A stretch of DNA of 64,000 nt. Origin: Arbacia lixula (Eukaryota > Echinodermata > Echinoidea > Arbacioida > Arbaciidae). The notes beneath the pieces were generated by a model, which saw nothing but the letters and a program-made list of their open reading frames with translations, did not search any database and was not told the origin of the DNA. The stretch is from assembly GCA_963669155.1 (NCBI GenBank), contig CAVLGW020000003.1, positions 186,001 through 250,000 of the forward strand. Direction: 5' to 3'. A program made the position numbers and the translations under genes. This document shows positions 1 through 64,000 of the stretch, one piece after another (positions within the stretch are counted from its first letter, which is position 1; every line of letters starts with the position of its first letter).

Positions 1-510
1 ATGATTTGCTGCATATATACCGCGACGCGCGCGGGATGCTAAGTAGAGGCGCTTGAAGGAGACACTTATTGCTAAAACATACCGTCTAAGGGAGACGTAT
101 CGGCAAATATATGTATATCTTACTGTGCTGGAGTATGATGACAAAATAGCTTTTCAGTGTTGTCTAGTCCATGTTGAACATGTCAAATAAGCATCCTTCG
201 ATACCATGTACAATTGATAGACATGAATTCGTCAATATGCCCTAGGTAATCACTTACTTGTCTGACAAAGTCTTGAAAATCCATAAAATAATGAAAAAGG
301 TTTAGATCCAATTTGTGAACCTAGGAATTATCCTCCTGCTGACACGTTCAACGAAGTAGATATTTCAAGCAATTTTAAATCTCTTTGTGAGTACGAGGTT
401 GAAAAACTCATTGCCAACCTCAGCAAAAATTCATGACCATTGGACCCAATACCCACAAAACTCCTCCTCTAATGTGTCGATGTACTCATTCTTATGTTCA
501 CATCATTGAT

Positions 511-541
<31 letters not shown>

Positions 542-1194
542 GACCGGTCACTTTCCAATGCAATGGGACAATGCTCTTATCACTCCGTTATTGAAAGAAA
601 CCTGTTCTTGATGCAGTCTTTAAGGAAACTTACGACCTGTAAGCAATATGAAATACATTACAAAGTTGGTGGAGGATGCAGCTACCCAACAGGTTATGGA
701 ACATCTTAGACGCAACTCTCTTTGGCCATGTACTCAATGTGCACTTAATTCTACAGCACTGATCCTGCACTGCTGAAACTGCTTTGCAAGGGTCACGATT
801 GGGTCCCATGTTATTTACAATGTACACTAGAGATCTCATTTCAAATGTTCAAACATGCTTTCCTGAGATCTCATGTCACTGCTATCATGATGACACACAG
901 CTTTATGTATCTTTCAGTCTCACTGAGCATTCTCAAGAATAAGCCGTATTATTAGTAGAAACGTGTATTGACTATATAAGTACGTGGATGGATGCTACAG
1001 AATAGGCTTATATACTAAATGATAGTAAAACTCGTGAAGTTGACGTCCAGTTCTTCTCTTCCGCATTGCCATTGTCGTCCATCTGAGATAGAAAAATCTA
1101 AGTTAATTCTATACGTTTGGAGACAAATCAAAGCAACCTAGCTGGCATAGCTACTCAACTTAGCTGTAACGCTTCGTCTGATGACGACTTGCGA

Positions 1195-2895
1195 ATGATT
1201 TGCTGCATATATACCGCGACGCGCGCGGGATGCTAAGTAGAGGCGCTTTAAGGAGACACTTATTGCTAAAATATACCGTCTAAGGGAGACGTATCGGCAA
1301 ATATATGTATATCTTACTGTGCTGGAGTATGATGACAAAATAGCTTTTCAGTGTTGTCTAGTCCATGTTGAACATGTCAAATAAGCATCCTTCGATACCA
1401 TGTACAATTAATAGACATGAATTCGTCAATATGCCCTAGGTAATCACTTACTTGTCTGACAAAGTCTTGAAAATCCATAAAATAATGAAAAACGTTTAGA
1501 TCCAATTTGTGAACCTAGGAATTATCCTCCTGCTGACACGTTCAACGAAGTAGATATTTCAAGCAATTTTAAATCTCTTCGTGAGTACGAGGTTGAAAAA
1601 CTCATTGCTAACCTCAGCAAAAATTCATGACTATTGGACCCAATACCCACAAAACTCCTCCTCTAATGTGTCGATGTACTCATTCTTATGTTCACATCAT
1701 TGATCAATCTCTCTCTCTCTCTCTCTCAACCGGTCACTTTCCAATGCAATGGGACAATGCTCTTATCACTCCGTTATTGAAAGAAACCGATTCTTGATGC
1801 AGTCTTTAAGGAAACTTACGACCTGTAAGCAATATGAAATACATATCAAAGTTGGTGGAGGATGCAGCTACCCAACAGGTTATGGAACATCTTAGACGCA
1901 ACTCTCTTTGGCCATGTACTCAATGTGCACACAATTCTACAGCACTGAACCTGCACTGCTGAAACTGCTTTGCAAGGGTCACGATTGGGTCCCATGTTAT
2001 TTACAATGTACACTAGAGATCTCATTTCAAATGTTCAAACATGCTTTCCTGAAATCCCATGTCACTGCTATCATGATGACACACAGCTTTATGTATCTTT
2101 CAGTCTCACTGAGCATTCTCAAGAATAAGCCGTATTATTAGTAGAAACGTGTATTGACTATATAAGTACGTGGATGGATGCTAGAGAATAGGCTTATATA
2201 CTAAATGATAGTAAAACTCGTGAAGTTGACGTCCAGTTCTTCTCTTCCGCATTGCCATTGTCGTCCATCTGAGATAGGAAAATCTAAGTTAATTCTATAC
2301 GTTTGGAGACAAATCAAAGCAACCTAGCTGGCATAGCTACTCAACTTAGCTGTAACGCTTCGTCTGATGACGACTTGCAAATGATTTGCTGCATATATAC
2401 CGCGACGCGCGCGGGATGCTAAGTAGAGGCGCTTTAAGGAGACACTTATTGCTAAAATATACCGTCTAAAGGAGACGTATCGGCAAATATATGTATATCT
2501 TACTGTGCTGGAGTATGATGACAAAATAGCTTTTCAGTGTTGTCTAGTCCATGTTGAACATGTCAAATAAGCATCCTTCGATACCATGTACAATTGATAG
2601 ACATGAATTCGTCAATATGCCCTAGGTAATCACTTACTTGTCTGACAAAGTCTTGAAAATCCATAAAATAATGAAAAACGTTTAGATCCAATTTGTGAAC
2701 CTAGGAATTATCCTCCTGCTGACACGTTCAACGAAGTAGATATTTCAAGCAATTTTAAATCTCTTTGTGAGTACGAGGTTGAAAAACTCATTGCCAACCT
2801 CAGCAAAAATTCATGACCATTGGACCCAATACCCACAAAACTCCTCCTCTAATGTGTCGATGTACTCATTCTTATGTTCACATCATTGATCAATC

Positions 2896-2929
<34 letters not shown>

Positions 2930-5900
2930 AACCGGTCACTTTCTAATGCAATGGGACAATGCTCTTATCACTCCGTTATTGAAAGAAACCGATTCTTGAT
3001 GCAGTCTTTAAGGAAACTTACGACCTGTAAGCAATATGAAATACATATCAAAGTTGGTGGAGGATGCAGCTACCCAACAGGTTATGGAACATCTTAGACG
3101 CAACTCTCTTTGGCCATGTACTCAATGTGCACACAATTCTACAGCACTGATCCTGCACTGCTGAAACTGCTTTGCAAGGGTCACGATTGAGTCCCATGTT
3201 ATTTACAATGTACACTAGAGATCTCATTTCAAATGTTCAAACATGCTTTCCTGAGATCTCATGTCACTGCTATCATGATGACACACAGCTTTATGTATCT
3301 TTCAGTCTCACTGAGCATTCTCAAGAATAAGCCGTATTATTAGTAGAAACGTGTATTGACTATATAAGTACGTGGATGGATGCTAGAGAATAGGCTTATA
3401 TACTAAATGATAGTAAAACTCGTGAAGTTGACGTCCAGTTCTTCTCTTCCGCATTGCCATTGTCGTCCATCTGAGATAGAAAAATCTAAGTTAATTCTAT
3501 ACGTTTGGAGACAAATCAAAGCAACCTAGCTGGCATAGCTACTCAACTTAGCTGTAACGCTTCGTCTGATGACGACTTGCGAATGATTTGCTGCATATAT
3601 ACCGCGACGCGCGCGGGATGCTAAGTAGAGGCGCTTTAAGGAGACACTTATTGCTAAAATATACCGTCTAAGGGAGACGTATCGGCAAATATATGTATAT
3701 CTTACTGTGCTGGAGTATGATGAAAAATAGCTTTTCAGTGTTGTCTAGTCCATGTTGAACATGTCAAATAAGCATCCTTCGATACCATGTACAATTGATA
3801 GACATGAATTCGTCAATATGCCCTAGGTAATCACTTACTTGTCTGACAAAGTCTTGAAAATCCATAAAATAATGAAAAACGTTTAGATCCAATTTGTGAA
3901 CCTAGGAATTATCCTCCTGCTGACACGTTCAACGAAGTAGATATTTCAAGCAATTTTAAATCTCTTTGTGAGTACGAGGTTGAAAAACTCATTGCTAACC
4001 TCAGCAAAAATTTATGACCATTGGACCCAATACCCACAAAACTTCTCCTCTAATGTGTCGATGTACTCATTCTTACGTTCACATCATTGATCAATCTCTC
4101 TCTCTCTCTCTCTCACTCAACCGGTCACTTTCCAATGCAATGGGACAATGCTCTTATCACTCCGTTATTGAAAGAAACCGATTCTTGATGCAGTCTTTAA
4201 GGAAACTTACGACCTGTAAGCAATATGAAATACATATCAAAGTTGGTGGAGGATGCAGCTACCCAACAGGTTATGGAACATCTTAGACGCAACTCTCTTT
4301 GGCCATGTACTCAATGTGCACACAATTCTACAGCACTGATCCTGCACTGCTGAAACTGCTTTGCAAGGGTCACGATTGGGTCCCATGTTATTTACAATGT
4401 ACACTAGAGATCTCATTTCAAATGTTCAAACATGCTTTCCTGAGATCTCATGTCACTGCTATCATGACACACAGCTTTATGTATCTTTCAGTCTCACTGA
4501 GCATTCTCAAGAATAAGCCGTATTATTAGTAGAAACGTGTATTGACTATATAAGTACGTGGATGGATGCTAGAGAATAGGCTTATATACTAAATGATAGT
4601 AAAACTCGTGAAGTTGACGTCCAGTTCTTCTCTTCCGCATTGCTATTGTCGTCCATCTGAGATAGAAAAATCTAAGTTAATTCTATACGTTTGGAGACAA
4701 ATCAAAGCAACCTAGCTGGCATAGCTACTCAACTTAGCTGTAACGCTTCGTCTGATGACGACTTGCGAATGATTTGCTGCATATATACCGCGACGCGCGC
4801 GGGATGCTAAGTAGAGGCGCTTTAAGGAGACACTTATTGCTAAAATATACCGTCTAAGGGAGACGTATCGGCAAATATATGTATATCTTACTGTGCTGGA
4901 GTATGATGAAAAATAGCTTTTCAGTGTTGCCTAGTCCATGTTGAACATGTCAAATAAGCATCCTTCGATACCATGTACAATTGATAGACATGAATTCGTC
5001 AATATGCCCTAGGTAATCACTTACTTGTCTGACAAAGTCTTGAAAATCCATAAAATAATGAAAAACGTTTAGATCCAATTTGTGAGCCTAGGAATTATCC
5101 TCCTGCTGACACGTTCAACGAAGTAGATATTTCAAGCAATTTTAAATCTCTTTGTGAGTACGAGGTTGAAAAACTCATTGCCAACCTCAGCAAAAATTTA
5201 TGACCATTGGACCCAATACCCACAAAACTCCTCCTCTAATGTGTCGATGTACTCATTCTTATGTTCACATCATTGATCAATCTCTCTCTCTCTCTCTCTC
5301 TCTCAACCGGTCACTTTCCAATGCAATGGGACAATGCTCTTATCACTCCGTTATTGAAAGAAACCGATTCTTGATGCAGTCTTTAAGGAAACTTACGACC
5401 TGTAAGCAATATGAAATACATATCAAAGTTGGTGGAGGATGCAGCTACCCAACAGGTTATGGAACATCTTAGACGCAACTCTCTTTGGCCATGTACTCAA
5501 TGTGCACACAATTCTACAGCACTGATCCTGCACTGCTGAAACTGCTTTGCAAGGGTCACGATTGGGTCCCATGTTATTTACAATGTACACTAGAGATCTC
5601 ATTTCAAATGTTCAAACATGCTTTCCTGAAATCTCATGTCACTGCTATCATGATGACACACAGCTTTATGTATCTTTCAGTCTCACTGAGCATTCTCAAG
5701 AATAAGCCGTATTATTAGTAGAAACGTGTATTGACTATATAAGTACGTGGATGGATGCTAGAGAATAGGCTTATATACTAAATGATAGTAAAACTCGTGA
5801 AGTTGACGTCCAGTTCTTCTCTTCCGCATTGCCATTGTCGTCCATCTGAGATAGAAAAATCTAAGTTAATTCTATACGTTTGGAGACAAATCAAAGCAAC

Positions 5901-7653
5901 CTAGCTGGCATAGCTACTCAACTTAGCTGTAACGCTTCGTCTGATGACGACTTGCGAATGATTTGCTGCATATATACCGCGACGCGCGCGGGATGCTAAG
6001 TAGAGGCGCTTTAAGGAGACACTTATTGCTAAAATATACCGTCTAAGGGAGACGTATCGGCAAATATATGTATATCTTACTGTGCTGGAGTATGATGACA
6101 AAATAGCTTTTCAGTGTTGTCTAGTCCATGTTGAACATGTCAAATAAGCATCCTTCGATACCATGTACAATTAATAGACATGAATTCGTCAATATGCCCT
6201 AGGTAATCACTTACTTGTCTGACAAAGTCTTGAAAATCCATAAAATAATGAAAAACGTTTAGATCCAATTTGTGAACCTAGGAATTATCCTCCTGCTGAC
6301 ACGTTCAACGAAGTAGATATTTCAAGCAATTTTAAATCTCTTCGTGAGTACAAGGTTGAAAAACTCATTGCTAACCTCAGCAAAAATGCATGACTATTGG
6401 ACCCAATACCCACAAAACTCCTCCTCTAATGTGTCGATGTACTCATTCTTATGTTCACATCATTGATCAATCTCTCTCTCTCTCTCTCTCAACCGGTCAC
6501 TTTCCAATGCAATGGGACAATGCTCTTATCACTCCGTTATTGAAAGAAACCGATTCTTGATGCAGTCTTTAAGGAAACTTACGACCTGTAAGCAATATGA
6601 AATACATATCAAAGTTGGTGGAGGATGCAGCTACCCAACAGGTTATGGAACATCTTAGACGCAACTCTCTTTGGCCATGTACTCAATGTGCACACAATTC
6701 TACAGCACTGAACCTGCACTGCTGAAACTGCTTTGCAAGGGTCACGATTGGGTCCCATGTTATTTACAATGTACACTAGAGATCTCATTTCAAATGTTCA
6801 AACATGCTTTCCTGAAATCTCATGTCACTGCTATCATGATGACACACAGCTTTATGTATCTTTCAGTCTCACTGAGCATTCTCAAGAATAAGCCGTATTA
6901 TTAGTAGAAACGTGTATTGACTATATAAGTACGTGGATGGATGCTAGAGAATAGGCTTCTATACTAAATGATAGTAAAACTCGTGAAGTTGACGTCCAGT
7001 TCTTCTCTTCCGCATTGCCATTGTCGTCCATCTGAGATAGGAAAATCTAAGTTAATTCTATACGTTTGGAGACAAATCAAAGCAACCTAGCTGGCATAGC
7101 TACTCAACTTAGCTGTAACGCTTCGTCTGATGACGACTTGCAAATGATTTGCTGCATATATACCGCGACGCGCGCGGGATGCTAAGTAGAGGCGCTTTAA
7201 GGAGACACTTATTGCTAAAATATACCGTCTAAAGGAGACGTATCGGCAAATATATGTATATCTTACTGTGCTGGAGTATGATGACAAAATAGCTTTTCAG
7301 TGTTGTCTAGTCCATGTTGAACATGTCAAATAAGCATCCTTCGATACCATGTACAATTGATAGACATGAATTCGTCAATATGCCCTAGGTAATCACTTAC
7401 TTGTCTGACAAAGTCTTGAAAATCCATAAAATAATGAAAAACGTTTAGATCCAATTTGTGAACCTAGGAATTATCCTCCTGCTGACACGTTCAACGAAGT
7501 AGATATTTCAAGCAATTTTAAATCTCTTTGTGAGTACGAGGTTGAAAAACTCATTGCCAACCTCAGCAAAAATTCATGACCATTGGACCCAATACCCACA
7601 AAACTCCTCCTCTAATGTGTCGATGTACTCATTCTTATGTTCACATCATTGAT

Positions 7654-7694
<41 letters not shown>

Positions 7695-10600
7695 AACCGG
7701 TCACTTTCCAATGCAATGGGACAATGCTCTTATCACTCCGTTATTGAAAGAAACCGATTCTTGATGCAGTCTTTAAGGAAACTTACGACCTGTAAGCAAT
7801 ATGAAATACATATCAAAGTTGGTGGAGGATGCAGCTACCCAACAGGTTATGGAACATCTTAGACGCAACTCTCTTTGGCCATGTACTCAATGTGCACACA
7901 ATTCTACAGCACTGATCCTGCACTGCTGAAACTGCTTTGCAAGGGTCACGATTGGGTCCCATGTTATTTACAATGTACACTAGAGATCTCATTTCAAATG
8001 TTCAAACATGCTTTCCTGAGATCTCATGTCACTGCTATCATGATGACACACAGCTTTATGTATCTTTCAGTCTCACTGAGCATTCTCAAGAATAAGCCGT
8101 ATTATTAGTAGAAACGTGTATTGACTATATAAGTACGTGGATGGATGCTAGAGAATAGGCTTATATACTAAATGATAGTAAAACTCGTGAAGTTGACGTC
8201 CAGTTCTTCTCTTCCGCATTGCCATTGTCGTCCATCTGAGATAGAAAAATCTAAGTTAATTCTATACGTTTGGAGACAAATCAAAGCAACCTAGCTGGCA
8301 TAGCTACTCAACTTAGCTGTAACGCTTCGTCTGATGACGACTTGCGAATGATTTGCTGCATATATACCGCGACGCGCGCGGGATGCTAAGTAGAGGCGCT
8401 TTAAGGAGACACTTATTGCTAAAATATACCGTCTAAGGGAGACGTATCGGCAAATATATGTATATCTTACTGTGCTGGAGTATGATGAAAAATAGCTTTT
8501 CAGTGTTGTCTAGTCCATGTTGAACATGTCAAATAAGCATCCTTCGATACCATGTACAATTGATAGACATGAATTCGTCAATATGCCCTAGGTAATCACT
8601 TACTTGTCTGACAAAGTCTTGAAAATCCATAAAATAATGAAAAACGTTTAGATCCAATTTGTGAACCTAGGAATTATCCTCCTGCTGACACGTTCAACGA
8701 AGTAGATATTTCAAGCAATTTTAAATCTCTTTGTGAGTACGAGGTTGAAAAACTCATTGCTAACCTCAGCAAAAATTTATGACCATTGGACCCAATACCC
8801 ACAAAACTTCTCCTCTAATGTGTCGATGTACTCATTCTTACGTTCACATCATTGATCAATCTCTCTCTCTCTCTCTCTCACTCAACCGGTCACTTTCCAA
8901 TGCAATGGGACAATGCTCTTATCACTCCGTTATTGAAAGAAACCGATTCTTGATGCAGTCTTTAAGGAAACTTACGACCTGTAAGCAATATGAAATACAT
9001 ATCAAAGTTGGTGGAGGATGCAGCTACCCAACAGGTTATGGAACATCTTAGACGCAACTCTCTTTGGCCATGTACTCAATGTGCACACAATTCTAGGGGA
9101 ACTGATCCTGCACTGCTGAAACTGCTTTGCAAGGGTCACGATTGGGTCCCATGTTATTTACAATGTACACTAGAGATCTCATTTCAAATGTTCAAACATG
9201 CTTTCCTGAGATCTCATGTCACTGCTATCATGACACACAGCTTTATGTATCTTTCAGTCTCACTGAGCATTCTCAAGAATAAGCCGTATTATTAGTAGAA
9301 ACGTGTATTGACTATATAAGTACGTGGATGGATGCTAGAGAATAGGCTTATATACTAAATGATAGTAAAACTCGTGAAGTTGACGTCCAGTTCTTCTCTT
9401 CCGCATTGCTATTGTCGTCCATCTGAGATAGAAAAATCTAAGTTAATTCTATACGTTTGGAGACAAATCAAAGCAACCTAGCTGGCATAGCTACTCAACT
9501 TAGCTGTAACGCTTCGTCTGATGACGACTTGCGAATGATTTGCTGCATATATACCGCGACGCGCGCGGGATGCTAAGTAGAGGCGCTTTAAGGAGACACT
9601 TATTGCTAAAATATACCGTCTAAGGGAGACGTATCGGCAAATATATGTATATCTTACTGTGCTGGAGTATGATGAAAAATAGCTTTTCAGTGTTGTCTAG
9701 TCCATGTTGAACATGTCAAATAAGCATCCTTCGATACCATGTACAATTGATAGACATGAATTCGTCAATATGCCCTAGGTAATCACTTACTTGTCTGACA
9801 AAGTCTTGAAAATCCATAAAATAATGAAAAACGTTTAGATCCAATTTGTGAGCCTAGGAATTATCCTCCTGCTGACACGTTCAACGAAGTAGATATTTCA
9901 AGCAATTTTAAATCTCTTTGTGAGTACGAGGTTGAAAAACTCATTGCCAACCTCAGCAAAAATTTATGACCATTGGACCCAATACCCACAAAACTCCTCC
10001 TCTAATGTGTCGATGTACTCATTCTTATGTTCACATCATTGATCAATCTCTCTCTCTCTCTCTCTCTCTCAACCGGTCACTTTCCAATGCAATGGGACAA
10101 TGCTCTTATCACTCCGTTATTGAAAGAAACCGATTCTTGATGCAGTCTTTAAGGAAACTTACGACCTGTAAGCAATATGAAATACATATCAAAGTTGGTG
10201 GAGGATGCAGCTACCCAACAGGTTATGGAACATCTTAGACGCAACTCTCTTTGGCCATGTACTCAATGTGCACACAATTCTACAGCACTGATCCTGCACT
10301 GCTGAAACTGCTTTGCAAGGGTCACGATTGGGTCCCATGTTATTTACAATGTACACTAGAGATCTCATTTCAAATGTTCAAACATGCTTTCCTGAAATCT
10401 CATGTCACTGCTATCATGATGACACACAGCTTTATGTATCTTTCAGTCTCACTGAGCATTCTCAAGAATAAGCCGTATTATTAGTAGAAACGTGTATTGA
10501 CTATATAAGTACGTGGATGGATGCTAGAGAATAGGCTTATATACTAAATGATAGTAAAACTCGTGAAGTTGACGTCCAGTTCTTCTCTTCCGCATTGCCA

Positions 10601-10723
10601 TTGTCGTCCATCTGAGATAGGAAAATCTAAGTTAATTCTATACGTTTGGAGACAAATCAAAGCAACCTAGCTGGCATAGCTACTCAACTTAGCTGTAACG
10701 CTTCGTCTGATGACGACTTGCGA
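1195..10723 (+). repeat. Four-unit higher-order repeat, two copies (4763-4766 bp period)
   Basis: Units at 1195, 2381, 3583, 4769 match, in order, units at 5958, 7144, 8348, 9535. Shared private variants include AATTAATAGAC in the first unit of each set, CTAAAGGAGAC and CTTGCAAATG in the second, ACTTCTCCTC plus CTCACTCAACC in the third, and GTGAGCCTAGG in the fourth. Spacings between partners are 4763, 4763, 4765 and 4766 bp. Such ordered variants arise by duplication of a multi-unit block. Confidence 0.88.
7300..8240 (+). pseudogene. Representative unit: decayed CR1/Jockey-like LINE RT fragment
   Basis: Read across frames, this unit shows recognisable LINE ORF2 pieces in order. They are a pre-RT stretch LSDKVLKIHKIM (about 7400-7440), a finger segment EYEVEKLIANLS then PLDPIP (about 7535-7600), NLSLS running into the (CT)n tract and STGHFPMQW (about 7655-7715), LRPVSN and SKLVEDA (about 7785-7830), STDPALLKL (about 7905-7935), GPMLFTMYTRDL (about 7953-7988), the catalytic-site remnant YHDDTQLYVSFS (8036-8071) and DYISTWMD and NDSKT further on. 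The block with the AFDTVDH-like aspartate and GVPQGS motif is missing between ALLKL and GPMLF, with a frame change there. In family members the catalytic box is normally F/Y-A-D-D, so the site is mutated. All units share this design; several lack one codon of the YHDD box. It is a fossil, not an active enzyme. Confidence 0.85.
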
Positions 10724-13605
10724 ATGATTTGCTGCATATATACCGCGACGCGCACGGGATGCTAAGTAGAGGCGCTTTAAGGAGACACTTATTGCTAAAA
10801 TATACCGTCTAAGGGAGACGTATCGGCAAATATATGTATATCTTACTGTGCTGGAGTATGATGAAAAATAGCTTTTCAGTGTTGTCTAGTCCATGTTGAA
10901 CATGTCAAATAAGCATCCTTCGATACCATGTACAATTGATAGACATGAATTCGTCAATATGCCCTAGGTAATCACTTACTTGTCTGACAAAGTCTTGAAA
11001 ATCCATGAAATAATGAAAAACGTTTAGATCCAATTTGTGAACCTAGGAATTATCCTCCTGCTGACACGTTCAACGAAGTAGATATTTCAAGCAATTTTAA
11101 ATCTCTTTGTGAGTACGAGGTTGAAAAACTCATTGCCAACCTCAGCAAAAATTCATGACCATTGGACCCAATACCCACAAAACTCCTCCTCTAATGTGTC
11201 GATGTACTCATTCTTATGTTCACATCATTGATCAATCTCTCTCTCTCTCTCTCTCTCAACCGGTCACTTTCCAATGCAATGGGACAATGCTCTTATCACT
11301 CCGTTATTGAAAGAAACCGATTCTTGATGCAGTCTTTAAGGAAACTTACGACCTGTAAGCAATATGAAATACATATCAAAGTTGGTGGAGGATGCAGCTA
11401 CCCAACAGGTTATGGAACATCTTAGACGCAACTCTCTTTGGCCATGTACTCAATGTGCACACAATTCTACAGCACTGAACCTGCACTGCTGAAACTGCTT
11501 TGCAAGGGTCACGATTGGGTCCCATGTTATTTACAATGTACACTAGAGATCTCATTTCAAATGTTCAAACATGCTTTCCTGAAATCTCATGTCACTGCTA
11601 TCATGATGACACACAGCTTTATGTATCTTTCAGTCTCACTGAGCATTCTCAAGAATAAGCCGTATTATTAGTAGAAACGTGTATTGACTATATAAGTACG
11701 TGGATGGATGCTAGAGAATAGGCTTATATACTAAATGATAGTAAAACTCGTGAAGTTGACGTCCAGTTCTTCTCTTCCGCATTGCCATTGTCGTCCATCT
11801 GAGATAGGAAAATCTAAGTTAATTCTATACGTTTGGAGACAAATCAAAGCAACCTAGCTGGCATAGCTACTCAACTTAGCTGTAACGCTTCGTCTGATGA
11901 CGACTTGCGAATGATTTGCTGCATATATACCGCGACGCGCGCGGGATGCTAAGTAGAGGCGCTTTAAGGAGACACTTATTGCTAAAATATACCGTCTAAA
12001 GGAGACGTATCGGCAAATATATGTATATCTTACTGTGCTGGAGTATGATGACAAAATAGCTTTTCAGTGTTGTCTAGTCCATGTTGAACATGTCAAATAA
12101 GCATCCTTCGATACCATGTACAATTGATAGACATGAATTCGTCAATATGCCCTAGGTAATCACTTACTTGTCTGACAAAGTCTTGAAAATCCATAAAATA
12201 ATGAAAAACGTTTAGATCCAATTTGTGAACCTAGGAATTATCCTCCTGCTGACACGTTCAACGAAGTAGATATTTCAAGCAATTTTAAATCTCTTTGTGA
12301 GTACGAGGTTGAAAAACTCATTGCCAACCTCAGCAAAAATTCATGACCATTGGACCCAATACCCACAAAACTCCTCCTCTAATGTGTCGATGTACTCATT
12401 CTTATGTTCACATCATTGATCAATCTCTCTCTCTCTCTCTCTCGACCGGTCACTTTCCAATGCAATGGGACAATGCTCTTATCACTCCGTTATTGAAAGA
12501 AACCGATTCTTGATGCAGTCTTTAAGGAAACTTACGACCTGTAAGCAATATAAAATACATATCAAAGTTGGTGGACGATGCAACTACCCAACAGGTTATG
12601 GAACATCTTAGACGCAACTCTCTTTGGCCATGTACTCAATGTGCACACAATTCTACAGCACTGAACCTGCACTGCTGAAACTGCTTTGCAAGGGTCACGA
12701 TTGGGTCCCATGTTATTTACAATGTACACTAGAGATCTCATTTCAAATGTTCAAACATGCTTTCCTGAGATCTCATGTCACTGCTATCATGATGACACAC
12801 AGCTTTATGTATCTTTCAGTCTCACTGAGCATTCTCAAGAATAAGCCGTATTATTAGTAGAAACGTGTATTGACTATATAAGTACGTGGATGGATGCTCG
12901 AGAATAGGCTTAGATACTAAATGATAGTAAAACTCGTGAAGTTGACGTCCAGTTCTTCTCTTCCGCATTGCCATTGTCGTCCATCTGAGATAGAAAAATC
13001 TAAGTTAATTCTATACGTTTGGAGACAAATCAAAGCAACCTAGCTGGCATAGCTACTCAACTTAGCTGTAACGCTTCGTCTGATGACGACTTGCGAATGA
13101 TTTGCTGCATATATACCGCGACGCGCGCGGGATGCTAAGTAGAGGCGCTTTAAGGAGACACTTATTGCTAAAATATACCGTCTAAGGGAGACGTATCGGC
13201 AAATATATGTATATCTTACTGTGCTGGAGTATGATGAAAAATAGCTTTTCAGTGTTGTCTAGTCCATGTTGAACATGTCAAATAAGCATCCTTCGATACC
13301 ATGTACAATTGATAGACATGAATTCGTCAATATGCCCTAGGTAATCACTTACTTGTCTGACAAAGTCTTGAAAATCCATAAAATAATGAAAAAGGTTTAG
13401 ATCCAATTTGTGAACCTAGGAATTATCCTCCTGCTGACACGTTCAACGAAGTAGATATTTCAAGCAATTTTAAATCTCTTTGTGAGTACGAGGTTGAAAA
13501 ACTCATTGCCAACCTCAGCAAAAATTCATGACCATTGGACCCAATACCCACAAAACTCCTCCTCTAATGTGTCGATGTACTCATTCTTATGTTCACATCA
13601 TTGAT

Positions 13606-13644
<39 letters not shown>

Positions 13645-16600
13645 AACCGGTCACTTTCCAATGCAATGGGACAATGCTCTTATCACTCCGTTATTGAAAG
13701 AAACCGATTCTTGATGCAGTCTTTAAGGAAACTTACGACCTGTAAGCAATATGAAATACATATCAAAGTTGGTGGAGGATGCAGCTACCCAACAGGTTAT
13801 GGAACATCTTAGACGCAACTCTCTTTGGCCATGTACTCAATGTGCACACAATTCTACAGCACTGATCCTGCACTGCTGAAACTGCTTTGCAAGGGTCACG
13901 ATTGGGTCCCATGTTATTTACAATGTACACTAGAGATCTCATTTCAAATGTTCAAACATGCTTTCCTGAGATCTCATGTCACTGCTATCATGATGACACA
14001 CAGCTTTATGTATCTTTCAGTCTCACTGAGCATTCTCAAGAATAAGCCGTATTATTAGTAGAAACGTGTATTGACTATATAAGTACGTGGATGGATGCTA
14101 GAGAATAGGCTTATATACTAAATGATAGTAAAACTCGTGAAGTTGACGTCCAGTTCTTCTCTTCCGCATTGCCATTGTCGTCCATCTGAGATAGAAAAAT
14201 CTAAGTTAATTCTATACGTTTGGAGACAAATCAAAGCAACCTAGCTGGCATAGCTACTCAACTTAGCTGTAACGCTTCGTCTGATGACGACTTGCGAATG
14301 ATTTGCTGCATATATACCGCGACGCGCGCGGGATGCTAAGTAGAGGCGCTTTAAGGAGACACTTATTGCTAAAATATACCGTCTAAGGGAGACGTATCGG
14401 CAAATATATGTATATCTTACTGTGCTGGAGTATGATGAAAAATAGCTTTTCAGTGTTGTCTAGTCCATGTTGAACATGTCAAATAAGCATCCTTCGATAC
14501 CATGTACAATTGATAGACATGAATTCGTCAATATGCCCTAGGTAATCACTTACTTGTCTGACAAAGTCTTGAAAATCCATAAAATAATGAAAAACGTTTA
14601 GATCCAATTTGTGAACCTAGGAATTATCCTCCTGCTGACACGTTCAACGAAGTAGATATTTCAAGCAATTTTAAATCTCTTTGTGAGTACGAGGTTGAAA
14701 AACTCATTGCTAACCTCAGCAAAAATTTATGACCATTGGACCCAATACCCACAAAACTTCTCCTCTAATGTGTCGATGTACTCATTCTTACGTTCACATC
14801 ATTGATCAATCTCTCTCTCTCTCTCTCTCACTCAACCGGTCACTTTCCAATGCAATGGGACAATGCTCTTATCACTCCGTTATTGAAAGAAACCGATTCT
14901 TGATGCAGTCTTTAAGGAAACTTACGACCTGTAAGCAATATGAAATACATATCAAAGTTGGTGGAGGATGCAGCTACCCAACAGGTTATGGAACATCTTA
15001 GACGCAACTCTCTTTGGCCATGTACTCAATGTGCACACAATTCTACAGCACTGATCCTGCACTGCTGAAACTGCTTTGCAAGGGTCACGATTGGGTCCCA
15101 TGTTATTTACAATGTACACTAGAGATCTCATTTCAAATGTTCAAACATGCTTTCCTGAGATCTCATGTCACTGCTATCATGACACACAGCTTTATGTATC
15201 TTTCAGTCTCACTGAGCATTCTCAAGAATAAGCCGTATTATTAGTAGAAACGTGTATTGACTATATAAGTACGTGGATGGATGCTAGAGAATAGGCTTAT
15301 ATACTAAATGATAGTAAAACTCGTGAAGTTGACGTCCAGTTCTTCTCTTCCGCATTGCTATTGTCGTCCATCTGAGATAGAAAAATCTAAGTTAATTCTA
15401 TACGTTTGGAGACAAATCAAAGCAACCTAGCTGGCATAGCTACTCAACTTAGCTGTAACGCTTCGTCTGATGACGACTTGCGAATGATTTGCTGCATATA
15501 TACCGCGACGCGCGCGGGATGCTAAGTAGAGGCGCTTTAAGGAGACACTTATTGCTAAAATATACCGTCTAAGGGAGACGTATCGGCAAATATATGTATA
15601 TCTTACTGTGCTGGAGTATGATGAAAAATAGCTTTTCAGTGTTGTCTAGTCCATGTTGAACATGTCAAATAAGCATCCTTCGATACCATGTACAATTGAT
15701 AGACATGAATTCGTCAATATGCCCTAGGTAATCACTTACTTGTCTGACAAAGTCTTGAAAATCCATAAAATAATGAAAAACGTTTAGATCCAATTTGTGA
15801 GCCTAGGAATTATCCTCCTGCTGACACGTTCAACGAAGTAGATATTTCAAGCAATTTTAAATCTCTTTGTGAGTACGAGGTTGAAAAACTCATTGCCAAC
15901 CTCAGCAAAAATTTATGACCATTGGACCCAATACCCACAAAACTCCTCCTCTAATGTGTCGATGTACTCATTCTTATGTTCACATCATTGATCAATCTCT
16001 CTCTCTCTCTCTCTCTCTCAACCGGTCACTTTCCAATGCAATGGGACAATGCTCTTATCACTCCGTTATTGAAAGAAACCGATTCTTGATGCAGTCTTTA
16101 AGGAAACTTACGACCTGTAAGCAATATGAAATACATATCAAAGTTGGTGGAGGATGCAGCTACCCAACAGGTTATGGAACATCTTAGACGCAACTCTCTT
16201 TGGCCATGTACTCAATGTGCACACAATTCTACAGCACTGATCCTGCACTGCTGAAACTACTTTGCAAGGGTCACGATTGGGTCCCATGTTATTTACAATG
16301 TACACTAGAGATCTCATTTCAAATGTTCAAACATGCTTTCCTGAAATCTCATGTCACTGCTATCATGATGACACACAGCTTTATGTATCTTTCAGTCTCA
16401 CTGAGCATTCTCAAGAATAAGCCGTATTATTAGTAGAAACGTGTATTGACTATATAAGTACGTGGATGGATGCTAGAGAATAGGCTTATATACTAAATGA
16501 TAGTAAAACTCGTGAAGTTGACGTCCAGTTCTTCTCTTCCGCATTGCCATTGTCGTCCATCTGAGATAGGAAAATCTAAGTTAATTCTATACGTTTGGAG

Positions 16601-19600
16601 ACAAATCAAAGCAACCTAGCTGGCATAGCTACTCAACTTAGCTGTAACGCTTCGTCTGATGACGACTTGCGAATGATTTGCTGCATATATACCGCGACGC
16701 GCACGGGATGCTAAGTAGAGGCGCTTTAAGGAGACACTTATTGCTAAAATATACCGTCTAAGGGAGACGTATCGGCAAATATATGTATATCTTACTGTGC
16801 TGGAGTATGATGAAAAATAGCTTTTCAGTGTTGTCTAGTCCATGTTGAACATGTCAAATAAGCATCCTTCGATACCATGTACAATTGATAGACATGAATT
16901 CGTCAATATGCCCTAGGTAATCACTTACTTGTCTGACAAAGTCTTGAAAATCCATGAAATAATGAAAAACGTTTAGATCCAATTTGTGAACCTAGGAATT
17001 ATCCTCCTGCTGACACGTTCAACGAAGTAGATATTTCAAGCAATTTTAAATCTCTTTGTGAGTACGAGGTTGAAAAACTCATTGCCAACCTCAGCAAAAA
17101 TTCATGACCATTGGACCCAATACCCACAAAACTCCTCCTCTAATGTGTCGATGTACTCATTCTTATGTTCACATCATTGATCAATCTCTCTCTCTCTCTC
17201 TCTCTCAACCGGTCACTTTCCAATGCAATGGGACAATGCTCTTATCACTCCGTTATTGAAAGAAACCGATTCTTGATGCAGTCTTTAAGGAAACTTACGA
17301 CCTGTAAGCAATATGAAATACATATCAAAGTTGGTGGAGGATGCAGCTACCCAACAGGTTATGGAACATCTTAGACGCAACTCTCTTTGGCCATGTACTC
17401 AATGTGCACACAATTCTACAGCACTGAACCTGCACTGCTGAAACTGCTTTGCAAGGGTCACGATTGGGTCCCATGTTATTTACAATGTACACTAGAGATC
17501 TCATTTCAAATGTTCAAACATGCTTTCCTGAAATCTCATGTCACTGCTATCATGATGACACACAGCTTTATGTATCTTTCAGTCTCACTGAGCATTCTCA
17601 AGAATAAGCCGTATTATTAGTAGAAACGTGTATTGACTATATAAGTACGTGGATGGATGCTAGAGAATAGGCTTATATACTAAATGATAGTAAAACTCGT
17701 GAAGTTGACGTCCAGTTCTTCTCTTCCGCATTGCCATTGTCGTCCATCTGAGATAGGAAAATCTAAGTTAATTCTATACGTTTGGAGACAAATCAAAGCA
17801 ACCTAGCTGGCATAGCTACTCAACTTAGCTGTAACGCTTCGTCTGATGACGACTTGCGAATGATTTGCTGCATATATACCGCGACGCGCGCGGGATGCTA
17901 AGTAGAGGCGCTTTAAGGAGACACTTATTGCTAAAATATACCGTCTAAAGGAGACGTATCGGCAAATATATGTATATCTTACTGTGCTGGAGTATGATGA
18001 CAAAATAGCTTTTCAGTGTTGTCTAGTCCATGTTGAACATGTCAAATAAGCATCCTTCGATACCATGTACAATTGATAGACATGAATTCGTCAATATGCC
18101 CTAGGTAATCACTTACTTGTCTGACAAAGTCTTGAAAATCCATAAAATAATGAAAAACGTTTAGATCCAATTTGTGAACCTAGGAATTATCCTCCTGCTG
18201 ACACGTTCAACGAAGTAGATATTTCAAGCAATTTTAAATCTCTTTGTGAGTACGAGGTTGAAAAACTCATTGCCAACCTCAGCAAAAATTCATGACCATT
18301 GGACCCAATACCCACAAAACTCCTCCTCTAATGTGTCGATGTACTCATTCTTATGTTCACATCATTGATCAATCTCTCTCTCTCTCTCTCTCGACCGGTC
18401 ACTTTCCAATGCAATGGGACAATGCTCTTATCACTCCGTTATTGAAAGAAACCGATTCTTGATGCAGTCTTTAAGGAAACTTACGACCTGTAAGCAATAT
18501 AAAATACATATCAAAGTTGGTGGACGATGCAACTACCCAACAGGTTATGGAACATCTTAGACGCAACTCTCTTTGGCCATGTACTCAATGTGCACACAAT
18601 TCTACAGCACTGAACCTGCACTGCTGAAACTGCTTTGCAAGGGTCACGATTGGGTCCCATGTTATTTACAATGTACACTAGAGATCTCATTTCAAATGTT
18701 CAAACATGCTTTCCTGAGATCTCATGTCACTGCTATCATGATGACACACAGCTTTATGTATCTTTCAGTCTCACTGAGCATTCTCAAGAATAAGCCGTAT
18801 TATTAGTAGAAACGTGTATTGACTATATAAGTACGTGGATGGATGCTCGAGAATAGGCTTAGATACTAAATGATAGTAAAACTCGTGAAGTTGACGTCCA
18901 GTTCTTCTCTTCCGCATTGCCATTGTCGTCCATCTGAGATAGAAAAATCTAAGTTAATTCTATACGTTTGGAGACAAATCAAAGCAACCTAGCTGGCATA
19001 GCTACTCAACTTAGCTGTAACGCTTCGTCTGATGACGACTTGCGAATGATTTGCTGCATATATACCGCGACGCGCGCGGGATGCTAAGTAGAGGCGCTTT
19101 AAGGAGACACTTATTGCTAAAATATACCGTCTAAGGGAGACGTATCGGCAAATATATGTATATCTTACTGTGCTGGAGTATGATGAAAAATAGCTTTTCA
19201 GTGTTGTCTAGTCCATGTTGAACATGTCAAATAAGCATCCTTCGATACCATGTACAATTGATAGACATGAATTCGTCAATATGCCCTAGGTAATCACTTA
19301 CTTGTCTGACAAAGTCTTGAAAATCCATAAAATAATGAAAAAGGTTTAGATCCAATTTGTGAACCTAGGAATTATCCTCCTGCTGACACGTTCAACGAAG
19401 TAGATATTTCAAGCAATTTTAAATCTCTTTGTGAGTACGAGGTTGAAAAACTCATTGCCAACCTCAGCAAAAATTCATGACCATTGGACCCAATACCCAC
19501 AAAACTCCTCCTCTAATGTGTCGATGTACTCATTCTTATGTTCACATCATTGATCAATCTCTCTCTCTCTCTCTCTCTCTCTTTCAACCGGTCACTTTCC

Positions 19601-22600
19601 AATGCAATGGGACAATGCTCTTATCACTCCGTTATTGAAAGAAACCGATTCTTGATGCAGTCTTTAAGGAAACTTACGACCTGTAAGCAATATGAAATAC
19701 ATATCAAAGTTGGTGGAGGATGCAGCTACCCAACAGGTTATGGAACATCTTAGACGCAACTCTCTTTGGCCATGTACTCAATGTGCACACAATTCTAAAG
19801 CACTGATCCTGCACTGCTGAAACTGCTTTGCAAGGGTCACGATTGGGTCCCATGTTATTTACAATGTACACTAGAGATCTCATTTAAAATGTTCAAACAT
19901 GCTTTCCTGAGATCTCATGTCACTGCTATCATGATGACACACAGCTTTATGTATCTTTCAGTCTCACTGAGCATTCTCAAGAATAAGCCGTATTATTAGT
20001 AGAAACGTGTATTGACTATATAAGTACGTGGATGGATGCTAGAGAATAGGCTTATATACTAAATGATAGTAAAACTCGTGAAGTTGACGTCCAGTTCTTC
20101 TCTTCCGCATTGCCATTGTCGTCCATCTGAGATAGAAAAATCTAAGTTAATTCTATACGTTTGGAGACAAATCAAAGCAACCTAGCTGGCATAGCTACTC
20201 AACTTAGCTGTAACGCTTCGTCTGATGACGACTTGCGAATGATTTGCTGCATATATACCGCGACGCGCGCGGGATGCTAAGTAGAGGCGCTTTAAGGAGA
20301 CACTTATTGCTAAAATATACCGTCTAAGGGAGACGTATCGGCAAATATATGTATATCTTACTGTGCTGGAGTATGATGAAAAATAGCTTTTCAGTGTTGT
20401 CTAGTCCATGTTGAACATGTCAAATAAGCATCCTTCGATACCATGTACAATTGATAGACATGAATTCGTCAATATGCCCTAGGTAATCACTTACTTGTCT
20501 GACAAAGTCTTGAAAATCCATAAAATAATGAAAAACGTTTAGATCCAATTTGTGAACCTAGGAATTATCCTCCTGCTGACACGTTCAACGAAGTAGATAT
20601 TTCAAGCAAATTTAAATCTCTTTGTGAGTACGAGGTTGAAAAACTCATTGCTAACCTCAGCAAAAATTCATGACCATTGGACCCAATACCCACAAAACTT
20701 CTCCTCTAATGTGTCGATGTACTCATTCTTATGTTCACATCATTGATCAATCTCTCTCTCTCTCTCTCTCACTCAACCGGTCACTTTCCAATGCAATGGG
20801 ACAATGCTCTTATCACTCCGTTATTGAAAGAAACCGATTCTTGATGCAGTCTTTAAGGAAACTTACGACCTGTAAGCAATATGAAATACATATCAAAGTT
20901 GGTGGAGGATGCAGCTACCCAACAGGTTATGGAACATCTTAGACGCAACTCTCTTTGGCCATGTACTCAATGTGCACACAATTCTACAGCACTGATCCTG
21001 CACTGCTGAAACTGCTTTGCAAGGGTCACGATTGGGTCCCATGTTATTTACAATGTACACTAGAGATCTCATTTCAAATGTTCAAACATGCTTTCCTGAG
21101 ATCTCATGTCACTGCTATCATGATGACACACAGCTTTATGTATCTTTCAGTCTCACTGAGCATTCTCAAGAATAAGCCGTATTATTAGTAGAAACGTGTA
21201 TTGACTATATAAGTACGTGGATGGATGCTAGAGAATAGGCTTATATACTAAATGATAGTAAAACTCGTGAAGTTGACGTCCAGTTCTTCTCTTCCGCATT
21301 GCCATTGTCGTCCATCTGAGATAGAAAAATCTAAGTTAATTCTATACGTTTGGAGACAAATCAAAGCAACCTAGCTGGCATAGCTACTCAACTTAGCTGT
21401 AACGCTTCGTCTGATGACGACTTGCGAATGATTTGCTGCATATATACCGCGACGCGCGCGGGATGCTAAGTAGAGGCGCTTTAAGGAGACACTTATTGCT
21501 AAAATATACCGTCTAAGGGAGACGTATCGGCAAATATATGTATATCTTACTGTGCTGGAGTATGATGAAAAATAGCTTTTCAGTGTTGTCTAGTCCATGT
21601 TGAACATGTCAAATAAGCATCCTTCGATACCATGTACAATTGATAGACATGAATTCGTCAATATGCCCTAGGTAATCACTTACTTGTCTGACAAAGTCTT
21701 GAAAATCCATAAAATAATGAAAAAGGTTTAGATCCAATTTGTGAACCTAGGAATTATCCTCCTGCTGACACGTTCAACGAAGTAGATATTTCAAGCAATT
21801 TTAAATCTCTTTGTGAGTACGAGGTTGAAAAACTCATTGCCAACCTCAGCAAAAATTCATGACCATTGGACCCAATACCCACAAAACTCCTCCTCTAATG
21901 TGTCGATGTACTCATTCTTATGTTCACATCATTGATCAATCTCTCTCTCTCTCTCTCTCTCTCAACCGGTCACTTTCCAATGCAATGGGACAATGCTCTT
22001 ATCACTCCGTTATTGAAAGAAACCGATTCTTGATGCAGTCTTTAAGGAAACTTACGACCTGTAAGCAATATGAAATACATATCAAAGTTGGTGGAGGATG
22101 CAGCTACCCAACAGGTTATGGAACATCTTAGACGCAACTCTCTTTGGCCATGTACTCAATGTGCACACAATTCTACAGCACTGAACCTGCACTGCTGAAA
22201 CTGCTTTGCAAGGGTCACGATTGGGTCCCATGTTATTGACAATGTACACTAGAGATCTCATTTCAAATGTTCAAACATGCTTTCCTGAGATCTCATGTCA
22301 CTGCTATCATGATGACACACAGCTTTATGTATCTTTCAGTCTCACTGAGCATTCTCAAGAATAAGCCGTATTATTAGTAGAAACGTGTATTGACTATATA
22401 AGTACGTGGATGGATGCTAGAGAATAGGCTTAGATACTAAATGATAGTAAAACTCGTGAAGTTGACGTCCAGTTCTTCTCTTCCGCATTGCCATTGTCGT
22501 CCATCTGAGATAGAAAAATCTAAGTTAATTCTATACGTTTGGAGACAAATCAAAGCAACCTAGCTGGCATAGCTACTCAACTTAGCTGTAACGCTTCGTC

Positions 22601-22616
22601 TGATGACGACTTGCGA
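10724..22616 (+). repeat. Five-unit higher-order repeat, two copies (~5949 bp period)
   Basis: Units at 10724, 11911, 13097, 14298 match units at 16673, 17860, 19046, 20239 with spacings 5949, 5949, 5949 and 5941. Private variants are CGCACGGG and ATCCATGAAATAA in the first, and CGACCGGTC, a GGACGATGCAACTACCC change and ATGCTCGAGAATAG in the second. The period also reaches back, since 8348 and 9535 pair with 14298 and 15484. The fifth unit (15484 against 21428) is only partly matched, so the second copy breaks down towards its right end. Confidence 0.85.
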
Positions 22617-24316
22617 ATGATTTGCTGCATATATACCGCGACGCGCGCGGGATGCTAAGTAGAGGCGCTTTAAGGAGACACTTATTGCTAAAATATACCG
22701 TCTAAGGGAGACGTATCGGCAAATATATGTATATCTTACTGTGCTGGAGTATGATGAAAAATAGCTTTTCAGTGTTGTCTAGTCCATGTTGAACATGTCA
22801 AATAAGCATCCTTCGATACCATGTACAATTGATAGACATGAATTCGTCAATATGCCCTAGGTAATCACTTACTTGTCTGACAAAGTCTTGAAAATCCATA
22901 AAATAATGAAAAAGGTTTAGATCCAATTTGTGAACCTAGGAATTATCCTCCTGCTGACACGTTCAACGAAGTAGATATTTCAAGCAATTTTAAATCTCTT
23001 TGTGAGTACGAGGTTGAAAAACTCATTGCCAACCTCAGCAAAAATTCATGACCATTGGACCCAATACCCACAAAACTCCTCCTCTAATGTGTCGATGTAC
23101 TCATTCTTATGTTCACATCATTGATCAATCTCTCTCTCTCTCTCTCTCTCTCTCAACCGGTCACTTTCCAATGCAATGGGACAATGCTCTTATCACTCCG
23201 TTATTGAAAGAAACCGATTCTTGATGCAGTCTTTAAGGAAACTTACGACCTGTAAGCAATATGAAAGTCATATCAAAGTTGGTGGAGGATGCAGCTACCC
23301 AACAGGTTATGGAACATCTTAGACGCAACTCTCTTTGGCCATGTACTCAATGTGCACACAATTCTACAGCACTGATCCTGCACTGCTGAAACTGCTTTGC
23401 AAGGGTCACGATTGGGTCCCATGTTATTTACAATGTACACTAGAGATCTCATTTCAAATGTTCAAACATGCTTTCCTGAAATCTCATGTCACTGCTATCA
23501 TGATGACACACAGCTTTATGTATCTTTCAGTCTCACTGAGCATTCTCAAGAATAAGCCGTATTATTAGTAAAAACGTGTATTGACTATATAAGTACGTGG
23601 ATGGATGCTAGAGAATAGGCTTAGATACTAAATGATAGTAAAACTCGTGAAGTTGACGTCCAGTTCTTCTCTTCCGCATTGCCATTGTCGTCCATCTGAG
23701 ATAGAAAAATCTAAGTTAATTCTATACGTTTGGAGACAAATCAAAGCAACCTAGCTGGCATAGCTACTCAACTTAGCTGTAACGCTTCGTCTGATGACGA
23801 CTTGCGAATGATTTGCTGCATATATACCGCGACGCGCGCGGGATGCTAAGTAGAGGCGCTTTAAGGAGACACTTATTGCTAAAATATACCGTCTAAGGGA
23901 GACGTATCGGCAAATATATGTATATCTTACTGTGCTGGAGTATGATGAAAAATAGCTTTTCAGTGTTGTCTAGTCCATGTTGAACATGTCAAATAAGCAT
24001 CCTTCGATACCATGTACAATTGATAGACATGAATTCGTCAATATGCCCTAGGTAATCACTTACTTGTCTGACAAAGTCTTGAAAATCCATAAAATAATGA
24101 AAAAGGTTTAGATCCAATTTGTGAACCTAGGAATTATCCTCCTGCTGACACGTTCAACGAAGTAGATATTTCAAGCAATTTTAAATCTCTTTGTGAGTAC
24201 GAGGTTGAAAAACTCATTGCCAACCTCAGCAAAAATTCATGACCATTGGACCCAATACCCACAAAACTCCTCCTCTAATGTGTCGATGTACTCATTCTTA
24301 TGTTCACATCATTGAT

Positions 24317-24351
<35 letters not shown>

Positions 24352-26700
24352 GGTCACTTTCCAATGCAATGGGACAATGCTCTTATCACTCCGTTATTGA
24401 AAGAAACCGATTCTTGATGCAGTCTTTAAGGAAACTTACGACCTGTAAGCAATATGAAATACATATCAAAGTTGGTGGAGGATGCAGCTACCCAACAGGT
24501 TATGGAACATCTTAGACGCAACTCTCTTTGGCCATGTACTCAATGTGCACACAATTCTACAGCACTGATCCTGCACTGCTGAAACTGCTTTGCAAGGGTC
24601 ACGATTGGGTCCCATGTTATTTACAATGTACACTAGAGATCTCATTTCAAATGTTCAAACATGCTTTCCTGAGATCTCATGTCACTGCTATCATGATGAC
24701 ACACAGCTTTATGTATCTTTCAGTCTCACTGAGCATTCTCAAGAATAAGCCGTATTATTAGTAGAAACGTGTATTGACTATATAAGTACGTGGATGGATG
24801 CTAGAGAATAGGCTTATATACTAAATGATAGTAAAACTCGTGAAGTTGACGTCCAGTTCTTCTCTTCCGCATTGCCATTGTCGTCCATCTGAGATAGGAA
24901 AATCTAAGTTAATTCTATACGTTTGGAGACAAATCAAAGCAACCTAGCTGGCATAGCTACTCAACTTTGCTGTAACGCTTCGTCTGATGACGACTTGCGA
25001 ATGATTTGCTGCATATATACCGCGACGCGCGCGGGATGCTAAGTAGAGGCGCTTTAAGGAGACACTTATTGCTAAAATATACCGTCTAAGGGAGACGTAT
25101 CGGCAAATATATGTATATCTTACTGTGCTGGAGTATGATGAAAAATAGCTTTTCAGTGTTGTCTAGTCCATGTTGAACATGTCAAATAAGCATCCTTCGA
25201 TACCATGTACAATTGATAGACATGAATTCGTCAATATGCCCTAGGTAATCACTTACTTGTCTGACAAAGTCTTGAAAATCCATAAAATAATGAAAAAGGT
25301 TTAGATCCAATTTGTGAACCTAGGAATTATCCTCCTGCTGACACGTTCAACGAAGTAGATATTTCAAGCAATTTTAAATCTCTTTGTGAGTACGAGGTTG
25401 AAAAACTCATTGCCAACCTCAGCAAAAATTCATGACCATTGGACCCAATACCCACAAAACTCCTCCTCTAATGTGTCGATGTACTCATTCTTATGTTCAC
25501 ATCATTGATCAATCTCTCTCTCTCTCTCTCTCTCTCTCAACCGGTCACTTTCCAATGCAATGGGACAATGCTCTTATCACTCCGTTATTGAAAGAAACCG
25601 ATTCTTGATGCAGTCTTTAAGGAAACTTACGACCTGTAAGCAATATGAAATACATATCAAAGTTGGTGGAGGATGCAGCTACCCAACAGGTTATGGAACA
25701 TCTTAGACGCAACTCTCTTTGGCCATGTACTCAATGTGCACACAATTCTACAGCACTGAACCTGCACTGCTGAAACTGCTTTGCAAGGGTCACGATTGGG
25801 TCCCATGTTATTGACAATGTACACTAGAGATCTCATTTCAAATGTTCAAACATGCTTTCCTGAGATCTCATGTCACTGCTATCATGATGACACACAGCTT
25901 TATGTATCTTTCAGTCTCACTGAGCATTCTCAAGAATAAGCCGTATTATTAGTAGAAACGTGTATTGACTATATAAGTACGTGGATGGATGCTAGAGAAT
26001 AGGCTTAGATACTAAATGATAGTAAAACTCGTGAAGTTGACGTCCAGTTCTTCTCTTCCGCATTGCCATTGTCGTCCATCTGAGATAGAAAAATCTAAGT
26101 TAATTCTATACGTTTGGAGACAAATCAAAGCAACCTAGCTGGCATAGCTACTCAACTTAGCTGTAACGCTTCGTCTGATGACGACTTGCGAATGATTTGC
26201 TGCATATATACCGCGACGCGCGCGGGATGCTAAGTAGAGGCGCTTTAAGGAGACACTTATTGCTAAAATATACCGTCTAAGGGAGACGTATCGGCAAATA
26301 TATGTATATCTTACTGTGCTGGAGTATGATGAAAAATAGCTTTTCAGTGTTGTCTAGTCCATGTTGAACATGTCAAATAAGCATCCTTCGATACCATGTA
26401 CAATTGATAGACATGAATTCGTCAATATGCCCTAGGTAATCACTTACTTGTCTGACAAAGTCTTGAAAATCCATAAAATAATGAAAAAGGTTTAGATCCA
26501 ATTTGTGAACCTAGGAATTATCCTCCTGCTGACACGTTCAACGAAGTAGATATTTCAAGCAATTTTAAATCTCTTTGTGAGTACGAGGTTGAAAAACTCA
26601 TTGCCAACCTCAGCAAAAATTCATGACCATTGGACCCAATACCCACAAAACTCCTCCTCTAATGTGTCGATGTACTCATTCTTATGTTCACATCATTGAT

Positions 26701-26735
<35 letters not shown>

Positions 26736-27893
26736 GGTCACTTTCCAATGCAATGGGACAATGCTCTTATCACTCCGTTATTGAAAGAAACCGATTCTTG
26801 ATGCAGTCTTTAAGGAAACTTACGACCTGTAAGCAATATGAAAGTCATATCAAAGTTGGTGGAGGATGCAGCTACCCAACAGGTTATGGAACATCTTAGA
26901 CGCAACTCTCTTTGGCCATGTACTCAATGTGCACACAATTCTACAGCACTGATCCTGCACTGCTGAAACTGCTTTGCAAGGGTCACGATTGGGTCCCATG
27001 TTATTTACAATGTACACTAGAGATCTCATTTCAAATGTTCAAACATGCTTTCCTGAAATCTCATGTCACTGCTATCATGATGACACACAGCTTTATGTAT
27101 CTTTCAGTCTCACTGAGCATTCTCAAGAATAAGCCGTATTATTAGTAAAAACGTGTATTGACTATATAAGTACGTGGATGGATGCTAGAGAATAGGCTTA
27201 TATACTAAATGATAGTAAAACTCGTGAAGTTGACGTCCAGTTCTTCTCTTCCGCATTGCCATTGTCGTCCATCTGAGATAGGAAAATCTAAGTTAATTCT
27301 ATACGTTTGGAGACAAATCAAAGCAACCTAGCTGGCATAGCTACTCAACTTAGCTGTAACGCTTCGTCTGATGACGACTTGCGAATGATTTGCTGCATAT
27401 ATACCGCGACGCGCGCGGGATGCTAAGTAGAGGCGCTTTAAGGAGACACTTATTGCTAAAATATACCGTCTAAGGGAGACGTATCGGCAAATATATGTAT
27501 ATCTTACTGTGCTGGAGTATGATGAAAAATAGCTTTTCAGTGTTGTCTAGTCCATGTTGAACATGTCAAATAAGCATCCTTCGATACCATGTACAATTGA
27601 TAGACATGAATTCGTCAATATGCCCTAGGTAATCACTTACTTGTCTGACAAAGTCTTGAAAATCCATAAAATAATGAAAAACGTTTAGATCCAATTTGTG
27701 AACCTAGGAATTATCCTCCTGCTGACACGTTCAACGAAGTAGATATTTCAAGCAATTTTAAATCTCTTTGTGAGTACGAGGTTGAAAAACTCATTGCCAA
27801 CCTCAGCAAAAATTCATGACCATTGGACCCAATACCCACAAAACTCCTCCTCTAATGTGTCGATGTACTCATTCTTATGTTCACATCATTGAT

Positions 27894-27928
<35 letters not shown>

Positions 27929-28577
27929 GGTCACTTTCCAATGCAATGGGACAATGCTCTTATCACTCCGTTATTGAAAGAAACCGATTCTTGATGCAGT
28001 CTTTAAGGAAACTTACGACCTGTAAGCAATATGAAATACATATCAAAGTTGGTGGAGGATGCAGCTACCCAACAGGTTATGGAACATCTTAGACGCAACT
28101 CTCTTTGGCCATGTACTCAATGTGCACACAATTCTACAGCACTGAACCTGCACTGCTGAAACTGCTTTGCAAGGGTCACGATTGGGTCCCATGTTATTGA
28201 CAATGTACACTAGAGATCTCATTTCAAATGTTCAAACATGCTTTCCTGAGATCTCATGTCACTGCTATCATGATGACACACAGCTTTATGTATCTTTCAG
28301 TCTCACTGAGCATTCTCAAGAATAAGCCGTATTATTAGTAGAAACGTGTATTGACTATATAAGTACGTGGATGGATGCTAGAGAATAGGCTTAGATACTA
28401 AATGATAGTAAAACTCGTGAAGTTGACGTCCAGTTCTTCTCTTCCGCATTGCCATTGTCGTCCATCTGAGATAGAAAAATCTAAGTTAATTCTATACGTT
28501 TGGAGACAAATCAAAGCAACCTAGCTGGCATAGCTACTCAACTTAGCTGTAACGCTTCGTCTGATGACGACTTGCGA
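21428..28577 (+). repeat. Approximate three-unit higher-order repeat (~3575 bp period)
   Basis: Units at 21428 and 22617 recur at 25001 and 26192. Markers are TTATTGACAATG in units 21428, 25001 and 27385, and GAAAGTCATATC with TTAGTAAAAACG in units 22617 and 26192. Unit 27385 carries the first marker again without the second, so the block is a recombined series and not a clean triplication. Confidence 0.7.
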
Positions 28578-29086
28578 ATGATTTGCTGCATATATACCGC
28601 GACGCGCGCGGGATGCTAAGTAGAGGCGCTTTAAGGAGACACTTATTGCTAAAATATACCGTCTAAGGGAGACGTATCGGCAAATATATGTATATCTTAC
28701 TGTGCTGGAGTATGATGAAAAATAGCTTTTCAGTGTTGTCTAGTCCATGTTGAACATGTCAAATAAGCATCCTTCGATACCATGTACAATTGATAGACAT
28801 GAATTCGTCAATATGCCCTAGGTAATCACTTACTTGTCTGACAAAGTCTTGAAAATCCATAAAATAATGAAAAAGGTTTAGATCCAATTTGTGAACCTAG
28901 GAATTATCCTCCTGCTGACACGTTCAACGAAGTAGATATTTCAAGCAATTTTAAATCTCTTTGTGAGTACGAGGTTGAAAAACTCATTGCCAACCTCAGC
29001 AAAAATTCATGACCATTGGACCCAATACCCACAAAACTCCTCCTCTAATGTGTCGATGTACTCATTCTTATGTTCACATCATTGAT

Positions 29087-29121
<35 letters not shown>

Positions 29122-29766
29122 GGTCACTTTCCAATGCAATGGGACAATGCTCTTATCACTCCGTTATTGAAAGAAACCGATTCTTGATGCAGTCTTTAAG
29201 GAAACTTACGACCTGTAAGCAATATGAAATACATATCAAAGTTGGTGGAGGATGCAGCTACCCAACAGGTTATGGAACATCTTAGACGCAACTCTCTTTG
29301 GCCATGTACTCAATGTGCACACAATTCTACAGCACTGATCCTGCACTGCTGAAACTGCTTTGCAAGGGTCACGATTGGGTCCCATGTTATTTACAATGTA
29401 CACTAGAGATCTCATTTCAAATGTTCAAACATGCTTTCCTGAGATCTCATGTCACTGCTATCATGATGACACACAGCTTTATGTATCTTTCAGTCTCACT
29501 GAGCATTCTCAAGAATAAGCCGTATTATTAGTAGAAACGTGTATTGACTATATAAGTACGTGGATGGATGCTAGAGAATAGGCTTATATACTAAATGATA
29601 GTAAAACTCGTGAAGTTGACGTCCAGTTCTTCTCTTCCGCATTGCCATTGTCGTCCATCTGAGATAGATAAAAGTTAATTCTATACGTTTGGAGACAAAT
29701 CAAAGCAAGCTAGCTGGCATAGCTGCTCAACTTAGCTGTAACGCTTTGTCTGATGACGACTTGCGA

Positions 29767-29889
29767 ATGATTTGCTGCATATATACCGCGACGCGCGCGG
29801 GATGCTAAGTAGAGGCGTTTTAAGGAGACACTTATTGCTAAAATATACCGCGCAAGGGAGACCTCTACTCAGCATCCCGCGCGCGTCGC
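29767..29889 (+). repeat. Truncated edge unit ending in a 27-bp inverted repeat
   Basis: The last unit runs normally to about 29850, then departs from the consensus at TACCGCGCAAGGGAGACC. Positions 29863-29889 are the reverse complement of 29788-29814 of the same unit with one mismatch, leaving a 48-nt loop. The unit before it is also unusually diverged near 29666-29735 (short deletion, AAGCTAGC, GCTGCTCAAC). This marks the right boundary of the array. Confidence 0.85.
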
Positions 29890-31200
29890 CACAGCATGTG
29901 AGTGATGCAACATGATTCCCCACCGACTATATGGGTTGAATGACCGCGAGAGTGGACTTGTCATTTACTTCGAGTTTACGTGCCTCGCCCATCACGATAA
30001 GCTCAGAGTTCGCTGGTACCCCGGTAAAAATAACAATAATACTCAGTGTTCCTGTATGTGCAATATTAGCCCTCTAAATTCGTAACAGAATCAACATATA
30101 GAATTAACTTCTCCAAATGGAAGGCGTCATAAAGCCACGTGAACCTGTTCCACCCGGGAAACATCCGGTTCTCATTTTTTCAATAGACCCCATCCCCGCC
30201 TCGGCTTTCGGATCTCAAACAAAAGCGAGAAGAAAAGCGAAAAATCGCTGGCTAATGAATAGTGTGTCTGTGAAGGCTTTTTTAATGCGGCCCTCTACGG
30301 CCATAAAGTATATTCTCCATCCATACGTCCTTGATGTGGTTTGTATGCGCTCGATGTATTAACCTGTGATTCCTTTTATTTCATTGTATTTTTGTTTTCT
30401 TCTTCTTTCTTTCCGTGTTAATCTATCAATTTGGAAGTCATCAATATAATCAGGGACAATAAAGCCTTTCCTTTTTGTTGCATTCGAGCATTTCCTTCAA
30501 AATATAAAACCATGAGAAGGGCGTATGTAGAGAGTGGGAGGTGAAATGGAAAAGAGAGAGAGAGAGGGGGGGGGGGTGCATAGCACCCACTGTATTTTCT
30601 TTTGTGTGTATTTATGTATATCATTTGGCTTCCTGCAGAGAATTGTCATTTACAGCAGGCAGTCACAATCTTTTTTATTACTTTACTTTCTTTCACAAAA
30701 TCCTAAACATGTATTACCTTTTCAATACAAAATTATCACTGTTTAAACCGTCAGGACGATTTCTCCGATGAATGCAAGAAGTTTCGTAAACGATATTTTG
30801 CCTTGCCCTGCAAAACGAGACGGGACTCTTCATTTGAAATTCATTTTGATATGATTGAATTGATGACAATTTGTGTATACATGATACATGCTTTTTGAGA
30901 AAAACCTTGTGAAAGCATTGGCGGATCCAGGGGTCACAGCGACGGCGGTAATTATTGGTGACGCCCAAAAAAAAAAAGGGGGGGGGGGAGGTGAGAAAAA
31001 AAAGAGGAGAGGGGGAAAGAAAAAGAAAGAAAATAGGAAGAAGATTGAATGCAGTAAGAGAAGGGTCATTTAGAATAGAAATTTCGCACGCGCTCCAGGA
31101 TCGCATTGTCTGTTGAGTCACGTAATGATTATGCTCAAGAGGATAAAAAGGGTTCGAACTTTTCCGTTTACAAGTCAATAATGCGCAAACTCATTCTGCC
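29890..31200. other. Unique-looking spacer with purine-rich tracts
   Basis: No gene is supported. A frame at 30117-30362 (81 codons) resembles no family I know and lacks context. Low-complexity tracts include GA/G-rich 30546-30577 and A/G-rich 30965-31050. GCGGATCCAGGGG near 30922 resembles the start of common dispersed repeats with G-rich interiors, but no far end was found. Confidence 0.5.
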
Positions 31201-31214
31201 ATTGATTCCAGTTT

Positions 31215-31690
31215 TCATTACAGATACACATCCTATTCATGGTATAAAGTGCTGAATATAACATAAAATGTCCAAGCGCTCGCATTATGAGCTACGTATC
31301 CTATTCATGAATTCCCACAAAATTAGTCTTTGGCGTGTCTTCTTTTCGGGTCAGTATATAAAATATTTTCAGCTCGCGCTTTGTTCGCATTACTTGTTTT
31401 CATAGTTCACGCATCCTATTCATGATTCCAAAGATTGCTTACGATATTCTGTATTTCAAGTATAAATCGCGCTTGCATGACTTGCTTTTAAGATACCCAT
31501 CCTTATCATGGTTACAAAAGTACCTTCTAAATTCCCGTTTTATGGTCTAATCTTTATAATTGCTTATAAAAAAAAACGTGCTTATACTGTTTAGTGTTCA
31601 GGTAGTAAAATCGGACACTTCGTGCTCACATCAATTGTTTAATAAGATACCAATCGTGTTCATGATTACAAAAATGATTATACACAATCA
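31215..31690 (+). repeat. Degenerate tandem repeat with TCCTATTCATG core
   Basis: A core like ATCCTATTCATG followed by an A-rich stretch recurs near 31228, 31298, 31410, 31499 and 31655 at spacings of roughly 70-155 bp, with increasing divergence. Some copies are followed by CTCGC(A/G)TT-type words. It looks like an old minisatellite or repeated fragments of one dispersed element. Confidence 0.45.
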
Positions 31691-31699
31691 CTATTCTTC

Positions 31700-32690
31700 A
31701 GGTCGGAAAATAGAAAAAAAAAACATATAGGCGGGCTGAGAAAATCAGACAGACGAGCTCACTTTCTACTGCACTTATTAATGCATGAATAAATATAAAT
31801 CCTGGATTCGAATATAGTTATTCTGGATGATTCGACTAGTCATACATTTGCGATAGGGATTTGTTTTGTTTTTCTTTGAACGATACGGGATAGAAAGGCT
31901 AGCTTCAAAATCTTATTTCCTTCAGACCTCGAATCAAAAAGAACACGTAGTGCTCCTTTGCGCTGCCGTGAATCGACAAACGGAGTTTGTGCACAGCACG
32001 CTTCATCTCATTCATGTTAATATGCGTCCAACAAAAAGACACAAACACAATTTTGTTGAAACACTAGTCTTGTTACACCATAATCCAATTTCATTTTAAA
32101 CTCGGTGCAGGATAGAGTCAGGACGTTCCAAGTATGACATATTCGTCGTGTTCATTGGGATGGTGACTTCATTGATTTTGAAAGGTTTAGCGTAAAGGTT
32201 CATAATCCACTAGCCATGTTCATGTACAGTGGCTTTATTGATTGAAACATCCAGGGATGTCTAATTCCTGTCCTGTTTATTGTACCACACGCTTTTTCCA
32301 AGTTTTCAATCGACCAGCCCCCTTAATATTGCCTATAGGCTGAACGCGTTCTGGGCTTGTCACTTCCTGTTCTTTCATAAAGAAATTGACCTTTTATTGG
32401 CTCCACGATAGCACCTTTCAAAGTAAATCATACTGGTATTAAACCTGCTGATATCGAAGAGAGATTATTCATTATCATGTGCTTGCCATCAAACAAACAG
32501 TTCATTTCTTCTAGACTTTAGAATATACGGAATATAGACCTGATTTAGCCCGCTTTGCTCTTCACCACTGGAAGCAATACAATGGAGAAATAAAGAGCAG
32601 GAACACATAGGAAGCCACGGTGTAATGATGATTATACATTTTGATGACTGCATACAAAGTGATACATTTTCATATCGCTACCGTGAAATA
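31700..32690. other. AT-rich spacer, no feature recognised
   Basis: A 77-codon frame at 31866-32099 has no recognisable domain and no codon or context support. I see no repeat or RNA signal in this stretch. Confidence 0.4.
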
Positions 32691-32696
32691 TTAATA

Positions 32697-33062
32697 TAAT
32701 ATTGACTGGCCTTGAGGGGAATACGACATATATTGCCAGGACAAAGACGAGGGCAATATGGATTCAGTGAGAGCAATAAAGGTCGTATATTCCGAAAGAA
32801 AGAGCCAGTGAATATCATTATCATTATCAACATTAGACATCTATAGCGAATAATTTACACTTTCTATATCCCATGTTTTGAATAATGTAATTAAATTCCT
32901 TATCATCGAAAGACGCAAATCTTCCGGATGTTAGACCAGGGACAATACAAGACGATATTTTCCGTTTTATTACACGTCAAGTCCATAAGCTTTTGTGAAA
33001 GATGGTAATATTGTCAATATTACCATCTTTGCCCCATCGGCACTGGAAACGAGGGGAATATG
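32697..33062. repeat. Inverted-repeat-rich, MITE-like segment
   Basis: An imperfect inverted repeat pairs about 32697-32740 with about 32755-32815: ATATTGACTGGCC and GGGGAATACGACATATATTG on the left, and their complements on the right. A perfect 15-bp hairpin with a 3-nt loop lies at 32998-33030 (AAAGATGGTAATATT and its complement). No coding sequence is present. A decayed non-autonomous transposon is the simplest reading; no target duplication was identified. Confidence 0.45.
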
Positions 33063-33275
33063 GTTTCGTAAAACCACTGCTCAGATGTCTGATACGGATA
33101 ATAATAGGAGTTCTATTCTAAATAATCTGACAATGAAATACGAATGGGATTAAATGACATTATTAGTGATTACTTAATCAGCTTGATTACATGGGCCTAT
33201 GACAATTTATTTACATTCACATGCGTATAGTTATAGGCGTACGATCACGATAACTGTCAACATAATTCACAAGGA

Positions 33276-34475
33276 ATGTTAATATCCCAAGGACGAAGAA
33301 AGGTAGCGGTAAATACTATTATTAATGCGATTGATGCAGGGAAGTTTTGTCTTGGGGTGTTTTTGGACTTGTCGAAAGCTTTTGACACTATCGACCATGA
33401 CATCTTAATCAACAAGCTTGAGCATTATGGCATTCGTGGAATTGCTTTAAATTGGTTTAGAAATTACTTATATAATCGATTACAGTTTGTAATGGTTAAT
33501 GGAGTCAAATCTCTATCCAGTGGAGTAAAATATGGCGTACCTCAGGGCTCAGTCCTGGGTCCCTTATTGTTTTTGATTTATGTTAATGATTTTATAAACT
33601 AATCTCAGTTGTTTACCTATTCACTTTTTGCTGATGATACTTGCTTGCTCTCTCACCACAAAAACATGCATATTCTTATTCTGACTGCAAATACAGAAGT
33701 TACCAACATATTCAAGTGGTTTTGTTGCAACAATCTTTTATTAAATGCCAGTAAGACTCAATATGTTGTCTTTAGATCAAAGGGAAAAAGAATTCCAGAT
33801 AATACTGGTGCCTTGACAATCGGTGGTCATGTGATCAACCGAAGTCAAAATGTAAGGTTTCTTGGAGTTACGGTTGATGATCATTTAACTTTGAAAGATC
33901 ACCTTAGTTTTGTTTGTACCAAGGTCTCAAGGAGTGTTGGTGTGATTTCCAAGTTACGCTTCTTTTTATCAGAGAAAACCTTAGTAACTCTTTATAATGC
34001 TGCCATTATGCCCCACTTAACTTATTGTAATGTTGCATGGGGAAATACGTATAGAACTCATATAAACAAGTTGATAGTCCTTCAAAAGAAAGCCATCAGG
34101 ATGATTACAAATTCAAATTACAGAAGTCCAAGTGCTCCTTTATTTCTTCAACTTCAAGTGCTGCCTGTTGATGAATTAGTCTCTTTATTAAGTTGTTTGA
34201 TATTCATGTACAAATCTCAATCGGAACAAAATAGTTCATTTTTAAAAGATGTGTTTATCATAAATTCTACTGTTCATCAGTACAACACACGTCAAAGAAA
34301 CCTAATCCATCAACCTCTAGCAAGGACTCAAACTGCTTTGAACTCTTTTGTAGTTGTTTCCATAAAAGAATGGAACAAGTTTCCACAAAACAAGAGGTCC
34401 AGTCCAACGCTGTCTAAATTTAAACTTTCATGTCGAATATATCTTTTTGAGAATTTACAAAACAAGCTAAAGTAA
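33276..34475 (+). pseudogene. 5'-truncated CR1/Jockey-like LINE ORF2 (reverse transcriptase)
   Basis: One reading frame of 400 codons is broken only by a TAA at 33600-33602. It encodes the middle and end of a LINE reverse transcriptase, the enzyme that copies element RNA into DNA at a nicked target. Visible motifs are LDLSKAFDTIDH with the first catalytic aspartate (about 33364-33400), YGVPQGSVLGPLLF (about 33530-33575), the catalytic box FADD (33627-33638), then the thumb and a C-terminal region with FLGVTVDDHLTLKDH and YNTRQR. The endonuclease domain and RT fingers are missing, as usual for 5' truncation. The stop lies between the GVPQGS and FADD motifs and would abolish activity. Family placement as CR1/Jockey-like is from motif style and is less certain than the RT call. 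Confidence 0.9.
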
Positions 34476-34683
34476 ATAACGGACAACACACGTCAAAGAA
34501 ACCTAATCCATCAACCTCTAGCAAGGACTCAAACTGCTTTGAACTCTTTTGTAGTTGTTTCCATAAAAGAATGGAACAAGTTTCCACAAAACAAGAGGTC
34601 CAGTCCAACGCTGTCTAAATTTAAACTTTCATGTCGAATATATCTTTTTGAGAATTTACAAAACAAGCTAAAGTAAATAACGG
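34282..34683 (+). repeat. Exact 201-bp tandem duplication at the LINE 3' end
   Basis: Positions 34282-34482 and 34483-34683 are identical as far as I can read. Each copy carries the last 64 codons of the LINE ORF, its stop and seven more bases. The second copy falls after the first stop codon. Identity without a single difference means a recent event or an assembly artefact. Confidence 0.93.
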
Positions 34684-34956
34684 AAAGCCATGTATGTCTG
34701 TGTGTTTTGCGGCGTGTGTGTGTGTGTGTATGTGTGATCTTAATTTTTTTTTTATTCCAATTTTTACTCCTTATTTATCATTGTAAATATGCCATTCGTC
34801 ATATATTTTTGTGTCATTATAACGTACCTTGTAAGGGGCCCCTATCACAAGCTCTGCTTTCTCCGAGGTCCCAAACCCATCATGTTCTTTCTTTGTCAAT
34901 TAAATGTTAAAATGTTGTTTTCTTGATTGGTTTGAATAAAACTTGAACTTGAACTT
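34684..34956 (+). other. LINE 3' UTR with (GT)n and repeated tail
   Basis: After the duplication come a short TG-rich run near 34710-34732 and a 3' end with TTGAATAAAACTTGAACTTG followed by another TTGAACTTG step (34930-34956). Short tandem tails of this kind are typical of CR1-like 3' ends and probably mark the element's end. Confidence 0.6.
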
Positions 34957-35372
34957 GTACACAATTAGCAATCTTGAAATCCTCGAGATGAGAAAGTAAA
35001 TAATTTTTATACAGTGCTCCTGCATGCGTCCCTCACAATATTTTTTTTCTTAGTACAATATTTTTTAAGGAATGATTTATTGTGATCCCCGTTTTTTTCT
35101 CCTCCCGTTTTTTTTATAATATATTTTTTATTTTCTCTCAAATCAATTGAAGAAATCATTCTTAATTAAACCCAATACATTGTACATTGACATTTTGAAT
35201 TAAACATAAATTGCAATAGTCTTAAAAAAGGACAAAAAAGTATATGTTCATATATTGTTTACAAAACATTATTGTACAATCAAGAATCTTGAGAGGAAAG
35301 CGTTGTCTATTCATTCTCCCACCCCCTCCCTCGTTTGAACATACTCCCAACACCTTCATCCACACACCCAAA

Positions 35373-35405
<33 letters not shown>

Positions 35406-35438
35406 ATACGCACACACGCAGCACACAAACACGCACCT

Positions 35439-35470
<32 letters not shown>

Positions 35471-35704
35471 GCACGCACACAAAACAAAACATGTTTACTG
35501 AAGGATATATGCAAACAAGTATTTTCTAACCAAAAAATAATGTATTCGCCTCGCCGTCCGTTTGACCGCAAAGAACGATTTCCCGCCCTATTGGATCGAG
35601 AGAGTTGTGAGGTTGGAGCATTCAAACTACTATACTGAACTTTTTCAGATTGTCATAACTGCTAAACTAAAAGTGTTTCAAAGCGAACTAATAAGCAAAT
35701 ACTA
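34957..35704. repeat. Spacer with (CA)n microsatellite
   Basis: AT-rich sequence, then an interrupted (CA)n/(CACACG)n tract at about 35378-35482. Open frames on both strands there are low-complexity His/Thr or Cys/Val strings generated by the dinucleotide. No gene is supported. Confidence 0.7.
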
Positions 35705-36335
35705 CAACAATGACAATGACAATGACGATGACAATGACAATTTATTAATCCCATGTCACCTTGTTAGATATTATGTCCGTTTTAGTATACTATTTACTAT
35801 CACTGATCAGTTCTTTTAATATACCAAATCCCCATTTCGCTTCCATAGGTAGAACACGTTGATCAAATAACTCCAAGAGAATATCAATAGGTATTTCAAA
35901 TTGGTATGTTTTTGACAAAAGACTGTTTCCCCTTCTTGCTTGATTCAGCTGCTTTATTATTGATTTGTGCTTTGCGAAATGTATCATAATCATAGGTGGT
36001 ACCGAGATCAACAACTTCAACCACGTTATTATCAAACCTAAAAATTGGAATCCTCCGTACTTCCCCACGAGAAAAGATGATGACTTTTAACCACCTTTTG
36101 CAGTGTACAGATAACGCATCTAATGCAAGTTGAAGTTCACTTTCAGATTTTGCAAGAACTAAATTGTATCATCTGCGTAAAGTAGAGTAAAGAGCTTGTA
36201 TATATACTTTTTGTATATATATATGTAGCTGCATCAATTTTACGAGGAAGAATATCTTTCCCTTGAAATTTTTCAGAAACAAACTGTTCAAAACTCTTCT
36301 CTCTGACAAACACAACCACATCATTTTGAAAATAA
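35705..36335 (-). pseudogene. Decayed LINE: RT palm/thumb and 3' tail
   Basis: On the reverse strand, pieces of a LINE RT appear in three frames. They are KLFTLLYADDT (about 36165-36205) with the intact catalytic YADD box, then after a frameshift SESELQLALDAL and KVIIFSRGEVRRIP, then after another shift LLSKTYQFEIPIDILLELFD and GFGIL (about 35830-35930). This order matches the RT catalytic box, the KTK-IIFS element and the YGCEVWGFE-like region of LINEs. The hexamer run (ATTGTC)n on the reverse strand at 35705-35741 fits a LINE 3' tail. Several frameshifts make it non-functional. The family differs from the CR1/Jockey-like element at 33276. Confidence 0.75.
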
Positions 36336-36454
36336 CCGCGTGATTTTTATAAGCGTTTCATGGCAGCAATGATCATACTTCAAAATATAGTAAGACTGTT
36401 ACCCTAATTATTAGGGTTATTATTATACTCCCGGGGTATTTCAAAGCTTGTTTT

Positions 36455-36507
36455 TACGGGGGGGGGGGGCATTATGCCCCCCCCCCCCCCCACACACACA
36501 CACACAC
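36455..36507. repeat. Poly-G / poly-C / (CA)n hairpin-prone tract
   Basis: A run of G, GCATTATGC, a run of C and then (CA)n. The G and C runs can pair across a palindromic GCATTATGC centre. It sits between the two halves of the reverse-strand LINE remnant, at the site of its internal deletion. Confidence 0.75.
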
Positions 36508-36514
36508 GTTATAT

Positions 36515-37120
36515 TCAGAATGATGGGATTGTGTTTAGATCTGCTCCAACATGGCCATTAGCAATAAGGTTAAAGCCCCTACGCCTTTCAAGAAATTTCT
36601 TACCGTTTCTTGTGTTGCCTCTGTTCATATTACCGAACCTGTATTACACAGTAAAAAATGTTGATCGGACATAACACTATCAGATTTATCTATAAAATAC
36701 ATATTACAACGATTAACATCTTCCATTTATTCACTTTCACACCCGGTTAAGTAGCATTGGAATCTCCTAAAAGGCAAAACGGTAAATTATGCACGTTCTT
36801 CAACATTATCAAATCAGCAGCAATGTCATCAGTAGATTCATTATATGATAATAAGAATGTTCTGGGGAAATATTTATAAACGATACCTAACATAAATGGA
36901 AATCCGAAAGCTTTTTCACTGATATATCATCCAAAATATTGTTTCTGATATTGCATTTCGAATCCAAACCTAACACATAATTCAATATTTTTTCTCTAAT
37001 TAAGACACCAATACCATGAATTCCACCGTACACAGATTTACTTTGATTTTGACTTTGCTTTGTAAAGATAATGTAAAGAGTCTGGGTATCAAACTTCCGT
37101 AACTCACAGTACTATCGCAT
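36515..37120 (-). pseudogene. Decayed LINE endonuclease (EEP-type) domain
   Basis: The reverse strand shows the N-terminal endonuclease half of a LINE ORF2 in shifted frames. VYGGIHGIGVLIREKILNYV (about 36990-37050) matches the GGIAVLIR region; GFPFMLGIVYKYFP and LPFCLLGDSNAT (about 36745-36910) match the YIPP and GDFNA catalytic region; NGKKFLE and IANGHVGADLN follow (about 36530-36610). These enzymes nick target DNA to prime reverse transcription. The GDFN box reads GDSN, and there are stops and frameshifts. It precedes the RT remnant at 35705-36335 in the same orientation, so both are probably one element with the RT fingers deleted. Confidence 0.68.
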
Positions 37121-37347
37121 TGCATTTTTTCCATGATTATTTTTAGTGAAAGAAACAGCTACTGTAGCTGACCCCTAATGTATAAGGCATAAAGTATGCC
37201 TTATGCACATGCACAGAGTACGCACAGAGAGATAGCTAGAATGTAGAAAATTCATGCGTAGGTCGTGGACACATGTATGTACACATAGCTCATGCCTAGT
37301 TGCAGTCTAGAGAGCTATGCTGTCCAGCTCTATGATGCTGCCCCCGC

Positions 37348-37382
<35 letters not shown>

Positions 37383-37649
37383 GGCATACTTTACACAGAT
37401 AAGCATGTTACACATAGCTTATCTGTTATCCACTGTATACACACAACCTATACGCAGTCAACTCATCTAATTATATATGCACGCGTTTGTGCGCGCACTG
37501 TCCCAGAAACCGTACCCTGGCGCGCCCTGGCCCTGACGTGACCGGTCGACTCGACGGCGCGCCTGCCTGATTTGAGCTATGAGCGCGAGCTGCTCTGCGC
37601 GCGCTGCACGCATCAGCTATGCAGATGCCTATTATAGTAACACTCATTT
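37121..37649. other. Spacer with (AC)n and a CpG-rich stretch
   Basis: (AC)n occupies about 37350-37382. Downstream at 37480-37620 the sequence is notably GC- and CpG-rich (GCGCGC words) compared with its surroundings. No gene is recognised. Confidence 0.5.
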
Positions 37650-37812
37650 TATTCTTACAGTGCAGTTTCAGTGCTGCTGCTGTTGTATGTACAATAGATG
37701 CAGATTGAGTACATGCCAAAAGAGAGTTGCGTTTCTGTTCCATATCTGTTGGGTAGCTGCACCGTACCCTCGACCAACTTATGCATTTCAGATTGCTTAC
37801 AAGCCGCAAGTC
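37650..37812 (-). pseudogene. Scrap of the satellite's LINE family
   Basis: The reverse complement aligns with the satellite unit segment that encodes the RT fingers. Shared words include TGTAAGCAAT, GCAGCTACCCAACAG, ACGCAACTCTCTTT and CATGTACTCAAT, followed by CACTGAAACTGC. In the LINE frame the order LVSNLK, then a SKLVE-like stretch, matches LRPVSN-KYISKLVED of the unit. It is diverged with indels and is not tandem, so it is a dispersed relative of the satellite's source element. Confidence 0.8.
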
Positions 37813-39305
37813 AGACAGTCATGTCCATTGACTCTATTACAATGAGTACAGATGGTGTTAATCAACTAAATTTGTGAAAAATGAATTGATCCCCAATACA
37901 TTCAGACTTCAATATAAATTGTGTACCCTCATAAATTAATGGCCATTTTGTTGATTATTGAATGGTAATGCCAGTAGGCTGGGCCCTGGGATGTGGAGAG
38001 GGGGCCGGGGTAGGGGTGTATTTGATTCATAGCAATCACAGTCACTCAGTCAAGTATCATTGTAGTACATATACATGTAGTTAAAACGTGGCATATTTGC
38101 ACTGTCACACTATGTACAACAAACGTAAACACACACTCTCTGCACATTCCACGTCCATGGACACATTCAGAACAGGAACTCATAAAAACACTAAAAAAAA
38201 TGTTTGTTTTTTTCATCTGAAATTAAATACAGAAATATTGTTTGTACCTCACTTTTAGCACTTTGGAATAAGCAGATGATTATACTTGGACGAACATGAA
38301 ATGGAGGAATAAACGAAAGCCGTACACAAAAGCAAAGACCATGAAGGAGACACATGACACTAAATGTAACTGTATTAACAATGCATTTAATTAAATGTTA
38401 AAAAGTTATAAATTTATTCAACCGTTGCAAGGTGCACATGAATTATAGTACATGAATGTCATTTAAGTGACCTCCCTGTGATGCAGGTCTCGAAATACAA
38501 ATTCAAATTCAAACTAAATTTCAAAACAGTATCGCACATTTAGGAGAACATCATTCAAATACATGCCAAAAGATATCAAAACGTTACAAATTGTACCTGA
38601 TTTTATGGTCACAACCACCAAAAAATTTAGCACCAACTAACATTCAAATCAATAGATCTGAAGTTTCCTGTCAACAATAATGATTTTTTTTTTTCAGTGA
38701 AATTATGTACAATTACTACCATTACCTCAACAAATTTAGGGGATATTAATGACATACACCTGTATATGCAAATGTTTAAAACTCTTTATAAAACATCTCT
38801 ACAATACCACAAACCGTATGAACTTCTTAAAGCTCTCTTTAATTACACATATTTGATAACATATTCATCTAAATACGCAGACATTAAAGCCCCTGTTCAA
38901 CCGCTGAAAGCAAAATTTTGAGGGAAATTAGAAAAAGTGATACCATTGCAAATTAAATTTCACACACTTTCGTAAAAATTTCAAGCAATTATTATCTGTG
39001 AAATGATTGAAACCTTTTCTCATGTTAATTTCTACTACAGGTAGGTAATGATAAAGAGATACATGTATACTGAGCACTCACAAATTCCAGATCACAAGAC
39101 TTAATACTATTCATTTTTGAATGAAATTAGATTCAGAAACCTGTACACAGTTGATAATTATGCCCCCCCCCCCCCCCCCGTCTTTAAAGCACAGCCATTC
39201 ATGACACATGCAAGTAGAATTCAAATAACCTATGAACTGCAAGTATAACCTCATGTACTAAAAATGACTCTTATCAGCCAATCCTAATGGGACACCAACC
39301 TACTA
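37813..39305. other. AT-rich spacer, no gene recognised
   Basis: Only low-complexity words (AAATTCAAATTC near 38500) and a poly-C run at about 39162-39179 stand out. A 74-codon frame at 38697 has no family resemblance. Confidence 0.4.
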
Positions 39306-39309
39306 TGTT

Positions 39310-39425
39310 TAAAGAAAATTCAATACTTTTCAAGATGCTTTGACCTTATTTAGTTTCTATTTGATTTAGAAATAGAAACCAAATAAGGTCAAAGTATCTT
39401 GATCTTTTAGATTTTCTTCAAACTT
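39310..39425. repeat. Long hairpin (32-bp arms, 7-nt loop)
   Basis: Positions 39331-39362 and 39370-39401 are reverse complements with two mismatches; GACCTTATTT lies in the left arm. Weaker pairing extends outward (GTTTAAAGAAAATT against AATTTGAAG-type sequence on the other side). It is probably the core of a foldback element, but no flanking duplication was found. Confidence 0.75.
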
Positions 39426-39535
39426 GGACGATTTGGTTTTTTTTTTATAGAACTATAAAAAAAAGAAGACAATCCAAAACATTTTCTTTAAGATAACTGT
39501 GTTCACTAGGTACATGTGTACATTCCTTTCTTGTG

Positions 39536-39768
39536 TGAAAATAGGGGGGTTGAATAATTTTGCAACATGCTTTCTCGGCGCAAATTGCAATTTCAGATGA
39601 ACTTTGAAGTAAACTTTGATTTTCTTCTCTGGTATTCTTTAGTAATTAACTGTCTGCTCACTATCTTAATGGTTTAGTAGCAACCTGCTGTTGCAATGTT
39701 ATTCATTATGACAGAATGTCAAAAATGAGAGGGGGGGGGGGTTGAATAATTTTGCTGCCAACTGTATT
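39536..39768 (+). mobile_element. Tc1/mariner-like end sequence or MITE
   Basis: GGGGGGTTGAATAATTTTGC occurs twice as a direct repeat (39543 and 39732). The second is followed by TGCCAACTG then TA. An inverted relative occupies 63541-63746, starting TA then CAGTTGGCAGCAAAATTATT. Termini of this form next to TA fit Tc1/mariner-type elements. No transposase is present. Confidence 0.6.
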
Positions 39769-39779
39769 TCAATATACAA

Positions 39780-41534
39780 TATACAAGATATTCTGTCTGT
39801 CATAAAAAAAACGAAATTTGTCAACTGGCAAATAAAGCTAGTAAACCACAAAGGACCAAAAATCATCAACAGAAAGTTAGAGAGGGGCAGAAAGCTTCTG
39901 TCATCACTGAAAACAAAAGATGGGACAGAAGTTACCGATAAAGAAGAGATCACTCAAGCGATTGAGGACTTCTATAGAGAACTCTATAGCACAGACCAAC
40001 CAGATTGGAGAGTAAATGAGGACTGGAATGAGAAATCAAATGATGTTCCACCAATACTAAAGGAAGAGGTGAAGAGTGCTTTATATCAGATGAAAAGGGG
40101 AAAGGTTCCAGGGGAGGATCAAATGACTGCAGATATTATTAATTTGGGGGGCGAGGACACCATATCAATCCTAACAAAACTGTTCAACAAGATCATGCAA
40201 ATGGAACAGGTACCTACCCAGTGGAACAAATCAAAAGTTATCATACTGTCCAAGAAAGGGGACATGAAGGACATCAAAAACTACAGGCCCATTAGTCTGT
40301 TGCCTCATATATACAAAATGTTCACACAAATTTTTCTTGCTAGGGTAGAGAAACAGCTTGATGAAAATCAACCACGGGAACAAGCTGGTTTCGTACAGGA
40401 AAAAAAACATCAGAACATCTCCACACCTTAAGCCAGATAATCAAGAAGGCAAAGGAATACCGTTTTGACATCTGCTGCAGCTTTGTTGATTACGAGAAGG
40501 CATTTGACTGCCTAGACCATCAGTCATTATTCAATGCCTTAGAAAAGCAGGTCACAGATGGAAAGTACATTCGCCTAATTAAGACCATCTATAAGGACTC
40601 TAGTGCCCGTGTACATCTAGAAAGCACTACAACAAATGCCTTTAAAATCCTGAAAGGGGTAAGACAAGGTAACCCCATCTCACCAAAGCTCTTCACTGCA
40701 GCTATTGAGGATGTCTTCAGAAACCTTGATTGATTATCATTGGGAATAGTGGTGGATGGCGAACACCTGACACACCTCAGATTTGCAGATGACATTTTAC
40801 TACTTAGCCATACACCTCAGGAACTGGAGAAAATGGTCCGAGAACTAAGTGAAGAAAGTAGAAAAGCTGGACTGAAAATGAATATCACAAAGACAAAGGT
40901 AATGATGAGCAGTAGATTCAAAGAACACAAAATCACAGTTCGGGGGAGGACCGTAGAAAAGGTAGACAACTACATATATTTGGGCAAAAATATCTCCATA
41001 GAAAATGAAACAGCAGGGGAAGTGAATAGAAGGATTCAGTTGGCTTGGGCAAAATTTGGCAAGCTCAACTTTATCTTTCGTGATGAGAAGCTCCCTCTTT
41101 CTCTCAAGAAACAGATTTTCAACCAATGCATCATACCTGTGCTCTCTTATGGAGCAGAAACATGGACCACAACTAAGAGACTGGAGAGAAAACTTAGAGT
41201 AACCAAAAAGGGTATGGAAAGAATCATGATTGGTGTTACAAAGAGGGACAAAGTTAGAAACCAGGATTTGAGAAAGAAAACCAAAGTACAGGAAATTAAA
41301 TCAAAGAAATGGAGGTGGGCTGGTCATCTAGCTAGGAGGAAAGATGATAGATGGACTAATAAATCAACCATCTGAACCCCCAGGGCTAACACCAGAAGAA
41401 GAGGCAGGCAAAGTAGGAGGTGGATTGACGATATTAGAGAATATGGTAGTATGACATGGAAACGAACGGCACAAGATAGATCAAAATAGAAAAATGATGA
41501 GGCCTTCCTTCATCAGTGGAGAGAAATAGGCTAG
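39780..41534 (+). pseudogene. RTE-like LINE ORF2 (reverse transcriptase), 5'-truncated
   Basis: A near-complete RT and C-terminal region of an RTE/BovB-type LINE. Frame 1 (to about 40405) carries GKVPGEDQMTADII, KKGDMKDIKNYRPISLLPH and NQPREQAGF. An indel in the A-run near 40402-40409 shifts the frame. The next frame has SFVDYEKAFDCLDH (first catalytic Asp, about 40481-40520), GVRQGNPISPKLF, then a TGA at 40731-40733. LRFADDILLL follows (about 40779-40805, FADD box), then SYGAETWT and WRWAGHLARR. A second TGA (41373-41375) and a TAG in the last segment precede the expected C-terminal HQWREIG and natural stop near 41534. The two TGA stops look like Trp to stop changes. The endonuclease domain is missing. 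It is inactive. Confidence 0.9.
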
Positions 41535-41627
41535 AGATAGAGATAGAAATAAAGTTTCCAACATAAAATGTTTTGTAACAGATTAAGATAGAGATAGAAA
41601 TAAAGTTTACAACATAAAATGTTTTGT
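41531..41627 (+). repeat. Duplicated 3' tail of the RTE-like LINE
   Basis: Two near-identical copies of about 50 bp, each with GATAGAGATAGAAATAAAGT followed by ACAACATAAAATGTTTTGT-like sequence, sit back to back. The second abuts the truncated Gag. Repeated 3' tails are common at RTE ends. Confidence 0.8.
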
Positions 41628-42484
41628 CAGTGCCTGCATTTGTGTCCATTTGCGTCGCACTGTGTCTTACGGATGCGAGCAGGGGCACCCCGACCATGTC
41701 CCTTTTTTCCACAGTAGTCACACAAGTCTTGGCTCTCCTTGAGGTGCGTTTGCTTGGTCCTCCGGTATGAGCTGCTGGCAGAGTTCACGGCATGAGAGTC
41801 AAGGAGAGAAGATGCGGAACGCTTCCCGGCTTCCTTTGCCTCGATGAACTGGAAGACATCTTCTAGATCCATGGTCTGGTTCTTGTCTCCCAATAGGTCG
41901 AGCTGGATCTCGGGGTCAGCGATTCCCCTGGTCAGGGCATCCCGCAGTATCTCATCAGTGTAGTTGACATCGATGGAGCAGCCTGGGCACTTGATGACAA
42001 ATTTACAGATGCCAGCTTGACCTCGTAAGCGGGCTCCGAAGCTGCGAATCGTCTCTTCCCGATCCTGACGCATGTTATGCAGTGTCACTCGAGCAACCAT
42101 GGTGTTTTCCTCACGTACAGCGAGTCTCTTAATGGCTGCGAGCACCTCCTTTTCAGACTTGACGGTGAGGCTGCCACCAGAGGATCTTGTAAGGTCCTTG
42201 CGAAGGGGCTCCTCGCAGCATTCAAGGAGTTGCATGACCCTGTCCTTGCCAGAGACCCTTGTGGCCTCCACATAATCTGACCATCGGGAGGTAAAATAAG
42301 CCCAGTCTTCACTAGTACCAGCTGCAGCTATGGTAGGCCTCTTGACTTTCTCTATCTTGGCAGCTGGCCCTGTCCCAGAGGCGTGAATTGTGCAGTGGGT
42401 TGTGAGTAGGGCAGCAACAATAGAGGCATCAAGCTCTGGCATAGTGTAGTCACAGCCTGGGATTGGGCAGGACACGACAGGCAT
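41627..42484 (-). pseudogene. Gag-like protein of an LTR retrotransposon, C-terminally truncated
   Basis: An intact 285-codon frame opens at the ATG at 42484-42482. It begins MPVVSCPIPGCDY, a Cys-rich start, followed by a helical Gag/capsid-like region: DWAYFTSRWSDYV about residues 60-72, LLECCEEPLRKDL, and IRSFGARLRGQ about residues 145-155. A zinc-knuckle-like C-terminus follows (CDYCGKKGHG about residues 253-262, later CDANGHKC). This layout matches Gag proteins of Ty3-like elements common in marine invertebrates; it would package element RNA. The frame stops three codons after the knuckle, exactly where the RTE tail begins, and no protease, RT or integrase is present on either side. The stop is therefore a junction product. 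The frame is otherwise free of stops, suggesting a young or selected copy. Exact clade is not certain. Confidence 0.8.
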
Positions 42485-42884
42485 GGTGGTAGCTGGGCCA
42501 GTACTCTAGACTGTGAACATAAATGAGTACCTGTACTGTTTGCCTGGATCAGCAGACGCTGGAATAGCAATGTTCACAGTCTTCTGTGTAGAGAGCAGGA
42601 CAGGTATGAATCAAGTGTTAATATCCTCTAGTAACAGATTAAAAAAAAAACAGAAATAATAAGACAAAGAAAAAAATCCATAATAATACGTAAATAGTAC
42701 CATAGCGAGTCAAAAAACATTGTAAATTGGAAATTAATTAAAAAATTTGCATTCCTCTTTTCACTGTCCCCGATACCCCCTCCCTCTATCCAAGGTAAGA
42801 TGGAAAGAGTAGAAGATTGAAAGGATGCAGATATGAAAAAAATTACAAGTGGAAGTGGAGAAGGTAGAAATTATCTGGTCATCT
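42485..42884. other. Upstream region of the Gag, no LTR proven
   Basis: This lies 5' of the reverse-strand Gag and should hold its leader and LTR. I see no clear TG...CA ends or primer-binding site. A-rich runs occupy about 42643-42680, and the flank of the element at 42885 begins at its right end. Confidence 0.35.
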
Positions 42885-43879
42885 GGGGCCTGTTTCTACA
42901 TTTCGATGCCAGTAACATCTAATTTAGAACTCACGTTAGCGCCAATGATACTAAACCGATTCTCGAAGAGAATGCTAAGTCGGATATCACTGACATCTCG
43001 TGAATTGATACCGGATCAGACTTTTTTCAGACAAATTGATAGCCTTTCTCACGAAACTCTGCAATAATTGATAAAATATCAGGTTGAAATAATTGTAATT
43101 TTGTTAACTATGGGGCGAAGTATTGTTTAAAACGTTGATAATTCTATGGCTTGATGTGTAACGCATCATTTTCATGAAGATCCCTCATTTTATTCCGTTA
43201 AATCAATTCATCGATTTTCTTCAATGGCTTCCATTTTGGTCATATTTGTGTTGAAAGATATAATGTAAATGATAGTCTACACAAACATGCCATTCTTAAA
43301 ATAAATGTCTGAATATTGAAGAAAGGGGTAATCACATGCATGTGTTGATATTCACAACTGATGGAAAACTCTCAATCAAACCTTAACTAAATCATTCAAA
43401 AATAAAGAAGCGAACATGAGTGAAGTTTCAACATTAAACAGTGTTAAAAGTTGGATTGCTTAGACTAGCCCTCTGATCTACGGAATGCTCGAATGATACT
43501 CAACATTTTGAAATATTTGTAAACCTTTTTCATGAATCTCGCGTTCAATGAAGTGATGTTAAACAAGCAAACCCCTTTCCCTGCCACAGCTGATTTTATT
43601 CTTAGCAAATTCTGACAAAATGCAGCAGAAATGTTATCATAGAACGCACATTATGCAAATTCATTCACTTTTCACAGTCTGAATTACGCAACTCAGGTTT
43701 CCATAAGTCACTATTGTTCTCAAGGATCGTCCAATCGAGAACAATAGATGCGACAGGGTCCGAGCAGTTCCAGCATTTAGAGCTGAGGTTAGAGTTTATA
43801 GCTTTGAGAATCACCTCGGTGCTAACTATCAGAGTTAGAGCTGAGGTTAGAGTTGTCATCGTGTTGAGAAACGCGCCCC
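42885..43879. mobile_element. ~1-kb non-autonomous element, left copy
   Basis: Its ends are GGGGCCTGTTTCT (left) and the complement of GGGGCGCGTTTCTC (right), so it has short imperfect terminal inverted repeats. An inverted relative is at 46303-47286; conserved words include GGCATCGAAAT, GATACCGGATCAGA, CTGAGGTTAGAG and GTCACTATTGTTCTCAAGGA. No transposase is encoded. The flanks join into the local 36-bp repeat (CATCTGG...TGGTCC), implying insertion there with a 1-3 bp duplication at most. Confidence 0.75.
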
Positions 43880-43974
43880 TGGTCCTTTGACGCCTGATGG
43901 TCGTGGCTGGTCATCTGGTCCTGTGATGTCTGATGAGCTTGCCTAGTCAATTGGTCCTGTGACGCCTGTCCTTC
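43880..43974 (-). CDS. Plausible terminal exon with 12-residue repeats, interrupted by a MITE
   Basis: On the reverse strand an acceptor TTTGCTACAG precedes the exon, which reads in phase 0 as EGQASQDQLTRQ, then AHQTSQDQMTS and HDHQASKDQ. The DNA is a 36-bp tandem repeat (starts 43881, 43917, 43953), so the protein has a 12-residue period rich in Gln, His, Ser and Asp. The element at 42885-43879 begins right after KDQ. Directly beyond the element the flank supplies MTR and a TAA stop at 42873-42871, in register with the repeat, so the exon originally ended there. With the insertion present, translation would run about 14 codons into the element. The exon at 45335-45376 lies upstream in compatible phase. 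Function is unknown, and no expression evidence is available. Confidence 0.45.
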
Positions 43975-44633
43975 CTGTAGCAAAGGTGTTACCAAATACA
44001 TTTTGGATCTATTCAGTTAAAGGTATACATTTGAGGAACAAAGGAAGCTGTTCAAATCTGCATATAAAATATTTTTTTTTTTTATGAGTGAATATGAAAC
44101 ACTTCTACTTGAACTTGTGTTCATGTGCTGGCCAAGTCTATGTATATCAGAATTATTGAAGGGGAGGGGGCAACCTTTTGCAACAACAACAAAAAAAGAA
44201 TTATCTAAAATTTCTACTGCAGATAGATGATGATTCAATGATGCACAATTTTAGACTAAAAGATTTCATACTTTTAATGTGAAGTAATAAGATCAAATCC
44301 ATTGTAAAACTAGAGTATGCTTTTATATCAGCAAGTCAATGCATGATTTTTTTTGGCTGTGGTAACTTTATATTTATACACCATACTGATCGAGGTCATA
44401 ACTCCACAACTGAAAAACATATAAGTCCTAATAATTTGTTAAATGGGTTCCATTATCTCATATCTCACATCTCATTTGACCTTGCAATAACATTGACACT
44501 GCCTCTAAAACAATGTACTTCTCATGTTAGAAGTACATGTAGTAATCAAAACCAATGTTCTGTCTTAGTTAATGCACTGATTTTTGGTTGTGGCGACCTT
44601 TTATAAAAACAGAAGTCATAATTCTCAGAAGGT
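43975..44633. other. Candidate intron, no other feature
   Basis: It lies between two candidate reverse-strand exons. AT-rich, with a T-run near 44071 and an A/C-rich run near 44185. No exon or repeat recognised. Confidence 0.35.
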
Positions 44634-45143
44634 GCATCTTCATTAGCCTGATGTGGCGAAATATCTACTGTAGCTAGTTCTGATTGGGATAGCCTAGCCA
44701 GAGCACGAAATAGCTAGCTATTTGTGTCTTCATTAGCCAGATCAGGCAAAATAGCTAGCTATTTGGTAGAGAAAATTTCCCAAGAAATCTTGGGCTAGAT
44801 GGAGCTAGCTCGAGCTAGTTTGTGAACTAGCTAGAGCTAGCTCGGAGCGTCTTCATTAGCCTGAAAATTTCTCAATCCCGGCATGCATCAGCGTGCATGA
44901 GGCATTGTTTACGTAATAGGTTTTTATACGTACGTGAATTAGAGCTCACAAACAAAGCCATGCAGTCGTGGCCTTTTTCCGTCGCACACTGCGTATGTGC
45001 GAACATCGGGATAATTCATGTATCCCCAGTGAGCTTACGTATCGCGACTTTTGAGCGAATGAAGACGGGATTGCAACTTCAGGCTAGTTCCCCCGATCCT
45101 CAAACTAGCTCACTATTACATCTGATTGGGCTAATGAAGACGC
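44634..45143. mobile_element. Nested MITE with GTCTTCATTAGCC ends, AGCT/CTAG-rich interior
   Basis: A perfect 15-bp inverted pair, GCGTCTTCATTAGCC at 44847-44861 and its complement at 45129-45143, bounds a 297-bp element. Further direct copies of the end word sit at 44634 (GCATCTTCATTAGCC) and 44724 (GTGTCTTCATTAGCC), and a partial inverted one near 45054. The interior is dense in AGCTAGCT and CTAG words. The layout indicates repeated insertion of one family into itself. Confidence 0.78.
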
Positions 45144-45334
45144 ACAGGTCTAGAGAACGGATTTTCTGAACAAATTTTCAAACAAGATTTTCAACTTCAA
45201 ATTTTAGTGTTGCAGAAGGCTAACATCCTCTTAATCTTCAAAATCACCAAATATTGCACATTATTAGAATATTTGTATGAAAGTTGGCAACAAAACAATC
45301 GCTCGATGACCCATTTTGTTTTATAAATAGTTAC

Positions 45335-45376
45335 CTGTCTCCAGGGAAGGTTCTCTGCATTGTCCTCTTTCCCCTC
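45335..45376 (-). CDS. Plausible 14-codon internal exon
   Basis: Reverse strand: acceptor GTCTCTTTGCAG, a 42-nt exon encoding EGKEDNAENLPWRQ in phase 0, and donor GTAACT. Both splice sites are good matches to consensus. The next exon downstream at 43974-43880 also opens with EG in phase 0, so the two join in frame. A 42-nt exon alone is weak evidence; the matching phase and the shared EG start raise it. No upstream exon was recognised. Confidence 0.38.
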
Positions 45377-46302
45377 CTGCAAAGAGACACATATGAGGAG
45401 TGTTGTTTAGCATGACTTTCATCATCACATAACTTGGATGAACATGTTCTTCATTGACAAACCTCCCTAAATTCTCACTTTCATGTATCAATGCTGAAGA
45501 GATAAGAAAAAGAGTTGGGCATTTCAATGGAAAGTGGTCCTGAGCAAAACAAAACCTAAATAGTACATACTCCAGAATCACATGCACTAGCTCTCAGGAC
45601 TAATTGGGTATTACTGAAAAGAGCTAACAAGGTCATTCATTTAAGCAAAAACACACTTTGATGTGATTTTCTTTGGGGATGGGGAGACTAATTTTGTTTT
45701 TGTTTTTCTGGTAAAAACATCATTTACAGGGTATCATCATCTCATACTCACGATCATTTCAGATTCAATTTCATCACTTCTGCTTAATTTCTCTGAAAAA
45801 CCTGAATATTGGAAATCATCAATCTCTAAATGTTTATGAATGAAATAACCAGGTCTTTATTTAGACATGTGTTCACAAAAGGAGGTTTATTCACACCATG
45901 GACTAAACCATGGAATGCTACTTGTAGACCGGTAAAAAAATATAAAACACATTTCTCAATTTCTATATAGTAATAACGGACCTCAGAACATAGACCTTCT
46001 TAATATTGTCTTTAAAAAATGTGTAACTTATTCAATAAAGTTAGAGAGTAAGGAATAGTCAGCAACACAAACCAAAACAATTATGTGTGCTCGATCCCTC
46101 TGGACTTTAACATAGCTCTGCCTGAAGTTTTCCTCGAGGAGCATCTAATTAACCCAAAACATCATATCTTAAAAGACCCTGTCCGAACCCACTTATACTT
46201 AATTGGAAAGCTAATGTTAGCTGCATGATACATAAATATCAATTATATACTATTTCAGTATTTGCCATGCAGAGGGAAAACAGATGTCTGAAGACTAGTG
46301 AT
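45377..46302. other. Spacer, nothing recognised
   Basis: AT-rich sequence between the candidate exon and the right ~1-kb element. Open frames are short and without family resemblance. Confidence 0.4.
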
Positions 46303-47286
46303 GCGTTTCTCGACACGATGACAGCTCTAACCTCAGCTCTAACTCCGATAGTTAGCACTGAGGTGATTCTCGAAGCTATTACAACTCTAACCTCAGCTCT
46401 AAATGATGGAACTGCTCAGACACTGTCGCATCTATTGTTCTTGATCGGACAATCCTTGAGAACAATAGTGACTTATGGAAACCTGAGTTGCGAAATTCGG
46501 ACTGAAAAGTGAATGAATTTGCATAATGTGTGTTCTATGATAACATTTCTGCTGCATTTTGTCAGAATTTGCTAAGCATTAAATCAGCTGTGGCAGGGAA
46601 AGGGGTTTGCTTGTTTAACATCACTCAATTGAAGGCAAAATTAATGAAAAAGGTTAACAAATATTTCAAAATATCGAGTATCATTTGAGCATTCCATAGA
46701 TCAGAGGGCTAGTCTAAGCACGCCGACATATTAACACTGTTAAATGTTGAAAATTCACTTGTGTTTGCTTATTTCTTTTTGAATGATTAAGTCTACGTTT
46801 GATTGAGATTTTGCATCAGTTGTGAATATCAACATATGCATGTGATAACCCCTTTCTTCAATATTCAAACATTTATTTTAAGAATGGCATGTTTGCATAT
46901 AGTATCTTTAAGGTGTCTTTCAATATTATGAATATGACCAAAATGGAAAGCATGAAAGCTAGAAAATCAATGAAGTGATTTAACAGAAGAAAATGAGAGA
47001 TTAATAGCACAACAATCCTCGTTATAGACTAATCAACGTTTTAAACAATACCTCGCCCCATATTTAACAAAATCATGATTTTTCAACCTGACATTTTATC
47101 AATTATTGCGGAGTTTTATGAGAAAGGCTATTACTAGTTTGTCTGAAAATTCTGATCCGGTATCGATACACGAGTTGTCACTGATATCCGACTTAGCATT
47201 CTCTTAGAGAAACGATTTAGCATCATTAATTCTACTAGCGTAACGGTAAGTTCTAAGTGAGATGTCACTGGCATAGAAATTTACAG
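46303..47286. mobile_element. ~1-kb non-autonomous element, right inverted copy
   Basis: Reverse-complement relative of 42885-43879, matching along nearly its full length. Inner end GCGTTTCTCGACAC; outer end near AGATGTCACTGGCATAG. Its terminal GGGGC bases are not recognisable, so it is more decayed than the left copy. Confidence 0.72.
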
Positions 47287-47378
47287 ATCTGAATTAGTGA
47301 ATTCATACAGAAAGTAGCGCCACAGCCGCCAGATCATGCAATAACTGTTGGTATATCCCACTAATTTTATGACTTTGA

Positions 47379-47448
47379 ACCCTAAACCTAACCCTGACCC
47401 TAACACTAAACCTAATTCTAAACCTACCCCTGACCCTAACCCCAACCC
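47379..47448 (+). repeat. Degenerate telomere-like (CCCTAA)n tract
   Basis: About twelve imperfect hexamers of the CCCTAA / CCTAAA / CCCTGA type in one direction. Metazoan telomere units are TTAGGG, so this is either interstitial telomeric sequence or a simple repeat of similar form. Hexamers are too varied to be a functional telomere. Confidence 0.65.
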
Positions 47449-47756
47449 GGCCTATATAGACAACTTATTTGCCGTTGAATAATGATTCAGTTGATTTTGG
47501 GGACGTGATTAGTACGGATTCTCCACGGGCGAGTAACGGGTAGCTATCCGCGTAGGCTGCCGGCGCCAGTATGGTCTACTCTAGCCCCGGACCGGACTGC
47601 TCCCGCGCAGCGGGAGCTGCGTGAGCGGGCTGATCGCAGTAAGGTCTACACTTGTGAACTAGCGCCGGTTTGGATTCTAGCGTAGATCTAGATAGAGACA
47701 AGGATCTGTTTAAATATGGGATATTCCTAACTTACCTTTATAATTATAAATTAATT
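47449..47756. other. GC-rich unique segment
   Basis: It contains several short palindromes, for example CCCGCGCAGCGGG near 47603. No coding or RNA feature recognised. Confidence 0.35.
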
Positions 47757-47965
47757 CTGATGACGACTTGGATACTTGCTGCTAGCTAGCTGAGCTGCGC
47801 ACCGTCTCGCCGACGAAGCGCCCGGGAAGTTTATACCACTGCACTGACGTCGCGTGTGTGATGCTAGCTAGGGGTGCTTTGAGGAGACACTTTTTGCTAA
47901 AACATACCGTTCAAGGGAGACCTTTCGGCAAATATTTGTATATCTTACTGCGCATGAGCGCGATG
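47757..47965 (+). repeat. Dispersed cousin of the satellite's non-LINE portion
   Basis: It shares with the satellite unit, in order, TCTGATGACGACTTG, GGAGACACTT, TTGCTAAAACATACCGT, AAGGGAGAC, CGGCAAATAT and TGTATATCTTACTG. It diverges in the GC-rich middle and is not followed by LINE sequence. The AAAACATACC form matches the first unit of the array (position 76) and not the AAAATATACC of later units. It therefore represents the element that supplied one half of the satellite. Confidence 0.85.
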
Positions 47966-48431
47966 GAATTAATTACTTTTAAAAAGAGGGTGGTTTTCAC
48001 ACCATAAGGGATATATCTTTATCCTTTAAAAACTGATGAACAAGTTACACATCATTACGTTGGTACAATCACATGTGATCTTAGGTATGGATATCCCACA
48101 CATATAGGCCGGAGAAAGCGAGATATATCCAATATACTTTGTGTCTCCGTAATACACTTTTATAACAACTTCCAAAAAAAAAAAGTATACCCCCTAATAT
48201 TTGAAACAGTTTCTACTTTAAATTGATGTACCCTGGTATCGAATGGACAATGCCAACATAGAGCTACGGTGTTAACATGAATATTCTTGACGCATTTTGG
48301 ACACGTGATCCATGGATAACTGTATTATGAGGTGTCAAAACGTTAAGGAGACACAAAAATGTCTCCTTTACGCGGGTGTCTCCCTAAGGTAGGTATAATA
48401 ACACCGGAATGTCTCCCTAATGCGGGATCCA

Positions 48432-48433
<2 letters not shown>
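47966..48433. other. Spacer with a short GTCTCC hairpin
   Basis: A perfect 9-bp hairpin, AAGGAGACA and its complement, lies at 48345-48368 with a 6-nt loop. Further TGTCTCCCTAA words follow at 48379 and 48410, echoing the AAGGAGACAC word of the satellite. Confidence 0.5.
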
Positions 48434-48476
<43 letters not shown>

Positions 48477-48486
48477 GGGGGGGGGC
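48434..48486. repeat. (AT)n microsatellite followed by poly-G
   Basis: About 20 AT steps and then a run of G. Confidence 0.95.
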
Positions 48487-48955
48487 TCTTCTTCATGTTC
48501 CATCAATTGCTTATCACTTGCTTATCAAAACTAGTGTGTCGAATAGTATGTCCAAAATAGTGTTCCTTTCCGTTTCCGGATGTCTTTCCAAATTTTGAGC
48601 TGAGTTCCAAATGTTTGAAGAACGCAGAGGCTAAAGTTCGCCCTTATGTCAATTAAATTTTTAATAGCCTCGTGTAACACCAGCTCTTTGTAAAATTGTA
48701 CTTATATTTGTTTCGTGAAGAAAAGTACACATAATTACAACTACGGGCGACCAACCAGTCCAAGGGTCGCTAAAAACAGCACATTGTTGGGCGGTAACAA
48801 AGGCTGGCTATAGACTAACAACGGGCTGTTAAGTCGTATCGAAAGGCGGTCGGGTGTCATGGTGAGGAGTGTCATGGTGGCGTATCGTACGAATCCAAAA
48901 AATCGGGGATATCGATCCCGTTGTCTCGATTGAAATTGTTGGGCTTACTACAATT
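48487..48955. other. Spacer, nothing recognised
   Basis: No gene or repeat recognised. A 67-codon frame starting at 48921 overlaps the ribozyme-like motif and has no family resemblance. Confidence 0.35.
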
Positions 48956-49006
48956 TTGTATCACACCTGACGAAGTGTTGCAGTGGCACACGAAACGTCG
49001 TGATCT
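48956..49006 (+). ncRNA. Hammerhead-ribozyme-like motif
   Basis: The conserved core words occur in order and at the right distance: CTGACGA at 48967-48973 (CUGANGA) and GAAA at 48992-48995, followed by CGTC. Between them GTGT (48975-48978) pairs with ACAC (48988-48991) as stem II. CAC just before CTGACGA pairs with GTG just after GTC as stem I, and AC/GT would make a minimal stem III. One extra A (48974) separates the first core word from stem II. Hammerheads with minimal stem III are known from Penelope-like retroelements; no Penelope RT or GIY-YIG domain was recognised here. It is probably a fossil end of such an element. Confidence 0.38.
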
Positions 49007-49310
49007 TTTCGATTCCGTTTACCTTACATTGCGAGACAAGCGATTATCAGTAGCCAAAAGTTCACATGTTAGTACTGCCGCAAGGAATGTAGTTTTAGTC
49101 GTGGATCACATTATCCATCATTGATTTGGTCGGGGAACAGCTATACTACTTTATAACGATATTAGTACTTCCTGCAAAGTTGATTGCTTACTGCACATTC
49201 ACGAAGTAATTTGACCTGACTCTCAAAATAATAAAGGAAAAAACAGATCTTCAAATGTGGCCCTGACACATTTTAATACTTGTAAACAATTTATGTTGAT
49301 CGGTATCCCT

Positions 49311-49682
49311 TTAAAGGGAATGCACTGTACTGGGAAGACGAAAAGCCTTCAAAAGCTGATCGTGAGCAATCTTCTTGCCAATGGTCTTAAAATCATGTAT
49401 TGTCCATCCTATAAATTTGCTGCAAGATATTTGCACTCAAATTATCCACATTTGTATTAATTAGATATTAAATCACAAATCTTCAAAGTGTTCGGGCCGA
49501 ACAATTTGAGGATTTGTGATTCAATATTTTTTTTCTCCAAATGTGCATCATTTGAGGGCAAATAACTTTCAGCAAGTTTCTAAAATGGACAATACATGAT
49601 TTTAAGACCATTGGCAAGAAGGTTGCTCTCGATAATCTTTTGAGGGCTTTCTTGGCTTCCCAGTACAGGACATTCACTTTAA
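49311..49682. mobile_element. TTAA-flanked foldback MITE, 372 bp
   Basis: Left end TTAAAGGGAATGCACTGTAC and right end the complement of TTAAAGTGAATGTCCTGTAC are followed by long inverted arms (about 49311-49470 and 49530-49682) with strong pairing, for example through AATGGTCTTAAAATCATG. TTAA targets are used by piggyBac and Kolobok transposases; which one applies here is inference. No coding capacity. Confidence 0.82.
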
Positions 49683-50727
49683 TCCTAGACATAATCCCAA
49701 ACCCCAAAATTCCTAAGCATAATAGAAACACACCAACAATAAAATACTCACACAGAACGGCTTTATTGTCATGTTATTTGCGTAGTTCGTGCGCGAAATG
49801 CATGCCGTCTGCATAACTTTTTTTCAAAATAGAAATCAAAGTATGCTGTAATGGTAACTACTTAAGAAAGCTATCGAAAGGATTTCAATGTAAACTGAAT
49901 AAGCCTGATAAGCTTGAGTAGAAAAGTATGATTTATTAAAGCATGCAATGGACAAAAACAGATATATTCTGTTGCCTTATACGGCTTGGCTGGCTCTACC
50001 CTGTCTGCAGGTCTGTACCGAAATAAATATGAAAAAGCAATTTCAATTCAAACAAATATTCCACACAATAATGTCAAGTAATGAATGTGCACAACCTTTG
50101 AACTGATGGCAGCGCGGAGATTCAATAACTGACATAACTGATATGGCGTGACTTGTCTAATGTTGTGTGGAGTAAAATGGCTTCAGCTACCGTGAATGTG
50201 TCCTATCTCATGGTAACTCGCAAGTTACATCATGACCTGTATTCTCTCATCTCAGTCCTATAGGTGATGATGTGTCTTGTAATTGACATGAAACTGTGAC
50301 TGTTTGGAACTGAGAGGGTAAATTACTAAAATGTTGGTGATTGTATATGAATGTGTTCACCACCGTGTAACTGAAATCAAGATCGATTTAAATATGTATA
50401 AGTGGAGATAAAGCGTCATCAAACAGCTAGGAATTTACTCAGACAAAGGAAAACATGTATAAATCTCAGCATGGGCCATGTTCACATAGGCGTCAATGGT
50501 ATTTTTTTACCCGAACGAATTCACACTGGTGATTCTATCGGTGTGACACCGAGAGAAAGAGAAGGATTTAATCGCCTGTTGGGTTCTTTTAATCGCCTAT
50601 TATATCGGCTTCTTTCCCTCTGTAGGTATAAACAATCATATGTGTTGCACCTGTACTTAAATGGCTAACTGGGAAGTTGGACCAGACATCAATATATAAT
50701 ATTTACAGAGCTGCATTTCAAGCACAC
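49683..50727. other. Spacer, nothing recognised
   Basis: AT-rich sequence without recognised genes or repeats. An 88-codon frame at 50402 has no resemblance to a known family. Confidence 0.4.
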
Positions 50728-51102
50728 ATGGGCGGAAATCCCGGGGGGACGGGGGGGGGGGGGGGGGGTCGTGTCCCCCCCACCATTTTGAAAGGGGGGG
50801 GGGACACAATATCAAATGTCCCCCCCCCCACTATTTTCGGTCGTTTACCGAAAAAAAAACGTCATAACCCCCCCCCCCCCCACCACCACCACCATTTCGA
50901 AGGGGGGGGGGGGGGACACAATATAAAATGTCCCCCCCCCCCCACTATTTTCGGTAGTATACCCCAACGAGACTGGGTGGATTAAAATTTCTTCGAAAAA
51001 CGTCAACCCCCCCCCCTCCCCCCTCCCACACACATACACACACTGAGAGCATTTTCAGAGACTGGGCTGGGAAAAAAAAACAACATCTCCCCCCCCCCTC
51101 CC

Positions 51103-51140
<38 letters not shown>

Positions 51141-51247
51141 CCCCAAAATCTCATCATTATCCCCCCCCCCCCCCCGCTCAGCTACTTCTTGAGGAAAAAC
51201 ATGTCCCCCCCCCCCCCCCCCACCTTCGGGGAGCGATTTCCGCCCAT
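50728..51247. mobile_element. Poly-G/C hairpin element, copy 1 (520 bp)
   Basis: Terminal inverted repeats ATGGGCGGAAATC (50728-50740) and its complement (51235-51247). The interior alternates poly-G and poly-C with ACACAATAT linkers. Two hairpins of the form G-run, ACACAATATCAAATGT, C-run lie at about 50796-50832 and 50901-50942, apparently an internal duplication. A CA-rich stretch and a long A-run (about 51104-51137) follow. A shorter copy is at 58967-59184. No protein is encoded; frames are Pro/Gly homopolymers. Confidence 0.8.
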
Positions 51248-51253
51248 GCTCAG

Positions 51254-51346
51254 CCAGCTTAACTGTAACGGGTCTGAGAGTTGAGTGTTACCACCAGGAC
51301 ATCCGCAATAACTACTGCTTCTATTCCGACGATGTTGATGTAGGAC
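51254..51346 (+). pseudogene. SRCR pseudo-exon fragment
   Basis: It aligns with the 3' third of the SRCR exon at 58541-58857. Shared words are AACTG(T/C)(A/G)ACGGGTCTGAGAG, GTTACCACCAGG, CATCCGCA and AACTACTGC. In protein terms NC-NGSES and CYHQ-IR-NYC are visible. About 10 bases are deleted after GAGAG, and the last cysteine codon is lost. The fragment is cut on its left by the poly-G/C element and on its right by LINE sequence. It shows that another SRCR copy once lay here. Confidence 0.8.
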
Positions 51347-52516
51347 TCCTAAACCCTGTTGACCAATATGCTTGGTACTCGCAGTGCTCTGTCCCACTTA
51401 AAGGGCCCCTGTCATCAAAATATATGTTGACTTCTGTTAATGCAACATCATATGTATATAACAAAATCACTAACTGTTCAATGTAAATGTGTGTCCTATA
51501 TTTTAAAATATTTTTTCTATATTTTTTCTCAGCACTGATAAGCCCTGCCTCCAAAACAATCCTCCAACTCAAGATTCCCCCTGTGACATCATCAAAGGTA
51601 GAAATTAGCAGGACAATAGACATAATTTATGCACAAACTAAACATTGCAATGACTACCTGCAAGTGCTTATAATAGCATCACATAACTAGCACATTTCTG
51701 ACATAAGGAAACGATTATTCCCACATGAAAGGTTGTTAGATGTGATGTGATGCTCTTGTGGGCAGGTGGAGGTAATCATTGCAATGTTTAATTTGTGCAT
51801 AATTTCTGCTTATTATCCTGTTAATTTCAACTTTTGATAATGTCACAGGGGGAATCTTGAGTTGGAGGATATTTTGGAGGCGGGGCTTATCAGTGCTGAG
51901 AAAAAAATAAAGAAAAATTATTTTAAAATATAGGACACAGGTTTCCATTGAACAGTTAGTGATTATGTTATGTACATATAATTCTGCATCAACATAAGTC
52001 GACAAACATTTTGATGGCAGGGGACCTTTAAGCATTGAAGTCTCCCATTAAAAACGTAATGCCTTGCTTGGAGTACTATCGATAGTTTGTTGTAAAACAT
52101 CATGATCATAGATATCCTGCATGTCCTCATCGCCGGCAACACAGGTCGGTGCATAGACCTGTATGAATGTGATATTCACTGGGTGACTCTTAAGACGTTT
52201 GTTGATGCCACTTTCCTAGATAATACCAAAACAACACAACTTTCTCTTCTCTCTCCTTCTTCCTTTCCCGAAAATAACACCACCTCTCCGTCGTCAATTC
52301 TAAATCTACCCTGTCCAAACTATCAGTGTTCTGAGATGCCTGAAATATGCATAGAAACTCTCTTTTCATATCTGATGTTGTTACGTACAGTTTCCCCGTG
52401 GTTAAACTTCCCAAGTTCCATTTCGCAAAATTCACGTCCATTCTTATAGGCAAAGTCCTGCTCGTGACCATCAAGTGAAGAACTTCCTGTATCAGGCTTT
52501 GGCTTTCCATCGTCAT
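51347..52516 (-). pseudogene. RTE-like LINE endonuclease remnant, split by a foldback element
   Basis: On the reverse strand, NITFIQVYAPTC (about 52145-52180), DDYDxxVLQQTIDSTP-like sequence (about 52080-52125) and FLMGDFNA (52032-52055) are the central strand and catalytic GDFN box of an exonuclease-endonuclease-phosphatase fold. After the foldback (51398-52031) the frame resumes in register with VGQSTASTK and HIGQQGLG (51397 down to about 51347). A TAA replaces one codon at the join. Upstream pieces between 52200 and 52516 are frame-shifted. In active LINEs this domain nicks the target. It may belong to the same family as the RT at 39780. Confidence 0.75.
51398..52031. mobile_element. TTAA-flanked foldback MITE, 634 bp
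   Basis: TTAA at both edges (51398-51401, 52028-52031). The left end AAGGGCCCCTGTCATC matches the complement of the right end AAGGTCCCCTGCCATC. Two arms of about 290 bp pair along nearly their full length, for example AACTCAAGATTCCCCCTGTG on the left and its complement on the right. It interrupts the LINE endonuclease so that removing it with one TTAA restores the reading register, which confirms the target duplication. Kolobok or piggyBac origin is inferred. Confidence 0.9.
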
Positions 52517-53070
52517 TGTAGAAATCTAACCCTCTCCCGCGGTAGCACTTGCCACACCTTCCAGCCCACGGGTCTCACTTTCCGGTGTGATATCTCTTGT
52601 GTGTCTGTGACGTAGAATCATTATGAACAAAATCGACTTAATAATGCGGTAGGTCGTCAGCTACTTTCCGCATGTAACCGCGCTAGTTCTTCCGCCCTGG
52701 GAAAGCCGTTGACCAGGCACGGCGCAGTTCCTCCGCCTTCCGTCCAAAAGCCGTCCTCCGCCTTCCTTTCGGCAGACGTTGACCGTACAGATGCGGGAGA
52801 AAACGCCTCCCTCACCAGCAGCCACGCCTGCTGGCTACCCTCACAAGGTTTAGCCGATGGATCGACATCGTTGCCCGGGATGTGGCCGTCGCTGTGCCCA
52901 AGCGACTCCTGGGAGCCATGTGAGAGCTGGGTGATGCGTGTGGACCGGTGTGGTTCGACCGCCTTATAACAAGGTTACTACCACTACGCATACACCCCAT
53001 TACACCAACAGATGAGAATTGCAAACTTGGACCCCTCCTGCATTCTCGATATTCTTTTACAATTATGAAA
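52517..53070. other. GC-rich spacer, nothing recognised
   Basis: Frames of 70-86 codons exist on both strands but show no domain. It could be the 5' part of the LINE whose endonuclease lies to the left; this is a guess. Confidence 0.3.
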
Positions 53071-53370
53071 GGAGCGTAGAATAAAATGGCTTCGACAGGA
53101 GCAGGAAAAAAGAGGATTACTCTGATAAGTAGCCTGACTGACTAGATTTTATAAGGGGCTGTTAACTTTGAGGTGGGGCTGATTTGGGTCATGTAGTTGT
53201 ATGCTTGTGCCCTATCTTTCATATCCCATGTTCGTTTTTTATTGCTTGTACCTTAAAATGTTATGATTGTTTTGGTATGTATTTTTGAATCTATATTTGT
53301 ATTGTTTTACTTTGAATGTGGAAATAAGTGAAATGAATGAAACGAATCAATACCTTCTCTATACATCTTT

Positions 53371-53720
53371 AAATTATGATTGCCTTTGTCACAGGATATG
53401 GAACTTTGATACACGCAGACATCACATAATGAACCTTCAAGTCTATAATACCTGGATGGGAACTGAAAATAGAAACCTCTATATTCCTTATCAATAATCT
53501 TTTCCCTACCAAATATGAGGGTTTTTTTTCTGCAGAATTCTTTCTTAAATTATGATTGCCTTTGTCACAGGATATGGAACTTTGATACACGCAGACATCA
53601 CATAATGAACCTTCATGTCTATAATACCTGGATGGGAACTGAAAATAGAAACCTCTATATTCCTTATCAATAATCTTTTCTCTACCAAATATGAGTTTTT
53701 TTCCTGCATAATTCTTTCTT
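53371..53720 (+). repeat. 176-bp tandem duplication in intron sequence
   Basis: Positions from 53371 and from 53547 are nearly identical over about 170 bp (AAATTATGATTGCCTTTGTC start). A more diverged relative lies before the next EGF exon (about 54250-54370) and a weaker one at about 56190-56300. The intron flank was thus duplicated along with the EGF exons. Confidence 0.85.
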
Positions 53721-53790
53721 CAATTATTATAATTCAGTAGTAATAACTTCGTTCGGTTTATTTGAGTTATCTAATTTTCCTTTCTCCTAG

Positions 53791-53904
53791 ATATCAACAA
53801 TTGTGATCCTGACCCTTGTGATAATGGAGCTACGTGCACCGATGAAGTGAATGGCTATACATGCACGTGTGTGCTGGGCTATACTGGGACCAACTGCACC
53901 ACAG
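53791..53904 (+). CDS. EGF-like exon 1 (calcium-binding type)
   Basis: The exon follows the acceptor TTTCTCCTAG. It is 114 nt, phase 1 at both ends, and encodes DINNCDPDPCDNG then [20 protein letters not shown] and TNCTT, with all six EGF cysteines. The DIN-C start and D-x-NGY spacing resemble calcium-binding EGF modules, which act in extracellular adhesion or receptor proteins. The donor is GCATGT, not GT. Symmetrical phase lets such exons be duplicated or skipped without frame loss. No upstream exon or signal peptide was found. Confidence 0.82.
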
Positions 53905-54481
53905 GCATGTTGATGTGATATGTTTATTAATATCTCTTACAGCTGCCTACTTTGGAGCAGACGGTGCGATTCTGACTACTGTTAGACAATATGGACAGTG
54001 ATGGAAGTACAAAAAGAGATTTAAAACATGGGCATAGAATTAGACAGGTGAGATTTACAATTAGGAGCATGAACGACATGAAGGTAGCTTTGACAAGTTG
54101 GCATCGACAGGAAAGATGGATAGGAAAAGAAACAGGGGAAGAAACAGGATTACTTCATAGCGGCCTGACTGGCTGGTTACACATTTAAGAATCTGTTTAC
54201 CATGAGGTGCAGCTGATAAAAAGAGCTCATGACAGGGAATTGTAGCATTCTGTGATCGCCTATCTGACAGAATATGGCACTTTGAAAATTAGAGACAGCA
54301 AATAATGAGTTTTAATGTCATGTCAATAATACCTGGATCAGAATTGAAGATTGATACCTTTTTTTATTACTTTCTAAGTATGTTCATAGATTTTTACTGA
54401 ACCCCTCTTTTCAGTCCATATGATTGAGTAGTAATCAATTTGCTTCGTTCATTTGAGTTATTTCATTTTCATATCCTCTAG

Positions 54482-54595
54482 ATATTAACGATTGTGATTC
54501 TGACCCTTGTGAGAATGGAGCTACGTGCACCGATGAAGTGGATGGCTTTACATGCATCTGTGTGCTGGGTTATACTGGGACCAACTGTGAGACAG
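54482..54595 (+). CDS. EGF-like exon 2 (calcium-binding type)
   Basis: Acceptor ATATCCTCTAG, 114 nt, phase 1-1. It encodes DINDCDSDPCENG, ATCTDEVDGFTC and ICVLGYTGTNCET with six cysteines. It is close in DNA to the exons at 53791, 55739 and 56401, so these arose by tandem duplication. The donor is again GCATGT. Flanking intron sequence is also shared with the first exon. Confidence 0.83.
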
Positions 54596-54956
54596 GCATG
54601 TTGAAATTTATTGATTTCAATCCCCTGCTGCCCAAGTTGTGCTGGATAATGTAACCACGTTGTTTTCTTTCTTATTTGGTAAAAAAAGAAGATCATTGCC
54701 TTTGACTTGGTTTAACCTGGTGATGTGTTTCTGCTGTCGTCAATAAAGTGTCTCATGCACCATTCTTCATGTTTAATGCATATCCAGGATATATGTATCA
54801 TACAGCCTGTACATGCTGCTCTGCTAGGCTGCCATGACTTACCTGACAATAACATAAATTCGCGTGTCGGTATTAACGATTCTGAAAGGGTTTTATTATG
54901 AAGGCATACTCTTTACATTTGGCATTGTTTTACTTTAATTTCCTTCTGGTTATCAG

Positions 54957-55064
54957 ATCTTTGTGAAGAGCTTGCTTGTCAGAATGGGGGCATATGTAAC
55001 CCACACTATGGCTTTGCCTACTGTACATGCGCCAGTGGCTACACAGGACTGAACTGCAGTAAAG
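54957..55064 (+). CDS. EGF-like exon 3 (diverged)
   Basis: Acceptor TGGTTATCAG, 108 nt, phase 1-1, canonical donor GTAAGA. It encodes DLCEELACQNGGICN, PHYGFAYCTCASGYTG and LNCSK, six cysteines, without the calcium-site residues of its neighbours. It differs clearly from the four duplicated exons and is an older module of the same gene. Confidence 0.82.
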
Positions 55065-55738
55065 GTAAGAAAGAGCCAGCTTTGTTCCTGTTTGTGAGAT
55101 GTCCTGTGGGTCAAAGAATATTCACTAGACTAAGTTGTCAACTGTCCTTCTTTCCTTCCTTTTAGTGTATCAAGAACATCCTTAATAAAAGGAGAATGTT
55201 GCTCATGCTGACTCAAGAACAGGAGAAGGTGTAAACTATAAAAAAAAAAAAAAAACAATTTGCTTTCTATCTGTAAAGACTTAACTAAGAAATTATATTA
55301 TTTGTGTTCTCTTCGTAAGTGACTCTATCATGAGCCATTGTAATGAAACAAATGAACAACGTCCTTACACCGATGGAGGGTTCTATTGCATTTGTTATCC
55401 CGCAGAGGAAGGAACCTTTTCATCGTGCGCCATGAGTACATGCCTACGTAATCTCAGTCACTCTCAAGATCGAGTGTCAGTAATACATGCTTGTAACATA
55501 TATTGAAAACAATTCTCTATCTGATTCTTCTTAAAATCTATCTATGATATATAAACATTACAATTACCTTTTACAAACTCATTTTGATGATTGACTATTA
55601 CGTCGTTAGTAGTTATAACATTTGTCTCTTTTGAGTTAATGAAATTTGAATCCAACACAAAGATATTGGTGATCATTACATACATTACAAACCATGTCAT
55701 TGATATCATCTTAGTGAATGAATGTTCATTTCCTCTAG

Positions 55739-55852
55739 ATATTACCGATTGTAATTCTGACCCTTGTGAGAATGGAGGTACGTGCACCGATGAAGTAAAT
55801 GGATATTCATGCGCGCGTGTGCCAGGTTATAGTGGGGTTGACTGTGAGACAG
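55739..55852 (+). CDS. EGF-like exon 4, fifth cysteine replaced by Arg
   Basis: Acceptor TTTCCTCTAG, 114 nt, phase 1-1, donor GCATGT. It encodes [25 protein letters not shown] and [13 protein letters not shown]. Where its sisters have C-T-C-V it has C-A-R-V, a single T to C change (TGT to CGT) that removes one partner of a conserved disulphide. The module should misfold, which suggests relaxed constraint or decay. Confidence 0.78.
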
Positions 55853-56059
55853 GCATGTTGACATTTATTAAGACATTAATCGATATATTTATTGATAAAA
55901 AATGAACTGGTTCAGGCTCTCGGCTATTTTTCAGTCGGGGCATCAAAATGATCAATCGATATTTCCAAGAGCAGCTATCCCTAAACGCTGAATAATCCGT
56001 CTTTCAAGTCAACATAGAGAATAGATGTAGATATCTATAGTGATATAGTGAATAGATAT

Positions 56060-56108
56060 AAATGCACATTTGTACTATATCATGCTGAGACCATCTGTGA
56101 AACAGGCA
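56060..56108 (+). pseudogene. Remnant of an EGF exon 3' end
   Basis: GAGACCATCTGTGAAACAGG followed by CATGTAACATTTATTAA matches the end of the duplicated EGF exons plus their following intron start. The 5' part and acceptor are not recognisable. Confidence 0.6.
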
Positions 56109-56400
56109 TGTAACATTTATTAATATCAATCCCTGCAGCCTACCTTGTGCTCAATGGCGTGTCTTGCATTAAGTTTGGTATACAATATGGACACACAGCA
56201 CGTAATGGGCCTTCACATACAATTTTGTAATTATCATGGTTATATGAGAGATCGACACATTCTCTTTCTTCCTTTAATATTGTCTTTACCATGCAAGATA
56301 TAAGGGTGGGTTTTATCAGAAAACTTTCGTCAGTTATCAGAATTTAATTATAAGGATTTTGTTTGGTTCAGTACAGTTATTTGATTTTCATTTCCTCTAG

Positions 56401-56514
56401 ATATTAACGATTGTGTTCCTGACCCTTGTGAGAATGGAGCTACGTGCACCGATGAAGTGAATTGCTATACATGCACATGTGTGCCTGGTCATAGTGGAAC
56501 CAACTGTGAGACAG
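56401..56514 (+). CDS. EGF-like exon 5, extra cysteine
   Basis: Acceptor TTTCCTCTAG, 114 nt, phase 1-1, canonical donor GTAAGT. It encodes DINDCVPDPCENG, ATCTDEVNCYTC and TCVPGHSGTNCET. The conserved Gly of NGY is Cys here (GGC to TGC), giving seven cysteines. Unlike its sisters it has a GT donor. Confidence 0.82.
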
Positions 56515-56675
56515 GTAAGTTGACATTCCTTAACACATTTATTACAAGATGTACTGATAAATAATGTACCCGTCCAGGCTCTTACTATAAGATGACGGGC
56601 ATCAAAATGTCAAATCGATCTGATATTTCCAAGAGCAGTCATCCCTGAACGATGAACTTGCCGTCTTTTATGTTA

Positions 56676-56712
56676 AGTGGGATCGACTGTGAGACAGGCA
56701 TGTTGACATTAA
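56676..56712 (+). pseudogene. Second remnant of an EGF exon 3' end
   Basis: GGGATCGACTGTGAGACAGG then CATGTTGACATTAATTAA: the last few codons (GIDCET) and intron start of the duplicated exon, with no 5' part. It shows a further duplicated copy now lost. Confidence 0.65.
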
Positions 56713-56841
56713 TTAATATGAATTCATGCTGCCTACCTTGTAATGGATGATGTAATCACTTTGTCAAGACAATTGGCTTTATGAAATAAAACAAACTCAT
56801 TCCAGTGAGAGATTTATCGGTCCGGTATCGTCTATCGGGCT

Positions 56842-57410
56842 TATGGCAAGCCGTTTTAACATTTATTCCTATTTCGTGATATCAAGAATTACGATTGCTT
56901 AACTATACAAAACTATTTCTTGATATTAAGATTTCAAATTATTGATATAAAGAATTCATTTCTTGATATCACGAAATCGCATTCGTCATATAAGAATTGT
57001 ATTCTTGATATCATGAAATGAATTCTTGATATCTCTTGATTTCAGAACGCAAGACTATTGCAAAAATTATTTGGATATCGAGCACAAAAGTATTGCACAA
57101 ATGTTCAACTGATTTCCATGTTGTGCAGAATTGAAATTCATAGTTGATTTCCAGCGCAAAAGTATTGCAGAAATTCATTCTAATGTCTCTAAGGTCTCCA
57201 AGGCACGAAAAGCTCGCGAAGGGGGGGGGGGGGGGGGGGGTAGGAAATATTGGCAGACCGGAGATAGGGGGTGCTTTCAGCGAGTCCATTTTTTTCCCTC
57301 TCCTCAGTAGATACATAAAATGCACTAACGTGATAGTTCATTCATTTGCTTGATATCAAGAAATGAACCTTGATATCAAGAATTCGATTTCTTGATGTCG
57401 TGATTATTTA
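56842..57410. mobile_element. GATATC-palindrome element, decayed copy in the intron
   Basis: It begins TATGGCAAGCCGTTTTAAC like the element at 62586 and carries many TTCTTGATATCAAGAA-like palindromes at 56870-57040 and 57350-57410. The middle (about 57045-57345) is unrelated, with a poly-G run at about 57221-57241. The right terminal repeat is not recognisable. Confidence 0.75.
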
Positions 57411-57678
57411 ATCGACTGCACAATTATACATATGCTTGGGGTTGCATAAAAAGCAGTCATGGTTTTGTGATACGGTAATTTGCCATATATTGCAATAAAA
57501 TTTACAATTGGTCACAAAGTTCTTAGCTTGTGCAACTCATGTGATACGGGCTTAGATTGTTGACTTGTTTAATATGTGGAGTTGGCATTAGCATCCGCTG
57601 TAAGGACAACATAGATGTTGACATAATTACTAGCATATCTTCCAGTACATTTCACGTCGTATTCATTCAACCTCTCAG

Positions 57679-57729
57679 ATACTGCACCGACAACGATGGA
57701 TTATGCAACACCATTACCCATCACGTCAG
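57679..57729 (+). CDS. Short Thr/Pro-rich linker exon
   Basis: Acceptor CAACCTCTCAG, 51 nt, phase 1-1, donor GTAAGT. It encodes DTAPTTMDYATPLPITS, a Thr/Pro-rich stretch like O-glycosylated linkers between modules. It lies between the EGF exons and the SRCR exon in compatible phase. A poly-C run occurs in the following intron (about 57847-57866). Confidence 0.6.
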
Positions 57730-58540
57730 GTAAGTTGGTCTTCTGATTATTTGTAAGATTGAAAACCTACCACCACAACCAACATTACTATCACCACTTC
57801 TATCATCACCACTATACCACCATAAATACCGATTCATGAAATGTCACACCCCCCCCCCCCCCCCCATTCTCCTCCAAATTTCATCCTTTAATTCTATGAT
57901 CATTATATTTCTGCTTGATTTGAGATTTTTTTTTTCAATAATTTTTCGAAATGTTTAATGAGTGTTAAAAAATACGCTCAACATAAATATTGAGTTTGAT
58001 CTGGCTAGTTTAATATCCGTTGTGTAAAGGAGGACGTAAGACCACAACAGCAGAAAAACTTTAATTATAAGGTCGAAACCATCGACTGTAGTACCTCAGA
58101 AAAGATCCCCGCATTTTGATATCATATCATTAACCATTACTCACTCTGCATAGAATAGCGGTTGTCTATTCTGAACAGGATAGCAGAGGTCTCTGTGGTG
58201 TTGGTTTTGTAAGTCTGACGTGTACATCTTTGGGAAAGGGTGGTCTGTTTATGTTTGCCTCTCTCAATCGTAGTGTAATGTATGGAAGCTCAGCTATTAC
58301 AGCTAGGGTAGATATGTATTTACTGTTCGTTATGCATAGTACCGTATATATTGTGAACTTGAAAAATGCAAATGATTATGATGATCTTTTATTCTTGATA
58401 ACCATTCTATTAATTTGCATGGATTAATCTGTTGTAACAACACTTCATCATCTTTCTATTCATCTTTGTTGTTGACTCTCCTCACTTTCTTTTCATCCCC
58501 CCCCCCCCCCTCATCATTCGAATATCATGTAACGTTTCAG

Positions 58541-58857
58541 TTCGTCTAGTTGAGGGTAGCAAGTTGAATGAGGGTCGAGTCGAGGTCTGCTATGATGGTG
58601 TGTGGGGGACAGTGTGCGACTCTTTTTGGTCCAACACAGCATCCAGCGTCGTGCGTGTCGAAGCTTGGGGTACCCCGACGGCACGCCACAGACCTACTAC
58701 AATGCGGACTTTGGGCAGGGCAGCGGTCATAGAGTACTGTTCTTCCAGGTCAACTGCGACGGGTCTGAGAGCAGCATATTTGACTGTTACCACCAGGCCA
58801 TCCGCATGAACTACTGCTCCCACTCCCACTATGTCGGTGTAGGCTGCTTGCCTAACG
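58541..58857 (+). CDS. SRCR-domain exon with a frameshift
   Basis: Acceptor AACGTTTCAG, donor GTAAAC. The exon encodes a scavenger-receptor cysteine-rich domain, a ligand-binding extracellular module common in invertebrate immune receptors. Visible are VRLVEGSKLNEGRVEVCYDG, VWGTVCDSFW, then in a second frame CRSLGYPDGTPQTYYN, VNCDGSESSIFDCYHQ and NYCSHSHYVGVGC. The switch is at about 58650-58655 (GTCGTGCGTGTCGAAGC). The length of 317 nt is not a multiple of three, whereas SRCR exons of this type normally are, so a 1-nt loss or 2-nt gain is needed. It is either a disabling mutation or a sequencing error. The next exon is not seen. Confidence 0.82.
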
Positions 58858-58966
58858 GTAAACGTTGCAGTGTAGGAGATAAGGAATCGTAGTTCTTACA
58901 GACAGGCGCGGTGAGAGCAGGATTGGAATGAGTGATAGGTCAGAGAGCAGTTTATAATAAAACACG
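58858..58966. other. Intron start after SRCR exon
   Basis: Short stretch between the SRCR donor and the poly-G/C element; nothing else recognised. Confidence 0.4.
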
Positions 58967-59184
58967 CATGGGCGGCAATCTCGGGGGAGGGAAGGGGGGA
59001 CGGGGGGGGGGGGACACAATATCAAGTGTCCCCCCCCCCACTATTTTCGGTCCTGTACCCCTAAAACATCATCATCACCCCCCCCCCCCTCACCCCCCCC
59101 CCCTCCCGCTCAGCGACTTCTTGATGAAAAACATGTCCCCCCCCCCCCCCCCCCCCCCACCTTCGGGGAGCGATTTTTAGCCCT
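58967..59184. mobile_element. Poly-G/C hairpin element, copy 2 (~218 bp)
   Basis: Left end CATGGGCGGCAATC. One G-run, ACACAATATCAAGTGT, C-run hairpin at about 59001-59038; then C-rich sequence, GACTTCTTGATGAAAAACATG, a long C-run and CACCTTCGGGGAGCGATTT as in copy 1. The right terminal repeat is decayed (GATTTTTAGCCC). It lies 109 bp after the SRCR exon. Confidence 0.8.
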
Positions 59185-60258
59185 TGCAAGCACAATACCA
59201 TAACATGAGGACACCGAGCCCTGCTGTGCATTGAACTTCGCTGTGAATGCAAGTCTCCCCATTCATGCCATTGACTTGCTGCTATTTTGTCATTTTTTTG
59301 CCGAGGTTTTTTGTTATTGCATTTTTGCCGTTAACGTACTTTCGGTTTAGTGAATTAACCTCGATAAACGTGCACACGAAACGCCGCCTTGTTTAACGCA
59401 TTGTGTTGCATCAAACCCGCACCCAGTGTACAGTTAGCCTTTTGACAAGGCATTGTGGGTGTGGGTTGTCCCTCACGCCTTTTAGCCTCTGAGCAGCAGT
59501 TGCATCCCGTGTGCCTAAAAAGAGACAAATTATAATGCCCACACTTCTGGCGATTCGAGAGATTGGTTGTTCGGCTTAGCCCCTCGCTTGCTTTATCACT
59601 GGGGTTAACGCGGTTAGTCTCGTTCCAGGCGGTAGTGGAGTATTGCGCTAATGGGGGAAATTATTAAGCCCTGAGGCCTTGGTCAAAGGCTCGTGTACAG
59701 TAGACTAACTCCTCCGATTGACACTCATTGGACCGTCTGTATTATTGCGCTCGTTTTTTTCTGGAATCCTGCAGTGCTTTTAATGCACACGGACTCAACG
59801 AAAATTGTTAATCCTTTGTAACCCAGATAAACTGCTGCTGTATGGGGCTTGCATGTATTACTAAGGCAAGAATGCATGCGGCACACCATGGCACACAGAG
59901 AATTAAACACGCGTTTACTTATTTGTCTGCACAAGACACCCTAGGAGTGAACATTTGAACCCTGCGCGTGAGACAACCATTAAACCCATATTCACAACGG
60001 TTTTTTAAGGTCGCATTGGCGTGAAGGAGAATATGACTGCAAGGGCGGACGAATAGATTACCGAAGTGGTGTCGTCATATACATTATTATGCACGTTGCT
60101 GGTTCTAAGTGTAGCGGGTATGAATATACCGCTATCTTATTGATTACGACTATATTCACACATAGGGAGTGTAAGAATATCGATATAAATGTATCATATA
60201 AATGTTAAGACTTAAAGACATTCCTGTATGGACAGGAAGTAAGTTAATTTCTGTTTGC
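59185..60258. other. Spacer, nothing recognised
   Basis: No exon, RNA or repeat recognised. Confidence 0.35.
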
Positions 60259-60276
60259 TCTCTTTCTTTCTTTCTT

Positions 60277-60325
<49 letters not shown>

Positions 60326-60328
60326 ATA
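60259..60328 (+). repeat. (CT)n/(CTTT)n microsatellite
   Basis: Pyrimidine-only tract of CTTT steps then CT steps with interruptions. Ser/Leu/Phe frames over it are artefacts. Confidence 0.95.
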
Positions 60329-61100
60329 TCTCACACCCCCACACTTCAGACCCTCTTCTTTGCCCCTTGGGTTATTCACCTTTGACTACTTCCGACTTCT
60401 ATCTATCTCTTTCTTTGTTTCTTCTTTGATATATACCAGACACCTGGTAGTGACAAGTACATCTTTGATTTTCCTTGTTTGGAGCAAACACAGATAATAT
60501 AATAGTTAGTCCAGTGGAAACTTGGAAAAGCTTCCCACAAGTAATTAGGTAGCTGATATGTCAAAGAGGAGATTATGATTAAGGGAGCTTAAGCACTATT
60601 GTTGATGTCCAGAGTATGAATTAAGGAGGTCTGAGGAGTGTTACACTTGTGCTGTGTTGACAGATTAACACAGAGGTACAATGTCCCACCCTAAAAAGAG
60701 AGGATAGAAACTTGTAAACATTATTGTTCGCTGGCAATTATGTGTGGGCGGATTCTTACTACTTGACCTTAGTGGGTTTTGGATGCTGTCTTAAATCATC
60801 TGGACTGAGAGATTTAGTATATCTTAAGAGTAACCAAACAGGATGAATGGGACAAAGGAATTTTAGGAAATACAGAGTCCATGTCCAGTAGTAGAATTCC
60901 AAGTAACCTTTAACGTATGATATTGTAATTTCTTGTCCCGCCTACTTCCTATAACTTGTAACCAATGAATTGTCTGTATCTATGGGTCACCTCTGGTAGT
61001 CACTCCTAATTACCAGGTGATGGACAGGCAGGTAGTGAGTGCCTTACCAGTGTAAAGTATATGGAGGATGATTTGGGAATAGATGCTGCTTGAATATGTA
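60329..61100. other. Spacer, nothing certain
   Basis: No gene recognised. It might be the U3-like part of the promoter/LTR-like segment that follows, but no clear TG terminus could be fixed. Confidence 0.3.
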
Positions 61101-61830
61101 ATTAGGTATAAAACCCCAGTCCCTTACCCTATTTCCTCACTTGGTTTCCCCTCCACACTTGGTTCCCATCTTCCCCTGCACACTTGGTCTCCCCTGCACA
61201 CTGGCTCCCACTCAACTTTAACACCACCATTACTAATTATTAAGCAACAACTGCAACTTAAAGAATCAACTGCAGCAGAAGTATCTTCGAGCTAAGTTTG
61301 GAACTTAGAATTTTCAGCATTCCTCCAGCAACAGAATTATCTTCAAACTCTAAGTTTGAGAGCTTTCAACAGTCCTCCAGCATTGCATTGAACGGACAGA
61401 GTCTTTAATCACCAAGTCAGACTCTAGCTTCGTTGCATCCTGAGTTCGAGAATTGTAACCAGATTGTTCCAGTGTTTTTGAATTGTTCCTGTCCTCCTGC
61501 TTCCCCGACGTTCCCGAGCCCCGTTCCCGATTTGTTCCAGTCGACCCCGCGTTTCCGATGTCCCCGAGCCCCGTTCCTGATCTACCGAGAGCGTAACACG
61601 AGCGATCGCGATCAAGTAAGAGAAGAGACTTTCGCGAACAGCAGTAAGTGGCCACAAACTAATATTCATCCTCCCACTATTAACAAATCCCCCTCCAGTT
61701 GCATGTTTCCCTTTTGTAGTGTAAGCATAATAATTTACGGTTAAGCTAGTATATAATAATTGTGAGAATTGTGAGTAAGGAAGAAGAAGAGAAATTTACG
61801 TATATTTTATTAATAAATCATTTACCAAGT
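61101..61830 (+). promoter_or_regulatory. TATA-containing promoter or LTR-like segment
   Basis: A TATA box, GGTATAAAACC (61105-61115), precedes a pyrimidine-rich stretch with imperfect ~20-25 bp repeats of a CACTTGGTYYCC type (61138-61210). Two imperfect copies of a ~57-bp unit follow (from about 61276 and 61332, sharing TATCTTC and CTAAGTTTG and TCCTCCAGCA). A possible splice donor AGCAGTAAGTGG lies at 61639-61650, and AATAAA at 61812-61817. TATA, leader and AATAAA within about 700 bp fit a solo LTR or the promoter and first exon of an unseen gene. No terminal dinucleotides or target duplication were established. Confidence 0.35.
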
Positions 61831-62579
61831 GATACTTTAATTTACCCTTGTGTTTTGGCATTCTATTTACGTTGTCCTTTTATCATTTAAGTAAAATTAA
61901 GTAACGGTGGTTTTGATTGGCTATTCCCCTGCCCGAGTTGGAACAGCGAACCGCATAGCTAACAGACCATTATATCTTGTTCCTTCTCGGTACTCCTCTT
62001 CACTGCACCCACAGTTGAAGCAGGGGGTTGCAGCGGGTTAGATAAGCAACATCGCCCAAGTGAGAGTTCCACTTGTCCGACATTGTCCAGCGTGCTAGTG
62101 TCGGGCACTCCCGAAGAGAGTCCCCGCTATGAAGTAACCTCGTAATTGTAATTTGCGCATGAACAGATTATTGTTGGTAGAAAATGACTTCAGGTCAATT
62201 TCACAAATCACAAAATATAGGGGGAACTAATCAAATAGTCGGCCACATTTCAATCTATTATCATGCAAATATGGCAACAGCTATTCAGCTCTGAAAAGGT
62301 AGTGAAAGAGCATTCCATCAGTAAGGCCTACATCTACTTTTATTGCTATTCTGGGAACACTCCAAAATGTCTTTACATCCATCATGCGACAGCTTCATGG
62401 AAAAATCCCAGTCAGCAGTCTTGTAGTATTTATTAAGTGGGTTGTCCAACGATGGTGTAATTACGAACTGAGCTATTATGGTCGCATTATGTCACACTCC
62501 AGGACTCTGTTGGGCTAATTCACTGTGTGTTTGCCGCAATAACACTGGAGCGAGTGGGGATCGTGGTCGGATAGGGGAA
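61831..62579. other. Spacer, nothing recognised
   Basis: No gene or repeat recognised. Confidence 0.35.
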
Positions 62580-62585
62580 CGTCCG

Positions 62586-63059
62586 TATGGCAAGCCGTTT
62601 TAACATTTATTCCTATTTCTTGATATCACGAATTCGATTTCTTCATATCAAGAATTCGACTTCTTGATATCAAGAATTCGATTTCTTGATATCAAGAATT
62701 GCCATTGCTTGACTACACAAAACCATTTCTTGATATCAAGAATTCGAATTCTTGATATCAAGAAATCGAATTCTTGATATCAAGAAGTCGACTTCTTGAT
62801 ATCAAGAATTCGATTTCTTCATATCAAGAATTGCCATTGCTTCACTACACAAAACTATTTCTTGAGATCAAGAATTCGAATTCTTGATATCAAGAAATCG
62901 AATTCGTGATATCAAGAATTCGACTTCTTGATATCAAGAATTCGAATTGTTGATATCAAGAAATGGTTTTGTGTAGTCAAGCAATGGCAAATCTTGATAT
63001 CAAGAAATCGAATTCGTGATATCAAGAAATAGGAATAAATGTTAAAACGGCTTGCCATA
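62586..63059. mobile_element. 474-bp GATATC-palindrome element with 6-bp target duplication
   Basis: Terminal inverted repeats of more than 40 bp start TATGGCAAGCCGTTTTAAC at both ends. The flanks carry CGTCCG at 62580-62585 and 63060-63065, a clean 6-bp target-site duplication. The interior is a chain of 21-22 bp near-palindromic units of the form TTCTTGATATCAAGAA + TCGA, interrupted three times by a CCATTGCTT-ACTACACAAAA segment (two direct, one inverted). No coding sequence. A decayed copy lies at 56842-57410. Confidence 0.9.
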
Positions 63060-63065
63060 CGTCCG

Positions 63066-63540
63066 CAATATCTCAGGTCACGTGTGCGGCGTAGTGTCTT
63101 CTCCAGCGCCCGTTCTGCGAGGTCGTCCCTTAACTCAGACCGCGTACTAAACGTAAGAGTATTTTACGGGGTGTAAAAAAAAAACATCTGCTGCTGTCAC
63201 AAAGTCATTGATTTTCATCATAGATTCACAACAGTGGGTGATTTCACTTAGTCGCTTTGATTATTATGTTAACAAACTCAAAACACCATTGAATCAGTAA
63301 AAATGTTTCATTTTGTTTCTTTGGCATCCCATAAACTTATTACAGGTTTAGTGAGCTGTTTGAGTTAAACCTCTGTTCTAAATACGGGCCTATATGGATA
63401 TGCCTTTTTAGGTTCCCCCTTGATTGCTAGTATGATACAATCGTTTAAATACAAAGTGATATAGCCTAAGGTTTGATATTGTTTCAAAACATGTGTCTCT
63501 GAGATCAGACTAGTCGTCTGGCATTTTGTATGCTCCATTT
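63066..63540. other. Spacer, nothing recognised
   Basis: No feature recognised. Confidence 0.35.
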
Positions 63541-63746
63541 ACAGTTGGCAGCAAAATTATTCAACCCCCCTCTCATTTTTGACATTCTGTCATAATGAAT
63601 AACATTGCAACAGCAGATTGCTATTAGACCATTAAGATAGTTAGCAGACAGTTAATTACTAAAGAATCCCGGAGAAAAGAAATCAAATTTCACCTGAAAT
63701 AGAAATTTGCGCCCAAAAAGCATGTTGCAAAATTTATACAAATAAC
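63541..63746 (-). mobile_element. Tc1/mariner-like end sequence, inverted copy
   Basis: Reverse-complement relative of 39536-39768. It starts after TA with CAGTTGGCAGCAAAATTATT, followed by TTTTTGACATTCTGTCATAA and ATTGCAACAGCAG in the same order as the other copy. No transposase. Confidence 0.65.
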
Positions 63747-64000
63747 AAAAAGCTGTTAATAAGATATTTCCCCCCCACACACACTGCAATGCTAGTGCAT
63801 TGTAAATTAACTAATTTTCTTTCATCATAGATGATCTGTGCATTATAACAGATCTGATAAATATGTACTTTGATATATTCTTCATGAGATTTGTCCAATC
63901 AATAAAAATGACCGCTGCTGTATTTCAACTTAAAGAAGAAACATTTTCTATTTCTACACAATACCTTAAAGTTGATAATTAGTTCATTTATTTTGCTTAC
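63747..64000. other. AT-rich end of window
   Basis: A short C-run near 63770; nothing else recognised. Confidence 0.35.

Follow-up and report, generated by a model that had tools for sequence, protein, structure and literature searches.

A tandem array in the sea urchin Arbacia lixula as the probable core of a giant DNA transposon

In this study, we describe a tandem array of ~1.19-kb units in Arbacia lixula that is very probably the expandable core of a giant DNA transposon, which measures 40 to 93 kb in 13 paired cases and is probably non-autonomous. The window (the whole stretch of DNA analysed, 64,000 nucleotides) holds the right-hand portion of the array (1..29862, + strand), which sits within a 93.3-kb element at positions 141195 to 234474 of its contig, C25; the right end of the element lies near window position 48474. 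As assembled, the array extends leftward beyond the window to C25:151006, giving 64,857 bp and 54 full units, or about 70% of the element. The preliminary description had placed a satellite at 1..29862. The tandem array and its right edge stand; its left start does not, since the array runs on to C25:151006, and the enclosing feature is an element that reaches window position ~48474.

The repeat unit and the arms of the element

Within the window, 26 anchors spaced 1,186 to 1,204 bp apart, all on the + strand, define 25 full units and a 96-bp stub. These anchors bear out the earlier count of 25 units of ~1.19 kb. The decayed LINE reverse transcriptase is borne out by a Pfam RVT_1 match (31.2 bits, cut-off 29.6; E = 2.3e-7) in one of the two read-through pieces of the unit; the second piece had no Pfam match. 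In an example unit (1196..2381, + strand), the right-subterminal copy stands at the start, and much of the remainder is a piece of decayed LINE sequence that includes a (TC)n tract. The first ~130 to 150 bp of the unit are a copy of the right subterminal segment of the element, the source of the first ~130 bp lying at 47848..47980 (+ strand; 80 to 84% identity; score 130, null maximum 28); comparison of the unit start with the left end of the element gave no match (score 24, null maximum 31). This subterminal-derived start holds AAGGAGACAC near position 55 and AGGGAGACG near position 88. The unit joins this right-subterminal copy to a LINE fragment that has a related counterpart in the left arm. 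The earlier view of a LINE-built unit therefore holds for the decayed reverse transcriptase and fails for ~130 bp that are the element's own subterminal DNA, for which reason a pure LINE satellite was dropped as the identity of the unit. The start of the unit had no matches in viral contigs, a search from which records of this genome were possibly excluded, and an Rfam search returned none.

The right arm (29863..48474, + strand) could be aligned to one C5 copy across 94% of its length and, in places, to the second C5 copy as well as to C3 and C4 copies. It is about 17 to 19 kb long across copies; the left arm is 9.8 to 10.9 kb in the C25 and C5b copies and longer, through an insertion, in C5a. 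Substitutions in the aligned arm parts amount to 1.0 to 2.1% between copies. A 27-bp inverted repeat (26/27; arms at 29788-29814 and 29863-29889) spans the right edge of the array at 29788..29889, where a strong hairpin can form; a template switch was considered as its origin. Further along, the right arm carries two distinct LINE reverse transcriptase fossils (33237..34475 and 39712..41375, both + strand), each present in the C5a copy too, and a LINE fragment related to the reverse transcriptase part of the unit (37654..37811, - strand; 74 to 78% identity). A stretch of ~1 kb (41603..42631, - strand) was unaligned in C5a, through either an insertion here or a deletion there, and contains the greater part of an ORF identified as gag-like by eye, with no Pfam match. 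Domain matches in the 11 element ORFs scanned were to LINE domains, together with a few weak chance matches; neither a transposase nor a Rep/helicase domain was found in these 11.

Termini, empty site and copies across the genome

At the right terminus (48409..48474, - strand), the inverted terminal motif reads TGGATCCCGCATTAGGGAGACAT from the outside in and is accompanied by an (AT)n run within which homology between copies stops. The motif, TGGATCC[A/C]GC[A/G]TTAGGGAGACAT, lies inverted at both ends of the C25 element, with 21 of its 23 positions alike between the two ends; it is short, and the match further inward is weak (score 41, null maximum 33). Because (TA)n adjoins it at both ends, a target-site duplication is not readable. 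The right ends of three further copies were located within 2.5- to 3-kb stretches picked by arm length, and in all six copies whose right end was read the homology stops in the same (AT)n run; left ends were read in two copies. The octamer RGGAGACA occurs five times per terminal kb, three times in the remaining 26.4 kb of the arms, 54 times in the array and not at all in 30.7 kb outside the element; four subterminal RGGAGACA/TGTCTCCY motifs lie at 48346..48417. The outer flanks are unrelated between copies. In the flank beyond the element (48475..64000), positions 48477-48732 carry on from the left flank in a paralogue, C25:128391-128833; this is an empty site, with 15 bp between the two flanks (84% and 82% identity) and without (TA)n.

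Genome-wide, the terminal motif gave 54 matches (25 + 29), 51 of them exact and three with one mismatch, and a reversed-pattern control gave none. From the match table, 26 of these ends form 13 facing left/right pairs, 40.4 to 93.2 kb apart, and arrays were verified in five of the 13; no ends of the same type lie within 100 kb of each other. For the other 28 (17 of them on contigs up to C22 and 11 from C26 on), no partner lies within 100 kb. The family is dispersed across many large contigs; ends are found, for example, at 1.96, 4.2, 13.6 and 24.5 Mb of the 29.8-Mb C4 and at 3.4, 7.4, 19.0 and 20.9 Mb of the 29.2-Mb C5.

Thirty loci were retrieved, all of which were scanned for full-length units and nine compared with the arms of the element. 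The copies have in common the left arm, the right arm, the inverted terminal motif beside (TA)n and the array edges. The junction of unit position 94 with the right arm (window 29862/29863) recurs in all seven loci with such data, at one of which (C4:24.38 Mb) repeats resume beyond the right-arm sequence, and the left array edge falls at unit position 781 in four of four. From locus to locus, the compared arrays vary in how many units they hold, in their length variants and in unit order. The average distance between units is smaller within one array than between arrays (mean differences of 13.8 within C25, 15.9 within C5b and 25.5 between arrays), with within-array differences (up to 28 and 35) overlapping those between arrays (from 17).

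Block structure of the array

Units of the window array differ on average at 11.1 positions per pair (0.89% with the TC tract masked), and neighbouring units are no closer than other pairs (adjacent mean 11.0). Near-identical runs occur instead at unit offsets of 5, 4 and 3: U07-U13 and U12-U18 show seven differences across 7,063 bp, U02-U05 and U06-U09 differ at two to four positions per whole unit, and U18-U20 and U21-U23 are identical across 2,178 bp. The longest colinear run, of seven units, was reached in none of 5000 shuffles of unit order (mean 1.88, maximum 5), in agreement with the 4-, 5- and ~3-unit blocks reported earlier, and the description of a homogenising tandem array with block structure is upheld. 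By arithmetic on the unit comparison, the 5-unit block is present in 2.2 copies and the 4-unit block in 1.8; with each block in about two copies, "higher-order" is a generous label for this array. In the unit tree, five of 19 inner branches are well supported, and distant units are grouped, matching the distance matrix. The longest run in the C5b array, of five units, equals the shuffle maximum of 5, and its unit order is not beyond chance. The preliminary description had named homologous arrays with random unit order as evidence against its reading; half of this was found, in that homologous arrays exist and differ in order.

Exchange was simulated with two joint criteria, a ratio of adjacent to mean difference of at least 0.95 and a distinct run of at least 6. 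Neither single-unit exchange nor block sizes of 1-2 satisfied both in any of 300 runs each. Block sizes of 1-3 did so in 3, 1 and 2 of 100 runs, sizes of 1-5 in 7, 7 and 15 of 100, sizes of 2-6 in 20, 26 and 28 of 100, and sizes of 3-5 in 17%, 26% and 17% of 69, 70 and 75 runs. Against the model, neighbouring units resemble each other less often in the observed arrays than on average in any simulated setting.

Origin of the array and comparison with known systems

Several other origins of the array were weighed. The preliminary description suggested a centromeric or pericentromeric higher-order satellite, in keeping with a kilobase-scale, homogenised tandem array with blocks. Element ends are dispersed over C4 and C5, however, with several sites per contig, megabases apart, the arrays at the compared loci are bounded by transposon arms, ORFs with EGF and SRCR domains lie in the flank outside the element ~26 kb from the array edge (55.6-58.9 kb of the window), and the CENP-B-box core pattern had no match in the window; the centromere reading was dropped on account of the arm-bounded arrays and the several end sites, and we consider it extremely unlikely. 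It is also very unlikely that the true array has few units and was expanded in assembly. Exact repeats in the array reach 3,323 bp and are difficult for short reads, but unit variants differ by copy, the blocks carry variants of their own and a genome-wide count gave 791 junction matches.

The copying of a large satellite-bearing chromosomal segment between sites without a transposase would account for the very large size, the LINE fossils at positions common to copies, the lack of a transposase in the 11 ORFs and the 28 unpaired ends. Such segmental duplication is nonetheless very improbable in the face of six right ends that terminate in the same (AT)n run, 51 exact terminal motifs, 13 facing pairs and a paralogous empty site. 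Somewhat less improbable, though still unlikely, is a Helitron or Helentron-type (HINE-like) element whose central tandem array overgrew and which spread by rolling circle rather than by cut-and-paste. Bivalves and other animals provide well-described cases of such elements with central tandem arrays, and a strong hairpin is possible at the array edge. Canonical Helitron ends read 5' TC and 3' CTRR, which the ends of this element do not, although Helentrons lack them; the same motif is inverted at both ends, with further inverted subterminal motifs, and a Rep/helicase domain is absent from the 11 scanned ORFs.

Like elements with terminal inverted repeats (TIRs), the giant DNA transposon proposed here bears inverted repeats at its two ends, recurs with the same termini at sites whose flanks differ, and has a paralogous empty site. 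Mobilisation may depend on a transposase from another element, acting through recognition of the terminal and subterminal RGGAGACA motifs, and the array would then grow and shrink after insertion by unequal exchange or similar multi-unit events, from which the unit blocks would result. By analogy with what has been proposed for Galileo and Tetris, the repeated subterminal motif might perhaps once have aided transposition, before the array overgrew. A broader proposal, to which we give an even chance, is that of a family of giant (40- to 93-kb) TIR transposons, non-autonomous and laden mainly with a satellite derived from themselves; transposition would seed arrays on many chromosomes, higher-order patterns would then arise in each array separately, and extra binding sites for the transposase or a host factor may be provided by the repeated subterminal motif. 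If true, this would be a natural replicate experiment in higher-order repeat formation, with many arrays from near-identical seeds, and would bear on long-standing questions, the spread of satellites from one chromosome to another and the beginnings of higher-order repeats. One element family appears to bring the same seed array to many loci; the arms are 1 to 2% diverged in the compared copies, yet size, unit variants and order already vary among the arrays, and array growth could therefore be compared across replicates of known context.

Among the literature matches listed, mostly from outside subscription papers, none describes a LINE-containing array inside a giant TIR transposon. The LINE-derived satellites chicken HinfI (CR1 ORF2), PROsat and Pvc 20, listed in PMC9659126, likewise include a portion of a LINE ORF2 in the unit; in the present unit, the LINE piece is joined to transposon subterminal DNA, and the array lies inside the transposon. 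The Helitron-associated satellites of Crassostrea gigas are also dispersed through the genome inside mobile elements, but the available portion of PMC8268682 gives largest arrays of 9 to 48 monomers for most satellites inspected, and the class there is Helitron, whereas the ends described here resemble inverted repeats.

The Tetris foldback transposon of Drosophila virilis, with its TIR-220 satellite, carries tandem repeats within a TIR transposon (PMC4079207). As far as the excerpts of that report extend, its repeat is ~80% identical to the terminal domain (over 37 bp, against ~130 bp of subterminal DNA here), its arrays reach satellite length (up to 66 copies, against 54 full units) and a transposase-encoding element was not found there either. 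The ~220-bp units of Tetris lie inside the terminal repeats; here, units of ~1.19 kb that include a LINE fragment form one central array in an element 40 to 93 kb long. In Galileo (P superfamily, Drosophila), internal repeats are said in the same excerpts to add transposase-binding sites, to which the subterminal motif repeated in our units may correspond; Galileo differs in its known THAP-domain transposase and its long, internally repetitive TIRs (PMC4079207). The element described here, with its single central array and short end motif, lacks the long, tandem repeat-holding terminal repeats of foldback elements and shares with Tetris and Galileo internal repeats that copy the terminal or subterminal region, here on the right subterminal side. 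The principle seen in these two elements, by which terminal DNA becomes tandem repeats, would extend to elements near 100 kb.

The tandem array and its unit

By anchoring on a single motif, the window was found to begin within the tandem array, and 26 anchor sites gave 25 full units of 1,186 to 1,204 bp, which bears out the 25 units of about 1.19 kb in the preliminary description; a 96-bp terminal stub closes the array at base 29862. This right edge agrees with the earlier placement at 1 to 29862, but the left limit does not, since the window is C25:186001-250000 and the array reaches C25:151006 on the same contig, for a total of 64,857 bp and 54 full units. The first window unit (window 1-1194) carries three adjacent-base double substitutions that are private among the 25 window units.

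Window units differed by a mean of 11.1 (approximately 0.89% with the TC tract masked), and adjacent units resembled each other no more closely than units paired at random (11.0 versus 11.1). Instead, near-identity was observed in runs of units spaced 5, 4, and 3 apart: the longest colinear run was 7 units, reached by none of 5000 unit-order shuffles, and the longest exact repeat spanned 3,323 bp, with its copies offset by 5,949 bp (five units). The blocks proposed earlier are present; however, by arithmetic there are only 2.2 copies of the 5-unit block and 1.8 of the 4-unit block, and the array is thus better described as successive tandem duplications than as an established higher-order repeat.

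The proposed origin of the unit from a dead LINE reverse transcriptase was upheld in part. Two read-through pieces of the unit were scanned against Pfam. One matched the reverse transcriptase family (E = 2.3e-7) and, below threshold, GST_C_6 (0.0058); the other gave no match. From its motifs, we take this reverse transcriptase to lie near the L2/CR1 group. ORFs of a related LINE fossil lie upstream at C25:145769-147835 (RVT_1 at E = 5.3e-6 and Exo_endo_phos at E = 0.0018, each scoring too low for the curated cut-off), and this fossil matches the unit in two stretches (84% and 87%). The first ~130 bp of the unit, however, is non-LINE DNA whose counterpart lies near one end of a mobile element, in its subterminal region. 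It matches window 47848-47980 at 80 to 84%, with a score of 130 against the right subterminal region (null maximum, 28); there was no match to the left subterminal region (score 24; null, 31).

The element around the array

In the 607-Mb assembly (590 contigs), the 58-base unit junction had 448 + 343 matches and its reversed control had 0; among the first 100 matches listed, it was placed on C3, C4, and C5. Two C5 arrays fetched with their flanks (C5a and C5b) shared both their left edge (unit position 781) and their right edge (unit position 94) with the window's array, and had arms homologous to those of the window's array, with 1.0 to 2.1% substitution divergence across aligned stretches and 64 to 94% aligned. 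Thirty loci were retrieved on C3 and C4, and 9 of them were also compared with the arms. On C3 both the left array edge and the unit-94/right-arm junction were found, and the junction was present as well at C4:1.94 Mb, C4:4.21 Mb, and C4:24.38 Mb. Among all loci with data for the feature in question, the right junction occurred in 7/7 and the left edge in 4/4. At C4:24.38 Mb (L029, C4:24377804-24380861), repeats start again after ~366 bp of right arm, so the array edge itself has been absorbed into the array there. We conclude that the array lies inside a mobile element.

On the left, homology begins at C25:141195 and C5:7382993 with a (TA)n run and then CCACTGGATCCAGCGTTAGGGAGACAT; the inverse of this terminal motif lies at window 48409-48431, adjoining (AT)n. 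C5a homology ends inside that (AT)n run, and C5b terminates there too, with its final 446 bp 99.8% identical; outside the element, C5b and the window shared one 116-bp match (76%) ~2.5 kb beyond the end. For three further copies, the right end was found in 3/3 stretches of 2.5 to 3 kb picked from arm length, and their outer DNA was unlike the window flank, (AT)n runs excepted. A terminal-motif search of the assembly gave 54 matches, 51 of them exact (control, 0). Manual pairing of the match table joined 26 ends into 13 left/right pairs that face each other across 40.4 to 93.2 kb, none under 40 kb, on C3, C4, C5 (four), C10, C11 (two), C18, C19 (two), and C25; no partner inside 100 kb was available for 17 ends located on contigs up to C22 or for 11 located on C26 and later contigs. 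Array presence was confirmed in 5 of the 13 pairs. An insertion-site paralogue that lacks the element, at C25:128391-128833, has the two flanks (left, 84%; right, 82%) 15 bp apart and contains no (TA)n, so that the (TA)n beside the element may be either target or element sequence.

The motif RGGAGACA or its complement occurs five times in each of the element's first and last kilobases, 3 times in the remaining 26.4 kb of arms, and 54 times in the array; it is absent from 30.7 kb of DNA outside the element. Transposase sites often look like such repeats by both ends, and these are putative sites.

Several other features of the right arm were noted. A ~1-kb inverted repeat pair (window 42897-43874 and 46303-47283; 85%) is also present in C5a. 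A perfect 201-bp tandem duplication lies within a LINE fossil at window 34282-34684; an overlapping alignment suggests that C5a holds this segment once. Degenerate telomere-like AACCCT repeats occupy window 47378-47448, ~1 kb inward of the right end, and in the C3 copy ~1.4 kb of extra sequence, at C3:21339497-21340870, splits the right subterminal segment at window 47933/47934. Beyond the element, a tandem palindromic ~22-bp unit with TTCTTGATATCAAGAA occurs at window 62617-63030 and 56869-57033. Imperfect palindromes at 49311-49682 and 51397-52032 (84% and 83% self-complementary) are possibly foldback or MITE-type insertions, and repeated segments surrounding EGF- and SRCR-domain ORFs (53369-54608 and 55706-56764) possibly represent the tandem duplication of a receptor gene close to the insertion. 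Those ORFs, together with genome size and contigs near 30 Mb, would be compatible with a sea star or another echinoderm.

Divergence and proposed growth of the arrays

Units differed by a mean of 13.8 within C25, 15.9 within C5b, and 25.5 between arrays, with overlapping ranges (up to 28 and 35 within C25 and C5b, respectively; from 17 between arrays). C5b units measure ~1,193 to 1,195 bp; C5a has mostly shortened units, with spacings of 404, 251, 544, and 709 to 717 bp, and the order 709, ~403-409, 404, 251 appears twice. In this comparison the C25 colinear run of 6 exceeded the shuffle maximum of 3, whereas the C5b run of 5 equaled the maximum of 500 shuffles and was not beyond chance.

In neutral simulations, a ratio of adjacent to mean difference of at least 0.95 together with a distinct colinear run of at least 6 arose in 0/300 runs with single-unit gain or loss and in 20, 26, and 28 of 100 with 2- to 6-unit events; no simulated setting matched, on average, the complete absence of similar neighbours. 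Divergence is greater at the array's right edge than inside its last unit, with 13 mismatches over the final 239 columns; homogenisation of the middle by exchange would be expected to leave such a pattern.

Proposed mobilisation and known relatives

From the ends, the copies, and one empty site, we think that the element would have been mobilised by a transposase supplied from elsewhere; the enzyme itself was not seen, and the 11 element ORFs scanned contained no transposase, their matches being to LINE domains apart from a few weak ones attributed to chance. After arrival, we think, on the basis of the array comparison and the simulations, that every array would have been altered through unequal exchange or a related process acting on several units at once. 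A subterminal segment may have turned into the repeat because additional binding sites favoured transposition, as has been proposed for Tetris and Galileo (PMC4079207).

Earlier reports describe satellites from LINE ORF2 (chicken HinfI, PROsat, and Pvc 20; PMC9659126), Helitron-borne satellites scattered throughout the oyster genome (PMC8268682, PMC12628747), arrays that expand within plant retrotransposons (PMC7004042), and higher-order repeats beyond primates (PMC5615363, PMC7859515, PMC3694981). Among the matches listed from the open-licence literature, there was no description of a TIR element near 100 kb made mostly of its own satellite, and no such element is known to us. The nearest relative in principle is Tetris.
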